The notes under the pieces: model-generated
Database searches by the model: none
The model's input: the letters and a program-made list of their open reading frames with translations, nothing else
What the model was told of the DNA's origin: nothing
Part shown: piece by piece, positions 1-64,000 of the stretch
How the letters are laid out: each line of letters starts with the position of its first letter
Position numbering within the stretch: position 1 is the first letter of the stretch
Assembly: GCA_948144175.1 (NCBI GenBank)
Contig: CANXME010002106.1
Location: 124,001 to 188,000, forward strand
DNA: 64,000 nt
Direction: 5' to 3'
DNA from: Closterium sp. NIES-65
Taxonomy: Eukaryota > Streptophyta > Zygnematophyceae > Desmidiales > Closteriaceae
Made by a program: the position numbers and the translations under genes

Positions 1-1045
1 GTTGGCGAGCTGACATGTTGCGCACAGGCCTATCCTTGAACAGATTCAAGCCAGCAAACGCACAAACATGCGCTACGTGCTGCGTAGTTGTGCGAACGAT
101 GTCAAACCAGTTCCTATGGCTAGAAAATAGGATGTAGTAGAGAACTGTGTGAAGAAATAGTGCTAAAAAAAGCATCCAGACGTTGGCGAGCTGACATGTT
201 GCCCACAGGCCTATCCTTGCACAGATTCAAGCCAGCAAACGCACAAACATGCGCCACGTGCTGCGTAGTTGTGTGAATGAGGTCAAACCAGTTCCTATGG
301 CTAGGTAATAGGATGCAGTAGGGAACAGTGTGAAGCAATAGTGCTAAAAAATGCATCGTGACGTTCGCGAGCTGACATGTTGCGCACAGGCCTATCCTTG
401 CACAGATTCAGGCCAGCAAGCGCACAAACAAACGTCACGTGTTGCGTAGTTGTGCAAATTAACTCAAACCAGTTCCTATGGCAAGGTAATTTAATGAACT
501 ACCTGAATGTGTTAAGAAATGGTGCTAAAAAAGACAGCCAGACGATGAAACGGTGACATGTTGCGTACTGGCCTACCCTAAACCCAGTTTCAGGCCATCG
601 AACGCACAAACAAGCGTCACGTGCTGCGTAGTTGTGCGAATTAACTCAAACCAGTTCCTACGGCAAGGTAATTGATTAAACTACCTGAATGTGTGGGGAA
701 ATGGTGCTAAACATGGCAGCCAGATGATAAAACTGTGATATGTTGCGTACTCGCATATCCTTGCACAATTTCAGGCCATAAAACACACAAACAAGTGTCA
801 CGTGCTGCGTAGTTGTGCGAATGAACTAAAACCAGTTCCTATGGCAAAGTAATTGATTGAAATACCCGAATGTGTGGAGAAATGGTGCTAAAAAGGACAA
901 CCAGATGATGAAACTGTGACATGTTGCGTACTGGCCTATCCTCGCGCAGTTTCAAACTATCAAACACACAAACAAGCGTCACGTGCTGCGTAGTTGTGCG
1001 AACGAGCTCAAACAAGTTCATATGGCAAGGTAATTGATCGGAATA
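1..1045. repeat. 181-bp tandem satellite, about six copies
   Basis: The word acatgttgcg (or a close variant) recurs at 13, 194, 375, 556, 738 and 919, a spacing of 181-182 bases. Each copy also carries a conserved block around cacgtgctgcgtagttgtgcg. Copies diverge progressively from left to right. The array runs off the left edge of the window, so its full length is unknown. Small open frames in it repeat out of phase (181 is not a multiple of three) and are not genes. Confidence 0.92.
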
Positions 1046-1686
1046 CCTGAATTTGGCATGATGCGGCGGCGAAATGTGAATTTATCCTTCTCTGAATAAC
1101 TTAGTTGTTTCTGTAATTGATAAAAACGGAGCTGATCGCATTTGTCCCTGCCCTACAATGCGTGTAGTTTTGCTGTCCTAATATATTATGGTTTCTCTTC
1201 CAACCAAAAAGGTTCACATACATTACAAATCGTATTTAAAAACATATTGTAAATAAAACCTTTTCAATTCTTAGAGTGGATTCACATGATATCGCGAAAC
1301 TAGAACCAGATGAACAAACGCCATCAGATGACGTGGCAAAGCAAAGTTGTTTGCACATGAAGATCGAGATTGACCCGTGCAGTCTGGCGTAATCTGCAGC
1401 ATTCTGCAGCTCTCTACCTGATCGAGCCTCCCCGTCAGGCATCGTCAGGTTCCCGCCAGTAAACTGCCATGTTCTTCCAGCCTAAAACCTGCTCGTTTTC
1501 CCCTGAAAGTCGCGATCCGAGATAATCACGAAAATCAGCCACAACAGACAACAACCGCCAGTTTACCCCCGCGTCTGAACTCACAACCCTTCCCTTAGAG
1601 TAAACGGCCAATTACAGGGCACTCGGCAACCCTAAAAAAAAGCTAAGTACTCATCACCCAGTTTTAGGCAGTTCGACAATTTTCTG
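1046..1686. other. Upstream flank of CWC22, probable promoter and 5' UTR
   Basis: About 640 bases between the satellite and the CWC22 start codon. The composition is more AT-rich than the gene. I see no other gene and no confident core promoter motif; placing the promoter here rests only on position. Confidence 0.4.
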
Positions 1687-2740
1687 ATGGAGAGGGTGCG
1701 GGTTGGGCGGAAGGAGAAGCGCGGGGAGGAGGGGAGGCGCGGGGGTCGCGCGGAGAGCGAGGAGCGGGAGGAGCGTGATAAGGGTGAGGGGAGGAGGGAG
1801 AGAGATCAGATGAGGGCGAGGGATGGCTTGGGGGAAGGTGAGCGCGAGCGAGATGTGATTAGGGTCAGGGACGGCGGGAGGGGCAGGGAGAGCGAGAGGG
1901 GACGAGGAAGGGATGACGTGGATGGGAGGCGAAGGGAGAGAGAGGATGATGGTGGCAGGGATAGGCGATGGGATGGCGAGATGGAGAGGGAGAGGGAGCG
2001 AGACGGCAGGAGGGGGAGGGGCAGGTCGGGCCGGCACAGGCGGGGAGGGTCCGATTCGGATGGGAGTGAGAGCAGCGGCGAGTGGGAGAGGGAGCGAGAG
2101 AGGGAGGGGGGGGGGGGTAAGGGGGAGAGGAAGGGAAGATAGGCACAGGAGGCATGAGGAAGGCAGGCGAGAGGAGGGGCGGCGAGAGAGGGGGAGGGGC
2201 GAGTGGGAGGGAGAGGAGAGGCGGGGCGACGGGCGGGGGGCTCCCGTGCGCGCACCCAATGCTGATGCTGCCGCCACTCCTGCCCCCGCCGCTGCTGCCG
2301 CTGCTGGCGGAGCAGCAGGCCCAGGCGCAGGTCCGGCAGCAGGCAAGGCAGCAGCAGCGCGGGACACAGGGCGCACGGGAGGCGCGTACATCCCGCCGTT
2401 CAAGCTGGCGCGCATGCTGCAGGAGGTGAACGACCGCAGCAGCGCGGAGTACCAGCGCCTCACGTGGGACGCGCTGCGCAAGTCCATCAACGGGCTGGTC
2501 AACAAAGTCAACGCCAGCAACATCAAGAACATCATTCCCGAGCTCTTTGCGGAGAACCTGGTGCGCGGCAGGGGGCTGCTGTGCCGCGCGTGCATCAAGT
2601 GGCAGATGGCCAGCCCCACGTTCACTCACGTGTTTGCGGCGCTGGTGGCGGTGGTGAATACCAAGTTCCCCGAGCTGGGCGAGCTGCTGCTCAAGAGGAT
2701 CATCCTGCAGTTCAGGAGGGCCTTCCGGCGCAATGACAAG
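1687..2740 (+). CDS. CWC22: CWC22 exon 1: charged N-terminus and start of MIF4G
   Basis: The ATG at 1687 opens a region rich in Arg, Glu, Asp and Gly, as is usual for the CWC22 N-terminus. An Ala/Pro linker (about 2250-2375) follows, then the MIF4G start [14 protein letters not shown] near 2381 and a run to [10 protein letters not shown], with donor gtgagg at 2741. The charged N-terminus is open in one frame up to 2142 and the MIF4G part in another. The switch fits a 12-G run at 2106-2117, after which the second frame carries on the same Arg/Glu-rich composition. A one-base length difference in that run (assembly error or allele) is the simplest explanation; a small intron starting at the gtaagg just after the run is the alternative. 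Confidence 0.85.
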
Positions 2741-5700
2741 GTGAGGGGTGAAGGGAAAAAGGTGGTCTAGTCTCCTCCCCCTGTTCGCTGGGAACTTGTT
2801 GCTCGGGTGCTGGTGGACGTGGTGAATACCAAGTTCCCCAAGTTGGGCGACCTGCTTCTGAAGAGGATCATTCTGCAGTTGAGGCGGGCGTTTTGACGCA
2901 ACGACAAGGTGAGAGGGGAGGGAAGGGAGGGAGGGGAAGGGAGTAGGTGAGGGGAAACGGTGGACACGGTGGTAGGCTAGTTGCGGTGGTGAGCACGAAG
3001 TTCCCAGAGCTAGGGGAGCTGATGCTGAAGAGGATTATTCTGCAGTTCAGGCGGGCGTTCCGACGCAACGACAAGGTGGAGGGTGAATGGGAAAAAGGGT
3101 GGCCTGCTTGTCCTGTAGGCAGGGAGCTTGTTGCGCGGGCTGGTGAGGGGAGATGGGGCACGTGACGGTCACACATCTGTGATGGGCGATGCTTCACGTT
3201 CCTGGTCGCCTCCCGCCTCCTTCACAACCCAGCGTTACGTGGTAACCAGCAGGTGGCACTCCATGTGACTTCCAGTCTCTCCTCTCAATGTCTCTCCATC
3301 CCCTTGACGCTTCAACCATCTCCCATCCCCGCGCCCCCTCTCCCCACCACCACTCCTCCCCCTCTATCTCCTGCAGCCGGTGCTGGTGGCGGCGTGTCGC
3401 TTCCTGGCCCACCTGGTCAACCAACAGGTGGCCCACGAGGTAGTCGCGCTCGACCTGCCTCCCCTCCTTGCCCCTTACTATATTTCCAACCGCCCTTTCC
3501 CTACCCACCTCCCGCTCACTGCAGCGGGTGCTGGTGGCGGCGTGTCGCTTCCTCGCCCATCTCCGCAACCAGCGGGTGGCTCATGAGATGGTGGCGCTTG
3601 AGCTGCCTCCCTCCCTCCTTTGACTCCTTTGCCTCATTTACCTCCCTCTTTACTGCACCCGCCCGGTGCTGGTGGCGCCGTGTCGCTTCCTCACCCACCT
3701 GGTGAATCAGCAGGTGGCACACGAGATAGTCGCGCCCGAGCTGCCTCCCCTCCCACCCATGCCTCTCTTCATATCCATCATAAACCCCCCTTCGCCCTCA
3801 CTCCCCTCCAGCCGGTGCTGGTGGCAGCATGTCGCTTCCTCGCGCACCTCTGCAACCAGCAGGTGGCTCACGAGATCGTGGCACTCGAGCTGCTCACACT
3901 GCTGCTGGAGACGCCCACGGATGATAGTGTGGAGGTGAGGGCTGGGCTGGGGGAGGTGGGTTGTGGGGGAGGTGAGGCCTGGGGGAGGTGGTACCTGGTG
4001 AAGAGGGAAAGGCGGATAGTGCCGCTCGAGAATGTAGTAACGTTGCAAGCGTGGTGAACCACATGCCTGTAAAGAAGGATGTAGTTCACCATCCTGCTGC
4101 TGGAGACGCCCACTGACGACAGCGTGGAGGTGAGAGCTGGGGGGGGTGGTATCTGGTGAGCTCTATGCCTGGTGCAGGAGGATATAGGCGCTCGAGCTGC
4201 TCACACTGTTGCTGGAGACGCCCACTGATGACAGTGTCGGAGGTGAGGGCTGGGAGAGGCGAGGGCTGGGGGAGGCGAGGGCTGGGGGAGGCGAGGCGTG
4301 GGGGGTGAGGTGGTATCTGGTGAGCATGGAAAGGTGTATCGTGCTGCCCGAGCTGCTCACCCTGCTCACCCTTTCCACCCCCGACCACTTCCAACCACTC
4401 TCAACCACTCCCAACCAGGTGGCAGTGAGCTTCGTGAAGGAGTGTGGCGCCATGCTGCAGGACCTCTCGCCCCAGGGCCTTCACAGTGAGTGCTCTTGCC
4501 TTAGGCTTGGGCTTAGGCTGGGGTGAACCCAGCGAGTTCCGGCCAGCCTCCACAGTGAGTGCTCTCGCCTTAGGCTTGGGATTAATCTTGGGAGAGCCCA
4601 GTGACATGGCCTCCACAGGGAGTGCCAAGTTGCTTGGTATGTGCGTATTTTTTCAGTTGCTCTCCGTCCTCGTGCCGTTTCAGCCCTCCCATCCCATCAA
4701 TCTTCTGTCCAGCGTACATTTGCCATGCCACCACCCGCTTCCCCCCTTCCATCAACCACCTTTTGTGTTGAATTTTACGCGCCTGCGTCCACATACGCTG
4801 CACAAGAGCCATGGAACTGATCATCTGCGCCCCAATGCCCCTGTGCTGTGCTGTGCTGTGCTGTGTTGTGCTGTGCTGTGTATGTGGATGCGAACTGAGA
4901 ATGCATGCTCCCTGCCAACTGAGTGGTGCGCACACTGATGCATCGCTGCACTAATTTCTCGCAGCAAGTTTCACAGTCTTGATCCTATTGCTTAAGTGTT
5001 TGCTACAGGTTTGCAGCTACTCCACGATGAGTCTTGATCCTTGGGCTAATGAATGCATGCTCCCTGAATGCATGCCTTGGGCTACTGAATGCATGCTCCC
5101 TGCCGACTGAGTGGTGCACACACTGATGCATCGCTGCACGTCCTGCCTCCCTTCCCGTCCTCCCCCTCCCACCCCTCACCTCGCAGGCATATTCGAGCGC
5201 TTCCGCGGCATCCTGCACGAGGGGGAGATCGACAAGCGCGTGCAGTTCACCATCGAGGGGCTCTTCGCGATTCGCAAGGCCAAGTTCGAGGTGCGTGGTT
5301 GGTGAGGTGAGCGGGCATGGGGAGTGTATGGGTGGTGGCACGGGTGATGCTGTGTGTGCAGTTCACCATTGAGGGGCTCTTCGCGATTCGCAAGGCCAAG
5401 TTCGAGGTGCGTGCCCGTGATGTGGGGGAGTACATAATTCATATGGGCAGTACACGTGCAAGTGTGCATGGGTGTGTGTGTCTGTGCGAGTTCAGCTCAC
5501 CATCGAAGGTCTCTTTGCCATCCGCAACGCCAAGTTCGAGGTGCGTGTGATGGGGTGAGGATCGATCACCCATGGTGCTGTTGCGGATGTAGCTAAAGAG
5601 GTGCCTTAACCACAACTCGCCTCCATTCCAACCACAACTCGCCTCCATTCCAACCACAACTCGCCTCCATTCCAACCACAACTCGCCTCCATTCCAACCA

Positions 5701-8700
5701 CAACTCGCCTCCATTCCAACCACAACTCGCCTCCATTCCAACCACAACTCGCCTCCATTCCAACCACAACTCGCCTCCATTCCAACCACAACTCGCCTCC
5801 ATTCCAACCACAACTCGCCTCCATTCCAACCACAACTCGCCTCCATTCCAACCACAACTCGCCTCCATTCCAACCACAACTCGCCTCCGTTCCAACCATC
5901 TCCCTCTCTCAGGGCTTGCCCGCAGTGCTGCCCTGCCCAGGTGGGGGAGGGGGATCAGATCTTGCACGAGCTCTCAACATCACACGCGCACCCTGCTGGC
6001 CTCATGCTCACGTCTTCACACCCCTCCCGATGCTCGTCTCTCCCCCTCCCGATGCTCGTCTCTCCCCCTCCCGATGCTCGTCTCTCCCCCTCCCGATGCT
6101 CGTCTCTCCCCCTCCCGATGCTCGTCTCTCCCCCTCCCAGGGCTTCCCAGCGCGGCTCCCCGAGCTTGACCTGATAGAGGAGGAGGGTCGGATCACCACG
6201 AGCTCTCAATCTCTCCCCTGCTCACTTCATGCACACGTCTTCCCGTCCCTCCCTCCCATGTCTCTTACCCTCTCCACGGCCTCCCATGTCTCTTACCCTC
6301 TCCACGGCCTCCCATGTCTCTTACCCCAATCTCTCCCCCTGCTGACTTCATGCACTCCTCTTCCCGTCCCTCCCTCCCTCCCATGTCTCTTACCCTCTCC
6401 ACGGCTTCCCAGCCGTGCAGCGTGGGATCGATCTGGAGGAGGAGGTGGAGGAGGAGGAGGGGGATCAGATTGGAACACCCACAAGCTGTTATTCGCTCAC
6501 TGACTTCATTGGCCTCATGCACACCTCCCCCCGCCCCTTCTCCTCCCCGTGTCTCCTGCCCTCTCTCAGGGCTTCCCAGCAGTGCTGCCCGAGCTGGATC
6601 TGGTGGAGGAGGATCAAATCAAATCACGCACAAGCTGGCAATCACTCCACCCACCTGGCTTCATGCTCACCTCGTATCGTGATTCCCCACCCACCGTGTT
6701 CCGTCCCCCCTTTCTTCAGGGCTTCCCAGCAGTGCTCCCCGAGCTGGATCTGGTGGAGGAGGAGGATCAGATCACGCACGAGCTGTCGCTGGAGGAGCCT
6801 TATGACCCCGAGACTTCACTTGGTGAGCTTATAACGAGGATGTGTTGCGTTGAAAGGGTAGATCTGGTGGAGGAGGAGGATCAGATCACCCACGAGCTCT
6901 CCCTTGAGGAGCCGTATGACCCCGAGACTTTTCTGGTTGAGCAGCGAGCTTATAACGAGGATGGATTTTGTGGGCAAGGGTGTCAGATTACCATCCTCAT
7001 TATAACCTACATCAATCCTACAAGCTTAGGCTAGAGATAGCCACCCAAACTTAGTTTGGGTGTAGAACTAGGGCTAACCCTAGTTGGGGGTTGGAACTCC
7101 AACCTTGGCCCCAAGGTTGGGTTGGGAATTATTGGTCCCCCCAATAATGTTGAACCAACTTGGTCAACATTATTGGTCCCCCCAATCATCCCTCAACCCA
7201 ACTTATTGGTGGGGGCCAATAATGTTGGCTTGGTTCCCAACCAACCCCTCCCCCCTAGCACTACTATGTATACCTCCCTCTCTCCTAATGAATCTAATGG
7301 TTCCTCCTCTCGTTTTTTTTAACATGGTAATCAGAGCTACAACGGTTAACACCGTCTCTCGATCCTAAGAACCACACTTAACGCGTGCCGTATCACGCCC
7401 CCCCTCTCTCACTCGCGCTTAAGTTGCGCTAGTACGCCTTCACGGCCCCCCTCCCCCCTTGCACTCACGCACGTTCCCGCGCCTCCCCCGCACGAGTTAC
7501 GATCGGCAGCCCGCTCCCTCCCCCCTCCCCTCTCCTCCCTCACTGCGGTGCATTCCGCCGACAAGGGCGGACGCGACCACCGCGGCGCATTCCGCCGACG
7601 AGGGCGGACGCGACCACCGCGGCGGATTCCGCCTACGAGGGCGGACGCAACCACCGCGGCGGATTCCGCCTACCAGGGCGGACGCGACCACCGCGGCGCA
7701 TTCCGCCGACGAGGGCGGACGCGACCACCGCGGCGCATTCCGCCGACGAGGGCGGACGCGACCACCGCGGCGGATTTCCGCTGACGGACGCGCTACCGCG
7801 GGTGACGAGGCGCATCCGCGGACGGACGCGCACCTACGGGCGACGAGGCGCATCCGCGGACGGACGCGCACCCACGGGCGACGAGGCGCATCAGCGGACG
7901 GACGCGCACCCGCGGGCGACGAGGCGCATCCGCGGACGGACGCGCACCCGCGGGCGACGAGGCGCATCCGCGGACGGACGCGCACCCGCGGGCGACGAGG
8001 CGCATCCGCGGACAGACGCGCACCCGCGGGCGACGAAGCGCATCCGCGGACGGACGCGCACCCGCGGGCGACGAAGCGCATCCGCGGGCGACGAGGCGCA
8101 TCCGCGGACGGACGCGCACCCGCGGGCGACGAGGCGCATCCGTGGGCGGACGCACACCCGCGAGCGACGAGGCGCATCCGCGGACGGACGCGCACCCGCG
8201 AACGGACGCGCACCCGCGGGCCACGAGGCGCAATCACGGGCGACACAAACGCAGCTGCGAGTAACCCGGCGCCACCATACGTTACGTGACCGCACCACCC
8301 TTCCAAGTGGTGTCGTCCTCTTTGACCGCACCCGCCCTCAAGCCGGTGTCGTCACCCCCTCCCCTCCTCCTCCTCATGGCGGACGACTCCACTCCCATCG
8401 AGCTCGGAGCCATTGACAAGCTCGAACTTCTCCATGACACCACGGCCGTAAACTGGGCGTCGTTTGAAGATACGCTTCACACACACCTTGGCTCCGTCAT
8501 CATTCAAGATTATTGCCTTCTTGATGTCGCCCTCGAGCACCCTAATGGCCTCCCACCTGTACTCCCCCCTCCCCTTGAACCTCCTCCCCCTGATGCCCCT
8601 CCTCCACCCGAGCCTCTTCCCGACCCCCCGCGTGCCCCAGTTCATGATGACAACCCGGATCGCTGGGGGGCCAACCTGAACATTTACAACAGGCTTCGCG

Positions 8701-11700
8701 ACACTTACACCCTCCAGCGTGAGGCGCACCGTGTTGCGGAAGCAGCACACGCTGATGCTACTGCACGCCTCCTCTACTACGCTCAACACGAAAAAGACTA
8801 TGCTGAGGAGCTTCGCAAGATCCACAAGGATGTTGCAGCATGGCGCATTGCTGATCGTCGTGCACTCGCCATCATCTTCTCCTGCATCCCCTCCCACCTC
8901 AAACGCGACCTTCGTCCCACCTCCTCCTCTGGACTCTGGAAAACCCTCTCTACTCAGTACGATCGTCAGGACCTTCGCTCCCTCCTCGCCCTCTTCCGCA
9001 AATTCCAAGACATCACCCTTGACTCCTCCCCCACTGCTGCTGCCTACACCCGTCGCCTCATTGACACTGCGCAACGCCTCAATGACCGCGGCATTGTCAT
9101 CTCTGAGTCCCTTCTTACTGCACGCATCCTTGACTGCCTCCCTCCCACATATGACACCTACCGCATCACCTTCACCTCTCGCTACCGTCATCCTCCTCCT
9201 GTGGCTGACACCATCGAGTGGCTCCTTGACAGCGAAGCGGACATTCAACGTGACTCCGCCACCGTCAATGCTGTCCAGACCCGCAAAGCTACCACAGGCA
9301 ACCACAACAGCGGAACAGGTGGCGGCCCAGGTGGCGCCGGTGGTGGTGGTGGTGGACGTGGTGGCGGCCGAGGCGGAGGACGCGGTGGTGGTCGCAGTGG
9401 TGGCCGTGGCGGACGCGGCGGATATCCCTCACCTTCAGGCACCCTCCCCCCGTGTCAGTACATCATCCGCTATGGCTCCAACAAAGGTCAGCCATGCTCT
9501 CAGACCACTCACACCACGGACACGTGCTTCAAAGCCCTCACGGACGAGTGGTTTGCACGTGGTAACGTTGGCACTCCACCTCGCTGGAACACTGTTTTCC
9601 CACGCCCCTCCATTCATGACATCCGCACCCTCCCCGCATATCAGCCCTCTACTCCCAACCTTCACAATGTCCTCACTCAGCATCTCCCATCTCACATCCT
9701 TCAACAAGTTCAGCATCTTCTCCCCTCCACTCCCACCACACCCACTCCTCCCCCATCCACACCTCCGCCTCAAGCCCCTCCCCCTCACTACCATCCACCC
9801 TATGCTGGCTGGCCTTACCCTCCTTACCCACCTCCTGGATATGGTCATGCACCTATTGGACCTGCTGCCACTCCTGCTGAATCACCATCCTCCTCCTTCA
9901 ACCCTCCTGGCTTTACTCCATTCCCCTCTGCTGGATTCATAGGACATGTTAGCACTCCTCCTGCTGATTCTATGTATGCACATGCTATTAATGAGTCTCT
10001 CTTCCAGTACTCCGCCTTTTCCTCCTCCTCTTCATGCCTTGAGTTTATCCTTGACAGTGGCGCGACACACACTGTTCTGCGTGATGCAGGCACACTGGTA
10101 CCCCTCCCCACTCCCTCCACTATCCACGGAGCTGACTCCAGCTTCACCATCACAAGTAGTCACACCTCCACCCTCCCCTGTCCCATCTTCCCCTCAGGTA
10201 CAGTCACAGGTCTATACATCCCCTCCCTACGCAACAATCTGGTAGCACTGTGTGACCTCACCAGGTTCAATATCACCGCCCTCTTCCCCGGTCATGCACG
10301 CCACTGCGACCTCTTTCAAACCACCACTGGTCACTTCATCTGTCGCATTCCCCTCTGCCCTCGCACAAATTTGTACACGTACCGCACCCCTCGCACCTCC
10401 ATTCACCACCTCATCGCCCCCACCTCACCCCTTCCCCTCCCCTCACCTCCGCTCCCCCCTCCCTCCCCACCTCCCATCCCCATCCCCTCCCCCCTCCTCC
10501 CCTCCCATCCCCCCCCCTCCCCCACCTCCTCCTCCTGTCACTGTCGTGACCTCACCCACCCCGCAGTTCTCCTTCACCACAGGTTGGGTCATCCCAACTT
10601 TGCCACCCTCCGTCAAACCGTCTCCACCCAACTCCTCGACGGACTCCCCCTCACCCTTCCCCCTCTCCCCCCATCACCCTCCCCTCCCTGCTCAGTATGC
10701 GTCGAAAGCAAACTGAAACAGGCCCCCCACAAGAGTCATCCCTCCTTTTCTCCCCAGCCTCTTGATCTTGTCCACATGGACCTCTGGGGCCCCAACCCTT
10801 CCCCCACCAGACAAGGTCATAAATACCTGCTCATCCTGGTGGATGACCACAGCCGCTACTCCTCCGTCTCCCTCCTTCGCACGAAGGCGGAGGCCCCGGC
10901 TGCTATTATTGCTTGGGCTGAACAAGCACGCACCCATTTCAAACGGCCTGTCTCCCGCTTCCACTCTGATGGCGGTGGTGAGTTCCTTAACAACATGCTC
11001 TCATCCTACTGCACCACTCGTGGTATCATTCACACCCACACCCTACCTCATTCCCCTCAGCAGAATGGCGTGGCGGAGAGTAGGGTCCGTGAGGTCACCA
11101 AAACTGCTCGGTGCCTCATGGTCCATGCCTCCTGCCCGCCCTCTCTCTGGGGCTATGCCATCCTCCACGCTGCCATCCTCACTAACTTGTACCCTCATCC
11201 CTCCCGGCCCACCACCACTCCCACCGCACTCTGGACATCCAAAAAGCCCGACATCACCCCCCTGCGCGTGTGGGGTTCCATGGCGTATGTTCTCATACAC
11301 CCTGCCGACCGCTCACGCAAAGCTGGAAAGCTAGCCTCCCGCACTCTCCCCTGCATTTTCCTTGGTCACAACACCTCCTCCCCGGACTATCTCTTCCTCC
11401 ATCCCCCCTCTGGTCGCCTCATTCGTAGTCGGGATGTGGAATTCGATGAAGCCCACCCGTACTACACCTCCCCCAAAGCCCCTAACCCCCTCCCTCTAAC
11501 CACCCGTCCCTTCCTCTGGACTGACACCATTCCCCCCCCACCCCCTCTCCCCTCCCCTTCCCTTCTCCCCCCCCCCACCATTGTCCCCCCTGCACCCCCT
11601 CCCCCCTCTCCCCCCGCCTCGTCAAGAGACATCCTTGACCCCGTCCACCCTCCTTCCCCACCCGCTGCCCCTCCCCCTTCCTCCCCACCCACTGCCCCTC

Positions 11701-14700
11701 CCCCCCCTCCTTCCCCTCCGTCCATTTGTGCAGAACATCCCCCGCCTCCCCCCTCCCCACGCCCTCCCCCACTCACTCCACCTCCGTCCTCACGGCCCCT
11801 ACTTCCCACTCCCCCTCTCATACTCCGCCACTACCCTCACACCCGCTCCACGGTCCCCATTCTTGGTACCCCCAGGTCCACCCCCCCCTCCCTCCAGTCT
11901 CTCACATCCATCCCCCTTCTTCGCCACCATAGCACCTCCCCTCCCCCCCGCACCAGCACCTCAGGTTCTCTCAGCAGTCGCGCTCCCGTCTCTCTGCCCC
12001 TCACGGCAACCCAGCGAAGCCGAGCTGCAATGCAGCTGTCTCCTCGCCCCGACCCTCAGCGCAGCAGAGCACCAGTGCACCTGTGTCCCCGCATCAGCCC
12101 GACCCACCAGCGCAGCTGTCTTGCAACTTCACCGCCTCCTCTTCCTCCTCCTCTCACTCCGGACCTCACAAAGGATTCTCATGATGAGCTAATGTTCCTC
12201 CACCTCCTCTCACCAACCGTCGCCCCAGTCGTCCGCACAATGGCTGGCACCACTGTTCTTCTCTTCTCCACCACCCCCACCATCTACGAACCCACCACCT
12301 ATGAGCAAGCACTTGCCTGCCTTGATGCACCTCTCTGGATCGAGGCCATGGTCAAGGAGAGCAATGCCTTCATCAGCAACCGCTCGTTTATCGACGTCCC
12401 TCGTCCCTCAAACCACAACGTGGTCCAAGGCAGGTGGCTTTTTCGAGTCAAACTACTCCCTGGCAACGCTCCGGTGTACAAGGCTCGATATGTGGCAAAA
12501 GGCTTCACACAGACCTATGGCTCAGACTTCTTCGAGACCTACTCACCCACCGCCACTCCACCGGTCATTCGCGTGTTTTTGGACTTTGTTGGCAGACGTG
12601 GGATGCTTCTTCACTCCATGGACGTCACCACCGCCTTTCTGCAAGGCGACCTTCATGAGCTCATTTTCCTGGAACGTCCCAAAGGCTTCCATGCTCCTCA
12701 CGACCCCACCACTGTTTGGAAGCTGCTACGTCCTGTCTACGGGCTCAAACAAGCGCCTCGGGAATGGCACGCCAAACTCTCCTCCACCCTTCGCGCACTT
12801 GGCTTTCGCCCCTCCCGTGCCGCCTCATGCCTCTTCCTGCGCCTCACCCCATCACCCTTCTTCATCCTCGTCTACGTCGACGACATGCTGCTGGCCGCTG
12901 ACACAACTGCTGACCTACAGGAGGTCAAGGATGCGCTGCAGAAACGCCTTGCCTGCAAGGACCTAGGGGAGGTTCGCAGCTACCTCGGCATGGAGATCAC
13001 TCGCGACCTCACTGCCAAGACCATCAACCTCTCTCAGTCATTTTTCATCGAGAAGATTCTTGAGAGGTTTGGCATGACAACCTGCAAACCCATCCCCACA
13101 CCACTTGCATTCGGGCATCAGCTCGCCCCTCCCACCACTCCCGTCACCTCCCCTCATCCCTACGCAGAACTTGTTGGGGCCCTGATGTACGCCATGGTCT
13201 GCACTCGTCCCGACCTTGCATACCCAGTCAGTGTTCTGGCGCAGTTCGTTGGCACCGGCAGGCATGGTGAAGAGCATTGGAAGGCGGCCATGCGTGTTCT
13301 TCGCTACCTTCAAGGCACGAAGGACCATGTCCTCACTCTGGGTGGTGTGAATCCGCTCATTCTTCAAGGCTTCAGCGACTCATCTTGGGCCGACGCACAG
13401 CCCGACCGTCGCAGCTCTCAGGGATATGGCTTCACACTTGGGGGCGGCTGATAGAATTCAAGAGTAGTTGAATGATGAGCCATGGAGGCTCTATAGTACA
13501 AGCATGCAAGCAAGAGAGGGGTGAAGAAGGAGCAAACCCTATTGGCCACTAAGTTGGCCAATGGGGGAGATGCCTTGTGGAGTAGGTAACCCCACAATGT
13601 TGCTAGGTTGTGATTGGTAGGCCTTAGGACCAAAAGTTAGCAAGTGCCAACCAAGGACCAAGACCAAACCCAACCTTGACCAACCACAAAATGTGGTTGG
13701 AGTGTACACCCAACCCCCCAAGAACATAAAGAGCTACACCATTCTAGCCTATGTATGTTGTGTATAAGATACAGTTACAACACAACCCCCCAACAGGCAT
13801 AAGGCTAGAAAATGGAATCAGGAGGCCGCCAAAACTGGAGGAGGGGTGAGGCCAAGGAGGCGCAGAAGGAAGGAGTGGGACGCCTGGGGAAGGGCTTTGG
13901 TGAAGATGTCAGCGAGGTTGGCCGCCGAGTCGATTTTGCCAAGGCGAAGATGGCCGGCCTCAACGAGTTCACGAATGAAAAAGTAGCGGAGCTCAATGTG
14001 TTTGGAGCGCCCATGATACACAGCATCCTTGGTGAGGTGGATGGTGCTAGCGTTGTCACACCAGATGGTGGGACAGCGTTGGGGGGCTCCAAGCTCATCA
14101 AGGAGGAAGGTGAGCCAGCGCGCCTCCTGCGCGGCCATGGTTGCAGCGTAGAGCTCTGCCTCGCAGGAGGAGAGGGCGACGGCAGAGGAGCGTGTGGACC
14201 GCCAGCTGATGAGGCCGCTGCCCAGAGAGAAGCCATAACCCTGAGAGGACCGCCGATCCGGTCGAGAGTCAGCCCAGGAAGAGTCGCTGTAGCCGTGGAG
14301 GAGGGGTGGGGAAGGGCCGCCAAGGGTAAGGACATAGTCCTTGGTGCCACGAATGTAGCGAAGAACGCGCTTGGCGGCCTGCCAGTGCTCCTCCGTATGC
14401 TTGCCAGCGCCAACGAAGCGAGCGAGGACGCTGATGGGGTAGGCAAGGTCAGGGCGAGTAGAGACCATGGCGTACATGAGAGAGCCGATGAGTTCAGGAT
14501 AAGGATGGGAGGAGGGGGAGGGAGAGGAGGGTGGGGAGAGGTGGTGCCCGACCGAAAGGGGAGTGGGCTGGGGGTTACCGCGCGCCATTGCAAACCGTTC
14601 TAAGACCTGCTGGAGGTAGTGGCCCTGAGAGAGAGAGATGGTGCGGGCGGAGCGATCGCGAGTGATGGTCATGCCGAGGTAGTGCTGCAGCTCTCCCAGG

Positions 14701-17700
14701 TCTTTGCACTTGAGACGGCTGCCCAGCTCCGTTTTGACAGTCTCGAGCTCGGCAGGATCGGCAGTGAGAAGAATCATATCGTCAACATAGACGAGGATGT
14801 AGAAGGGGGAGGGGGAGGTGCGGAGGAAGAGGCTGGCGTCGGAGCGGGAGGTGCGAAACCCAAGCTCGACAAGGGTGGCAGCAAGCTTGGCATGCCATTC
14901 CCTGGGAGCCTGGCGGAGCCCATACACTGGGCGCCGGAGCTGCCAGACCGAGTCAGCGGGGAAGGGGAGGTGGAAGCCCGCTGGGCGCTCCATGTAGATC
15001 AGTTCACGTAGTACGCCTTGCAGGAAGGCGTTGGAGACATCCATCGAGTGGATCTCCATGTTGAGGCGAGCGGCGAGGTCGAGGACGGCGCGAACGGTAG
15101 CAGGTTTGGCGGTGGGGGAGAAGGTGTCGAAGAAGTCAAAGCCATACCGCTGCGTGAAGCCCTTGGCGCAATACCGGGCCTTGTAGACGGGCGGTTCTCC
15201 TGGCAGCTGCTTGACGCGAAACACCCACTTCCCCTTGACCACGTTCGTAGAGGGGGGAGGGCGAGGGACATCAACGAAGGAGGAGTTGGCAATAAACGCC
15301 TCGAGCTCCTTGATGATGGCGGCGAGCCAGAGCGGGGCGTCGGGACAAGCCATGGCCTCCTCATACGTGGTTGGGATGAAGGTGGAGGGTGCGGAGGAAA
15401 AGGCGAAGACTGGTGTTCCAGAGAGGTCAGAGGTGATGGGAAGGAGGGAGGGGTCAGAGAGGTGGAGGTCAAGGAACTCCTCATGGGAGTCCTCAGAGAG
15501 GGAGGTGTGGAAGGCGCGGATGACCGCAGGTGCCGCTGCTGGTGCCACTGTTGGTGCCGCCGCTGCTGGTGCCGCTGCCGAGGCCGCCGCTGCCGCTGCA
15601 CTCGCCGCTGCTGGTGCCGTTGCACTTGCCGCTGCTGGTGCCGCTGCACTTGCCGCTGCTGGTGCCGCTGCGGTGGCTGCTGCTGGAGCTGCTGCTGCTG
15701 CCGCTGCTGGAGAGGTAGTAGAGGGGGCGGGTGCATGAGGGGCTTGATGCAGGACAGCCTGGAAGAAGTGGTGAAGAAGGGGGGAAAGAGGGGGGAGGGT
15801 AGAGGTAGAGAGGGTAACAGGGGGCGGTGCACCAAGAATACCGTCGCATGACCTGGTGTGAGGATACCGGGTGAGTGTGGTGCGGGGAGGGGGGGAGGGA
15901 GGCGAGGGTTGGGAGGGAGGGGGAGGAGGGACACCAGGGGAGGAGTGAGCGGGGGAGACAGGGGAAGACAGGGGGTCCGGGTCAAAGATGTCACCAGACG
16001 AGGGAGGGGCACCGTGGGACTGGGGGGGCGGTGGGGAAGGGGGTGGGAGGATGGGGGGAGGAGGGAGGAGAGGGGGAGGGGTGGTGTCAGACCAGACAAG
16101 GGGACGAGTCAGAGGTGGGAGTGGGTCAGTGGACGGAGGAGAGGAATAGTATGGGGTGGATTCGTCAAAGACGACATCCCTGCTGCGAATTAGTCGACCG
16201 GAGGGGGGGTGGAGGAAAAGATAGTCGGGGGAAGAGGGGTTATGACCAAGGAAGATGCAGGGAAGGGTACGAGGGGCAAGTTTTCCTAGGGAACGGGATC
16301 GGTCAGATGGGTGAATGAGGACATATGCCTTTGAGCCCCAGACCCGAAGAGGGGAGACATCGGGTTTGTCCTTTGTCCATAGCTCAGTGGGGGTGGTGGA
16401 GGGGAGGAGGGGGTGAGGGTAAAGGTTAGTAAGGAGGGCGGCATGAAGGAGGGCGTAGCCCCACAGAGAAGGGGGGCAGGAGGCGTGGACAAGGAGACAC
16501 CGAGCCGTGTTGGTGATCTCCCGAACACGGCTCTCAGCGACACCGTTCTGCTGTGGGGAGTGAGGGAGGGTGTAAGTCTGAAGAATGCCGCGGGACTGGC
16601 AATAGGAGGAGATCTGGTTGTTAAGGAACTCACCACCACCATCAGAGTGGAGGCGGCGAACAGGGCGCCCAAAGTGGGTGTTTGCCTGTTCGAGCCAGGC
16701 AATGATCGCAGTCGGGGCGTCCGCCTTCGTCCGAAGGAGAGAGACGGACGAGTACCGACTGTGATCATCGACGAGCACGAGGAGGTAGCGATGGCCTTGG
16801 CGAGTGGGGGAGGGGTTAGGGCCCCAGAGGTCCATGTGAACAAGATCAAGTGGCTGGGCTGCAGCGGAGGGGGAGCTCCGGTGCGGCTGCTGCTTGAGCT
16901 TGCTCTGAACACAGACGACGCAAGGGGGGGCAGGGGACTTTGGGAGGGGAGGGAGGGAGGAGGGGAGACCGTGGAGGAGACCGGAGGATGCAGAGGAGCG
17001 CAGAGTGGCGAAGTTGGGGTGACCTAGCCTGTGATGGAGGAGGATAGCAGGGTGGGAGAGGGAGCGACATGAGCAGTCAGAGTCAGGGGGGCGGGGGGGG
17101 ACGGGTGGGTTAGTGGGAGGGAGGGGAGGAGGGGGGGGGGAGGAGGGGGGGAGAGGCAACTTGGAAGGTGAAGGGGCGAGGAACCCGAAGGGTGTATAGA
17201 CGGGAGCGGTGACAGTAGGGAATGCGGGCGAGGAAGCGACCTGTGGAGGTTTGGAAAAGGTCACAATGGTTAGCACCTCCTGGGGTGACAGTGGTGATCA
17301 TGGATTGTTGGAGGGACCTTTGGGAAAGGAGGTTAGTGCGAAGGGAGGGAATGTGAAGACCTGTGACGGTACCTGAGGGAAAGAGAGGACAGGGAAGGGT
17401 GGACGTGTTGTGACAGGGGATGGAAAAGCTGCTGTCAGCGCCGAGGAGGGACGTGGGTGTGGGGAGAGGATGGAGTTTGCCAGCATCGCGAAAGACATTG
17501 TCAGTGGCTCCACTATCCAGGACGAACTCAAGGGTGGAGGAGGGTGAGGCGGAGTACTGAATGGAAGTTTCATTAGTAGCAGGGGCATACATAGGGGATG
17601 CAACAGAGGGAGGTTGACTAAGCAGACCAACAAAGCCAGAGGAGGGAAAGGGGGTCACACTACCACCTGTGGACGGCGCAGGGGAGGGACCGGAGAGGTG

Positions 17701-20700
17701 GGCCGCAGAGGTTGCATTCCCAGCAGTCCAGCCGGGAAACGGTTGCTGCTGGGGGACAGGAGGAGGAGGGAGGAGAGGAAGCTGGGGCTGGAGGTCGAGC
17801 TGCTGCTGGAGCTGCTGAAGCTGCTGCTGGAGCTGCTGAAGCTGCTGCCCGTACTGCTGCGGTCCCTGCTGTTGTACACTCTGCTGCTGCTGCTGCTGCT
17901 GATGCTGCTGTTGCTGCTGCTGCTGCTGAGAGGGGAGAGCAAAGGCCTGGTGGGCCTGGGAGGAGGAGGAAGGAGCGTAGAGGGGAGAGGTGCGAACGTC
18001 GAGGGGAGTGGGGCGGGGATTAAGGGCGGACCAGCGAGGAGGGGTGCCAGAGTTCCCACGAGCGAACCACTCATCGCTGAGTGCCTTAAAGCACGTCTCA
18101 GTTGCATGAGTGGTTTGGTTGCAGCGTTGGCCTCGGGTGGGGCCATAAAGGGGAAGATACTGACGGGGTGGGAAGGCCGCTGCTGCACCACGACCCGCAC
18201 CACCACGACCGCCAGAGCCGCCTCGACCACCTCCACGCCCACCTCCACGCCCCCCTCCACGTCCGCCTTTGCCGCTGCGCTGCTGTGCTACCGCGGCAGT
18301 GGAGGAGGAGTGGCGAAGGATTTCTGCCTCGGTGGTGATAATCCACTGGGCAACTTGAGCGGGAGTGTCATGTTTGGAGAGGAGTTGCATATAGGCCAGC
18401 TTGTGGGCATCGAAGGCAGGAGTGAGGCCTTCGAGGAGGTGGCAGCAGATGACGGTGTCAGGGTAGGTAACACCAAGTGCTGCAAGGCGGCGAGCAAGGT
18501 CAAGGACGCGGCGAGTAAAGGCGGCTGCGCCGGCAGTGGAATCCATGGTGATGGATCCAAAGTCCTTGATGAGGGCATAGAGGGTGGCGATGTCCTGCCG
18601 GTCAAAGAGGTCGACAAGCAGTTGCCACAGGTGGGAGGAGGAGGTGGGTGAGAGTTCTCGCTTGAGGGAGGAGGGGATAGTGGCGAGGAGGATGGCGAGA
18701 GCTCGGCGGTCAGCAATGCGCCACGCAGCGATGTCGGAGGTGTAGCTAGCGAGGCGTGAAGTGTACGTGGTGAGTTGGGCGTGATAGTCGCGGTGACGGG
18801 CAGCAGCCTCGTCGTAGGCGCGCTTGTCGTCCTCATAGCGCAGTTGACGGCGAAGGTGGTCGTTGAGTGTGTTGCGGTAGGCACGGATGGCAGTTTCCAC
18901 GCTTTGAGGATTGTTGACATCCGGTGCGAAGGAGGGAGGATCACCAGGGGACTCGGGCTCAGGTCCGGGCTCATCAGGAGGAGGTCCGGTGGGGGCAGAA
19001 GGGGCGATGGGCTGGAGTCCGCCTTCCTCCTGGAACACGACGGAGCGGAGTGTATAACCACTGACGATGACCGAGGAGAGCAACACCTCGACGGAGTGAG
19101 CATAGGAGTGCCAGTTGGCGGCCGAGTTGTCGCCGAGCAGCTCGAGGGCGTCAATGGTCGCTAGATCGACCGAGGAGTCGGATGACGCCATGACGGCGGA
19201 GGGGTGAAGGCGCCGCTGCTGCTGTTGGTATTGGTGCCGCCGCTGCTGCTGCCGCCGCCGATGCCGCTGCTGCTGCCGCCGCCGATGCCGCTGCTGCTGC
19301 CGCCGCCGATGCCGCTGCTGCTGCCGCCGCCGATGCCGCTGCTGCTGCCGCCGCCGATGCCGCTGCTGCTGCCGCCGCCGATGCCGCTGCTGCTGCCGCC
19401 GCCGATGCCGCTGCTGCTGCCGCCGCCGATGCCGCTGCTGCTGCCGCCGCCGATGCCGCTGCTGCTGCCGCCGCCGATGCCGCTGCTGCTGCTGCTGGTG
19501 CCGTTAGGGGTGGAGTAGGGGGAGGAGGTAGAGGGGAAGAGAGGCTGGTGCGGAAGTGCGGGGAGGAATTAGGGTTTCGAGGTCGTGGAGATCGCGGGCA
19601 GGCGAACGCGACGGCGGGCAGATCAGCCGCGGCTGCGCGCCAGCCGTCCACGTCGGCGCAGGGGCGTCGACGGCCGCGCGCTGGCCGTCCGCGGTGGCGC
19701 GCGGTTCTGTCGTGGCCGCGCGCTGGCTGTCCGCGTCAGCACGCGGCTCGTCGGCGGGGCCGCGCTGGCAGTCCGTGTCAGTGCGCGGGTCGTCGGCGGG
19801 GCCGCGCTGGCCGTCCGCGTCAGCGCGCGGGTCGTCGGCGGGGCCGCGCTGGCCGTCCGCGTCAGCGCGCGGGTCGTCGGCGGGGCCGCGCTGGCCGTCC
19901 GCGTCAGCGCGCGGGTCGTCGGCGGGGCCGCGCTGGCCGTCCGCGTCAGCGCGCGGGCCGTCGGCGAGGCCGCGCTGGCCGTCCGCGGCAGCGCGCTGGT
20001 CGTCGGGGGTCGCGCGCTGGCCGTCCGCGGCGGTCGCAGGTCGTCCGCGTCGCCGCGCTGGTCGTCCGCGTCGGCGCGGAGGTCGGACGCGTCGGCGGGC
20101 AGATGGAGGCGTGGCGGCGGGAGGAAGGATTGCTGCCACGGGGGAGCGGATAGGGGCTGCGGGAGGGAGGATAGAGGCCGCGGGAGGGAGGATTGAGGCC
20201 GCGGAGGAGAAGATCTACGCCGCGGAACGCTAGATCTGAGGTGCGGGAGGCGGAACTGAGCCGCGGGAGGCGGAACTGAGCCGCGGGAGGCTAGATCTGA
20301 GGAGCGGGTGGGCGGATGTAGGTCATAGTCCGCTAGGGTAAGGGAGCGGGGAGGGAATTACAACATGAGGATCGAGGGAAGGTGGCGTGAGCCATTTGGC
20401 TCTGAATACCATGATAGAATTCAAGAGTAGTTGAATGATGAGCCATGGAGGCTCTATAGTACAAGCATGCAAGCAAGAGAGGGGTGAAGAAGGAGCAAAC
20501 CCTATTGGCCACTAAGTTGGCCAATGGGGGAGATGCCTTGTGGAGTAGGTAACCCCACAATGTTGCTAGGTTGTGATTGGTAGGCCTTAGGACCAAAAGT
20601 TAGCAAGTGCCAACCAAGGACCAAGACCAAACCCAACCTTGACCAACCACAAAATGTGGTTGGAGTGTACACCCAACCCCCCAAGAACATAAAGAGCTAC

Positions 20701-23700
20701 ACCATTCTAGCCTATGTATGTTGTGTATAAGATACAGTTACAACAGCGGCCTCATCAGTTGGCGCTCCAACCGCTCCTCCTCCGTTGCCCTCTCATCTTG
20801 CGAAGCCGAACTGTACGCGGTCACGATGGCGGCTCAAGAAGCACGTTGGCTCAGCTACCTGCTCACCGACCTTGGCTCTCCACAGCCCCGCCCCACCCTG
20901 TGGTGTGACAACGACAGTACCATCCACCTCACCAAGGAAGCAATTTTTCATGGTCGCTCTAAACACATCGAGCTTCGCTACTACTTTGTTCGCGACCTTG
21001 TCCAAGATGGTCACCTCACCGTTCGCAAAATCGCCTCCTCCGACAACCTCGCCGATCTCTTCACCAAAGCTCTCCACCGCTCCGACCACTCTACGCTTTT
21101 GCGTCTCCAGGGACTTGCTCCCCGCGGTGGCTGACTCAGGGGTTGTTACTCTCTCTCTTCCCTAGCTTATGGATTTCTGTAGGTTAAGGGGTTGTGTCAG
21201 ATTACCATCCTCATTATAACCTACATCAATCCTATAAGCTTAGGCTAGAGATAGCCACCCAAACTTAGTTTGGGTGTAGAACTAGGGCTAACCCTAGTTG
21301 GGGGTTGGAACTCCAACCTTGGCCCCAAGGTTGGGTTGGGAATTATTGGTCCCCCCAATAATGTTGAACCAACTTGGTCAACATTATTGGTCCCCCCAAT
21401 CATCCCTCAACCCAACTTATTGGTGGGGGGCAATAATGTTGGCTTGGTTCCCAACCAACCCCTCCCCCCTAGCACTACTATGTATACCTCCCTCTCTCCT
21501 AATGAATCTAATGGTTCCTCCTCTCGTTTTTTTTAACAAAGGGTGGTCTGTGTCTCAGTGTCGGGCCCTCTTTCGTTCTCCTCGTCCCTCTTTATTTCTC
21601 TGTTACTATTTTTGCTATCCTCTTTTGTACTCCGTGCATTCTTCCCCGCTCCCTCCTCGCCATTTCGTGCTCCTTCCCTTGCACATGATACGTACTTTCC
21701 CCCCCTCTCCTTCCCCCGACTTTGCTTGGGGCGTGTTGCCTTGAGTTCAGGTTTGCTGTTGTTCGAACCTCATGGGGAAACCACTGTCTGTCTTGAATGT
21801 CGCCATCAGAACCCACCTGCCTCGTTGCTTCACTGCCTCCACTTCCCTGCCGCGTCCTCCCTTTCATCAAACCCTCCCTCCTTCCACTCCCTCCTTGGCC
21901 AGATGTGTTCAAGTTCGACCCCGACTACCTGGCCAACGAGCAGCGCTACAAGGAGATCAAAGCCGAGATCCTGATGTGCCCCCTCCCCCCTTTCCGTCTC
22001 TCTCTCCCCCCTCCTTCCCCTCCTTCCCCTCCTTCCCCTGCATTCTCCCCCCCCCCCCCCCCCCCCCCCCACAGATGTGTTCAAGTTCGACCCCGACTAC
22101 CTGGCCAACGAGCAGCGCTACAAGGAGATCAAAGCCGAGATCCTGGGAGACGAGGAGGAGGAAGAGGACGACAAGGGCGAGAAGGGGGACGACGACGAGG
22201 AGGAGGAGGAGGATGAGGAGAGCAGTGAGGAGGAGGAGGACGAGGAGGAGCAGGCGAAGCAGCAGGAGATTTGCGACGAGACGGAGACCAACCTGGTGAA
22301 TCTGCGGCGCACCATCTATCTGACCATCATGGCGTCCGTCAACTTTGAGGAGGCGGGCCACAAGCTGATGAAAGTCAACCTGCAGCCGGGGCAGGAGGTG
22401 AGGGGTGGGGTGGGGGGAGGGGGGGGGTGGGAGGAGGGATGGGAGGGGAGGGGTTGAGGGGCTTGACCAGTGGGGCAGAGTGCATGGAAAGTGGGTTTAG
22501 AGTGAGGGAATATTGTCAGGCAGGCAGCAGAAGGGGGTGAACCTGCGGCGCACCATCTACCTGACCATCATGGCGTCCGTCAACTTTGAGGAGGCGGGGC
22601 ACAAGCTGATGAAGGTCAACCTGCAGCCGGGGCAGGAGGTGAGGGGTGGGAGGGAGGGGAGGGGTTGCAGCTATGGAGGACAGGGATTTACGTGAATGAT
22701 GGGAGGGGTGAGGGGCTTCGGTCAACTTTGAGGAGGCGGGGCACAAGCTGATGAAGGTCAACCTGCAGCCGGGGCAGGAGGTGAGGGGCGGACGGGGTGA
22801 GGCATGGGGGAGGGGGTTGAGTCTTGGGGCGGGGAGGGGGTGAGAGGAGAAGGAGGGGATGGGGGAATGATGCTGTGGCCTTGAACTGGAAGTGAGGCGC
22901 TTGGCGGGATTAGTGTGCGATCGCTCCAAGCGCCTCACTTCGGGAAAGATGGGGTTTGAGGTTATGACGATCAGCCTGCACTGTGGGCAGGAAGTGAGGC
23001 GAGGGTGCGGGTGAGGCGAGGGTGCGGGTGAGGCGAGGGTGCGGGTGAGGCGAGGGTGCGGGTGAGGGGAGGCATGAAAGTCGATCAGGCAGGAGAGGGT
23101 GGGTTGGGAAAGGAGGTGGGGCGAGGGATGGGAGGGGTCGAGGCGAGGGATGGGAGGGGTCGAGGCGAGGGATGGGGCCCTCATTAAGGTGTCTCCCCTC
23201 ACCTCGTCATAACGTTTTTATTATGACAAGCACCAGAAAAGTGATCAGCTACGTTGTCTTCATGAACAGCTTCAGGAGGGCTATTAGAGACATCACCACT
23301 CTTGATAGGTGTGGTTGGTGCGATCACCCCCACTCTTGATAGATGAGGAGGGAGGGGGCAATGCGCCTGCCAGTCGAAAGTCCACATCTACTGGGAGTGG
23401 CGATGTCTTTAATAACCCTGAAGCCGTTCATGAAGATAATGTACCTGACCACCTTTCTGGTGCTTATTGTAACAGAAATGTTATGTAGCCTCACTCCATT
23501 GGGCACTTTATAGAATGCTTCATCATCCCCTCCTCCCCCCTCACACCCCTCCCTTCCCTCCACACACGACCCTCCCCCTACTCCCCCCACCCATGCAGAT
23601 GAAGCTGTGTGAAATCCTACTCGCCTGCTGCTGCTTTATGGCCCTCACCCTCACTCCTCCCGCTCTTCCCCTCTCTCTTCACCTCTCCCCAACCACCATT

Positions 23701-26700
23701 GCAGATGAAGCTGTGTGAGGTGCTGGTCGCCTGCTGTTACTGTCATGACCCTGATCCGCCCCCCCACTCCCCCTCACACCTCTCCTTCCTCTCCTCCCCC
23801 TCTCTCCTCCCCCTCTCTCCTCCCCCCTCCCTCCTCCTCCCTCCCTTTTCCCCCCTTTCTCCTTCCCCTCCCCCTCCAACACCCACCCAAATGGAGTTGT
23901 GTGAAATGTTGCTCGCTTGCTGCTCTTGTGATGGTCCTCACTCTCTTCCCTCCTCGCACTCCCTTCTCCCTCTTCCCGCCACCCTCCTTCCTTCCCCTCC
24001 CTCCACCCTCCATCCCCCACCCAGATGGAGCTGTGTGAGATGCTTCTAGCCTGCTGCTCCCAGGAGCGCACCTACCTGCGCTACTATGGGCTGCTGGGCC
24101 AGCGATTCTGGTGGGTGGAGTGCGGTAGTGATGGGCGACCAGAATGCATGTACATGGGGTGTGTGATGGTGGTATTTGCACACCTACCTGCGCTACTATG
24201 GGCTGCTGGGCCAGCGATTCTGGTGGGTGGAGTGCGGTAGTGATGGGCGACCAGAATGCATGTACATGGGGTGTGTGATGGTGGTATTTGCACACCTACC
24301 TGCGCTACTATGGGCTGCTGGGCCAGCGCTTCTGGTGGGTGGGGTGGTGGTGGGTGTGGTGTGGTTGTTCCAGGTGATGGCAATGCAAGATGGTGGTATT
24401 GACGCACCTACCTGCGCTACTATGGGCTGCTGGGCCAGCACTTCTGGTGGGTGGAGTGCGGTACTAGCAGATGATGGGGGGTGTGGTGGTATGGTAGTGT
24501 CAGGTGAACTCAATGCAAGATGGTGGTATTGGTATTGGGTGCTCCTACCTCCGCTGTTTGGTTCTCCTGGGCCAGCGGTTCTGGTGGGTGGGGTGCGGTA
24601 CTACCTCCATTATGTTGTACTCCTGGGGCAGCGGGTCTGGTGGGTGGTTGCATTGCAGCTGGAAACGAGGGGAGGGGGGGGGGAGTGTGGATGGAGGAGG
24701 TGACTATAAACAATGCATGATCATGTGGGGTGCGATGGTGATAGGGAGCGTAGTTGTGCTAGTATTGAATGCTGGGGCACCTATTATAGTGGTGGGAGTG
24801 GAACTGGTGGCATTGTTGTGTGAAGTTCGCATTCCCTCAGCTATTTCTCCGTCTCTCATTTTTTCGCTTTCCCTCTCCCCACTCCTCCCTTCCACCACAG
24901 CATGCTGAACCGCGCCTACCAAGAATGCTTCGTGAAGCAGTACAGCATGATTCACCGCCTCCAACCACTATCCACCCCTCCCCACTCCCCCCTCCCTTCC
25001 CCAGCATGCTGAACCGCGCCTACCAGGAGTGTTTCGAGCAGTGCTTTGTGAAGCAGTACAGCATGATTCACCGCCTCGAGACCAACAAGCTGCGCAACGT
25101 CGCCAAGCTCTTCGCTCACTTCCTCGCCACTGACGCCATGCCCTGGGCGCTGCTCTCTTATATTCGCTTGACCGAAGAGGACACCTCCTCCTCGTCCCGT
25201 ATTTTCATCAAGATCATGTTCCAGGTGAGCTTTCGTGCAGCAGGGTGTGCGCTCAGGTGAGCTTTCATGCTCCCTAGTGCTGCACTCTCAGGGCAGTGGG
25301 CTCTCTTTGCCCACTTCCTCGCCACTGACGCCATGCCCTGGGCGCTGCTCTCTTATATTCGCCTCACAGAGGAGGATACGTCCTCTTCATCGCGCATTTT
25401 CATCAAGATCATGTTCCAGGTGAGGTCCAGTTCAGGCTAGCATACTTTTGAGACGTCTCAAAAGTCCAGTTCAGGCTAGCATACTTTTGAGACGTCTCAA
25501 AAGTCCAGTTCAGGCTAGCATACTTTTGAGACGTCTCAAAAGTCCAGTTCAGGCTAGCATACTTTTGAGACGTCTCAAAAGTCCAGTTCAGGCTAGCATA
25601 CTTTTGAGACGTCTCAAAAGTCCAGTTCAGGCTAGCATACTTTTGAGACGTCTCAAAAGTCCAGTTCAGGCTAGCATACTTTTGAGACGTCTCAAAAGTC
25701 CAGTTCAGGCTAGCATACTTTTGAGACGTCTCAAAAGTCCAGTTCAGGCTAGCATACTTTTGAGACGTCTCAAAAGTCCAGTTCAGGCTAGCATACTTTT
25801 GAGACGTCTCAAAAGTCCAGTTCAGGCTAGCATACTTTTGAGACGTCTCAAAAGTCCAGTTCAGGCTAGCATACTTTTGAGACGTCTCAAAAGTCCAGTT
25901 CAGGCTAGCATGCGCTCACAGGCCCATAGGCTGTTCGCTCACTTCCTCGCCACCGACGCCATGCCCTGGGCGCTGCTCTCCTACATCCGCCTCACAGAGG
26001 AGAACACCTCATCATCCTCCCGTATCTTCTTCAGAATCATGTTCCAGGTGCGCTTCAGAACAAGCAGGCGTGCACTGCACTCAGGTGTTTCTAGAAAACT
26101 TGGCAGCCATGATGGAAACTGACGTGATGGATCGCGATGTGATGTTAAGGCCGCCATGGATCCTGTCATGCGCTTCGGGCCAAGCAATGTCTAGGTAGAC
26201 GTCACCTATTTTTGATATAGACTACACCATGCGATGCAGCTTGAAATTCTCTATAGGCAAACATACAAATTGTGCCCATCAGGCAGGTACCTTTCTTGCT
26301 TATCGAGTTCCAGGCTCATTGTCGTTATCAAACCTAGGATCTGTCAGATCGTCGCTTAAGTGTTGCCTGCATAGATCGGAAACATTACCTAGGTGCCTTT
26401 ATCCTTCCAGATACAATCATGGTGCGAACTGGCAGTTTCAGGACCACTATGTGCCACATTGGCAACCTAATCTGTCATCGAGGCACGCAGGCATTGCCAA
26501 ATGTTCGAACTATTTTCAAGACCACTGTTCCCCCTGGTATCTGCAGCTCCAGGCGGTGCCCTGGGAATGGAAAACGAGGAAGAAGCAGGCGTACTATATT
26601 ATGACGACCTGTCAAGGTGCAGTACTCAAGGACTTCCACGCTTCACTTTCTTTGGAAACGAGTATGCCGATCTTGACCAGGGCGACGAAAGCTGCTGCTA

Positions 26701-29700
26701 CTATGACGACGCAAGAAGGCCAGACCTCTCCGCCGCTGGAGCAGACGGCTGGTACGGACGCGGATGCTGGCACTCGTGTCACCCCCCCTGCTGATGGTCG
26801 CGTCGCTCCAGTGGTCGCGACGGCGTCAACGTCTTCTGCTCCACCCTCTGCATCTCCAGTTCCGGATCCAGTGGCGCCTGCGCCTGCGGCCTCGTCTGCA
26901 TATGCCTCTGCAGGGGGGGACGAGGAGGACGAGGATGACGACGATGGTTACTTAAGTGACGACCCGGAAGAAGGCATTGAAGTGCAGATTAAAGGTGCAC
27001 TGGCGGCTAAGGCGCGAGTTACGCTGACGCTCTTGATTCCGTTCGAACTGGCGAAGGAGATGGCCGCAGTGAAGCCCTCGGTGAAAGCGCTTCTGATCTT
27101 CCTGAAACAAAAGAAGTTATCGGACAAGGCACTTGACGATGTCGCGTTCCAGGAACTGCTTCCGACGTTCATCTCCAAGATCCACTTCAGTCGCCTGCAA
27201 GTCACGCTCGCGACGGTTGAAGACGCGGAAGTGGTGCGTCAGCACCGTGTGGAGCACATTGTCGGAACTACGAAACATCAGTTTGGCTGGCTGCATCCGG
27301 TGAACCGTGCTTACGTGAATGCGAAATCTGACCTGCCGGAAGGAGTGGAAGTTCTGCTGAAGGGAGTCCCGGCGGAGATCACGCCGCTCATCGTGTATGA
27401 ATCGCTGGTGGTTGCGAAGCTACAGAAGCGCGGCCGTTCAGCATTCTTGCAGGGCGCAGGCTTTCACCGTGTGGTTGACCCTGTTTCGGGATTGGACACG
27501 GACAAGATTCGCGGGTTGGTGGTCCCGCATCCAGGGGACATGTACCGCTGGCGCCATGTGGTGGAGGACCCGCTCAGTGAGGCGACGTACCTTGTGCACA
27601 ACCCATCGTTGTCCTGCTGCTTCTGCCAGGGACCGCACATGGATAAGTTGCATGATGTGTATGTGCATGAGCGTCGCAACAACATCAGCAACTGGAACTT
27701 GTCTCTAGGCAGGGTCCATTCGATGAACGGTAATAGGGGGGGGATCTCACCGTGGGGTCATTGTCGTTGCCTGATCGCTTTTTTCCTGTGTACTGACGGA
27801 GCTGTGATGGATATCCACTGCAGCGGCCTCCATCCAGTCGGCAGGGGTGGTGAGGAAGATTCTCCGCGACCCGGCGTTGGTCCTTATCTCGACGGAAGCC
27901 AATGTGGAAGAATGGCTGTGTGTCCAGGAGTGCTGCGAGCGGGCGCATGGCGACTCTTTCGCACAGGCAGTGGCTCATATTGGTTCCTTCAGCCATGGTG
28001 CGGCTCTGGGCTCGGCAGGTGTGGCGACTCGCGCGACCAAGGCGAAGCAGAGCCTGCGCGCGGCGAAAAAGCTGTACGGGATCCGTGCAGAGAAGGCGAA
28101 GGGGAAGTAGCTCGGTCGTGTGATGGCATGTGGAGTAGTAGGAGTGTGCCAGCTGTCATTGTACCTGTACGGAGTATAAAAGCAGAAGTCATCACTTACG
28201 GCAACACCAATAACACAAGCCCGTGGATGCTGAGGGGCTCATCAATGGTTATTGATGGGTAAACACACCACCCTTACCTTTAACGTCCTGAACGTCAATG
28301 GTCTCAGCTGCAGGCAAAAGCAGCAGGATGTTCAGGACTGGATAAGAGACGGTGCTCACATCGCCATTTTAGCGGACACACGGATCTCAGGAGATCATAA
28401 TTTTTGGAACCAACTGCAAGCGGACAAGGTGGTTGCAGTAACTCCGGCAGCAAGGGCTGGGGGTGTGGCGATTGTCTTACGGAATAGTGAAGTGTCCTGC
28501 TCAGATGAGGTCAAGGATGCATCGGGCCGTCTGGCGCGGGTGAATATGGCATGGCGTGGTGTAATGGTGACGGTTGTCGCGGCTTACTTCCCGGCGAGCC
28601 CGACATCCAGAGCCCCATTCTTTCGCGATGTGCTCCGGCCGTTCTTGGCGGCAATACCGGCTGGAAATCTGCTGCTGTTGGCGGGAGATCTGAACATTAT
28701 CGAAGACCCTGCTTTGTATAAGATTTCGGGGCTTGGCTCAAGGGGAGAGAATGATAGATTAATGTCCATCTGCAGCAACTTTGATGTCCGAGATGCCTTC
28801 AGGGCGCTCCATCCTTGCCTGCAGGAGTATACCTTCTACGCAGCAGCAGTTCAGGAGAGCTCGAGGATGGACAGAATCCTTGTCTCGCAGGCGCTGCTGC
28901 ACCAGGTCCATGAGGTGCGGCATGTGGGGTTGATCAAGAAGTTCACAGATCACTGGTCCGCAGTTCACCTGCAGCTCAGCGCGGGGGGAGATGGGGAGTC
29001 AGGGCCAGGGCTCTGGAGGCTTCCGGCGTCACAAGTACCACGTCCTGGGGTGCAGCGGCGGGTGGAGCGAATCGTCCTGAAAAATACAGAGAGGGGGGGG
29101 GTCTGGAGGAGCTAACGGCATCCTTGACGGTAGGTCTCAAGGCCTACACAGTGGAGGAGCGGAAGCGTGTAGCAGCTACGACGGCACACCTGGAACGGGA
29201 GGTTGGGGAGCTGAGGCAAAAAGTGATGAGTAAACCTCGATGCTTAAGGGCGAAGGCGCGCCTAGCGAAATGTGAAGCGAAACTCAAGGCCTACGCGGAT
29301 GGAAGGCGTTGTAAGATGCAGGAGCAGGCGGGAATCAAGGTGGAAATGAACGGCGAAGCTCCCACAGGCTTCCTCTCTTCCAGGGTAAAGGCGCGGAAGG
29401 CTAAGACACGGCTGGCAAACATTCTCTACCAGGGGTCCCGGTATGAAGGGGCTAAGGAGGCGCTGAAAGCTGCGTCGGACTTCTACACAAACTTGTTTGC
29501 AGCGGGCGGGAACTCACAGCTGGACTGGGAGGTGGACAAGTGTCTCTCTCAGGAGGACGCGGCGGCGCTCAGTGCACCTTGGGATGAGGCGGAGGTCAAA
29601 CGCGCGCTGGCAGAAATGGCGTCGGGCAAGACGCCGGGGCGTGATGGCCTCCCGAAAGAACTCTGGGAGTCACAATGGGATCTGCTGGGGGGGCAGCTGA

Positions 29701-32700
29701 TGCGGTTTCTGAAGGACTTTGAGCGGACGGGGGTACTCTCCAGGGAGTTTTCAACTGCTGTGACTGTGCTTCTGCATAAGAAAGGTGCCAAAGATGACCT
29801 GCAGAACTATCGCCCGATTACACTGTTAAGCACAGTATACAAGCTGATTGCGAAGTTACTAGCAAACCGGATAAAAAGCAAGCTGGAAAGCGTGGTGTCG
29901 ACTGGGCAGTTTGGCTTCTTACCGGGAAGGAGCATCGCTGGCGCGGTGGCGGTTGCAGCAGATGTGATTGATGCCGCGAATGCGGGAAAAGAAGACTTGC
30001 TGATGCTCTTGGTTGACTTCCGAAAAGCCTTTGACTCGGTGGCGCGGGGGTATCTGTTTGACGTGCTGCGGAAGATGGGCTTCCCGGAGGCCTACGTGAA
30101 GTGGGTAGAAGGGCTGCATCACGGCGCAGCAACTCGTATCTGCAATGACGGATGGCTGGGTGAGGAGGTCCCGGTCTTGACTGGGGAGAGGCAAGGCTGC
30201 CCTCTCGCGCCGTACTTGTTCCTGTGCGCAGTGGAGCCGTTCTGCCAGGAGGCAAGGAGGAGATGGTTAGGAATCAAGATTAAAGACGCGGGGAGGCTGA
30301 CTTACCTGGGGTACGCTGATGATACTACCCTGCTACTCGACGGTCGTTCGCAGCTGGGAGACGCGGAGCTGCTGCTGAAGGAGTTTGAGCGGATGTCGGG
30401 GCTAGCAGTTAATTGGGACAAGTCGGTGGTGTTGCCGCTGGGGAGTCAGCGTGATGAACCACCGCCAGCAGACGGGACCTTCAAGTGGGCGTCGCGGGAT
30501 GACCCGGAGCGCCTGCTAGGGGCTGGATCACACCGGGAGGAGATGCAAAGCCGTCGTGGAAGAGGGCTTTAAGCAAAATGGAGGCAGAGCTAAAAAAAAT
30601 GGGAGGCGCAATTTCTTACCACCACGGCGCGGGTAACGGTAGTCAACGCGTACGTCATGCCCGTAGCGTTATTCCAGGCCCAAATCTATCCCCCGCCGAA
30701 CACGATTTGGGAGGAGCTGAGGAGATTGTGTCATGCCTTTGTCTCCGGCGGGCGGGCGAGCGAGCTCGGAGCCTGGCTTCATCCTCTGGAACGGGGACCT
30801 CATGCAACTCAAAAGGGAAGAAGGGGGACTCGGAGTGATAAACTTGAAAGACCGGCTGGACGCAGAGGCACTTCACTCGCTGGCGCAGCTGCTCACGGAG
30901 GAAATGCCACAGCGGCGGTTGTTGGCAGAGCGTGCGGCAAACCTCCCGCTCGGCTACGCCTCAATCCTTGCGCATGAGGCGCTGCTGAAAGCGTGGGGCA
31001 CAGGAAGTGAGCGGTGGAAGGCAATTACGGCGGCGGCAATGGCGTCGCCAGCTATCAAGAACCTGGCGGTGGGGAACAGATGGGACATTGAGATGGAACG
31101 GGTGCTCTTCAATAGACACATCCTTCGTGAAGGCAGTTACCCCTTCGGACGGCGCAAAGGCGACGAATGTCTGCACATCATCATGGTGGGGGATCTGCTC
31201 ATGAAGTGGGCGGATGGCACCAGAAGTTGGAAGTCGCCAGAACTGCTGGCGCGAGACCTGGGCAGCAAGCAGGCAGCGGAAATAGCGACGGCGATCAGGG
31301 AGGCATTAAGCGATGAGTGGAAGGAGCGTATCCTGAAACCGCTCACAGCGGAGGAATTGGCAGAAGCTACGACGGTGGTGAGAACGACGGTGAGGGGGAT
31401 GAAGATGTGGCAGATTCGCAGCGCCCGCGGCAGCCTTCTTTACTGTGTAAAGATGAGTCTACGCGGCGATGGGAAGACGTGGGTCGTGCCTGAGGGAGCG
31501 AAGGTTAAGGCACTATCCATGTCGGAGGTTACGCCGATGGCGATGATGGGAGACGAGGTGATTGGGGAGCTGGGCGTGGCGCGCAGCAGACTACTAAAAT
31601 CAGAGCTGTGCGAGGGCAAGACAGCAGCCTCACTGAAGCAGCTGAGAGTAGGACTGGGGGTGGGGCGTAAGCAGTCGGACAAGCTGCCTCGCCGTGCAGA
31701 GTGGGAGCAGTTGTGGGGGAAGAAGATTGATTGGGGGCGGGCGATTGCGCGCAGGGACTCCCATGTGGTTCCCGCAAGGGCGCGGGATGTCCTGCTGCGC
31801 GCTCACTGCTTCAACTTGCAAGTGGGGGACAGTTTGAAATTCCTGGGTGAGTGGGCGAAGTGTCCACATTGCGGGGAGGCGGAATCGGTGGATCATGCAT
31901 TGTTTTCCTGCCGTGTCATCCAACCTGTCGTGGGAGCCCTCAAGGATGCAATTCGCTGGTTCAATCCAGCGCGGAATGAGAGGACACTTGGTGACCTGCT
32001 CTTCCAACGTGGAGGGGCTGCTTCCGGATTTCCGGAACTGACTGTGTTGGCCATTACGTTTCATCAAATCTGGGTGGAACGGTGTAATGCTGTTTTCAGG
32101 GGGCGAAGGTTCCAGTGCAGAAAGGTGATGCGGAGAATTGCGACAGCTTTCTGCCTTCATGCGCGCACCTATGAAGGCATCAAGCGGAGGAAGGCGTGGA
32201 TCAAGAAGAGGCACGTGGCCAAGAAGCATCTGGCCAATGACGAAGTTGCAGCGTTGGAGAACGCCAGCACGATGGTGGCCAGTAAGCTAACGTGGCGTGA
32301 TGATTTTCTGTCGATCTGGACGGACCGGAGGGCCAGATACAAACCACCGTAGCTGCATACGAGGGGTGGCTCTCTCATTGTTGTGTAATTGCCCCCCTCC
32401 TCCTAACAGTTACGACTGTGGCCCCTTTTGCTGTATCTTTGATATAGTGAAAAGCCTTCTATTTAAAAAAAACTCAGGTGGGCTTCAGTTCACTTCAGCC
32501 TGAGTGTGTGCTCTCAGGCTCTTTGCTCACTTCCTCGCCACTGATGCCATGCCCTGGGCGCTTCTCTCTTACATTCGCCTCACAGAGGAAGACACCTCTT
32601 CCTCGTCCCGCATTTTCATCAAGATCATGTTCCAGGTGAGTCGCAGTGAAGCTCAGCTTGACACCGCACTCACAGAGCGGTGCCACAGTGGGCTCTTTGC

Positions 32701-33778
32701 TCACAGAGCGGTGCCCCAGTGGGCTCTTTGCTCACAGAGCGGTGCCACAGTGGGCTCTTTGCTCACAGAGCGGTGCCACAGTGGGCTCTTTGCTCACAGA
32801 GCGGTGCCACAGTGGGCTCTTTGCTCACAGAGCGGTGCCACAGTGGGCTCTTTGCTCACAGAGTGGTGCCACAGTGGGCTCTTTGCTCACAGAGTGGTGC
32901 CACAGTGGGCTCTTTGCTCACAGAGCGGTGCCCCAGTGGGCTCGTTGCTCACTTCCTCTCCACCGACTCCATGCCGTTGGCGATGCGCTCTTGTATTCGC
33001 CTCCATGGGGAAGACACCCCCAGCACCGCCTCACACCCCACCTCCAAACTTTGTTCTCTGTCCCGAAACTCGCCTCTTAACAGGAGATGTCGGAGCAGCT
33101 GGGGCTTCACAGGATGAACTAGAGGCTCAGCGACCATTCATCTGCATCTCTGTTTCCCCCGTGTCCCCCGAACGCCCCACCCCCATTCTCTCTCTGTCCC
33201 ATTACCACCCCCCCTCCCCCCTCAACCCGAGCAGGAGATGTCGGAGCAGCTTGGGTTGCACAAGATGAATGAGACGCTCAGCAACGTGTGCTTTGTTCTC
33301 TCCCCCCTTCCCCTCCCACCCCCCCCCCCCTCCCCCCTTCTCTCCCCCTCCCCCTATTTCCTGAAACCAACCATAACAGGAGATGTCGGAGCAGCTGGGG
33401 CTGCGCAAGATGAACGAGAGGCTCAGCGACCCGACCATGGGGGCGGCGTTTGACGGCATTTTCCCCAAAGACACGCCCAAGAACACGCGCTTCGCTATTA
33501 ACTTCTTCACTTCTATCGGTCTGGGAGGGCTGACAGACAACCTGAGGGAACACCTGAAGAACATGCCAAAGCTGATCATGCAGCAACAGAAGCCTGTTCA
33601 GGTGTCCGAGAGTGAGAGTGAGAGCGAGAGTGATAGCGAGAGTGATAGTGAGAGTGAGAGTGATAGTGGGTCGGACAGCGGGAGTGACAGTGGGAGCGAG
33701 AGTGAGAGCGAGAGCAGTGAGAGAGAGAGTAGTGAGAGTGAGGATAGCCGAGACAAGAAGAGGAGGCGCAAGAAGTGA
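1687..33778 (+). CDS. CWC22: CWC22 pre-mRNA splicing factor, nine-exon gene (whole span)
   Basis: CWC22 is a nuclear spliceosome protein with MIF4G and MA3 domains. From family knowledge it binds eIF4A3 and brings it to the spliceosome for exon-junction-complex assembly. Visible family signatures are [14 protein letters not shown] and the helix ending FRRAFRRND (exon 1), [12 protein letters not shown] (exon 2), [20 protein letters not shown] (exon 4), [13 protein letters not shown] (exon 5), the acidic linker and [13 protein letters not shown] (exon 6), [18 protein letters not shown] (exon 8) and [19 protein letters not shown] (exon 9). My exons are 1687-2740, 3812-3934, 4419-4485, 5187-5290, 6720-6822, 22075-22397, 24025-24110, 25005-25224 and 33380-33778. 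All introns are GT-AG and all junction phases agree from exon 1 to the stop. The summed length (2479) is one base over a multiple of three, matching a single frame change in a G run of exon 1. The product would be about 825 residues, near the animal length. Two introns are swollen by transposons. Confidence 0.93.
2809..2908 (+). pseudogene. Decayed copy of the exon 1 3' end (copy 2)
   Basis: Repeats the last about 100 bases of exon 1 (VVNTKFP...LLLKRIILQ...RNDK) and ends in the same donor, gtgaga. It has substitutions and an in-frame TGA in the RRAFRRND region, so it cannot serve as coding sequence as it stands. Confidence 0.88.
2978..3075 (+). pseudogene. Copy of the exon 1 3' end (copy 3)
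   Basis: A third copy of the block ([20 protein letters not shown] to RRNDK), again ending at a GT donor. It follows an AG at 2976-2980 and stays open in the CWC22 frame. It could be read only if spliced alternatively; exon 1 already contains this segment. Confidence 0.85.
3377..3454 (+). pseudogene. Partial copy of exon 2 (copy 1)
   Basis: Follows acceptor ctgcag at 3371-3376 and reads [20 protein letters not shown]. It matches the first two thirds of exon 2 and then runs into intron sequence before [10 protein letters not shown] gta follows the His-Glu codons, so a cryptic donor is possible. Confidence 0.85.
3525..3602 (+). pseudogene. Partial copy of exon 2 (copy 2)
   Basis: Follows an acceptor gcag at 3521-3524 and repeats the [12 protein letters not shown] segment with small changes ([10 protein letters not shown]). 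It lacks the LLLETPTDD end and its donor. Confidence 0.85.
3663..3742 (+). pseudogene. Partial copy of exon 2 (copy 3)
   Basis: Reads [20 protein letters not shown] and then diverges. It is the third of four consecutive copies spaced about 140-150 bases apart; only the fourth (3812-3934) is complete. Confidence 0.85.
3812..3934 (+). CDS. CWC22: CWC22 exon 2 (complete copy)
   Basis: Acceptor ctccag precedes 3812 and donor gtgagg follows 3934. The 123 bases, in phase 0, encode 41 residues from [17 protein letters not shown] to [12 protein letters not shown], matching the CWC22 MIF4G helix pair. It is the only one of four copies that runs through to a proper donor. Confidence 0.93.
4090..4129 (+). 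pseudogene. Copy of the exon 2 3' end (copy A)
   Basis: Repeats the [12 protein letters not shown] segment and its gtgag donor inside the intron after exon 2. It has no exon 2 start of its own. Confidence 0.85.
4189..4242 (+). pseudogene. Copy of the exon 2 3' end (copy B)
   Basis: Repeats [15 protein letters not shown] with one extra base near the donor, followed by gtgagg. About 110 bases from the previous copy. Confidence 0.85.
4419..4485 (+). CDS. CWC22: CWC22 exon 3
   Basis: Acceptor ccaaccag precedes it and donor gtgagt follows 4485. The 67 bases encode [20 protein letters not shown] and end one base into a Ser codon that exon 4 completes, giving the family's GxxxIFER junction. Confidence 0.92.
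4482..4614 (+). repeat. Duplicated donor region of exon 3
   Basis: Two tandem copies of about 66 bases, each beginning cacagtgagtgctct and continuing through a ccttaggcttgggat-like block. The duplication copies the exon 3 donor but almost none of the exon. Confidence 0.75.
5187..5290 (+). CDS. CWC22: CWC22 exon 4
   Basis: Follows tcgcag and ends before gtgcgt at 5291. It completes the Ser codon, then reads [20 protein letters not shown] and [10 protein letters not shown], the MIF4G segment closest to the animal sequence. 104 bases, ending in phase 0. Confidence 0.93.
5359..5406 (+). pseudogene. Copy of the exon 4 3' end (copy 2)
   Basis: Near-exact repeat of [16 protein letters not shown] with the same gtgcgt donor. 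The first half of the exon is missing; a gtgtgtgcag acceptor-like sequence precedes it. Confidence 0.88.
5493..5540 (+). pseudogene. Copy of the exon 4 3' end (copy 3)
   Basis: A more diverged repeat ([16 protein letters not shown]) ending in gtgcgt. It completes a series of three exon 4 ends spaced about 115-135 bases apart. Confidence 0.88.
5608..5899. repeat. 22-bp minisatellite, about 13 copies
   Basis: Near-perfect copies of accacaactcgcctccattc plus ca, period 22. The long minus-strand frames across it are repeat artefacts. It sits just before the first copy of exon 5. Confidence 0.97.
5913..5977 (+). pseudogene. Decayed copy of exon 5 (copy 1)
   Basis: Follows ctctcag and starts GLPAVLP; after that the DLVEEEDQI part is shifted and eroded (gatcagatcttgcacgag). 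First of six copies of this exon. Confidence 0.75.
6022..6141. repeat. 22-bp minisatellite, five to six copies
   Basis: gatgctcgtctctccccctc plus cc repeats at 6029, 6051, 6073, 6095 and 6117. The array runs straight into the acceptor of the next exon 5 copy, so it is the polypyrimidine tract itself that has been multiplied. Confidence 0.93.
6141..6207 (+). pseudogene. Decayed copy of exon 5 (copy 2)
   Basis: Starts right after cccag and reads [19 protein letters not shown]. It is in the right frame but lacks the [10 protein letters not shown] end and its donor. Confidence 0.82.
6245..6325. repeat. 27-bp short tandem repeat, three copies
   Basis: The block cctcccatgtctcttaccct with ctccacgg recurs three times in the intron ahead of the third exon 5 copy, and a stray unit lies at 6380-6405. 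Confidence 0.8.
6403..6486 (+). pseudogene. Decayed copy of exon 5 (copy 3)
   Basis: Carries the GFP-AV start and an expanded gaggaggagg tract in the place of DLVEEED, then gatcagatt. Clearly an exon 5 derivative with a grown glutamate-codon repeat. Confidence 0.75.
6570..6645 (+). pseudogene. Partial copy of exon 5 (copy 4)
   Basis: After ctctctcag it reads [17 protein letters not shown], then repeats aaatc and loses the frame. The [10 protein letters not shown] end is missing. Confidence 0.82.
6720..6822 (+). CDS. CWC22: CWC22 exon 5 (complete copy)
   Basis: Acceptor ttcttcag; reads [20 protein letters not shown] and ends at PYDPETSL plus one base before gtgagc at 6823. It joins in phase to exon 6 to give the family's L-DVFKFDP sequence. 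It is the only copy with both ends intact. Confidence 0.92.
6859..6945 (+). pseudogene. Copy of the exon 5 3' part (copy 6)
   Basis: Repeats [20 protein letters not shown] beyond the true exon 5 without its acceptor. It lies about 35 bases before the Ty1/copia insertion. Confidence 0.85.
6981..7324 (+). repeat. 5' LTR of outer Ty1/copia element
   Basis: 344 bases, TG...CA ends. It contains a perfect hairpin around 7140-7180 (ccaataatgttga pairs with tcaacattattgg) and several further ccaat/attgg inverted words. Confidence 0.95.
7325..7340 (+). other. Primer-binding site of outer Ty1/copia element
   Basis: tggtaatcagagctac sits directly after the LTR and resembles the 3' end complement of initiator tRNA-Met used by most plant copia elements. 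Confidence 0.75.
7555..8240 (+). repeat. GC-rich tandem repeats in the leader of the outer element
   Basis: First about six units of 36 bases (gggcggacgcgaccaccgcg core, 7565 onward), then about eleven units of 38 bases (gacgaggcgcatccgcggac core, 7804 onward). They fill the leader between primer-binding site and gag. Long frames in all readings are caused by the repeat. Confidence 0.93.
8377..13448 (+). CDS. gag-pol region of outer Ty1/copia element, up to the nested insertion
   Basis: One long open frame. The likely start is the Met of [11 protein letters not shown]. It holds a gag domain of the copia UBN2 type, a Gly/Arg-rich stretch near 9310-9430, the protease motif LDSGAT near 10055, GAG-pre-integrase HHRLGHPN near 10575, integrase ([31 protein letters not shown]), a long Pro/Ser-rich linker (11460-12170), reverse transcriptase with YVDDM near 12875, and the start of RNase H. 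The inserted element begins immediately after it. Treated here as a fossil part. Confidence 0.93.
13449..13782 (-). repeat. 3' LTR of nested Ty1/copia element
   Basis: 334 bases, plus-strand ends tgatagaattc and gttacaaca. Same sequence as 20412-20745. It contains the inverted words attggcc / ggccaat. Confidence 0.95.
13818..19191 (-). CDS. gag-pol region of nested Ty1/copia element
   Basis: The minus-strand gag begins [19 protein letters not shown] at 19191. It carries a Gly/Arg-rich stretch, a Gln-rich tract (about 17790-17930) and the protease motif LDSGAT near 17515. The pol part has [39 protein letters not shown], an Ala-rich tract (15520-15720), reverse transcriptase YVDDM near 14785 and the RNase H end ([22 protein letters not shown]). 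Gag-protease and pol lie in two overlapping frames; copia elements normally use one. Fossil part, about one break. Confidence 0.9.
19245..19490 (-). repeat. 24-bp tandem repeat in the leader of the nested element
   Basis: About ten near-perfect units gatgccgctgctgctgccgc plus cgcc, period 24, next to the gag start. On the minus strand they read as poly-Ala/Ser. Confidence 0.95.
19751..20002 (-). repeat. 42-bp tandem repeat in the leader of the nested element
   Basis: About six units of 42 bases with core tcggcggggccgcgctggcc. Like the outer element, this one has a GC-rich tandem array between primer-binding site and gag, but with a different sequence. Confidence 0.92.
20395..20411 (-). other. 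Primer-binding site of nested Ty1/copia element
   Basis: On the minus strand tggtattcagagcc lies directly after the 5' LTR, a tRNA-Met-like primer site with one extra base relative to the usual form. Confidence 0.7.
20412..20745 (-). repeat. 5' LTR of nested Ty1/copia element
   Basis: Partner of 13449-13782, no difference seen. Followed on the plus side by the target duplication gcggc. Confidence 0.95.
20746..21134 (+). CDS. RNase H end of outer Ty1/copia element
   Basis: The distal part of RNase H beyond the nested insertion, with SSCEAELYA and [13 protein letters not shown] motifs, ending shortly before the polypurine stretch (aggttaagggg) and the 3' LTR. Fossil part. Confidence 0.9.
21195..21538 (+). 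repeat. 3' LTR of outer Ty1/copia element
   Basis: 344 bases, about two differences from the 5' LTR; followed by the target duplication aaggg. Confidence 0.95.
21544..21902 (+). other. Intron sequence between the copia element and the exon 6 copies
   Basis: Pyrimidine-rich host intron without any gene that I can support. It ends in the acceptor of the first exon 6 copy. Confidence 0.6.
21903..21972 (+). pseudogene. Copy of the exon 6 5' end
   Basis: After ccag it reads [20 protein letters not shown] and AEIL exactly as exon 6, then runs into ctgatgtgccccc. There is no donor and the acidic and MA3 parts are missing. Confidence 0.9.
22075..22397 (+). CDS. CWC22: CWC22 exon 6: linker, acidic tract, start of MA3
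   Basis: Acceptor acag follows a run of about 20 C. Reads [20 protein letters not shown], a long Glu/Asp tract, then [20 protein letters not shown] and ends QPGQE before gtgagg at 22398. The acidic linker between MIF4G and MA3 is a family hallmark. Starts in phase 1, ends in phase 0. Confidence 0.95.
22537..22638 (+). pseudogene. Copy of the exon 6 3' end (copy 2)
   Basis: Near-identical repeat of [20 protein letters not shown] to QPGQE with the same gtgagg donor. Still open in frame. Confidence 0.9.
22719..22780 (+). pseudogene. Copy of the exon 6 3' end (copy 3)
   Basis: Shorter repeat starting within [20 protein letters not shown] and ending at gtgagg. The copies shorten from the 5' side going right. 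Confidence 0.88.
22889..22940. repeat. Perfect 16-bp inverted repeat with 20-base loop
   Basis: gaagtgaggcgcttgg at 22889-22904 is the exact reverse complement of ccaagcgcctcacttc at 22925-22940. It lies between exon 6 copies and can form a strong hairpin. Confidence 0.9.
22943..22992 (+). pseudogene. Strongly decayed copy of the exon 6 3' end (copy 4)
   Basis: ttatgacgatcagcctgcac, then gggcaggaagtgagg, still recalls the [10 protein letters not shown] block and its donor, but it is heavily mutated. Confidence 0.5.
22986..23180. repeat. Two short G-rich minisatellites
   Basis: gtgaggcgagggtgcgg repeats about four times (period about 17-18, 22990-23065), then gatgggaggggtcgaggcga about three times (period 22, 23117-23176). 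Both begin with donor-like gtgagg or gaggcga words derived from the preceding exon copy. Confidence 0.85.
23207..23487. mobile_element. Foldback or MITE-like element, about 280 bp
   Basis: The left arm (23207-23311) and the reverse complement of the right arm (23383-23487) match imperfectly over about 100 bases. Examples are aagcaccagaaa, ttcatgaac.gcttcagg and agacatc.ccact. The ends are cataac-gttt... . There is no coding capacity. The structure fits a non-autonomous foldback DNA transposon or MITE; I see no convincing target duplication. Confidence 0.75.
23598..23645 (+). pseudogene. Copy of the exon 7 5' end (copy 1)
   Basis: After gcag it reads [12 protein letters not shown] and then goes into intron sequence. 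Confidence 0.85.
23703..23750 (+). pseudogene. Copy of the exon 7 5' end (copy 2)
   Basis: After gcag it reads [15 protein letters not shown]; the rest of exon 7 is missing. Confidence 0.85.
23890..23938 (+). pseudogene. Copy of the exon 7 5' end (copy 3)
   Basis: Reads [13 protein letters not shown] after acccaa; the AG acceptor is altered. Same truncated form as the two copies before it. Confidence 0.82.
24025..24110 (+). CDS. CWC22: CWC22 exon 7 (complete copy)
   Basis: Acceptor cacccag; reads [20 protein letters not shown] then YGLLGQRF, ending two bases into a Cys codon before gtgggt. Exon 8 supplies the third base and continues [10 protein letters not shown]. This is the MA3 region with the family's CCxQxRTY motif. 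Confidence 0.92.
24176..24650 (+). repeat. Five serial copies of the exon 7 3' end
   Basis: [14 protein letters not shown] plus its gtgggtgg donor recurs ending near 24232, 24333, 24443, 24590 and 24646, in units of about 100-150 bases. The first two are nearly exact; the last two are decayed (ggttctcctgggccagcggt). None has the [11 protein letters not shown] start. Confidence 0.9.
24899..24961 (+). pseudogene. Copy of the exon 8 5' end
   Basis: After cacag it reads [20 protein letters not shown], lacking the EQCF insertion of the true exon, then runs into intron. Confidence 0.88.
25005..25224 (+). CDS. CWC22: CWC22 exon 8 (complete copy)
   Basis: Acceptor ttccccag; reads [40 protein letters not shown] and ends RIFIKIMFQ before gtgagc. 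This is the most conserved MA3 segment of the family. 220 bases, phase 0 at its end. Confidence 0.95.
25299..25419 (+). pseudogene. Copy of the exon 8 3' half (copy 2)
   Basis: Repeats [20 protein letters not shown] to RIFIKIMFQ with gtgagg donor, still open in frame. The 5' half (IHRLETNK) is missing. Confidence 0.9.
25437..25912. repeat. 39-bp minisatellite, 12 copies, each with a 20-bp palindrome
   Basis: Near-perfect units of gctagcatacttttgagacg, tctcaaaagtccagttcag. Each holds the perfect palindrome cttttgagacgtctcaaaag (first at 25445-25464). Thirty-nine is a multiple of three and the array is open on the plus strand, but it lies in an intron between exon 8 copies and shows no protein logic. 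Confidence 0.97.
25928..26047 (+). pseudogene. Copy of the exon 8 3' half (copy 3)
   Basis: Repeats [20 protein letters not shown] to RIFFRIMFQ followed by gtgcgc. About 30 bases later the LINE is inserted. Confidence 0.9.
26229..28110 (+). CDS. LINE ORF1 (nucleic-acid-binding protein), disrupted
   Basis: Open from 26229, though the convincing protein sequence starts nearer [13 protein letters not shown] (about 26600). It has an Ala/Pro/Ser-rich N-terminus, an acidic tract ([20 protein letters not shown]), a globular middle part and a Cys/His cluster ([19 protein letters not shown]) that resembles but does not match a CCHC knuckle. The last about 90 residues ([20 protein letters not shown] to the stop at 28110) are in another frame. 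The switch lies in 27700-27820 and could be a small insertion or an intron-like piece ending cactgcag. Confidence 0.75.
28252..32352 (+). CDS. LINE ORF2: endonuclease and reverse transcriptase, frame-disrupted
   Basis: The endonuclease (28252 to about 29000) shows [30 protein letters not shown] and TDHWSAVHL, the APE motif series. The reverse transcriptase (about 29560-30440) shows [65 protein letters not shown] and YADDTTLL. The C-terminal part (30733-32352) has [12 protein letters not shown] and the zinc motif [17 protein letters not shown]. Frame changes lie at a 9-G run (29093-29101), near a GGGG at 30520-30524 and at an 8-A run (30592-30599). Homopolymer length changes thus explain most of the damage; they may be assembly errors or real decay. 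Confidence 0.9.
32514..32635 (+). pseudogene. Copy of the exon 8 3' half (copy 4)
   Basis: Beyond the [24 protein letters not shown] to RIFIKIMFQ appears again with gtgagt, open in frame. The LINE therefore landed inside the array of exon 8 copies. Confidence 0.9.
32668..32945. repeat. 31-bp minisatellite, about nine copies
   Basis: Units of cacagagcggtgccacagtg, ggctctttgct. The ctctttgct-cac edge is the start of the exon 8 3'-half copies, so the array appears to have grown out of the left edge of an exon copy. Confidence 0.95.
32939..33022 (+). pseudogene. Strongly decayed copy of the exon 8 3' half (copy 5)
   Basis: gttgctcacttcctctccac, then cgactccatgcc...ttgtattcgcctcc, still matches the [20 protein letters not shown] block with many changes; the donor end is lost. 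Confidence 0.75.
33083..33136 (+). pseudogene. Copy of the exon 9 5' end (copy 1)
   Basis: After acag it reads [12 protein letters not shown] followed by a stop; a broken copy of the exon 9 start. Confidence 0.88.
33236..33288 (+). pseudogene. Copy of the exon 9 5' end (copy 2)
   Basis: After gcag it reads [17 protein letters not shown] and then goes into intron. It is open but lacks the rest of the exon. Confidence 0.88.
33380..33778 (+). CDS. CWC22: CWC22 exon 9: end of MA3 and Ser/Glu-rich tail
   Basis: Acceptor ataacag; reads [20 protein letters not shown], then [38 protein letters not shown] and a tail of SE/SD dipeptides ending in KKRRRKK and TGA (33776-33778). Animal CWC22 also ends the core with a Ser-rich acidic tail; this one lacks the long RS extension beyond it. 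Confidence 0.95.
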   Translation, partial: EMSEQLGLRKMNERLSDPTMGAAFDGIFPKDTPKNTRFAINFFTSIGLGGLTDNLREHLKNMPKLIMQQQKPVQVSESESESESDSESDSESESDSGSDSGSDSGSESESESSERESSESEDSRDKKRRRKK

Positions 33779-34215
33779 GAATTAACGTGTGGCTGTGGCT
33801 GACTTGGTTGTTGGGTGTACTGTACATGCACTAGTACACTTCTACTTTGTGTTATGTTACTGAATACGATGCTTGTACTTGTACAATTTGCTAGTGGTGT
33901 AGCTTTGGGGCTTTGATTGTCAAAACGGAATTCAGGCCCTTGTTTGAAGCACCCGCTTGCAGTTATCTCATGAAGGTGCATACCTTGGTTACTATTTTGA
34001 GCGCCTGAAACTGTTCAACTGGGTGTGTAGTGAAAGTAAGTTGCAATTGATTTTAGGAACGCATTGAATACCGGCTATCTCTTGTTTCTAAGTGTAGCTT
34101 CATAGCCAATTCCACCACCTTCGACGATTTGCGACAGTAATTCGAGTCGCCCTAGATATTTCCATCAATCGCCAGTCTCGTCTGTCAACCGTCCAGTCAA
34201 CCCCAAGTCGCACGT
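33779..34215 (+). other. CWC22 downstream region, probable 3' UTR and flank
   Basis: Lower GC than the gene and free of repeats. No second gene is visible and no clear polyadenylation signal can be named. Confidence 0.4.
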
Positions 34216-34804
34216 GTAGACCTCGCCAGGCCCTATGATTCACTTTTAGGCACGTTAATGCATCAGGGTCCCTCTATGTAGAATCCCTGATCTTCAGTGT
34301 CGCCAAAAAATTCAGTGTTACCTTCCAAAAAAGTCTGATGCATCAGTGTTCCCTTTTTGAAAAGGCTATTGAAATTAAAAAAAAAAAAAGATAACACAAA
34401 CTAGTCAGCACGCAATAATGGATGTATGAGGGCTACTGGCGTAGTTGTTGGGGTTATGTCCTACAATCGCGAGGTCTCGGGCTCGATTCCAGTTGACTAA
34501 AGCTACCCTAGTTGGCCGGTAGCGGCCATTTTTGAGGGTTCGATCCCCTGTTCCCTGTACTTCCGAGCAACTACACTCGGAACGTGTAGGAATCTCATTC
34601 AGTGTCAGTTTCGTTACAACGTAGTGTAATCAGTGTCCATTAAAAAAAAAAACCTGAAAGTTCAGAGTCATCTGGCCCCTAAAGGCTGAAAAATCAGTGC
34701 CCCTAAAAGCTGAACACTGGAAAATCAGGGTAGGTACAAAAAAATCCCTGAAAATCAGGAATTTCAGGGAAAAATTCCTGATATCGTAGGGCCTGGACCT
34801 CGCA
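34216..34804. mobile_element. Possible MITE-like element with a SINE-like insert
   Basis: The left end gacctcgccaggccctatga and the right end (atcgtagggcctggacctcg) are near inverted repeats. The interior has A-runs (34376-34390, 34640-34651) and several ccctgaaa/ttcaggg words repeated in both directions. Near 34437-34485, tggcgtagttgttgg and gggctcgattcc resemble the A and B boxes of a tRNA-derived SINE. It is non-coding. Both assignments are tentative. Confidence 0.4.
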
Positions 34805-35495
34805 TAGTCAATAGTTGTACGAGCCAACACAAGCTCCTTAGGCGACTCGAAATTCTATCTCAAATCTACCGGTCAGAGCTCCATGCGCCGCGGCACGAAT
34901 CGATAGACTCTTAGGCAGCACCTGGCATTGGGTGGCAAGGCGGCGAATTCTGAATGCGCACGGATATGTGTGCAGGTCGGTACGGGCCATGCGGAGTTAA
35001 TTCAACTGAATCCTAGCTTGCGGGGAGCGTAGCGCGGCACTTCCTAAGCGTGGTACGAACAAACTGCAGTCGACCGTCACGAGATTGCTTTTCATATGGC
35101 ATCATGGCTTAGTGCCATTTTAGGGTTCGTTAGTTAGCATGACTTAGCTCCCACGATGGCTGCTTCGTCTGCCGTGGTTTTCTCATTAACAGGGCTCGTC
35201 GGTTTGCCGTAGTAGTACCCTCTAGGGTTTTCAAACGCCAGCCGTGGTCTCCGGAAAGTTTCTCCTCCACCCATCCACGATTGTGTTTTTTGGAGGGTGT
35301 CGATTGGCTGTGGCCGTGTGATAGCGCGGACAGGGCACGTGGACAGCAGTTATTGTGGTGTGAAACACACCCCTTACCCCCTCTCATTTTTCTAATCATT
35401 TTACCTACAACCCACCTCCTCTTCCTCTCACCCCCCCCACCCCCCCACCCCCCCCCCCCCCCCCCCCCCCCTCGCACCCACCTCCTCTTCCTCTC
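34805..35495. other. Intergenic stretch without a recognised feature
   Basis: I see no gene. It ends in a long C run (35427-35472) that looks like the eroded pyrimidine part of the repeat unit that follows. Confidence 0.5.
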
Positions 35496-36210
35496 TTCCT
35501 TTTTCGCCGTCGACACTCGCGGCTTTGTCGACGTCCGTCGCTCTGTCATCTCCCTGTCTGTCGCTTTGACGCGACCGCTATGGAGGCACTCTCTGACGCC
35601 CCATCCTGGATACTGCCAAGGGGTCTGGGAGGCAGCCCACGCCAGCCCAGTGTTGGCGTGACCCAATGTAGGCTATTTGGAAAAAATGATTCGATGAACA
35701 ACGAAATGTTATGAATGCAAGGCTTCTAGTACAACTACAGAACTGAATATCCTATTAGTGTCTAAAACGAGGTAAATTAGGCAGTGTCGAGCTAGGCGAG
35801 GACCTCGGGAGCGAGGCTCGGAACGTGGTCGTAGGTCCGGTAGCGACTCGGAAGTGGTTCGGGGCGAAACTGTAGGCCGAACCAGTTGAAGCGAGCTCTT
35901 CGGAACATACAAGCTAAAGCAATCTGCAGCCACAAATAGTAATTCCTTATACCAACTTTTGCAATGAACCAAGGTCTAGGTACTATTTTGGGAGAACCCC
36001 AATCATTAATTGTGGAAATTCTACATGTTCTCTCCCCCCCCCCCCCCCCCCCCCCGCCCCGGCCCATCATGACCCGCATTCGACTGTAACACGTCTTAAT
36101 TGCAACCTTCCTGGCTCTTGGACCTCTTGCTGCCCCACCAGGCTTCTTTGCATGCATGGCAGAGATGGTGGTGGGAGTGACGTGGTGGTGGGAGCGAGAT
36201 GGTGGTGATA
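35496..36210. repeat. Large-unit repeat, shared block, copy 1 (partial)
   Basis: Matches 40968-41770 and parts of 55320-56640. Shared words include cgccgtcgacactcgcgg, gtctgtcgctttgacgcgac, gagctaggcgaggacctcgg, agcgactcggaagtggttcg and gaagcgagctcttcggaaca, and the block ends catggcagagatggtggtgg. No protein is recognisable. It marks the beginning of the tandemly duplicated 35.5-61 kb region. Confidence 0.85.
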
Positions 36211-36284
36211 GCAGGCCCTCAAATTTGTTGAAAGACACCTTAAGCCCTAACGGCAAACTCTGTGGCCCTCAAGCCAGGCCCCAT

Positions 36285-36440
36285 AGCAGGCCAGACCAGG
36301 GCAGACCAGACCAGGCCAGGCCATACCAGGCCGTACCAGGCCATACCAGGCCATACCAGGCCATACCAGACCATACCAGGCCAGACCAGACCAGACCAGA
36401 CCATACAAAGCCAAGCCAGGCCAGGTCAGACAATGTCAGA
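36285..36440. repeat. 10-bp minisatellite (ccataccagg)
   Basis: About 15 imperfect units of ccataccagg / ccagaccagg. It occupies the same place in unit 1 that other arrays occupy after the shared block in units 2 and 3. Confidence 0.9.
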
Positions 36441-36484
36441 CAAGGCCAAACGAGGTTATAGCAGACCAGGACGGGGCATGCCTG

Positions 36485-37355
36485 ACCTGGTCACAGCAGC
36501 TCGGACTAGGTAAGTGCAGGCTCAGACCATGCAAGACCATGCAAGACGTGCCCTGATGTTGGGATGCTCGTGGTGTCCACGTTGGAAGAGACGGACTTGA
36601 CTTGAGAGGCATGCGGGAGGCAGGCATGCAGGCAGTGAAGGCTTGCATGGGAGGGGAGGGGAGAATATCTCAGAGTGTGCTGCCGTGGTGCTCCTCTCAG
36701 CAGGCCGCCCTCCTCTCCTCTCCCCTGAGGTCGCTGTGTGTCACCAGCGCTCACCACAAGGCAGATGTGGATTCGGTATAACAAGATCAGACAGAGGGGC
36801 TATTGCCGCTGCACCACCTTGTCACTGCACCCCCACTCTAGCCACTTCATGCCCTCCCCCCCCCCCTCTCTCCCATCCTCCAACCTCCCTTTGCTAGCTG
36901 CTGTTGTGTGGCATGCTTATCGTGTCCCAGTGACCTCGAGGGAATTCTGCTGGATGAAGAACATGCACGGGTGAAGAACACGCATGGGTGAAGGGCAGGA
37001 ATGAGTAAATGGCAGGCAAGGGTAGGTTAAGAGACGCAAGGGCGGTGCAGTGAGGGAAGCAAGTTTGATTCCAAAATGGCAGTGGAGTGGGATGCACACT
37101 GTAGCATGATGGATGGGATGAGATGAGGTATGGGATCAGATGTGCCTTAGTGGGACGGAACGGATGCCTTAGTAGTACCTCCCCCAATTAGATCGCACAA
37201 CATGGCTTCTCTTATATGCTTTCTAAATGAAGCAATCCCATCATAATCTGAATGCCTTTAGCTTTGCAGAGCTACGTATCGCCATTCTTGCCATGCACGA
37301 TCTACTCAAGCCACCACCTCACCCCACTCCACACCACCTCTAAGGGGGGAGAGGG
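36485..37355. other. Intergenic stretch of unit 1
   Basis: No gene that I can support. Contains short direct repeats (gaagaacatgcacgggtgaa, then gaacacgcatgggtgaa near 36955-36990). Confidence 0.5.
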
Positions 37356-37357
37356 GG

Positions 37358-37475
37358 GATCGTGGTGGAAAAGCAGCTCCTCCACCAGCGCCTGCACCAC
37401 CTGGGGGGCGTTCATGGGAAGGGGGAGGTAGGGAGGGAGGAGGAAGGGGTATGGACCAGTAGTGCAGCCACCAGT
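37358..37475 (-). pseudogene. L7Ae/SECISBP2-like exon Q remnant, unit 1
   Basis: On the minus strand APQVVQALVEELLFHHD follows an acceptor-like ccccccag. The neighbouring tggtggctgcactactggtc matches the exon Q copies at 44440-44525 and 60410-60560. Only a fragment; exons A and B are not visible in this unit. Confidence 0.45.
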
Positions 37476-37627
37476 GCTCCGTGTGGGTTTTAGTTCTTTT
37501 CTGCTTTCGCCCGTGGCAGACGAGGCCAAAGCTTGAGATATGCCAGTGCAGCAGCCATCAATCTGTTCAGCTCTTGAGAATTCTCTAAACGGTCATCACA
37601 GCCTGGTCTGAAGGTACGTTGAGACGG

Positions 37628-37646
37628 CTTTTGAGGCGCCTCACAG
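37628..37646. repeat. Palindrome of the TTTTGAG-N4-CTCAAAA type (variant)
   Basis: cttttgaggcgcctcacag, with the perfect core tgaggcgcctca. Related palindromes occur at 25445 (12 copies), 44011 and 44711. Confidence 0.6.
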
Positions 37647-37717
37647 CAGTCAAGAAAATCGTCTCAACCAGTGCATTGAGGTCTGGCATGACTTTTGAGA
37701 ATCCTTCAATGTGACTT

Positions 37718-39908
37718 GCCTAACCCAATGCTATCCTAACCTGATGCTTGCCTTACCTGATGCTTGCCAAACATGATGCTAGCCTAACCTGATGCTTGCC
37801 CAACCTGATGCTTGCCTATCCTGATGCTTGCCTAAACTGCTGCTTCCCTAACCTGCTGCTTGCCTAAACTGCTGCTTCCCTAACCTGCTGCTTGCTTAAC
37901 CTGACACTTGCCTGACCTGACGCTTGCCTATCCTGACGCTTGCCTAACCTGATGCTTGCCTAACCTGATTATTGCCTAACCTGCTGCTTGCCTAACCTGA
38001 TGCTTGCCTAACCTGACACTTGCCTGACCTGACGCTTGCCTAACCTGCTGCTTGCCTAACCTGACACTTGCCCAACCTGATGCTTGCCTATCCTGATGCT
38101 TGCCTAACCTGCTGCTTGCCTAACCTGCTGCTTGCCTAACCTGACGCTTGCCTAACCTGACGCTTGCCTGACCTGACGCTTGCCTAACCTGAGGCTTGCC
38201 TATCCTGATGCTTGCCTATCCTGATGCTTGCCTAACCTAATGCTTGCCTATCCTGATGCTTGCCTAGCCTGATGCTTACCTAACCTGATGCTTACCTAAC
38301 CTGCTGATTGCCTAACCTGATGCTTGCCTATCCTGATGCTTGCCTAACCTGATGCTTGCCTAACCTGCTGCTTGCCTAACCTGCTGCTTGCCTAACCTGA
38401 CGCTTGCCCAACTTGATGCTTGCCTAACCTAATGCTTGCCTAACCTGATGCCTGCCTAGCCTGATGCTTACCTAACCTGATGCTTGCCTAGCCTGATGCT
38501 TACCTAACCTGATGCTTGCCTAACCTGCTGCTTGCCTGACCTGACGCTTGCCCAACTTGATGCTTGCCTAACCTAATGCTTGCCTAACCTGATGCTTGCC
38601 TAACCTGACGCTTGCCCAACCTGATGCTTGCCTATCCTGATGCTTGCCTAACCTAATGCTTGCCTAACCTGATGCTTGCCTAGCCTGATGCTTACCTAAC
38701 CTGATGCTTGCCTAACCTGATGCTTCCCTAACCTGGTGCTTGCCTAACCTGACACTTGCCTGACCTGACGCTTGCCTAACCTGACGCTTGCCTAACCTGA
38801 TGCTTGCCTAACCTGATTATTGCCTAACCTGCTGCTTGCCTAACCTGATGCTTGCCTAACCTGACGCTTGCCTGACCTGACGCTTGCCTAACCTGCTGCT
38901 TGCCTAACCTGCATCTTGCCTAACCTGCTGCTTGCCTAACCTGCTGCTTGCCTAACCTGACACTTGCCCAACCTGATGCTTGCCTATCCTGATGCTTGCG
39001 TAACCTGCTGCTTGCCTAACCTGCTGCTTGCCTAACCTGACGCTTGCCTAACCTGACGCTTGCCTGACCTGACGCTTGCCTAACCTGACGCTTGCCTATC
39101 CTGATGCTTGCGTATCCTGATGCTTGCCTATCCTGATGCTTGCCTAACCTAATGCTTGCCTATCCTGATGCTTGCCTAGCCTGATGCTTACCTAACCTGA
39201 TGCTTACCTAACCTGCTGATTGCCTGACCTGATGCTTGCCTATCCTGATGCTTGTCTAACCTGATGCTTGCCTAACCTGCTGCTTGCCTAACCTGACGCT
39301 TGCCCAACTTGATGCTTGCCTAACCTAATGCTTGCCTAACCTGATGCCTGCCTAGCCTGATGCTTACCTAACCTGATGCTTGCCTAGCCTGATGCTTACC
39401 TAACCTGATGCTTGCCTAACCTGCTGCTTGCCTGTCCTGACGCTTGCCCAACTTGATGCTTGCCTAACCTAATGCTTGCCTAACCTGATGCTTGCCTAAC
39501 CTGACGCTTGCCCAACCTGATGCTTGCCTTTCCTAATGCTTGCCTAACCTGATGCCTGCCTAGCCTGATGTTTACCTAACCTGATGCTTGCCTAGCCTGA
39601 TGCTTACCTAACCTGACGCTTGCCCAACTTGATGCTTGCCTAATCTGATGCTTGCCTAACCTGATGCTTGCCTAACCTGACGCTTGCCCAACCTGATGCT
39701 TGCCTTTCCTGATGCTTGCCTAACCTAATGCTTGCCTAACCTGATGCTTGCCTAGCCTGATGCTTACCTAACCTGATGCTTGCCTAACCTAATGCTTGCC
39801 TTACCTGATGCTTGCCTTACCTGATGCTTGCCTAACCTGACGCTTGCCTGACCTGACGCTTGCCTATCCTGATGCTTGCCTAACCTGATGCTTGCCTAAC
39901 CTGATGCT
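37718..39908. repeat. 16-bp minisatellite, about 135 copies, with higher-order structure
   Basis: Units of gcttgcctaacctgat and variants (ctgc, ctga-c, ttacc), fixed at 16 bases for about 2.2 kb. The rare variant gattattgcc occurs at 37967 and 38815, exactly 848 (53 x 16) apart with the same order of variants around it. Another variant pair (ctgctgattg) is 912 (57 x 16) apart. Blocks of about 50-57 units were therefore duplicated as wholes. Confidence 0.97.
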
Positions 39909-42000
39909 TGCCTCCACGCCTATGTTAGTGGTCGGCTTTTCATCACGCTGCCTTCTTCCCCGCTCTTCTCTTCCCCTCCCTTTTCCTCTCCCCCCTTCTC
40001 CTCCCCGCCTTGCCCCTTTTCTCCTCCCTTCTCCTCCCCTCCGTGCTCCCTGCCTTGCCATTTCTCCCCTCCCTTTCTCCTCACTCGCCCTCGCCTACCC
40101 ACTCGTTTCTCCTACACTCTCTGCTCCTCCTCCCTCGCCTCTTCCCTGCACTCTACTTCCTCTCACGACGCCCTTTCATCCTTCCCTCTGCCCTCCATCC
40201 CACTCTCCCCTGACACCTCCCTCGCCTCTCCCCTCTCTGCCTCCCTTCTCGCCTCTCCCCCCTCTGAACTCACACTCCCCTCTCCCCTCTCTGAACCCTC
40301 CCTCGCCTCTCCCACCCTCACTGACGTACCACAACACCCCCCTTCCCGCCTCTCATGCTCCAACCAGTGCCTCCTCCACACCTCCCTCCACCCCCATGCA
40401 CCACACGCCCTTCTTCCTCTCCATCCCCCTTCTCCGCATCCCCCTTCTCACTCACCCCTCCCCTCTCCGCGCCTTCCCTCAACACTCCGCCTCCGCTCCC
40501 CCCTCCGCGTGGCTGGCCGTTACTTCTTTCCCCATCGGCGCTCTCCATCCCACTGGCGCGCAAAATAATTTCCGCGGACTCTCGCGGAGGCGGCGGTGGC
40601 GGCAGCGAGGACGTGATCCAGGCGGAGAGCGACCGGCGCGGGCTTCCACCGTCTCTTCGCGCTGCCGCCAATGCCACCGCCGCGTCGGCCGTTGCTGCTC
40701 GCAGCGACACTGCTACTTCCGCTGCTGCCGCCGCCGGGAAACCCGCCTGCTCGCGCGTGCTTGCCTCCTCCTGCTCCTCGCTCCTCTGCTTTTCCGGGGC
40801 TCCGCCATCGCGAATCGATTCTAATCGCTATCGTCGTCTACAGTCGCTCTCTCGCTTTCTACCGTCGCCCGTCGTCTATCGTCGCTCGTCTTCTACCTTT
40901 GCCCGTCAGTCGACGCTCTCTCGTCGTCTACCGTCCTCGTCTGCTGTTCCTATTGTTTCGTCCACTGTTCTCTTTCGCCGTCAACACTCGCGGTTTTGTC
41001 AACGTCGGTCGCTCTGTCGTCTCCCTGTCTGCCGCTTTGACGCGACTGCTATCGAGCCACTAAGTGACCACCATCCCGAACGCGGATCCTGTGTGCTCAT
41101 TCAGGATCTGGAAAGGGGCCAATGTTCGCCGAGTGGTGGGTGGCGTGACGCAATGTAGGCTAACTCGAAAAGAATTCGATCAACCAACAGTTATGAGTAC
41201 GAGGCTTTTACAACTACAGAACTGAATGACCTACGGAAAGGATAAAATAGTCAGAGTCGAGCTAGGCGAGGACCTCGGGGGCGAGGTTCGAAATGTGGCG
41301 ACATGTCCGGTAGCGACTCGAAAGTGGTTCGGGGCGAAATCGTAGGGCAAACCAGTTGAAGCGAACTCATCGGAATATACAAGCCAATGTTATATACAGC
41401 GAAACACTATAATTCCCTATACAAGCTTAACGTAATGGAAAGAGTTCTGAGTATTATCTTGGATTAACCCTAATCAATTTCTCCACAAGTCCTACGAGTT
41501 CACTTGCCAATTGCAACCATCGCAGGATATCACCAATGCGTCACAATGCAAATAACTTAGTTAGTACAGTGCGATTACATACTGTACCACTTCTAACATT
41601 TTCTAGACGAAGAGGAACACTGCCCGCCGCATTGGGTTGTTGCTGCTACTACCGTAATTTCTCTCTCCCCCCCCCCCCCGACTCCGCATTTGACGAACAA
41701 GCATAGGCTGCAGCCTTCCTGGCTGCCCCAGCAGACGTCTTTGCATGCATGGCTGAGATGGTGGTGGTGGGAGTGAGATGGTGGGTGTGAATGAGATGGT
41801 GGTGGGAGTGAGATGGTGGGAGTGAGATGGTGGTGGGAGTGAGATGGTGGTGGGAGTGAGATGGTGGGAGTGAGATGGTGGTGGGAGTGAGATGGTGGTG
41901 GGAGTGAGATGGTGGGAGTGAGATGGTGGTGGGAGTGAGATGGTGGGAGTGAGATGGTGGTGGGAGTGAGATGGTGGTGGGAGTGAGTCCTCCGCACAGC
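39905..42000. repeat. Large-unit repeat, shared block, copy 2
   Basis: Begins tatgttagtggtcggctttt and runs through a pyrimidine-rich tract, the block gatttccgcggattctcgcg-like (40568: aatttccgcggactctcgcg), a Ser/Arg-coding-like stretch, gagctaggcgaggacctcgg and the agatggtggtgggag end. It matches copy 3 over most of its length and copy 1 over its right part. The open frame at 40355-41158 is not conserved between copies and I do not call it a gene. Confidence 0.85.
41753..41990. repeat. 14/17-bp minisatellite (gagatggtggtgggagt)
   Basis: About 15 units alternating gagatggtggtgggagt and gagatggtgggagt. Copies 1 and 3 of the block have only two or three units here, so this one expanded locally. 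Confidence 0.95.
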
Positions 42001-42214
42001 GCAGCAGTGCCAACTGGTGGGACTGACGATTCCATCCCAACACCAGGCACAGTATTTTGGGGAAAGATGGGCTCAACGAAATGACATGAACTCTATAAAG
42101 CGGTTGGAGGAAGGTGTGAGAAAATAGTGGAGGGAAGGAAGGCTCCAGGAAACAGCAGAAGGCGTGCTGGAGCTTGCAAGCACAGACGAGATGGTCGAAC
42201 GGGGGTGAGGGTGA

Positions 42215-42330
42215 AGAACGGGATGAAGTGAGGAAGGGGAGGAAGTGAGGAAGGGGAGGAAGTGAGGAAGGGGAGGAAGTGAGGAAGGGGAGGAAGTGAG
42301 GAAGGGGAGGAAGTGAGGAAGGGGATCAAG
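42215..42330. repeat. 18-bp minisatellite (ggaggaagtgaggaaggg)
   Basis: About six near-perfect units between the shared block and the exon B copies of unit 2. Confidence 0.93.
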
Positions 42331-42660
42331 GGACAAACAGTCCTTAGGTGGGAACTCGGGCTAACTCTCTTCTGAAGTTGTTTAAGAAATCGAACTGACG
42401 GGAGTCATAAGACCTCCTCATGCCACAGCCGTCTGTCTCCACCTCATTTGTCTCTCATTTGTCCCCCTACCCAGCTACCACACACCAACTGCACTAAGAC
42501 ATTTTCTGCCGCGGCAGTTTCCCTGCCGCTGCCGGCCCTTGCCACTGCTGCAATGGGGCATGAGGTGAGTGAAGGGAGTCCATGGCCGCATGAGTGCAGT
42601 GGGGAACCAGCCCTGCTTGCATGAGACAAGACAAGAGTGAATAGAGCCCAATTCCCCACC
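42331..42660. other. Spacer of unit 2
   Basis: No gene or repeat that I can support; it probably continues the intron downstream of exon B on the minus strand. Confidence 0.4.
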
Positions 42661-42664
42661 TGGG

Positions 42665-43260
42665 CCTCCATTCACCTCGGCTAGGCGGCGATTGGCTGGA
42701 GAGACCCAGGAGCTGGAAATCGTGCGTGCACTATCCCTCACGCATGCACCCCCCGATTGCCTTTCTTTCCGTGTGAGACATGCTAGCGCCAACACCCCAC
42801 CTCCGCCTCTATGCATCGCACCATGCAGCCAGCAGCCTCATGCACTCACCTTGGCCAGGCGTCGCCAGGGGAGAGAGAGCTATGACCACGGGAATGCTGC
42901 ATGCAGTGCACTACCTCTCACGCATGCACTCCCACCATCTCTCACCTTAGCGTGTGTCACCATCTCTCCACCACCTTCCTTGTGTTGCCTTACAGCACCA
43001 GAATTTACCACATTAAACACCTGCACTCACCTTGGCGAGGCAGACGCCGGGAGAGAGCCAACACCACGAGGATGCTGTGTGCATTACCCGTCACACATGC
43101 ATTCCCCCATGTGCTGAGCCCCCACCTCCCCGTACTTTACCTGATATAGCCCACCACAGCCTCTCGCCACCTCGACCTGCACTCATATTGGCCAGGTGGC
43201 ATTTCATATTGGACCTCTCGCGACCACAGGAATGCTGCAAGCACTACCTCTTACGGTTGC
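42665..43260 (-). pseudogene. Four decayed copies of L7Ae-like exon B, unit 2
   Basis: On the minus strand, four blocks (near 42672-42740, 42847-42910, 43031-43095 and 43190-43255) repeat the end of exon B, for example SSSWVSPANRRLAEV and forms of VVIALS.RRLAK. Three of them carry the donor caag|gtgagtg or cgag|gtgaatg; at 43190 the donor gt is replaced. Each has small indels relative to the intact copy at 43333-43418. The units are about 140-180 bases long and include the same intron words (acagcacca, accacattaaac). Confidence 0.7.
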
Positions 43261-43332
43261 ACTCCCAATTCCCCACCTTCTGTGTGCTGCATGATAGCAC
43301 CACACTTCACCACGCTCAACACCAGCACTCAC

Positions 43333-43418
43333 CTTGGCCAGGCGGCACCTCGAGAGAGCAACAGCCACAAGAATGGTGTTTGTGGATATGATGGATGCGA
43401 GAGCTGCGGCAAGACCGC
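43333..43418 (-). CDS. L7Ae/SECISBP2-like protein, exon B (intact copy)
   Basis: Acceptor catcag and donor gtgagtg on the minus strand. The 86 bases read (G)GLAAALASIISTNTILVAVA and LSRCRLAK. In SECISBP2 and its plant relatives the matching L7Ae segment is GGLD..L..II....VPVVFALSR..LGK. Its phase joins exactly to exon A (43779-43893), giving the typical Gly-Gly-Leu across the junction. I cannot find the exon that should follow. Confidence 0.6.
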
Positions 43419-43778
43419 CTGATGTGTGGCGCCATGGGAGAGGAGGGGGGATGGGAGTGGGTGGGAGGGGAGGGGAGGGGGTGGGAGGGAGGGGATGAGA
43501 GGGGAGGGAAGGGGATGGAAGAGGATGGAAGGGCGGGCGGGGTTGGGTGGATGGGGTTGATTGAGACCTTGGATGCGCCATCTGATAGGATGGATGTGAA
43601 AGCCACATCAAAAGAGCATGGGGAGACAGACGGAGGAGGGGATGGTGGGATGAGTGGATGGGGGTGGTTTGAATGTTGAATGCTGCGCATGCATGCACTA
43701 TTCTTTGAAGACTATAGAAATTCTCTCACATCAGAACCCTCCCATCCTCCTCTCCCTCTTCCCCTCTCCACATATTAC

Positions 43779-43893
43779 CTGCCCCAGGCACCTCCTCCAC
43801 GTTAGGCGCCAGCACCACACACTTGGCCCTCCCACTGCACACTGCCTGCCCCACCTCCGTCAGCCCTGCCAGCACCCGCCGCTGCATGGCACC
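43779..43893 (-). CDS. L7Ae/SECISBP2-like protein, exon A (intact copy)
   Basis: On the minus strand, after ggcacag, it reads GAMQRRVLAGLTEVGQAVCS, GRAKCVVLAPNVEEVPGAG, then donor gtaata. This is the start of an L7Ae RNA-binding domain of the SECISBP2 kind (RR.V.GLREV...L...K.KCVI.SPN.E). Members bind kink-turn RNA; SECISBP2 itself binds SECIS elements for selenocysteine insertion, while plant relatives have no settled role. Ends in phase 1 and continues in exon B. Confidence 0.65.
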
Positions 43894-43965
43894 CTGTGCC
43901 ATGGGGGGTTTAAGTGCGAGAGGGGTGAGGGAAGGAGGGGAGGGGAGAAGATCGATCTCCTTCAG

Positions 43966-44215
43966 CCCCACACAACCTGCCTGCCCCACCTCCTTGATGT
44001 TGCAGGGAGTTTTTGAGAATTCTCAAAATCTCCTTCAGCCCCACACAACCTGCCTGCCCCACCTCCTTGATACCTGTGCATGGGGGCTCAAGTGGGAGGG
44101 GGATGGGGAGGGGGAGGGGAGAATATTCTTCAGCCCCACACCGCTTGCCCCACCTCCTTCAGCCTGGTTGGCACGTGCCGCTGCCTCATTGCTCCCTGCT
44201 CCCATGTGTCGTTGG
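43966..44215 (-). pseudogene. Decayed copies of L7Ae-like exon A, unit 2
   Basis: Three minus-strand blocks repeat its 5' part. 44135-44210 reads WEQGAMRQRHVPTRLKEVGQ and AVWG; 43966-44000 and 44033-44070 hold only KEVGQAGCVGLKEI-like ends. They lie upstream (to the right) of the intact exon A. Confidence 0.7.
44011..44028. repeat. Perfect 18-bp palindrome ttttgagaattctcaaaa
   Basis: Sits between two copies of the exon A block. It has the same outer arms as the palindrome in the 39-bp array at 25437-25912, with a different four-base centre. Confidence 0.9.
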
Positions 44216-44439
44216 GGGATTGACGGGAAGACTGGAGGAAAGGGGGAGGGAGGGGGCTGTGAGGGGGTGGGGTGGCACGTTGAGGTGAGAGGGAGACACT
44301 GTGAGGTGAGGGGTTGGGGAGGACTGTAAGGTGAGAGGGTGGCACAGGAACATCCTGGGAAAGTTGAAAAGGTGGGAACCGTCACCGCTCTGCAACGTAC
44401 ACTACCTCATGCCCCAAGGGAGTGGGGGCATGGAGGTGA

Positions 44440-44528
44440 GGAAGGGGGTATGGATGGACCAGTAGCGCAGCCTGAAGCGAGTTCAGCTACGGAGTAACCA
44501 CCTGGTGGGCGTACCTCGGAGGAGGGCA
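44440..44528 (-). pseudogene. L7Ae-like exon Q, decayed copy, unit 2
   Basis: Minus strand, after an AG: YAHQVVTP, a stop, then LNSLQAALLVHPYP. It matches the helix that precedes the L7Ae domain in SECISBP2-like proteins (HQVVTPELNALL). It lies upstream of exon A as expected, but is broken. Confidence 0.6.
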
Positions 44529-44530
44529 AA

Positions 44531-44775
44531 GGCGAAGGGGGCGGTGCGTGGGAGGAAGGAGAGGGGGTGTGAGGGAGGAGATGGGTGTGAGTGGGGGAGG
44601 AGGTGGGTGCAGCGAGGAAGGGGTGTGGGGGGCAGGTGAAACTTCGGGGCACGGCAAGACAAGGCTGTGAACATGAGATCACCAATGCAACATGCAGTCA
44701 CCAAGGTATACTTTGAGGTGCCTCATGATACGTCTGAGTTTGCCAAGGCAAGGAGTGCGGCGCACTTGGCCACAC
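44531..44775. other. Spacer of unit 2
   Basis: No gene. Contains another variant palindrome (ctttgaggtgcctcatg, 44711-44727) followed by a cgtctga word reminiscent of the 37628 site. Confidence 0.4.
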
Positions 44776-44870
44776 CGTGATGGTGTTCAGTAAGTGACGG
44801 TGCTTGAATGCGAGTGACCGACTCGCATTCACCTGCTGCTTCAAACACCATCCCTTACTGAATGCGCGAC
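44776..44870. repeat. Imperfect inverted repeat at the head of the 46-bp array
   Basis: tggtgttcagtaagtgacgg..gaatgcgagt pairs imperfectly with actcgcattcacctgctgct..caaacaccatccctta around gaccg. The following 46-bp array extends one arm of this hairpin. Confidence 0.65.
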
Positions 44871-46288
44871 TGCCACTCCTGTTGCTTCAAACACCATCAC
44901 TTACTGAATGCGCGACTGCCACTCCTGCTGCTTCAAACACCATCACTTACCGAATGCGCGACTGCCACTCCTGCTGCTTCAAACACCATCACTTACTGAA
45001 TGCGCGACTGCCACTCCTGCTGCTTCAAACACCATCACTTACTGAATGCGTGACTGCCACTCCTGCTGCTTCAAACACCATCACCTACTGAATGCGCGAC
45101 TGCCACTCCTGCTGCTTCAAACACCATCACTTACTGAATGCGCGACTGCCACTCCTGCTGCTTCAAACACCATCACTTACTGAATGCACGACTGCCACTC
45201 CTGCTGCTTCAAACACCATCACCTACTGAATGCGCGACTGCCACTCCTGCTGCTTCAAACACCATCACTTACTGAATGCGCGACTGCCACTCCTGCTGCT
45301 TCAAACACCATCACTTACTGAATGCGCGACTGCCACTCCTGCTACATCAAACACCATCACTTACTGAATGCGCGACTGCCACTCCTGCTGCTTCAAACAC
45401 CATCACTTACTGAATGCGCGACTGCCACTCCTGCTGCATCAAACACCATCACTTACTGAATGCGCGACTGCCACTCTTGCTGCTTCAAACACCATCACTT
45501 ACTGAATGCGCGACTGCCACTCCTGCTGCTTCAAACACCATCACTTACTGAATGCGCGACTGCCACTCTTGCTGCTTCAAACACCATCACTTACTGAATG
45601 CGCGACTGCCACTCCTGCTGCTTCAAACATCATCACTTACTGAATGCGCGACTGCCACTCCTGCTGCTTCAAACACCATCACCTACTGAATGCGCGACTG
45701 CCACTCCTGCTGCTTCAAACACCATCACTTACTGAATGCGCGACTGCCACTCCTGCTGCTTCAAACACCATCACCTACTGAATGCGCGACTGCCACTCCT
45801 GCTGCTTCAAACACCATCACTTACTGAATGCGCGACTACCACTCCTGCTGCTTCAAACACCATCACTTACTGAATGCGCGACTGCCACTCCTGCTGCATC
45901 AAACACCATCACTTACTGAATGCGCGACTGCCACTCCTGCTGCTTCAAACACCATCACTTACTGAATGCGCGACTGCCACTCCTGCTGCATCAAACACCA
46001 TCACTTACTGAATGCGCGACTGCCACTCTTGCTGCTTCAAACACCATCACTTACTGAATGCGCGACTGCCACTCCTGCTGCTTCAAACACCATCACTTAG
46101 TGAATGCGCGACTGCCACTCTTGCTGCTTCAAACATCATCACTTACTGAATGCGCGACTGCCACTCCTGCTGCTTCAAACACCATCACCTACTGAATGCG
46201 CGACTGCCACTCCTGCTGCTTCAAACACCATCACTTACTGAATGCGCGACTGCCACTCCTGCTGCTTCAAACACCATCACTTACTGAA
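44838..46288. repeat. 46-bp minisatellite, about 31 copies
   Basis: Units of cttactgaatgcgcgactgc, cactcctgctgcttcaaaca, ccatca, strikingly uniform over 1.45 kb. On the minus strand every unit contains ca|gtaagt, a consensus splice donor. Confidence 0.97.
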
Positions 46289-46452
46289 CCTGATGGGCGA
46301 ACCTGATGGGCGAACCTGGTGGGCGAACCTGATGGGCGAACCTGGTGGGCGAACCTGATGGGCGAACCTGATGGGCGAACCTGATGGGTGAACCTGGTGG
46401 GCGAACCTGATGGGCGAACCTGGTGGGCGAACCTGATGGGCGAACCTGATGG
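46287..46452. repeat. 13-bp minisatellite (gggcgaacctgat)
   Basis: About 12 units of gggcgaacctgat or gggcgaacctggt, directly abutting the 46-bp array. Confidence 0.95.
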
Positions 46453-46454
46453 CC

Positions 46455-46687
46455 GGCTGAGCCCGCTTTGCTTCGCAGAGTGTTTTTGAGCCAATGTAAG
46501 TGGTTGGCTGAGTTTGCCTTTTCATCGCACTGCCTTCTTGCCCTCTCATATCTTCCCCTCCCTTCACCTCTCCTCCTTCACCTCCCGTTCCTTCTCCTCC
46601 CCTGCTTGCCCTTTTTCCTCCCTCGACTTCGCCTACCCACTCATTCTCCATCCACTTGCCTCTCCTCCACTCTCCCCTCCTCTCCTT
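46455..46687. repeat. Large-unit repeat, shared block, copy 3, left part
   Basis: Starts near gctttgcttcgcagag and continues aatgtaagtggttggctgag and pyrimidine-rich words (cttgccctctcatatcttcc). It matches 39905-40150 and 61030-61268. Interrupted by the third Ty1/copia element; the block continues at 54757. Confidence 0.85.
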
Positions 46688-46831
46688 TGTCAAACATATA
46701 TTTATATGTTAGGATTATATGTTAGGCTTAGTGGGGTTGACTCTAGGGGGTTATTTCCTTGGGGTTTTGTACTCTCGACTCTTCCTTCCTTAGTCAATTT
46801 TTCTCTCGATCCTTACCTAGTGACTCCAAGA
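46688..46831 (+). repeat. 5' LTR of third Ty1/copia element
   Basis: 144 bases, unusually short. Contains the repeated word atatgttagg. It ends in GA rather than the usual CA, an inference from the target duplication and primer site. Confidence 0.9.
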
Positions 46832-47029
46832 TGGTATTAAGAGCAGAATGCTCCTTAGGACCGATTTTTTAACAAGGGCCCACCACTAATCTCTCGATCT
46901 ACTGCCCGAGTCGCGCGCCTAGGAGAAAAGCGACATTCGAAACCGTGCTCTAGGCGAGACGGTTCCCTAGACGCGGATTTTTCTTCCTAGTCACGTGCGA
47001 CCCCCCCCCCCCCCCCCCCCCTGAACACG

Positions 47030-48300
47030 TAGGCCCTTCGCGACGCCCGTACAGCCCGCGTAGGCCCGTCGCGACGCCCGTACAGCCCGCTTCGGCCCGG
47101 CGCGAAGCCCGTACAGCCCGCGTAGGCCCGTCGCGAAGCCCGTACAGCCCGCGCCAGGCAGTCGCGCAGCCCGTACAGCCCGCGCCAGGACCGCACGCAG
47201 CCCTTACAGCCCGCGACTGGCTCGCACGCGGCCCGTGTTACTGCTACTCACTGCTGCTGCTACTGCAGCTAGTGCTATTGCTGCCCCTGCTCTTACGGCA
47301 CTTGCTACAGCTACTAGTGTCTGAAACTACTCCAGCTATAGCCAGTGCTACTGCTGCAGCTCCTACTACTACACTTGCTACAGCTAGTTCTACTGCTGCA
47401 GCTCCTACTCCTCCACTTGCTACAGCTAGTACTACTGCTGCAGCTCCTACTCCTCCACTTGCTACAGCTAGTACTACTGCTGCAGCTCCTACTCCAACGC
47501 ATGCTACAGCTACTGCTGGTACGGCTGCCCCTCTGCAACAGCCGCCCCTCACGCAGCCGCCCTTGCTGCAGCTGCCGCCCCTGGTACGGCCGCCCCTCTG
47601 CAGCTGCCGCCCCTGGTCCGGCCGCCCCTCTGCAGCAGCCGCCCATCTGCAGCTGCCGCCCCTGGTGCAGCCACCCCTTTGCAGCTGCCGCCCCAAGTAC
47701 GGCCGCCCCTTTGCAGCAGCCGCCCCTCTGCAGCTGCCGCCCCTGGTCCGGCCGCCCCTCTGCAGCAGCCGCCCATCTGCAGCTGCCGCCCCTGGTGCAG
47801 CCACCCCTTTGCAGCTGCCGCCCCTGGTACGGCCCCACCTTTGCAGCAGCCGCCCCTCTGCAGCTGCCGCTCCTGGTACGGCCGCCCCTCTCCAGCAGCC
47901 GCCCATCTGCAGCTACCGCACCTGGTGCAGCCGCCCCTCTGCAGCTATCGCCCCTGGTACGGCCGCCCCTCTGCAGCAGCCGCCCATCTGCAGCTGCCAC
48001 CCCTGGTGCAGCCGCCCCTCTGCAGCTGCCGCCTCTGGTACGGCCGCCCCTCTACAGCAGCCGTCCCTGGTGCAGCCGCCCTTGGTGCACCCGCCCTTGG
48101 TGCAGCCGCCCCTCTGCAGCTGCCCCTCTGCAGCCGCCCTGGCCTGGACCCGCCCAGCAGCCGTGCCGCCCAGCAGCCGAGCCGCCCGGACCGCCGAGCC
48201 GCCCAGCAGCCGAGCCGCCCAGCAGCCGAGCCGCCCGGACCGCCGAGCCGCCCAGCAGCCGAGCCGCCCAGCAGCTGCGCCGCCCGAGCCGCCCTGTCTG
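47030..48300 (+). repeat. GC-rich tandem repeats in the leader of the third element
   Basis: A 31-bp series (gcccgtacagcccgcgtagg core, 47041-47230) is followed by short gctacagctagtactactgc units (47330-47510), then by long ctgcagctgccgcccctggt / ctctgcagcagccgcccatc units (47560-48120), then gccgagccgcccagcag units to about 48290. Overlapping open frames here are repeat artefacts. Confidence 0.92.
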
Positions 48301-48368
48301 GTAAGAGCAGCGCCTCCCTCTCCGCACTGCCCTCACCCCACTGCCCGCGCTGCTAGTCTACTGCTGTC

Positions 48369-51300
48369 ATGGCTACCCCCAGTGTTCTCGCTTTTGACGC
48401 TGAGAGCCGGGCCGTTGACTTTGACGTCTGGCTCGACGACCTGCAGCTTTTCCTACAGTGCGATAGGGCTGACGGCCTCTCCCTCTTTGACCTCACCTCT
48501 GGTGCCTCCCCTGCCCCCACTGCCACTGATGACGCCACTATTCGCTTGCAGTGGGCCACACGCGATGCTGCTGCACGTCTTGCTGTGCGTCGCCACCTGC
48601 CTGTCTCTGAGCGTGCGCACTTTAGCCAGTACAAGAGTGCTAAGACCTTGTACGACGCTGTAGTTGCACGCTACTCCTCCCCCGCCACTGCTGCACTGAG
48701 CCGCCTCATGCTGCCTTACCTCTTTCCTGACCTTGCTGCCTTTGCCACAGTCGCTGACCTCATTACGCACCTCCGCTCTAGTGACACTCGCTACCGCGCT
48801 GCGCTTCCTGCTGAGTTCTGCGCCAAGAACCCCCCTCCCATGTACATCACCCTCTACTACATAGTCACCTGCCTCCCTGACTCCCTTCGCGCAGTCAGGG
48901 ACCACTTCCTCTCAGTCTGTCCCACCACCCTCACTGTTGACCTCCTCGAAAAGGACCTCCTTGCAGCGGAGAAGAGCATACTAGCTGTAGGAGTCTCTCG
49001 TGGTGACCCGCGCACCCCCATCTTTGAGGGGTGTTCCCCCTCCCCCCTGTTGCCCTCTGTTGCCTCTGCTGCTACGGTCGACCTCGTTGGCTTCGAGTCG
49101 GTCGGTGCGGCGTCTACCTCTAGTGGGAGGCGTCGCCCTAGCAAAGGCAAGGGGGGCAAGGGAGCTGGAGGAGCTAGCGGGGGCAGTGGAGGCGGCGGTG
49201 GAGGCGGAGGGGGGGGTGGGGGTGGTGGTGGAGGTGGTGGCGGGGGCGGAGGTGTCGGTGGCGGCAGTAGAGGCGGAGGCAGCGGCGGCGGTGGCGGTGG
49301 GAGTGGAGGCGGAAGCGGCGGTGGCGGCGGCAGTGGGCGTGGAGGTGGTGGCGGAGGTGGTGGAGGCGGCGGCGGAGGAGGTGGCGGAGGAGGTCGTGGC
49401 TCGTCGCAGCGGAGTGGCTCCAGTGGTGGTCAGCGCCAGCAGCAGCAGCACGGTCAGGAGACCCTCTCCACTCAGCAGCTTCGTGAGTGGTACGCTGCTC
49501 GTCAGAGGGGTGGGGGTCCTGGCCCGTGCACCTACGTCCTGCGCATTGGCGACCGTGCAGGTGAGCCGTGTGGGGGTCCGCACTCCACCCAGCGCTGCTT
49601 TGGCCGCCTGACTGACGCTTGGCGCCGCCAGTTCCCTGAGGCCTCTGAGATCCCTCGCTGGGGAGAGCTGTCTAGGGCAGGAGCAGCTATCTTTGATCTT
49701 GACTTTGATGCTATTCTTCGTGCCATGTATGCTGTGACTATTAGTGAGGAGGGTGACTGTTACCGGTGTTTCACGCCCGACCCGGGCATTGGTACTGCTG
49801 CTCTAGGTGCTGTTGAGGCTACTGTTCTAGGTGCTAGTGAGGCTGCTGCTCTAGGTGCCTGTGCGTCTGCTTCCTCAGGTGCTGGTGAGTCTGCTCTCTC
49901 AGGTACCGCGTTAGTTCAGGCCTCCCACACCTTTACACTTGACTCGGGGGCGTCTCGCTCCTTCTTTCGCGACCGCACCACACTCACGCCGCTTAGTCGG
50001 CCAGTGGCGGTCTCCCTGGCAGACCCCTCTGGGGGTCCTGTTCTCGCTCACTACTCCACTGTCCTTCCGTGCCCTGCGGTCCCGTCTGGCTCCCTGTCGG
50101 GTTTGTACCTCCCCTCGTTCTCTACGAACCTGGTGGCGGGTGCTGACCTACAGGATGGCGGGGTTGACCAGTTCACCCCTGCGCGCCGACGGGAGACCCA
50201 CTGCACGGACGCGGACACGGGCCGACACCTGGCCATGTTTACACGTCGGCCGGGGTCGAGCCTATACACACTCACTGTTCCGTCTCCTCCTCCTCCTACG
50301 TCTGGTCAGGTACCTGCGTCGGGTCAGGTGTTTGCTGCAGCGTCCAGGTCTGGTCCTGAGTCTGCCCCCTGCTCGTGTCGCCTCCTGTCCCACGAGACCC
50401 TCCTGTGGCACCACCGCATGGGTCACCCCTCCCTGCTTCGTCTCCGAAGCATGGCCTCCCGTCTCCTTGTCTCAGGTCTTCCCCGGTCCCTCCCTCCCCT
50501 TCCTCCGGGGCCTGGCCCTCCCTGTGTCCCCTGTGTCAAGGGTCGCCTGCGGGCTACCCCTCACTCCTCCTCCTTTCCTCCGACAGAGGCCCCGCTGCAG
50601 ACACTTCACATGGACGTGTGGGGCCCAGCCCGCGTCCGTGGGCAGGGTCACGAGCGCTACTTCCTGCTGGTAGTTGACGACTGCTCGCGTTACACCACAG
50701 TCTTCCCCTTGCGCAGCAAGGGTGATGTCACTGAGGTGTTGATCGACTGGATCCGCGCAACTCGTCTCCAGCTCAGGAAGAGTTTCGGTTCGGACTTTCC
50801 TGTTCTGCGTCTGCACTCGGACAGAGGCGGAGAGTTCTCCTCTGGCCTTCTGCGAGCCTACTGTCGGGCACGAGGCATCCGCTAGAGCTTCACGCTTGCG
50901 GACTCCCCACAGCAGAATGGGATTGCTGAGCGCCACATTGGCATGGTCATGGATGTCGCCCGTACGCCCATGGTGCATGCGGCTGCCCCCCATTTTCTGT
51001 GGCCGTTTGCGGTTCGGTACGCGGCGCATCAGATAAACCTTCAGCCCAGGGTCTCCAGGCCGGAGACCTCCCCAGCTCTGCTGTGGACGGGGAAGGTTGG
51101 CGATGCGTCGGCGTTCCGTGTCTGGGGATCTAGGGCGTTTGTCCGCGACTTGTCTGCGGACAAGCTGTCCCGTCGTGCTGCTCCTTGTGTCTTCTTGGGT
51201 TTCCCCCCTAACGCACCTGGGTGGCAGTTCTACCACCCCATCTCTCGCCGTGTTCTGTCCTCCCATGACGTCACGTTCGACGAGTCGGTCCCCTTCTACC

Positions 51301-54282
51301 GCCTCTTCCCCTACCGCACTCCGTCCCTCCCCCCGCCGCCCGTCTTCCTGGTACCAGGTCCCCCCCCCGGTAGACCCCCTCCCCCCTCAGGGTCCTGCCC
51401 CTTCAGGTGTGTCTCAGGTAGACGCGGTTGAGCCTGTCAAGGTCACTTGTGACTCTGGTGCTGCTGAGGGTGCGGAGCCTGGGGGTGCGGGGCTTGGGGG
51501 TGCTGGGCCTGGGGGTGCTGAGCCTGGGGGTGCGGAGCCTGGAGGTGCTGCACCTGGGGGTGCTGCGCCTGGAGTTGCTGAGTCTGGGGGTGCTGAGCCT
51601 ACTGGTGCTGTTCCTGGCGGTTCTCCGAGTCCTTCTTCTCGCCGGGATCAGCTCTCTCCACTGGAGCTGCGTGAGTGGTTTGCCCGGCGTTGTAGGCGAG
51701 CTGCTGGAGCTGGCGGTGCTGCGGGTACTGGAGGTTCTACTGCTACTGAGGGAGCTGGTGCCCCGGGTCCCGGAGGTGCTCGTACTGGGAGTACTAGAGC
51801 TGCCGGGCCTGGGGGTGCCTCTGGAGCTGGCGCTGCTGCGAGTGGTGGCGCTGAGGCGACTACTGGCGGTCCTGCTGAGAGTTCTTCTGGCGCTGCTGGA
51901 GGTCCTGGGGTTGGAGCTGCTGCTGGTGCTGGTGCTGCCGCTGGGAATGCTGGTGCTGTTGCGGAGGCTACTGCTGGCGGTCCTGCTGAGAGTACTACTG
52001 GTGCTGCTGGTGGTGCTGGCGTTGGAGCTGCGACTGGTGCTGGTGCTGCCGCTGGAGGTGCTGGTGCTGTCCCTGCTGTGTCTGGAGTCGCTGCGCGGCC
52101 TCGGCCGTACTTCGTTCCGCTCCTTCAGCAGGTTCTTGGTCTCCCGTCTTCCTCTGGTCCGTCTCCTCCCCTAGCGTGTCCACAGCCTGTCCAGTCACAG
52201 CTACAGCTACAGCCCGGCTCCCCACTGCCTGCTCCGTCTTCCTACACTGGTCCTACTGGAGGTCTTGCTGAGCGTCGTGAGCCTGCGTCTCGGCCTGCGT
52301 CGCCTGTCCGTGCTGCTCGCCCTAGTGGTCGCGGTTCGCGTCAGCGTCCTCCTCTTGTCCCTGGCACGCATAGGATGTCTCTGCGTCCGTCCACTGCTCC
52401 TCTGCGTGCCCCTTTGCCTTCTCCTCATGAGTCTTCTCTTCCTGCTCTTTCCGACCCGGAGTCGGACTCTCTTCGTGCTACAAGTCCTACTGTCACGCGT
52501 CTTCTTGCTACTGTTGTCACTGACCCTTCCTTTGAGTCAGCTGCTGCGTCTGCCTTGGTTGCTGAGCTGGTCAACTTTGCTGCCGCGTGTCGTCTAGACT
52601 ACGCCGCCAGTCTTGTTGCTGTGTCTGAGTCTGCTGCGTCTGCGTCTGCTGAGTCTGCGTCTGCCTGTCCTCCGTCCGTCGGGGGTGACTGTGCTCTTCG
52701 CACGGACGTCCTTGAGGACAGGCAGGAGGAGTTCCAGTGCTTTGCCGGCGCTTTGCCCTATCTCGTCTCCATGCTTGTTGCCCCTGAAGGAGACCCGGAT
52801 GCTCTAGACATCCCGACCCCACGCTCTTACGCAGAGGCGATGGCCGGTCCTTACTCCTCTCAGTGGCAGTCAGCCATGGACGCAGAGATGGCTTCCTGGA
52901 AGTCCACAGGCACCTACGTCGACGAGGTTCCCCCACCTGGGGCGAACATCGTCAGTGGCAAGTGGATTTTCAGGGTGAAGCGGCCGCCGGGTTCTCTGCC
53001 TGTCTTCAAGGCGCGGTACGTGGCTCGTGGCTTCAGTCAGCGGCAGGGAGTTGACTTCTTCCAGACCTTCTCCCCGACCCCGAAGATGACCACTCTTCGG
53101 GTTTTGATGCACGTCGCTGCTCAGCGTGACTACGAGCTCCACTCTCTTGACTTTAGCACAGCTTTCTTGCAGGGCAGTCTGCACGAGGAGATCTGGCTGC
53201 GCCGCCCTCCTCGCTTCACTGGGTCGTTCCCTCCTGGTACCCAGTGGAGCCTCCGGCGGCCAGTCTACGGTCTCCGCCAGGCGCCGCGCGAGTGGCACGA
53301 CACACTGAGGACTACGCTTGCGGCTCTTGGGTTCGCTCCCTCTACTGCTGACCCGTCGCTGTTTCTACGCACCGACACCTCGCTGCCGCCGTTCTACATC
53401 CTCGTGTACGTCGACGACTTGGTCTTTGCCACTGCGGACACTGCCGCATTCACCCGCGTCAAGTCCGAGCTGCAGAAGAGACACACGTGCACAGACCTGG
53501 GTGAACTGACAAGCTATCTTGGCTTGCGGATCACCCGGGACAGAGCACGCCGCATCATTACTCTGACTCAGTCACACATGGTGCAGCAGGTCCTTCAGCG
53601 CTTCGGCTTCACGTACTCCTCGCCTCAGTCCACTCCTCTGCCTACGGGATACTCGCTCTCAGCTCTGCCTTCGGATGAGTCCGTAGAGCCGAGTGGCCCG
53701 TATCCAGAGCTTGTGGGCTGCCTCATGTACCTGATGACCTACACTCGACCTGACCTTGCATACCCTCTCAGCATCTTAGCACGCTATGTCGCTCCCGGCC
53801 GTCACCGGAAGGAGCACATGGATGCAGCTAAGAGGGTGTTGCGCTACTTGTGCAGTACATCGGGCATGGGGCTAGTGCTTGGAGGGCGAGACCGGCCTAT
53901 TCTCACTGGGCACTCAGACGCTTCTTGGGTAGACGACCAGGCTACTCAGCGGTCGTCTCAGGGTTACACCTTCAGTCTTGGCTCTGGCTCTGTCTCTTGG
54001 CGTTCTACTCGCTCTTCTTCTGTTCTCAGCTCCAGTTGCGAGGCTGAGATCTACGCCACGGCCATGGCTGCCCAGGAGCTTCGCTGGCTCACGTACCTGC
54101 TGACTGACCTTGGAGAGCGGCCTCGTTCTCCTCCAGTGCTGTACGTCGACAACAAGGCAACCATTGCCTTGTGTGAGGAGCACAGACTGGAGCACAGGAC
54201 GAAGCACATTGCTCTGCGCTACTTCCTTGCTCGAGAGCTACAGCAGCGTGGTCAGCTTCGTCTGCGTTACGTTGCCACTTAG
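48369..54282 (+). CDS. gag-pol region of third Ty1/copia element
   Basis: Gag begins MATPSVLAFDAESRAVDFDV. It has a copia-type gag domain (LQFLQC-like start, TAALSRLMLPYLF) and a very long poly-Gly stretch (about 49160-49400). Then follow protease (LDSGASRSFF, near 49940), GAG-pre-integrase (HHRMGHPSLLRL), integrase (HMDVWGPARV, VDDCSRYTTV, SPQQNGIAERH), an Ala/Gly-rich linker, reverse transcriptase (KARYVARGFSQRQG, YVDDLVFA) and RNase H (SSSCEAEIYA). Fossil part with about two interruptions. Confidence 0.92.
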
Positions 54283-54612
54283 GCCAACAGTGCTGATGTG
54301 TTCACCAAGGCACTTCCGCCTTGTGACCATCAGCGCTTTTGCACTCTACTTGGTCTTGTGCCCACTGGGCCTCACTTGCTTACCTCTTGACCTTGCTTGT
54401 ACTGTTGCATATATATATACCTGCTCTTTCTTGTTTAGGACTGTTATATATATATATGCTCTGCTGCATGTGAACTGGCCTTGTGGCCTTGAACTTGTGC
54501 TCGGAATTTGTGTGGCATCCTTGAGATCCACCCTGAGCTTGCTTTACTTTGTTTTGCTTTTCTTGACTGGTCTTGTGACCCCTTGTTCTCCCCCACTTCG
54601 CCTATGGGGGTG
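54283..54612 (+). other. Untranslated 3' region of third Ty1/copia element
   Basis: Lies between RNase H and the 3' LTR. It contains (ta)n words near 54407 and 54447 and ends in the polypurine stretch atgggggtg. Confidence 0.7.
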
Positions 54613-54756
54613 TGTCAAACATATATTTATATGTTAGGATTATATGTTAGGCTTAGTGGGGTTGACTCTAGGGGGTTATTTCCTTGGGGTTTTGTACTCT
54701 CGACTCTTCCTTCCTTAGTCAATTTTTCTCTCGATCCTTACCTAGTGACTCCAAGA
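54613..54756 (+). repeat. 3' LTR of third Ty1/copia element
   Basis: No difference seen from the 5' LTR; followed by the target duplication tcctt. Confidence 0.95.
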
Positions 54757-56660
54757 TCCTTGCCCCTCCTCACACCTGTCCCTACCCTAACCTTCCACCT
54801 GCCCTTTCTCCCTCCTCAACCCTCCTGCTCCATCCCCTGCTCCCCCTTCATCCACCCCTCGCCTCGTTTCCGTCAAACCCAATCCACGCGCATCCTCACC
54901 TCCCTCTCCCCCTCCCCTCCCCACTCCGCCCCCCCTTCCCCCTCGCGCGGCCGCCCGTCGCTGCAGCCCCATATGCACTCCCCGTCCTAGTGGCGTGCAA
55001 GCCGATTTCCGCGGATTCTCGCGGAGGCGGCGGTACAGGCGCGCACAGCGGGACTTGCGGTGGTATCGGTGACGTTGGCGCCGGCGGCGGGGGCGACCGG
55101 CTTCCACCGCCTCTTCGCGCTGCCGCGGCTCCGACCTGTGCTGCTCGCAACGATGGTGCTGCCTCCGCCACTGCCGCCGCCGTCGCCGCCGCTATCTCGG
55201 CCGCTTCCGCCGCCGCACGCGCGCGCTTGCCCCACCCGGCATTGCCTCTTCTTCTCGCACGTCTGCTGCCGCGGCTCTCCGCCATCGCGAAACAGCTTTT
55301 GTGGCCTTATCATGGTCCACTGTTTCTTTTTCGCCGTAGACCGTCGCTCGCGGTTTCGTCGCCGCCGTCCGTCGCTCTTTCATCGCAGTCCGTCGCGTTC
55401 TCTGTCGCGGACCCTCCCTCGCGTCACTGTCCGTTGCTCTCTCATCGCCGTACGTCGCGCTATGTTCGTTGCCTGTCTGTCGCTCTGATTATGCAGCGAT
55501 TGCGCCACTACTTAACGCTCCAAACCTCCTTCAATTGCCAATATAGTATCGCCACCGTATCATGACGTCTCTCAATAAATGTCAAGCTTGGACCTCCTGT
55601 TTGCCCACCCGCCATTGCTGCTGCTCCTCGCGCCTCTGCTGTCGCGGCTCTCCGCCATCGAAATCGGCTCTTCTCGCTCTCGTCGCCCTGTTCGTCGCTT
55701 CGACGCGACGACTATCGATCCACTACCTTACTCCTACAGAACCTGGAAGTGGCCATTGCTGGATGGTGGTGTGACGAAATGTGTGCTACGCTATACCAAC
55801 AGTTAGAGCGTGTAACTTTTTTCCGAACCACGGTCCGTACTTGGGACTGTTCGGACGGCAGACGTGGTTACTATTTTCGACACTCTTCGTATGGCTGTTC
55901 GCGAGGTCCTTGGCGACGTTGCAGGCGTACGGACGGAATGTGACACTTTTTAACATTTCTGGCGGATATTTCCGTCCGTTCACTGTCCGTACGGGACTCG
56001 TCTGGACAAATGTCCAAAACCTTCCGAACCGACGCTGTCCGTACGGTTTGAGAAGCTGGTCCGGACATTTAACGGTTCGTAAAAAAGTTAGGAGCTTACA
56101 GGCTAGAAACCTACAGGACTGAATGCTCAACGAATGTGAGAGGAGGGAAAATATAGGCAGAGCTGAGCTAGGCGAGAACAGCAGGGTAAACCAGGCTCAG
56201 AAGTTGGCGAAAGGTGCGGTGGCGAAACGGAAGTGGTTCGGGCCGAAATTATAGGCCGAACCGTTTGAAGCGAACTCCTCGGAACATACGGTACAAGCTT
56301 TAGAAAACCTACAGGTACAAAATATAATTCCTTGTGCAAATCTGCGTATTGAACAGAGTTTTAGGTAAAACTTTTATTTCTCCGCAGATTCTACCATCGC
56401 TTAATTGCGATCCATTCACATGCTACAACAGATGCAAACTTATCTAGTGTAGCGCAATTGCGCAACGTACATATCACCGCATATCGTATTATAAACGAAG
56501 TGGCAAGCAACCAAAACTGCCTGCATTGACTCGGCATTTGACTGTAGCAAGCCTTGGATGCAATCTGTCTGGTGGACCTCTTGTGTTGCCCCAGCAGAAT
56601 TCATTTCCTGCATGGCAGAGATGGTGGTGGGAGTGAGACGGTAGTGGGAGTGAGATGGTC
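54757..56660. repeat. Large-unit repeat, shared block, copy 3, right part
   Basis: Continues the block beyond the copia insertion: ccgatttccgcggattctcg at 55002, the Ser/Arg-coding-like stretch, a second internal copy of the ctgctgtcgcggctctccgc region (55590-55720), gagctaggcgagaac, cggaagtggttcgggccgaa and catggcagagatggtggtgg. It matches copies 1 and 2. A private insertion of cggtccgtac / ccgtacgg words lies at 55820-56080. Confidence 0.85.
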
Positions 56661-56689
56661 GTGGGAGCACGGTGGCGATTTGCCCCTCT

Positions 56690-57455
56690 CTGGCCCCATC
56701 ATATCCCCATCAGCCCATCATTGCTCTCATATCCCCATCATATCCCCATCAGCCCATCATATCCCCACCATATCCCCATCATATCCCCATCAGCCCATCA
56801 TATCCCCACCATATCCCCACCATATCCCCATCAGCCCATCATCTCCCCACCATATCCCCACCAAATCCCCATCAGCCCATCATATCCCCACCATATCCCC
56901 AACATATCCCCATCAGCCCATCATATCCCCACCATATCCCCATCAGCCCATCAGCTCCCCACCATATCCCCACCATATCCCCATCAGCCCATCATATCCC
57001 TACCATATCCCCATCATATCCCCATCAGCCCATCATATCCCCACCATATCCCCATCAGCCCATCATCTCCCCACCATATCCCCACCATATCCCCATCAGC
57101 CCATCAGCTCCCCACCATATCCCCACCATATCCCCATCAGCCCATCATATCCCCACCATATTCCCACCATATCCCCATCAGCCCATCATATCCCCACCAT
57201 ATCCCCATCATATCCCCACCATATCCCCATCAGCCCATCATATTCCCACCATATCCCCATCATATCCCCACCATATCCCCATCATATCCCCATCATATCC
57301 CCATCATATCCCCATCATATCCCCATCATATCCCCATCATATCCCCATCATATCCCCATCATATCCCCATCATATCCCCCATCATATCCCCATCATATCC
57401 CCATCATATCCCCATCATATCCCCATCATATCCCCACCATATCTCCATCAGCCAG
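56690..57455. repeat. 11-bp minisatellite (atatccccatc), about 70 units
   Basis: Units of atatccccatc or atatccccacc with interspersed agcccatc. It reads open in all three plus frames as PSYPHHIPIIS-like peptide, which is a repeat effect and not a gene. Confidence 0.97.
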
Positions 57456-57459
57456 TGCG

Positions 57460-57685
57460 CCCCAAGGGTGTGCATACAGCCCCGGCGCTTTCTTCCCAGC
57501 ACTCACGCACCAATTGCCTCCTTCCCACTTTCACCTCCCCCCATAACCCCGTCCCCCTCTCTGCCTCAGCCAGCACGCTCTTGAGCAGCCTGCGGACCCC
57601 AATGCTGTACAGGTGAGGGCAAGCAAGTGAAGTTACTACAGTTGATAAGCAAAGAGAAAACATCTCAGCTGCGGTAGCCGGCAGT
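57460..57685. other. Spacer of unit 3
   Basis: No gene that I can support; it probably lies downstream of exon B on the minus strand. Confidence 0.4.
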
Positions 57686-57687
57686 AA

Positions 57688-58215
57688 CCTTGGTGAGGCG
57701 GTGGCGGGACAACGCACGAGCACTTGAATACTGCGCGCATTACCCCTCACACATGCGCTCATGGGATAAGACCCACAGGCAACCTCAGTGGTATCTGTAG
57801 CACCAATTCCCCACCTCGCCCTCTAGTCACCTTGACCTGACTTGCAGTCATCGAGGCAGTGGCTGAGAGAGGCACGCGCATGGGAATGTTGCATGCATCA
57901 CCCCTCACATGTGCACTTCATTCATTCCCCACCTCAACGTGTATTACCTAATAGCACAGCATCCCATCACGGGCCTTGTCCTACAGATTACACCTGATCA
58001 TTTTGCCTTCCTTCCGCCACCGCGCTCAGCACTGCCCACCTTGATTACATTGAACCAGCAGTATAGCCCACACCCTTTTTCCATTCCACTCTTCCCCCAT
58101 CCGCCTGGTCACATGGCATCACCTTAACCAGTCCCCCCATGCCCCACCTTCACCTGCACTCACCTTGTCTAGGCACAACCACATGGATTACCTCTCACAT
58201 ACATACTCTCAGGAT
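57688..58215 (-). pseudogene. Decayed copies of L7Ae-like exon B, unit 3
   Basis: Minus-strand blocks at 57688-57750 (SIQVLV then ALSRHRLTKV in two frames), 57835-57900 and about 58155-58210 match exon B of unit 2 and its surrounding intron words (acatgcgctcat, tattacctaatagcac). None is intact. Confidence 0.6.
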
Positions 58216-58344
58216 AGAACCAACAACAGACCACCAAAGCAAGAACCCCCTCCATTCCCCATCACATTTGGCCCCTTTTCCCAGCACAGCACACACACCC
58301 GTACACTACACCATGCTCACACCCCTTGCCATCACCCCCCACAC

Positions 58345-58642
58345 CTGCCCCAATCACCTCCTCCATATTAGGCGCCAGCACCATACAGACGTGTACAACC
58401 TAGCAACCATGACAACCCTTACCCTTTCTCTCACCTTCCATCACCCCCTCACCTGCCCCTCCCCCCCTCACCTGCCCCTTACCCCCTCACTTGCCCCTTC
58501 CCCCCTCACCTGCCCCTTACCCCCTCACTTGCCCCTTCCCCCCTCACCTGCTCCAGGCACCTCCACGATTGGCGCCAGCACCACACACTTGCCCCTCCCA
58601 CTGCGCACTGCCTGCCCCTGCCACAGTACTGTGTGTGTTACC
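58345..58642 (-). pseudogene. Two decayed copies of L7Ae-like exon A, unit 3
   Basis: Minus strand: 58345-58400 holds VVHVCMVLAPNMEEV and 58548-58640 holds GQAVRSGRGKCVVLAPIVE, both followed by donor-like gt. They flank a 19/38-bp ctcacctgccccttaccccc repeat (58435-58550). Confidence 0.65.
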
Positions 58643-58744
58643 TGGCAGCACCAACACCCCACAGCACTGTGTGTGTTACCTGGCAACACCAACACCCCAC
58701 AATGCTGTGTGTGTTACCTGGCAGCACCAACACCCCACAGTACT

Positions 58745-59012
58745 GTGTGTGTTACCAGAGCAGTACTCACTCGGCAGAGCAGCACTCACTCGGGAGAGCA
58801 GCACTCACTCGGGAGAGCAGCACTCACTCGCCAGAGCAGCACTCACTTGGGAGAGCAGCACTCACTCGCCAGAGCAGCACTCACTCGGGAGAGCAGCACT
58901 CACTCGCCAGAGCAGCACTCACTCGGGAGAGCAGCACTCACTCGCCCGAGCAGCACTCACTCGCCAGAGCAGCACTCACTCGCCAGAGCAGCACTCACTT
59001 TACAGCAAGGGC
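58745..59012. repeat. 19-bp minisatellite (gagcagcactcactcggga)
   Basis: About 14 units. The cactcac words match the donor side of the minus-strand exons (gtgagtg), suggesting that it grew from a splice-donor region. Confidence 0.93.
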
Positions 59013-59254
59013 GGTTGACGGCCTGGCTGGGCGGCATGTGAGGACAGTGGAAGGTGTGGATAAGGGCAATGAAGTGCAAGGAGAAGCAGCGAGGAGGGAG
59101 GTAGGAGATGAGAGGATAATTGAAGCTGCTTACACTTGGCCCTCCCAGCGCCACACACTTCTCTCCCACCACTCACCGTTTGCACCCTGCTGCTCTTACC
59201 TCTGCTGCTCTCTTTCCCCATGCATGCACGCACCCTCTCTTACCTGCCCCAGTC

Positions 59255-59312
59255 ACCTAGTGCATTCTAGGCGCCAGCACCTCGCACGAGTGCACGACCT
59301 GGCAACCATTCC
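59255..59312 (-). pseudogene. Further decayed copy of L7Ae-like exon A end, unit 3
   Basis: Minus strand: CQVVHSCEVLAPRMH, then a stop, recalling KCVVLAPNVEEV. Weak but in the right position and order. Confidence 0.45.
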
Positions 59313-59461
59313 AACCGTGCTGCTCTTACCTCTGCCGCTCTCTTTCCCCATGCATGCGTGCGTGCATGCGTGCAGGGCCACCACAAGCGCGTTGAGCTCA
59401 AGTGTCACCACCTGACGGGCGTACCGGGGGGGGAGGAAGGGAGACGAGGGGGGTGCTAGGC

Positions 59462-59553
59462 CAGCAGTGTGTGTGTTTGTGTGTGTGTGTGTGTGTGTGC
59501 GCTTGTGTGTGTGTGTGTGTGTGCTTGTGTGTGTGTGTGTGTGTGTGTGTGTG
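59462..59553. repeat. (GT)n microsatellite
   Basis: About 90 bases of tg repeats with cttg and cgct interruptions. Confidence 0.97.
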
Positions 59554-59755
59554 AACCAATGCATTTATCTCCCGATTCACCACTTGCTGGGCGTACCTGG
59601 GTGGGTGGAGGTGGGTAGAAAGAGGGGGCATAGGGGGATGGAGGGAGGAAAGAGGGAAGAGAGGGCGGGCCAGCGGTGTGTGCCTCAGTGAGTTCGCACC
59701 AGGGGAGGGGACCAAAACGCACTGAGCTCGGAAATTACCACTTGATGGGCGTACC

Positions 59756-59905
59756 TTCCTGGTGGGCGTACCTTCCTGGTGGGCGTACCTTCCTGGTCGG
59801 CGTACCTTCCTGGTGGGCGTACCTGGAGGGCGTATCTGCTGGGCGTACCTGGAGGGCGTATCTGGTGGGCGTACCTGGAGGGCGTATCTGCTGGGCGTAC
59901 CTGGG
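59756..59905. repeat. 16-18-bp tandem repeat of the exon Q acceptor edge
   Basis: tggtgggcgtaccttcc and tggagggcgtatctgc units, about nine. On the minus strand each contains ag|gtacgcccacca, the exon Q splice acceptor plus its first codons (YAHQ). Confidence 0.92.
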
Positions 59906-59929
59906 TGAGGAGGAGGGAGGTGGGCCAGC

Positions 59930-59975
59930 AGTGCAGTGCAGTGCAGTGCAGTGCAGTGTAGTGCAGTGCAGCAGC
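59930..59975. repeat. 5-bp microsatellite (gtgca)
   Basis: About eight units of gtgca directly inside the distal part of an exon Q copy. Confidence 0.95.
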
Positions 59976-60407
59976 GTGTTCAGCTTGGGGGTGACCACTT
60001 GGTGGTCCGTACCTTGGTGGGTGCAAGGGAGTGGGGAGGGAGAGAGAGGGAATGGAGGGAGGAGAGGGGGGCCAGGGAGGGGAGGGAGAAAGGGGGTTAA
60101 GGCAGCAGTGCAGCCAGCAACGCGTTCACCTCCAGTGAGGGGGGCCACGTGGTGGGCGTACCTGGGTTTGGCTTGGCCAGAGGTGAGGGATGGGCGACAG
60201 GAAGGAACGACGGACGGAAGGGAGGGTGTGAGGGACGGGGAAACTGGAGTTTGTGTGGCCAGCAGTGCGGCGGCAGCATTATGCTGGGCATGATGTAATG
60301 GGGTGGTGGTTGGGAAGAGAGATTTTGGGGCAGAGAGAGAAAGACACGAGGGAGTGGTGGGAGGGAGGAGGGCGGTGGCGGGAGGGAAGAAGGGGATACG
60401 GATGGAT

Positions 60408-60562
60408 CAGCAGGGCGGCCACAGCCACCAGTGTGTGTGTGTGTGTGTGTGTGTGTTCAACTTCAGTGCGAGTGCGAGTGTGAGTGTGAGTGCGAGTGCG
60501 AGTGTGAGTGTGAGTGCGAGTGCGAGTGTGAGTGTGAGCACCTGGTGGGAGTACCTGGGTGG
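60408..60562 (-). pseudogene. L7Ae-like exon Q copy split by a microsatellite, unit 3
   Basis: Minus strand: after acccag it reads YSHQVL, then a tract of tcacactcgcac hexamers (60465-60540), then LKLN, a (GT)n tract (60430-60455), then LVAVAALLIHPYP. The sequence left over is that of exon Q. Confidence 0.7.
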
Positions 60563-60569
60563 TTCGACG

Positions 60570-61029
60570 CAAGGCTGTGAGGAGCATGAAATTCGCAAGG
60601 CAAGTCATGGGGAACCGCAAGATTCGCGGCAGCGGCTGAGAACATGGGATAGCCATGGAAGGGTGCATGACGCATGGTGCCATGGCAAGGCGCATGGAGC
60701 AGTGAGCCATGGCAAGGCGCATGGAGCAGCGAGCCAGGGCTCATCAGTGGTGCTTGGGGGCTGCTGCTGCTCACTCGGTAGGCAGCAAGCGATCAGCTCA
60801 ATGCCTCCTCACCTCTCCTGCTGCTTGCCTGCTTCCTCTCCTGCTGCTCTCCTGCTTCCTATGCCTCGGATCGCCTTTGTCTTGCAGAGTGCTTTCGGGT
60901 TGACTAGAAAGTCATCAAGGTGATGTTGAGAAATATCAACAATTCCATGCCCCGCATGCTGCTTGCCTCCTGACCCAAACAGGCGACTGGGTTCGCCTTT
61001 GGCTCAAATAATTTCGCCTCCGCGCCTCA
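60570..61029. other. Spacer at the right end of unit 3
   Basis: No gene that I can support. Contains three tandem atggcaaggcgcatggagca-like words (60660-60735). Confidence 0.4.
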
Positions 61030-61268
61030 CCTGCTGCATGCTCCAGGCCAATGTAAGTGGTCGGTTGAGTTTGTATTTCCACCGTGCTGAACTCTTGCCC
61101 TCTCTTCCCCTCCCATCTCCTCTCCTTCTTTCACCTCCCGTTCCTTCTACTACTCCCCCATCTCCTTCCCTGCTTGCCCCTTCTCCCCTCCAATCTCTCT
61201 CCCTTTCACTTCCATCGTCTTCGCCTACCCATTCGTTCTCCATCCACCTCCCTCTCCTCCATTCTCCC
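61030..61268. repeat. Large-unit repeat, shared block, copy 4, left part
   Basis: aatgtaagtggtcggttgag, cttgccctctcttcccctcc and cgcctacccattcgttctcc match the starts of copies 2 and 3. Cut by the Ty3/gypsy element at 61269. Confidence 0.85.
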
Positions 61269-61621
61269 TGTGAGGATCTGGATCAGGAAAGATAATTCTA
61301 TTGAATGAATCACCTGGGTACAAGGCGAGGCTATATTTAGGCTCGACACAAAGGCACTAACCCGGGTGTTACTAGAAGTTTCCGCGGGTCGCGAAGCGTC
61401 CCGAACGGGTCCTTCCCGAATTCGGTAGAAGGCAATTCGGTGGCAACCGAAAATTCGGTGCACGCAACCTAGTTCGGTGCCTATAACTATAATAATATAG
61501 TAAAAGCAACGAACCTAGGAAATCTAGCAAAAGCAAGCAAAGCAAAATAAAGCGAAGTAGATAATGCATAATAAAGCATAATCAAGCTAGTAAATCATAG
61601 CAAAGCCGTCGTACTCTCACA
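61269..61621 (-). repeat. 3' LTR of Ty3/gypsy element
   Basis: 353 bases; minus-strand ends TGTGAGAGTACG and ATCCTCACA. It lies next to the polypurine stretch at 61622-61635. AT-rich in its U3-like half. Confidence 0.85.
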
Positions 61622-61631
61622 CGTTCCCCCC

Positions 61632-63203
61632 TCAAAGCCGGGTGGCGTGAGATACACCCTGCTTGACAAGATAGTCCTTGAGAGCACGGCGTGCGTTGCC
61701 CATATCAGCTTCTGACACCCAACTGTCCTCCGACGGGTCATATCCCTTCCAACGTATCAGGGACTCGAGCGTGTTGCCGCGTCTGCGTCGATGAGCAAGA
61801 ACTCGTTCCACCTCGTACTCTGGTTCATCCTGTACGAGAACAGGTGGTGGTGGCGGTAGCTGTCGTCCTGTAAACTGCTGGTTGGGGTCCTTGTAGGGCT
61901 TCAGCAGCTGAACATGGAAAGCGTTGTGAAGCTTCCACGTAGTAGGTAAGCGCAAGCTGAATGTTACTGGTGTCACCTGTGCCTCAACGTGAAAAGGACC
62001 ACAGAAGCGAGGCCGGAGCTTGGACGGAATGTGAGACAAGTCCAAGTTGCGTGTGTCGAGAAGCACCTGATCTCCGACTGCTACGGTGTGATCACGTCGC
62101 TGGCGATCCGCATACTGCTTCTGGGAGTTCTGCATCGTGGTGAGACGTCGCTGAGTCTTCTCCCATAGCTGCTGCATGGTGGTGACAAAGTCGTGTGCGG
62201 CTTGGACGTGTGCTAGTGTAGTTGGCTGCTGTGGTGTAAGTGGTTCCCGTCCGTAGCACAGGAAGAAAGGAGATTTCCCTGTGGCCGCGTGTGAAGCGTT
62301 GTTGTAAGCAAACTCAAGCGTTGGTAACTGTTGATCCCAGTGGCTGATGTCGTCTTTGCAAGCTGTGCGCAGTAACTGTTCAACCACCTGATTGAGTCGC
62401 TCAGTCTGTCCGTCAGTCTGGGGGTGGTATGCTGAAGACATTGCAAGATTTGTCCCCAACAATCCCATGAGTTCCCTCCAGAACTTACTAGTGAACTTTG
62501 GGTCTTTGTCCGAGATGAGTGTAGCGGGGATGCCATGGATGGTGATGATGCGGTCGAAGAAGAGGCGAGCAGTTGCTTCAGCTGTAGCTATGGCATTGGT
62601 CGGTATGAAGTGACCCATTTTAGAGAACTTATCGATCACTACGAGGATGGAATCATGTCCCCGTGAGGTTGAAGGAAGTCCTGTGATGAAGTCGAGGCTA
62701 ACGACCTGCCATGGCTGCTCCGGTACGGGTAGAGGCTGAAGTAGCCCTGTTTCTTTCTGCTTGCTGCTCTTCATCCGCTGGCACGTGTTGCATGAGGTGA
62801 CGAACTGCTGCACGTCTGCTGCCATCCGGGGCCAGTAGTAATACTTCGCTATTCCCGCTAACGTGTTGTTGCTCCCAAAATGTCCCGCGTATGCCACATC
62901 GTGGAACTCCTCCAATAAGATCTGTCGGAGCGGGGCATAGTCCGGTACCCAAATCTTTCCCGATCCCTTTCTTACAGCTAAGTCCTTCTCCCACTGTAAC
63001 AGCTTCTGGTTCTGTGCTGTAGCGATCTCTGCGTCCACGGAGTACCTATGTTGGAATAGACCCTTGAGCAGAGGGCTCATCCCGTCGAGCTGGATGCCTG
63101 CTACATGTCCGGGGCGGCTCAACGCGTCTGCCTTGTTGTGTAGCCCAGGCTTGTAGACGATGTGGTAGTGGAAGTGGGTCTCCAAGAAGTCCACCCACCG
63201 CAC
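61632..63203 (-). CDS. Integrase and chromodomain of Ty3/gypsy element
   Basis: Minus-strand frame with the H2C2 finger (CNTCQRMKSSKQK), integrase core residues in LDFITGLP, LISDKDPKFTSKFW and HPQTDGQTERLNQ, the GPF-type module (PRFCGPFHV), and a chromodomain near the C-terminus (YEVERVLAHRRRRGN, LIRWKGYDPSEDSWV). Fossil part. Confidence 0.93.
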   Translation of the reverse strand: MRWVDFLETHFHYHIVYKPGLHNKADALSRPGHVAGIQLDGMSPLLKGLFQHRYSVDAEIATAQNQKLLQWEKDLAVRKGSGKIWVPDYAPLRQILLEEFHDVAYAGHFGSNNTLAGIAKYYYWPRMAADVQQFVTSCNTCQRMKSSKQKETGLLQPLPVPEQPWQVVSLDFITGLPSTSRGHDSILVVIDKFSKMGHFIPTNAIATAEATARLFFDRIITIHGIPATLISDKDPKFTSKFWRELMGLLGTNLAMSSAYHPQTDGQTERLNQVVEQLLRTACKDDISHWDQQLPTLEFAYNNASHAATGKSPFFLCYGREPLTPQQPTTLAHVQAAHDFVTTMQQLWEKTQRRLTTMQNSQKQYADRQRRDHTVAVGDQVLLDTRNLDLSHIPSKLRPRFCGPFHVEAQVTPVTFSLRLPTTWKLHNAFHVQLLKPYKDPNQQFTGRQLPPPPPVLVQDEPEYEVERVLAHRRRRGNTLESLIRWKGYDPSEDSWVSEADMGNARRALKDYLVKQGVSHATRL

Positions 63204-63255
63204 CTGTCGTCGTGAGAGCGTAGGCTACGACTTCAGGTACTTGAGACTGCAGTGG

Positions 63256-64000
63256 TCAGTGTAGACTGTAGTCTTGGCTCCCCTCTAGGTAACACCTCCA
63301 CACCTTGAAGGCTGTGACTATCGCTAAGGCTTCCTTGTCATGGATGGGGTAGTTCAGTTCTGCTCCGTGTAGCTTCTTACTGAGGTAGGCGATGGGCTGC
63401 AAACCGCGTCCGTGATCCTGCATCAGTACTGCTCCGACTGCTTGGTCACTAGCGTCTGCTTCCACCACGTAGTCCTTGTCTGGATCCGGTAGGATGAGTA
63501 CTGGCGCTGTAGTCAGTGCTGTCTGTAGCTGCTCCATGGCTTGCTGTTGAGGAGTATCCCATTTATAGGGTGTATCCTTTTTCAGTAGGTTGGTCAGTGG
63601 CGCTGCTATCTTAGCGTACTGCGGCACGAACCTGTTGTAGTAGTTGGCGAAGCCTAGGAACTGCTGCAACTCCTTCACGTTCTCAGGAACTTTCCACTTC
63701 TTGACGGCTTCGATTTTCCGCGGGTCCACGTGTACGCCCTCGGCACTCACCATGTGCCCAAGAAACTGCACCTTCTTCAGGGCGAAGTCGCTCTTCGACA
63801 GCTTCACGTAGAACTTGTTCTTCCACAAGATCTCGAAGACTTTCCGCAGATGCTCCACGTGCTCCTTCATGGTTTCGGATTAGATTAGTATGCCGTCCAG
63901 GTACACTACCACGCACTCGTCCAACAGGGGCCGTAAGGTGTGATTCATCGCCGCCTCGAACGTCGCCGGTGCATTGCAGAGTCCGAACGGCATCACTAAG
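63256..64000 (-). CDS. Reverse transcriptase end and RNase H of Ty3/gypsy element (partial)
   Basis: Minus strand: [35 protein letters not shown], then RNase H with [18 protein letters not shown] and [14 protein letters not shown]. The sequence continues past the window edge toward the reverse transcriptase catalytic core. Fossil part. Confidence 0.9.

Follow-up and report, generated by a model that had tools for sequence, protein, structure and literature searches.

Serial copies of exon ends in the introns of CWC22 and other genes of Closterium sp. NIES-65

The introns of one gene of Closterium sp. NIES-65 hold repeated pieces of the gene's own exons, which raises the questions of how these pieces arose, whether they are used and whether other genes carry them. 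The window, the whole stretch of DNA analysed here, is 64 kb long (C1808:124001-188000) and comes from an assembly of 874 Mb in 2400 contigs. The gene lies on the plus strand and is CWC22. Its nine-exon spliced protein is collinear with the PDB chains 8xi2_V (E = 1.7e-226, more than 500 residues aligned) and 5mqf_T, a CWC22 homologue (E = 7.2e-214) that we take to be the human chain. Exon positions were set from splice sites and protein alignment. Exon 1 is known by its 3' part (2248 to 2740, followed by the donor GTGAGG) and is followed by exon 2 (3812 to 3934), exon 3 (4419 to 4485), exon 4 (5187 to 5290), exon 5 (6720 to 6822), exon 6 (22075 to 22397), exon 7 (24025 to 24110), exon 8 (25005 to 25224) and exon 9 with the stop codon (33380 to 33778). 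A 181-base tandem repeat, about 85% alike among units, lies 5' of the gene (8 to 1052). No Rfam family matched the 64-kb window at gathering scores.

Copies of exon ends in the CWC22 introns

The serial copying of CWC22 exons into their own introns, reported in the initial annotation, was confirmed. The measured set comprised 33 copies, namely 28 found by blastn, three exon 7 copies recognized by eye and then aligned, and two decayed copies that were matched as well by none of 500 shuffles. This count covers exons 1, 2 and 4 to 9, with 2 copies of exon 1, 5 of exon 2, 2 of exon 4, 5 of exon 5, 4 of exon 6, 8 of exon 7, 5 of exon 8 and 2 of exon 9. The itemized list given earlier was borne out exactly and sums to 33, so that only the stated total of about 28 was off. 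Exon 3, absent from that list, has a short 3'-end copy (4546 to 4625, 9 exon bases and intron), listed separately here.

All copies are on the plus strand. Both exon 1 copies are of the 3' end and have the donor GT; the one at 2777 to 2908 is decayed (9 synonymous and 14 nonsynonymous differences and 1 stop), and that at 2976 to 3075 has 14 synonymous and 2 nonsynonymous differences. Exon 2 has 5'-end copies at 3377 to 3458 (acceptor present), 3527 to 3606 and 3663 to 3744, and 3'-end copies with the donor at 4094 to 4129 and 4170 to 4242, the latter frameshifted. The two 3'-end copies of exon 4 both have the donor; c1 (5356 to 5406) has 1 mismatch in 51 bases, and c2 (5486 to 5540) has three linked silent variants that are those of the working exon at two other CWC22 loci, C and D (see below). 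Four copies of exon 5 are of the 5' end, three with the acceptor (5913 to 5975, 6141 to 6207 and 6570 to 6637) and one that has lost it (6403 to 6449); the fifth is a 3'-side copy (6861 to 6930) that ends 6 bases before the exon end and has 5 synonymous and 0 nonsynonymous differences.

Exon 6 has a 5'-end copy with an identical exon part (21903 to 21973), two 3'-end copies with the donor (22536 to 22638 and 22714 to 22780) and a decayed 3'-end copy that includes the donor side (22959 to 23005). For exon 7, three 5'-end copies were found at 23599 to 23632 (acceptor present), 23704 to 23740 and 23892 to 23928, three 3'-end copies with the donor at 24178 to 24222, 24290 to 24334 and 24403 to 24446, and two decayed 3'-end copies at 24541 to 24586 and 24601 to 24647. 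Exon 8 has a 5'-end copy with the acceptor and an internal deletion (24901 to 24967), three 3'-end copies with the donor (25303 to 25419, with 11 synonymous and 1 nonsynonymous differences; 25930 to 26047, with 13 and 4; and 32515 to 32635, past a LINE, with 10 and 2) and a decayed 3'-side copy that falls short of the exon end (32940 to 33021, with 7 and 12). The two exon 9 copies are of the 5' end and have the acceptor (33084 to 33135 and 33235 to 33285).

The polarity described for these copies held throughout, as all 14 five-prime copies lie upstream of the exon and all 19 three-prime-side copies lie downstream, two of the latter (6861 and 32940) stopping before the exon end. The copies span exon ends only and cross the exon-intron boundary with order and strand kept. 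Their local and ordered placement on the parent's strand was likewise upheld, since comparison of the exons with their own introns, with low-complexity sequence excluded, gave 30 same-strand matches and none on the opposite strand. A splice site was said to be usually included. This was true of the donor, whose GT is kept in 14 of 15 measured copies extending to the end of the exon, and less generally of the acceptor, whose AG was at the aligned place in 9 of the 14 five-prime copies (at least one miss being an alignment shift).

No matches were obtained between the exons and dinucleotide-shuffled introns in any of 20 shuffles, or between the exons and the window from 34001 to 64000. The chance test excluded simple sequence in exons 1, 6 and 9 as well as the transposon stretches, because spurious matches arise there on both strands. 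Identity of the copies to their exon ranged from 69 to 100%. The copies are short and lie within 5 kb of the parent, except for two exon 8 copies 7.3 and 7.7 kb away, which sit beyond the inserted LINE. Decay was greater with distance in 20 copy pairs and smaller in 8; outward ageing was weak, and it was reversed for exon 1.

Intron 5 contains a Copia LTR element (6961 to 21538; Pfam RVT_2, rve and copia gag) whose end repeats (6961 to 7324 and 21169 to 21538) are 97.3% alike. A second pair of direct repeats inside it, identical and 334 bases long (13449 to 13782 and 20412 to 20745), looks like a nested insertion. The LINE in intron 8 (26200 to 32400, with RVT_1 and endonuclease frames) parts the exon 8 copies from each other. 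A perfect 39-base array of 12.5 units (25425 to 25911) stands immediately 3' of the donor of an exon 8 copy, and a 31-base minisatellite (32669 to 32952) has a unit that includes the edge of the exon 8 copy (GGGCTCTTTGCTCACAGAG) and looks as though it had been seeded by an exon fragment.

The initial annotation attributed the copies to short tandem duplications in which one breakpoint falls within the exon. The polarity fits this geometry and needs no selection, because one intronic and one exonic breakpoint permit only such an arrangement. The clearest case is exon 7, where the copy at 24178 belongs to a 112-base tandem unit that consists of the exon end, the donor and 68 identical intron bases. 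This is a plain young tandem duplication, the bare event. Support for a duplicated intron part (z 4 to 7) was also obtained for some other copies, among them the more distant one of exon 1 and the three-prime ones of exon 2, and was weak for most. To this extent the data agree with a simple explanation, namely ordinary short tandem duplications with random breakpoints followed by neutral decay, those that break an exon being removed by selection. The exon 7 unit is exactly what it predicts, and the ratios of synonymous to nonsynonymous differences in the decayed copies of exon 1 (9:14) and exon 8 (7:12) match neutral decay.

Other CWC22 loci and other genes

Searched at the protein level, the genome yielded four CWC22 loci: A, in the window; B, on contig C708; C, on C1829; and D, on C117. 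Loci A and B are near-identical partners. Introns differed by 2.0% between C and D, and alignable noncoding sequence differed by 4.0 to 5.2% between A and C, depending on the alignment threshold. Locus D (L034 and L035) has premature stops in exons 6 and 8 and an intron 7 about 8 kb longer than that of locus C; it could be a homoeologue or allele that is on its way to loss.

All four loci carry exon-end copies, many of them at matching positions. The three near-identical exon 7 three-prime copies are present in A and B only, and 5'-end copies of exons 3 and 4 in C and D only, indicating that the process seems to have continued after the loci split. The working exon 7 end of locus C together with its intron aligns with the third exon 7 three-prime copy of locus A and the intron 7 sequence that follows it (from 24403; 94.2% identity over 1031 bases). 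The exon 7 end of locus C thus corresponds to a position 293 bases downstream of exon 7 in locus A, a shift of the kind that displacement of exon ends predicts.

Exon-end copying is not confined to CWC22. Profile searches of the genome were made with domains of CCT, RNA polymerase subunit 2 (RPB2), MCM, proteasome and adaptin proteins, and overlapping side-by-side matches were parsed (93 of 93 rows for CCT, 54 of 54 for the proteasome, 49 of 49 for adaptin, 95 of 120 for MCM and 43 of 77 for RPB2; the rows omitted were organelle-type matches for RPB2 and, for MCM, late near-identical ones on repeat contigs). These genes were chosen by family and are not a random genome sample. Among the parsed pairs, which are same-strand only, include copy-copy pairs with alleles roughly collapsed, and are not independent, 13 of 13 five-prime pieces lay upstream and 13 of 13 three-prime pieces downstream; the remaining pairs covered the same model range (12) or were internal (3). 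After alleles were merged by hand, there were seven five-prime and seven three-prime distinct exon series. At least one pair occurred in 6 of 22 gene clusters for CCT, 6 of 7 for RPB2, 8 of 17 for MCM, 2 of 30 for the proteasome and 1 of 18 for adaptin. No end-type case was seen in the 18 adaptin clusters, whose single pair is internal. The low share of clusters for CCT, the proteasome and adaptin is due in part to short exon pieces falling under the search threshold.

At the base level, 38 loci from the MA3 and CCT searches were compared, leaving 23 after allele collapse; MA3 genes have repeated domains. Copies were present at 13 of these 23 exon loci, and polarity was as expected in 34 of 35 cases, the exception being L004, whose exon ends were taken from the profile match. 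The initial annotation had named as evidence against itself the case that only this gene behaves so, and this is contradicted by the CCT, RNA polymerase, MCM and proteasome series.

Two further patterns were noted in these searches. Four serial RPB2 matches at C1969:111314-111947 and three at C2027:161620-162077 cover the model range 251 to 284 and are perhaps copies of a whole exon rather than of exon ends. Matches to plastid-type rpoB and rbcL were repeated in both orientations on single contigs (C1848, C2174, C75 and C824), and organelle DNA therefore looks to have been assembled as inverted concatemers. The plastid rbcL in this assembly belongs to the plant type, which points to a plant or alga as its source.

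Divergence of copies and proposed exchange between exon ends

The copies of CWC22 differed from the working exons mostly at silent sites (pS 0.33, pN 0.07), as did those of the other genes (pS 0.29, pN 0.07). If the copy were free and the exon constrained, a silent fraction of 0.383 would be expected. Silent differences made up 155 of 252 in 31 CWC22 copies (P = 8e-14), 166 of 275 in all 33 copies (P = 1e-13) and 218.5 of 379 in the other genes (P = 8e-14; L061, whose exon contains a stop, was excluded from the pooled count). Ratios of synonymous to nonsynonymous differences in single CWC22 copies reached 11:1, 14:2, 10:2 and 5:0, the two decayed copies cited above being near free decay. Hypermutability of CpG was rejected as the cause of the bias (47 of 258 changes were CpG transitions). 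A biased substitution spectrum was also rejected, since with the spectrum of the loci's noncoding alignments the expected silent fraction was 0.419 and the excess stayed (P = 3e-10). Differences among the copies themselves were 48% silent versus 24% if neutral, in 41 overlapping pairs that are not independent. In a subset that omitted the copies of exons 5 and 7 and several others that had decayed, this share was 71%. Among themselves, copies of exons 5, 6 and 9 were nearer neutral.

Present constraint was estimated from loci C and D. In 22 copies, 26 nonsynonymous changes were found versus 22 expected at the intron rate, and pN in the working exons was 0.005, indicating that nonsilent sites in the copies are at present unconstrained. 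Among the A-C copies, paired by order and by hand with the exon 1 pair outside the sum and the doubtful exon 8 c1 pair left out, there were 8 silent and 14 nonsilent changes. At silent sites, the C-D copies had 15 changes versus 6.7 expected at the intron rate (P = 0.004), so that neutrality at present is limited to the nonsilent sites; this excess may be attributed to continuing exchange or to faster silent sites. As the copies are free now and yet silent-biased, much of the older divergence arose under coding constraint. At most one of the duplicated ends on a chromosome is a working end, and the silent-biased divergence therefore suggests that sequence was exchanged with some other working gene or allele. 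Pure gene conversion within a single locus was rejected by this argument alone, there being one working end per chromosome after duplication.

Comparison of the working exons of loci A and C agreed with such exchange. Where copies cover the exon, differences occupied 50 of 198 silent sites and 1 of 669 nonsilent sites, whereas 22 of 226 silent sites differed in the uncovered parts (Fisher P = 2.7e-5). At 26 of the 50 A-C exon differences (sites with at least two copies), both variants were present among the resident copies, versus 17% expected (P = 2e-8); fast silent sites, which lie outside that control, could explain part of this result. The end of exon 4 occurs as two haplotypes of three linked silent variants. 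The first is found in the working exon of A and in c1 of A, C and D. The second is found in the working exons of C and D and in c2 of A and C, and c2 of D is unchanged from that of C. This indicates that the working end switched haplotype in one lineage. The 5' copy of exon 6 equals the exon of A over 71 bases, and its intron flank is hardly alike (z 2.2), a pattern as left by a conversion tract limited to the exon. Most copies of exons 1 and 8 cannot be traced clearly to the exon of A or of C, so that a third lineage has to be postulated for them; this is the main gap in the account. Together, these results suggest that exon ends have been duplicated and exchanged in several genes of the genome.

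Plain tandem duplication with neutral decay fails on these data, although the nonsilent sites of the copies are free now. It leaves unexplained the silent excess seen both in CWC22 and elsewhere (P about 1e-13), which survives the spectrum control, as well as the exon 6 copy with its identical exon and dissimilar intron, and the shared exon 4 haplotypes. The geometric part of the original proposal thus stands, and we regard neutral decay as an unlikely account of what followed the duplications.

Silent-biased divergence would also be expected if the copies were in use under selection, as alternative splice ends or mutually exclusive exon parts. Some copies are in frame and keep the splice site with differences that are almost only silent, an AG stands just upstream of some three-prime copies (5356 and 32515, by eye), and the C-D copies have the silent excess described above. 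Nonsilent sites evolving at the intron rate argue against use, and an inserted copy would have no place in the alignment to the solved chains of CWC22. The alternative use that had been thought possible for open copies therefore found no support; the copies are without sign of use, and we consider selection on them improbable.

Carriage of the exon ends by mobile or introner-like sequence would draw on the Copia element in intron 5 and the LINE in intron 8, and is very improbable, as the copies are local, ordered and on one strand, no CWC22 exon matches the rest of the window, and all 17 genome matches of the exon 8/9 protein fall within the four CWC22 loci; dispersal among genes of the introner type was thus seen neither for this protein in the genome nor for the exons in the window. 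An assembly or haplotype artefact, which the near-identical contig pairs in an assembly of this kind might invite, is scarcely credible given copies that are 69 to 100% alike, interleaved with intron and in many cases at matching positions in other loci.

Proposed mechanism, precedents and significance

We consider it somewhat probable that the copies arose by tandem duplications spanning the exon-intron junction, through templated repair and end joining, with exchange between diverged exon ends. Most of this mechanism we infer; the geometry was observed, and the repair step is proposed to account for it. A break in or near an exon end would be repaired with duplication of a junction-spanning stretch, mostly of 100 to 250 bases. 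After an exonic break, one end would be extended along a homologous template through the remaining exon, the splice site and part of the intron, and the extended end would then be joined to its broken partner. The exon in use would stay whole, and the old end would move into the intron with its splice site, downstream at the 3' end and upstream at the 5' end. Templates may differ: the sister or the same allele would give a copy identical at birth, while a diverged allele, a homoeologue or an older resident copy would introduce silent differences from the start. Short tracts would be traded between exon ends and resident copies, as is suggested by the linked variants they share, the direction of each transfer being presumed. 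Selection on the working exon would let only silent variants through, and displaced copies would decay like intron, in keeping with the C-D nonsilent sites.

A wider possibility, which we offer tentatively and think appreciably less than probable, is that the introns of this lineage are an archive of displaced working exon ends. The archive and the homoeologous genes would write back by short conversion tracts, exons would evolve genome-wide by silent-filtered replacement of their ends, and introns would grow from the discarded ends.

Elements of the proposed mechanism have precedents, and the earlier statement that no described process does this to a whole gene goes too far. In a potato RdRp gene, according to the part of the report available, an intron was gained through one tandem duplication across an intron-exon boundary (PMC4974935). 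As here, the duplication crosses the boundary and splice signals are inherited; an exon piece became intron in potato and would do so in CWC22. Unlike that single event in one gene, the copying in Closterium is serial, at both ends of nearly every CWC22 exon, in several genes and with silent-biased divergence. Repair-mediated proximal duplications in humans, with a mean of 162 bp, lie within less than 5 kb and are attributed in the available text to synthesis-dependent strand annealing (PMC2671141). They resemble the CWC22 copies in size and closeness. That set omits copies within 50 bp and rarely touches exons (partial exon/intron donors, 4 of 824), and the text available describes no serial arrays or fixed polarity (PMC2671141).

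Likeness in mechanism is found with helq-1 mutants of Caenorhabditis elegans, in which failed synthesis-dependent strand annealing and polymerase-theta end joining give tandem duplications of about 100 bp to 10 kb (PMC8654963). In the worm model, as set out in the available portion, extended ends that fail to anneal are end-joined and the copied stretch is duplicated (PMC8654963), which is the mechanism and geometry proposed here, with sizes likewise from about 100 bp. The worm events differ in that they occurred in mutants over 50 generations with a median of about 1 kb, and no link to exons appears in that portion (PMC8654963). Mutually exclusive tandem exons (PMC9013439) are also local copies of exon sequence; in the available text these exons are chosen singly, whereas the CWC22 copies are exon ends whose nonsilent sites decay like intron.

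Of the potato, human and worm cases, none extends, in the sections available, to almost all exons of one gene or to several genes. Within the literature searched, outside which most subscription journals lay, serial copying of exon ends on the scale of a gene or genome was nowhere described. The scale, the seriality at both exon ends and the silent-biased divergence seem to be new.

If exon-end copying is general, introns record replaced exon ends, and junction mutation, conversion and selection could be read from one genome. Such a genome would offer a natural test of the tolerance of splicing to numerous decoy junctions, and the copying would be a source of intron growth and intron gain. It would also be a pitfall in gene annotation and in dN/dS studies, because the ends of an exon would differ in history from its interior.
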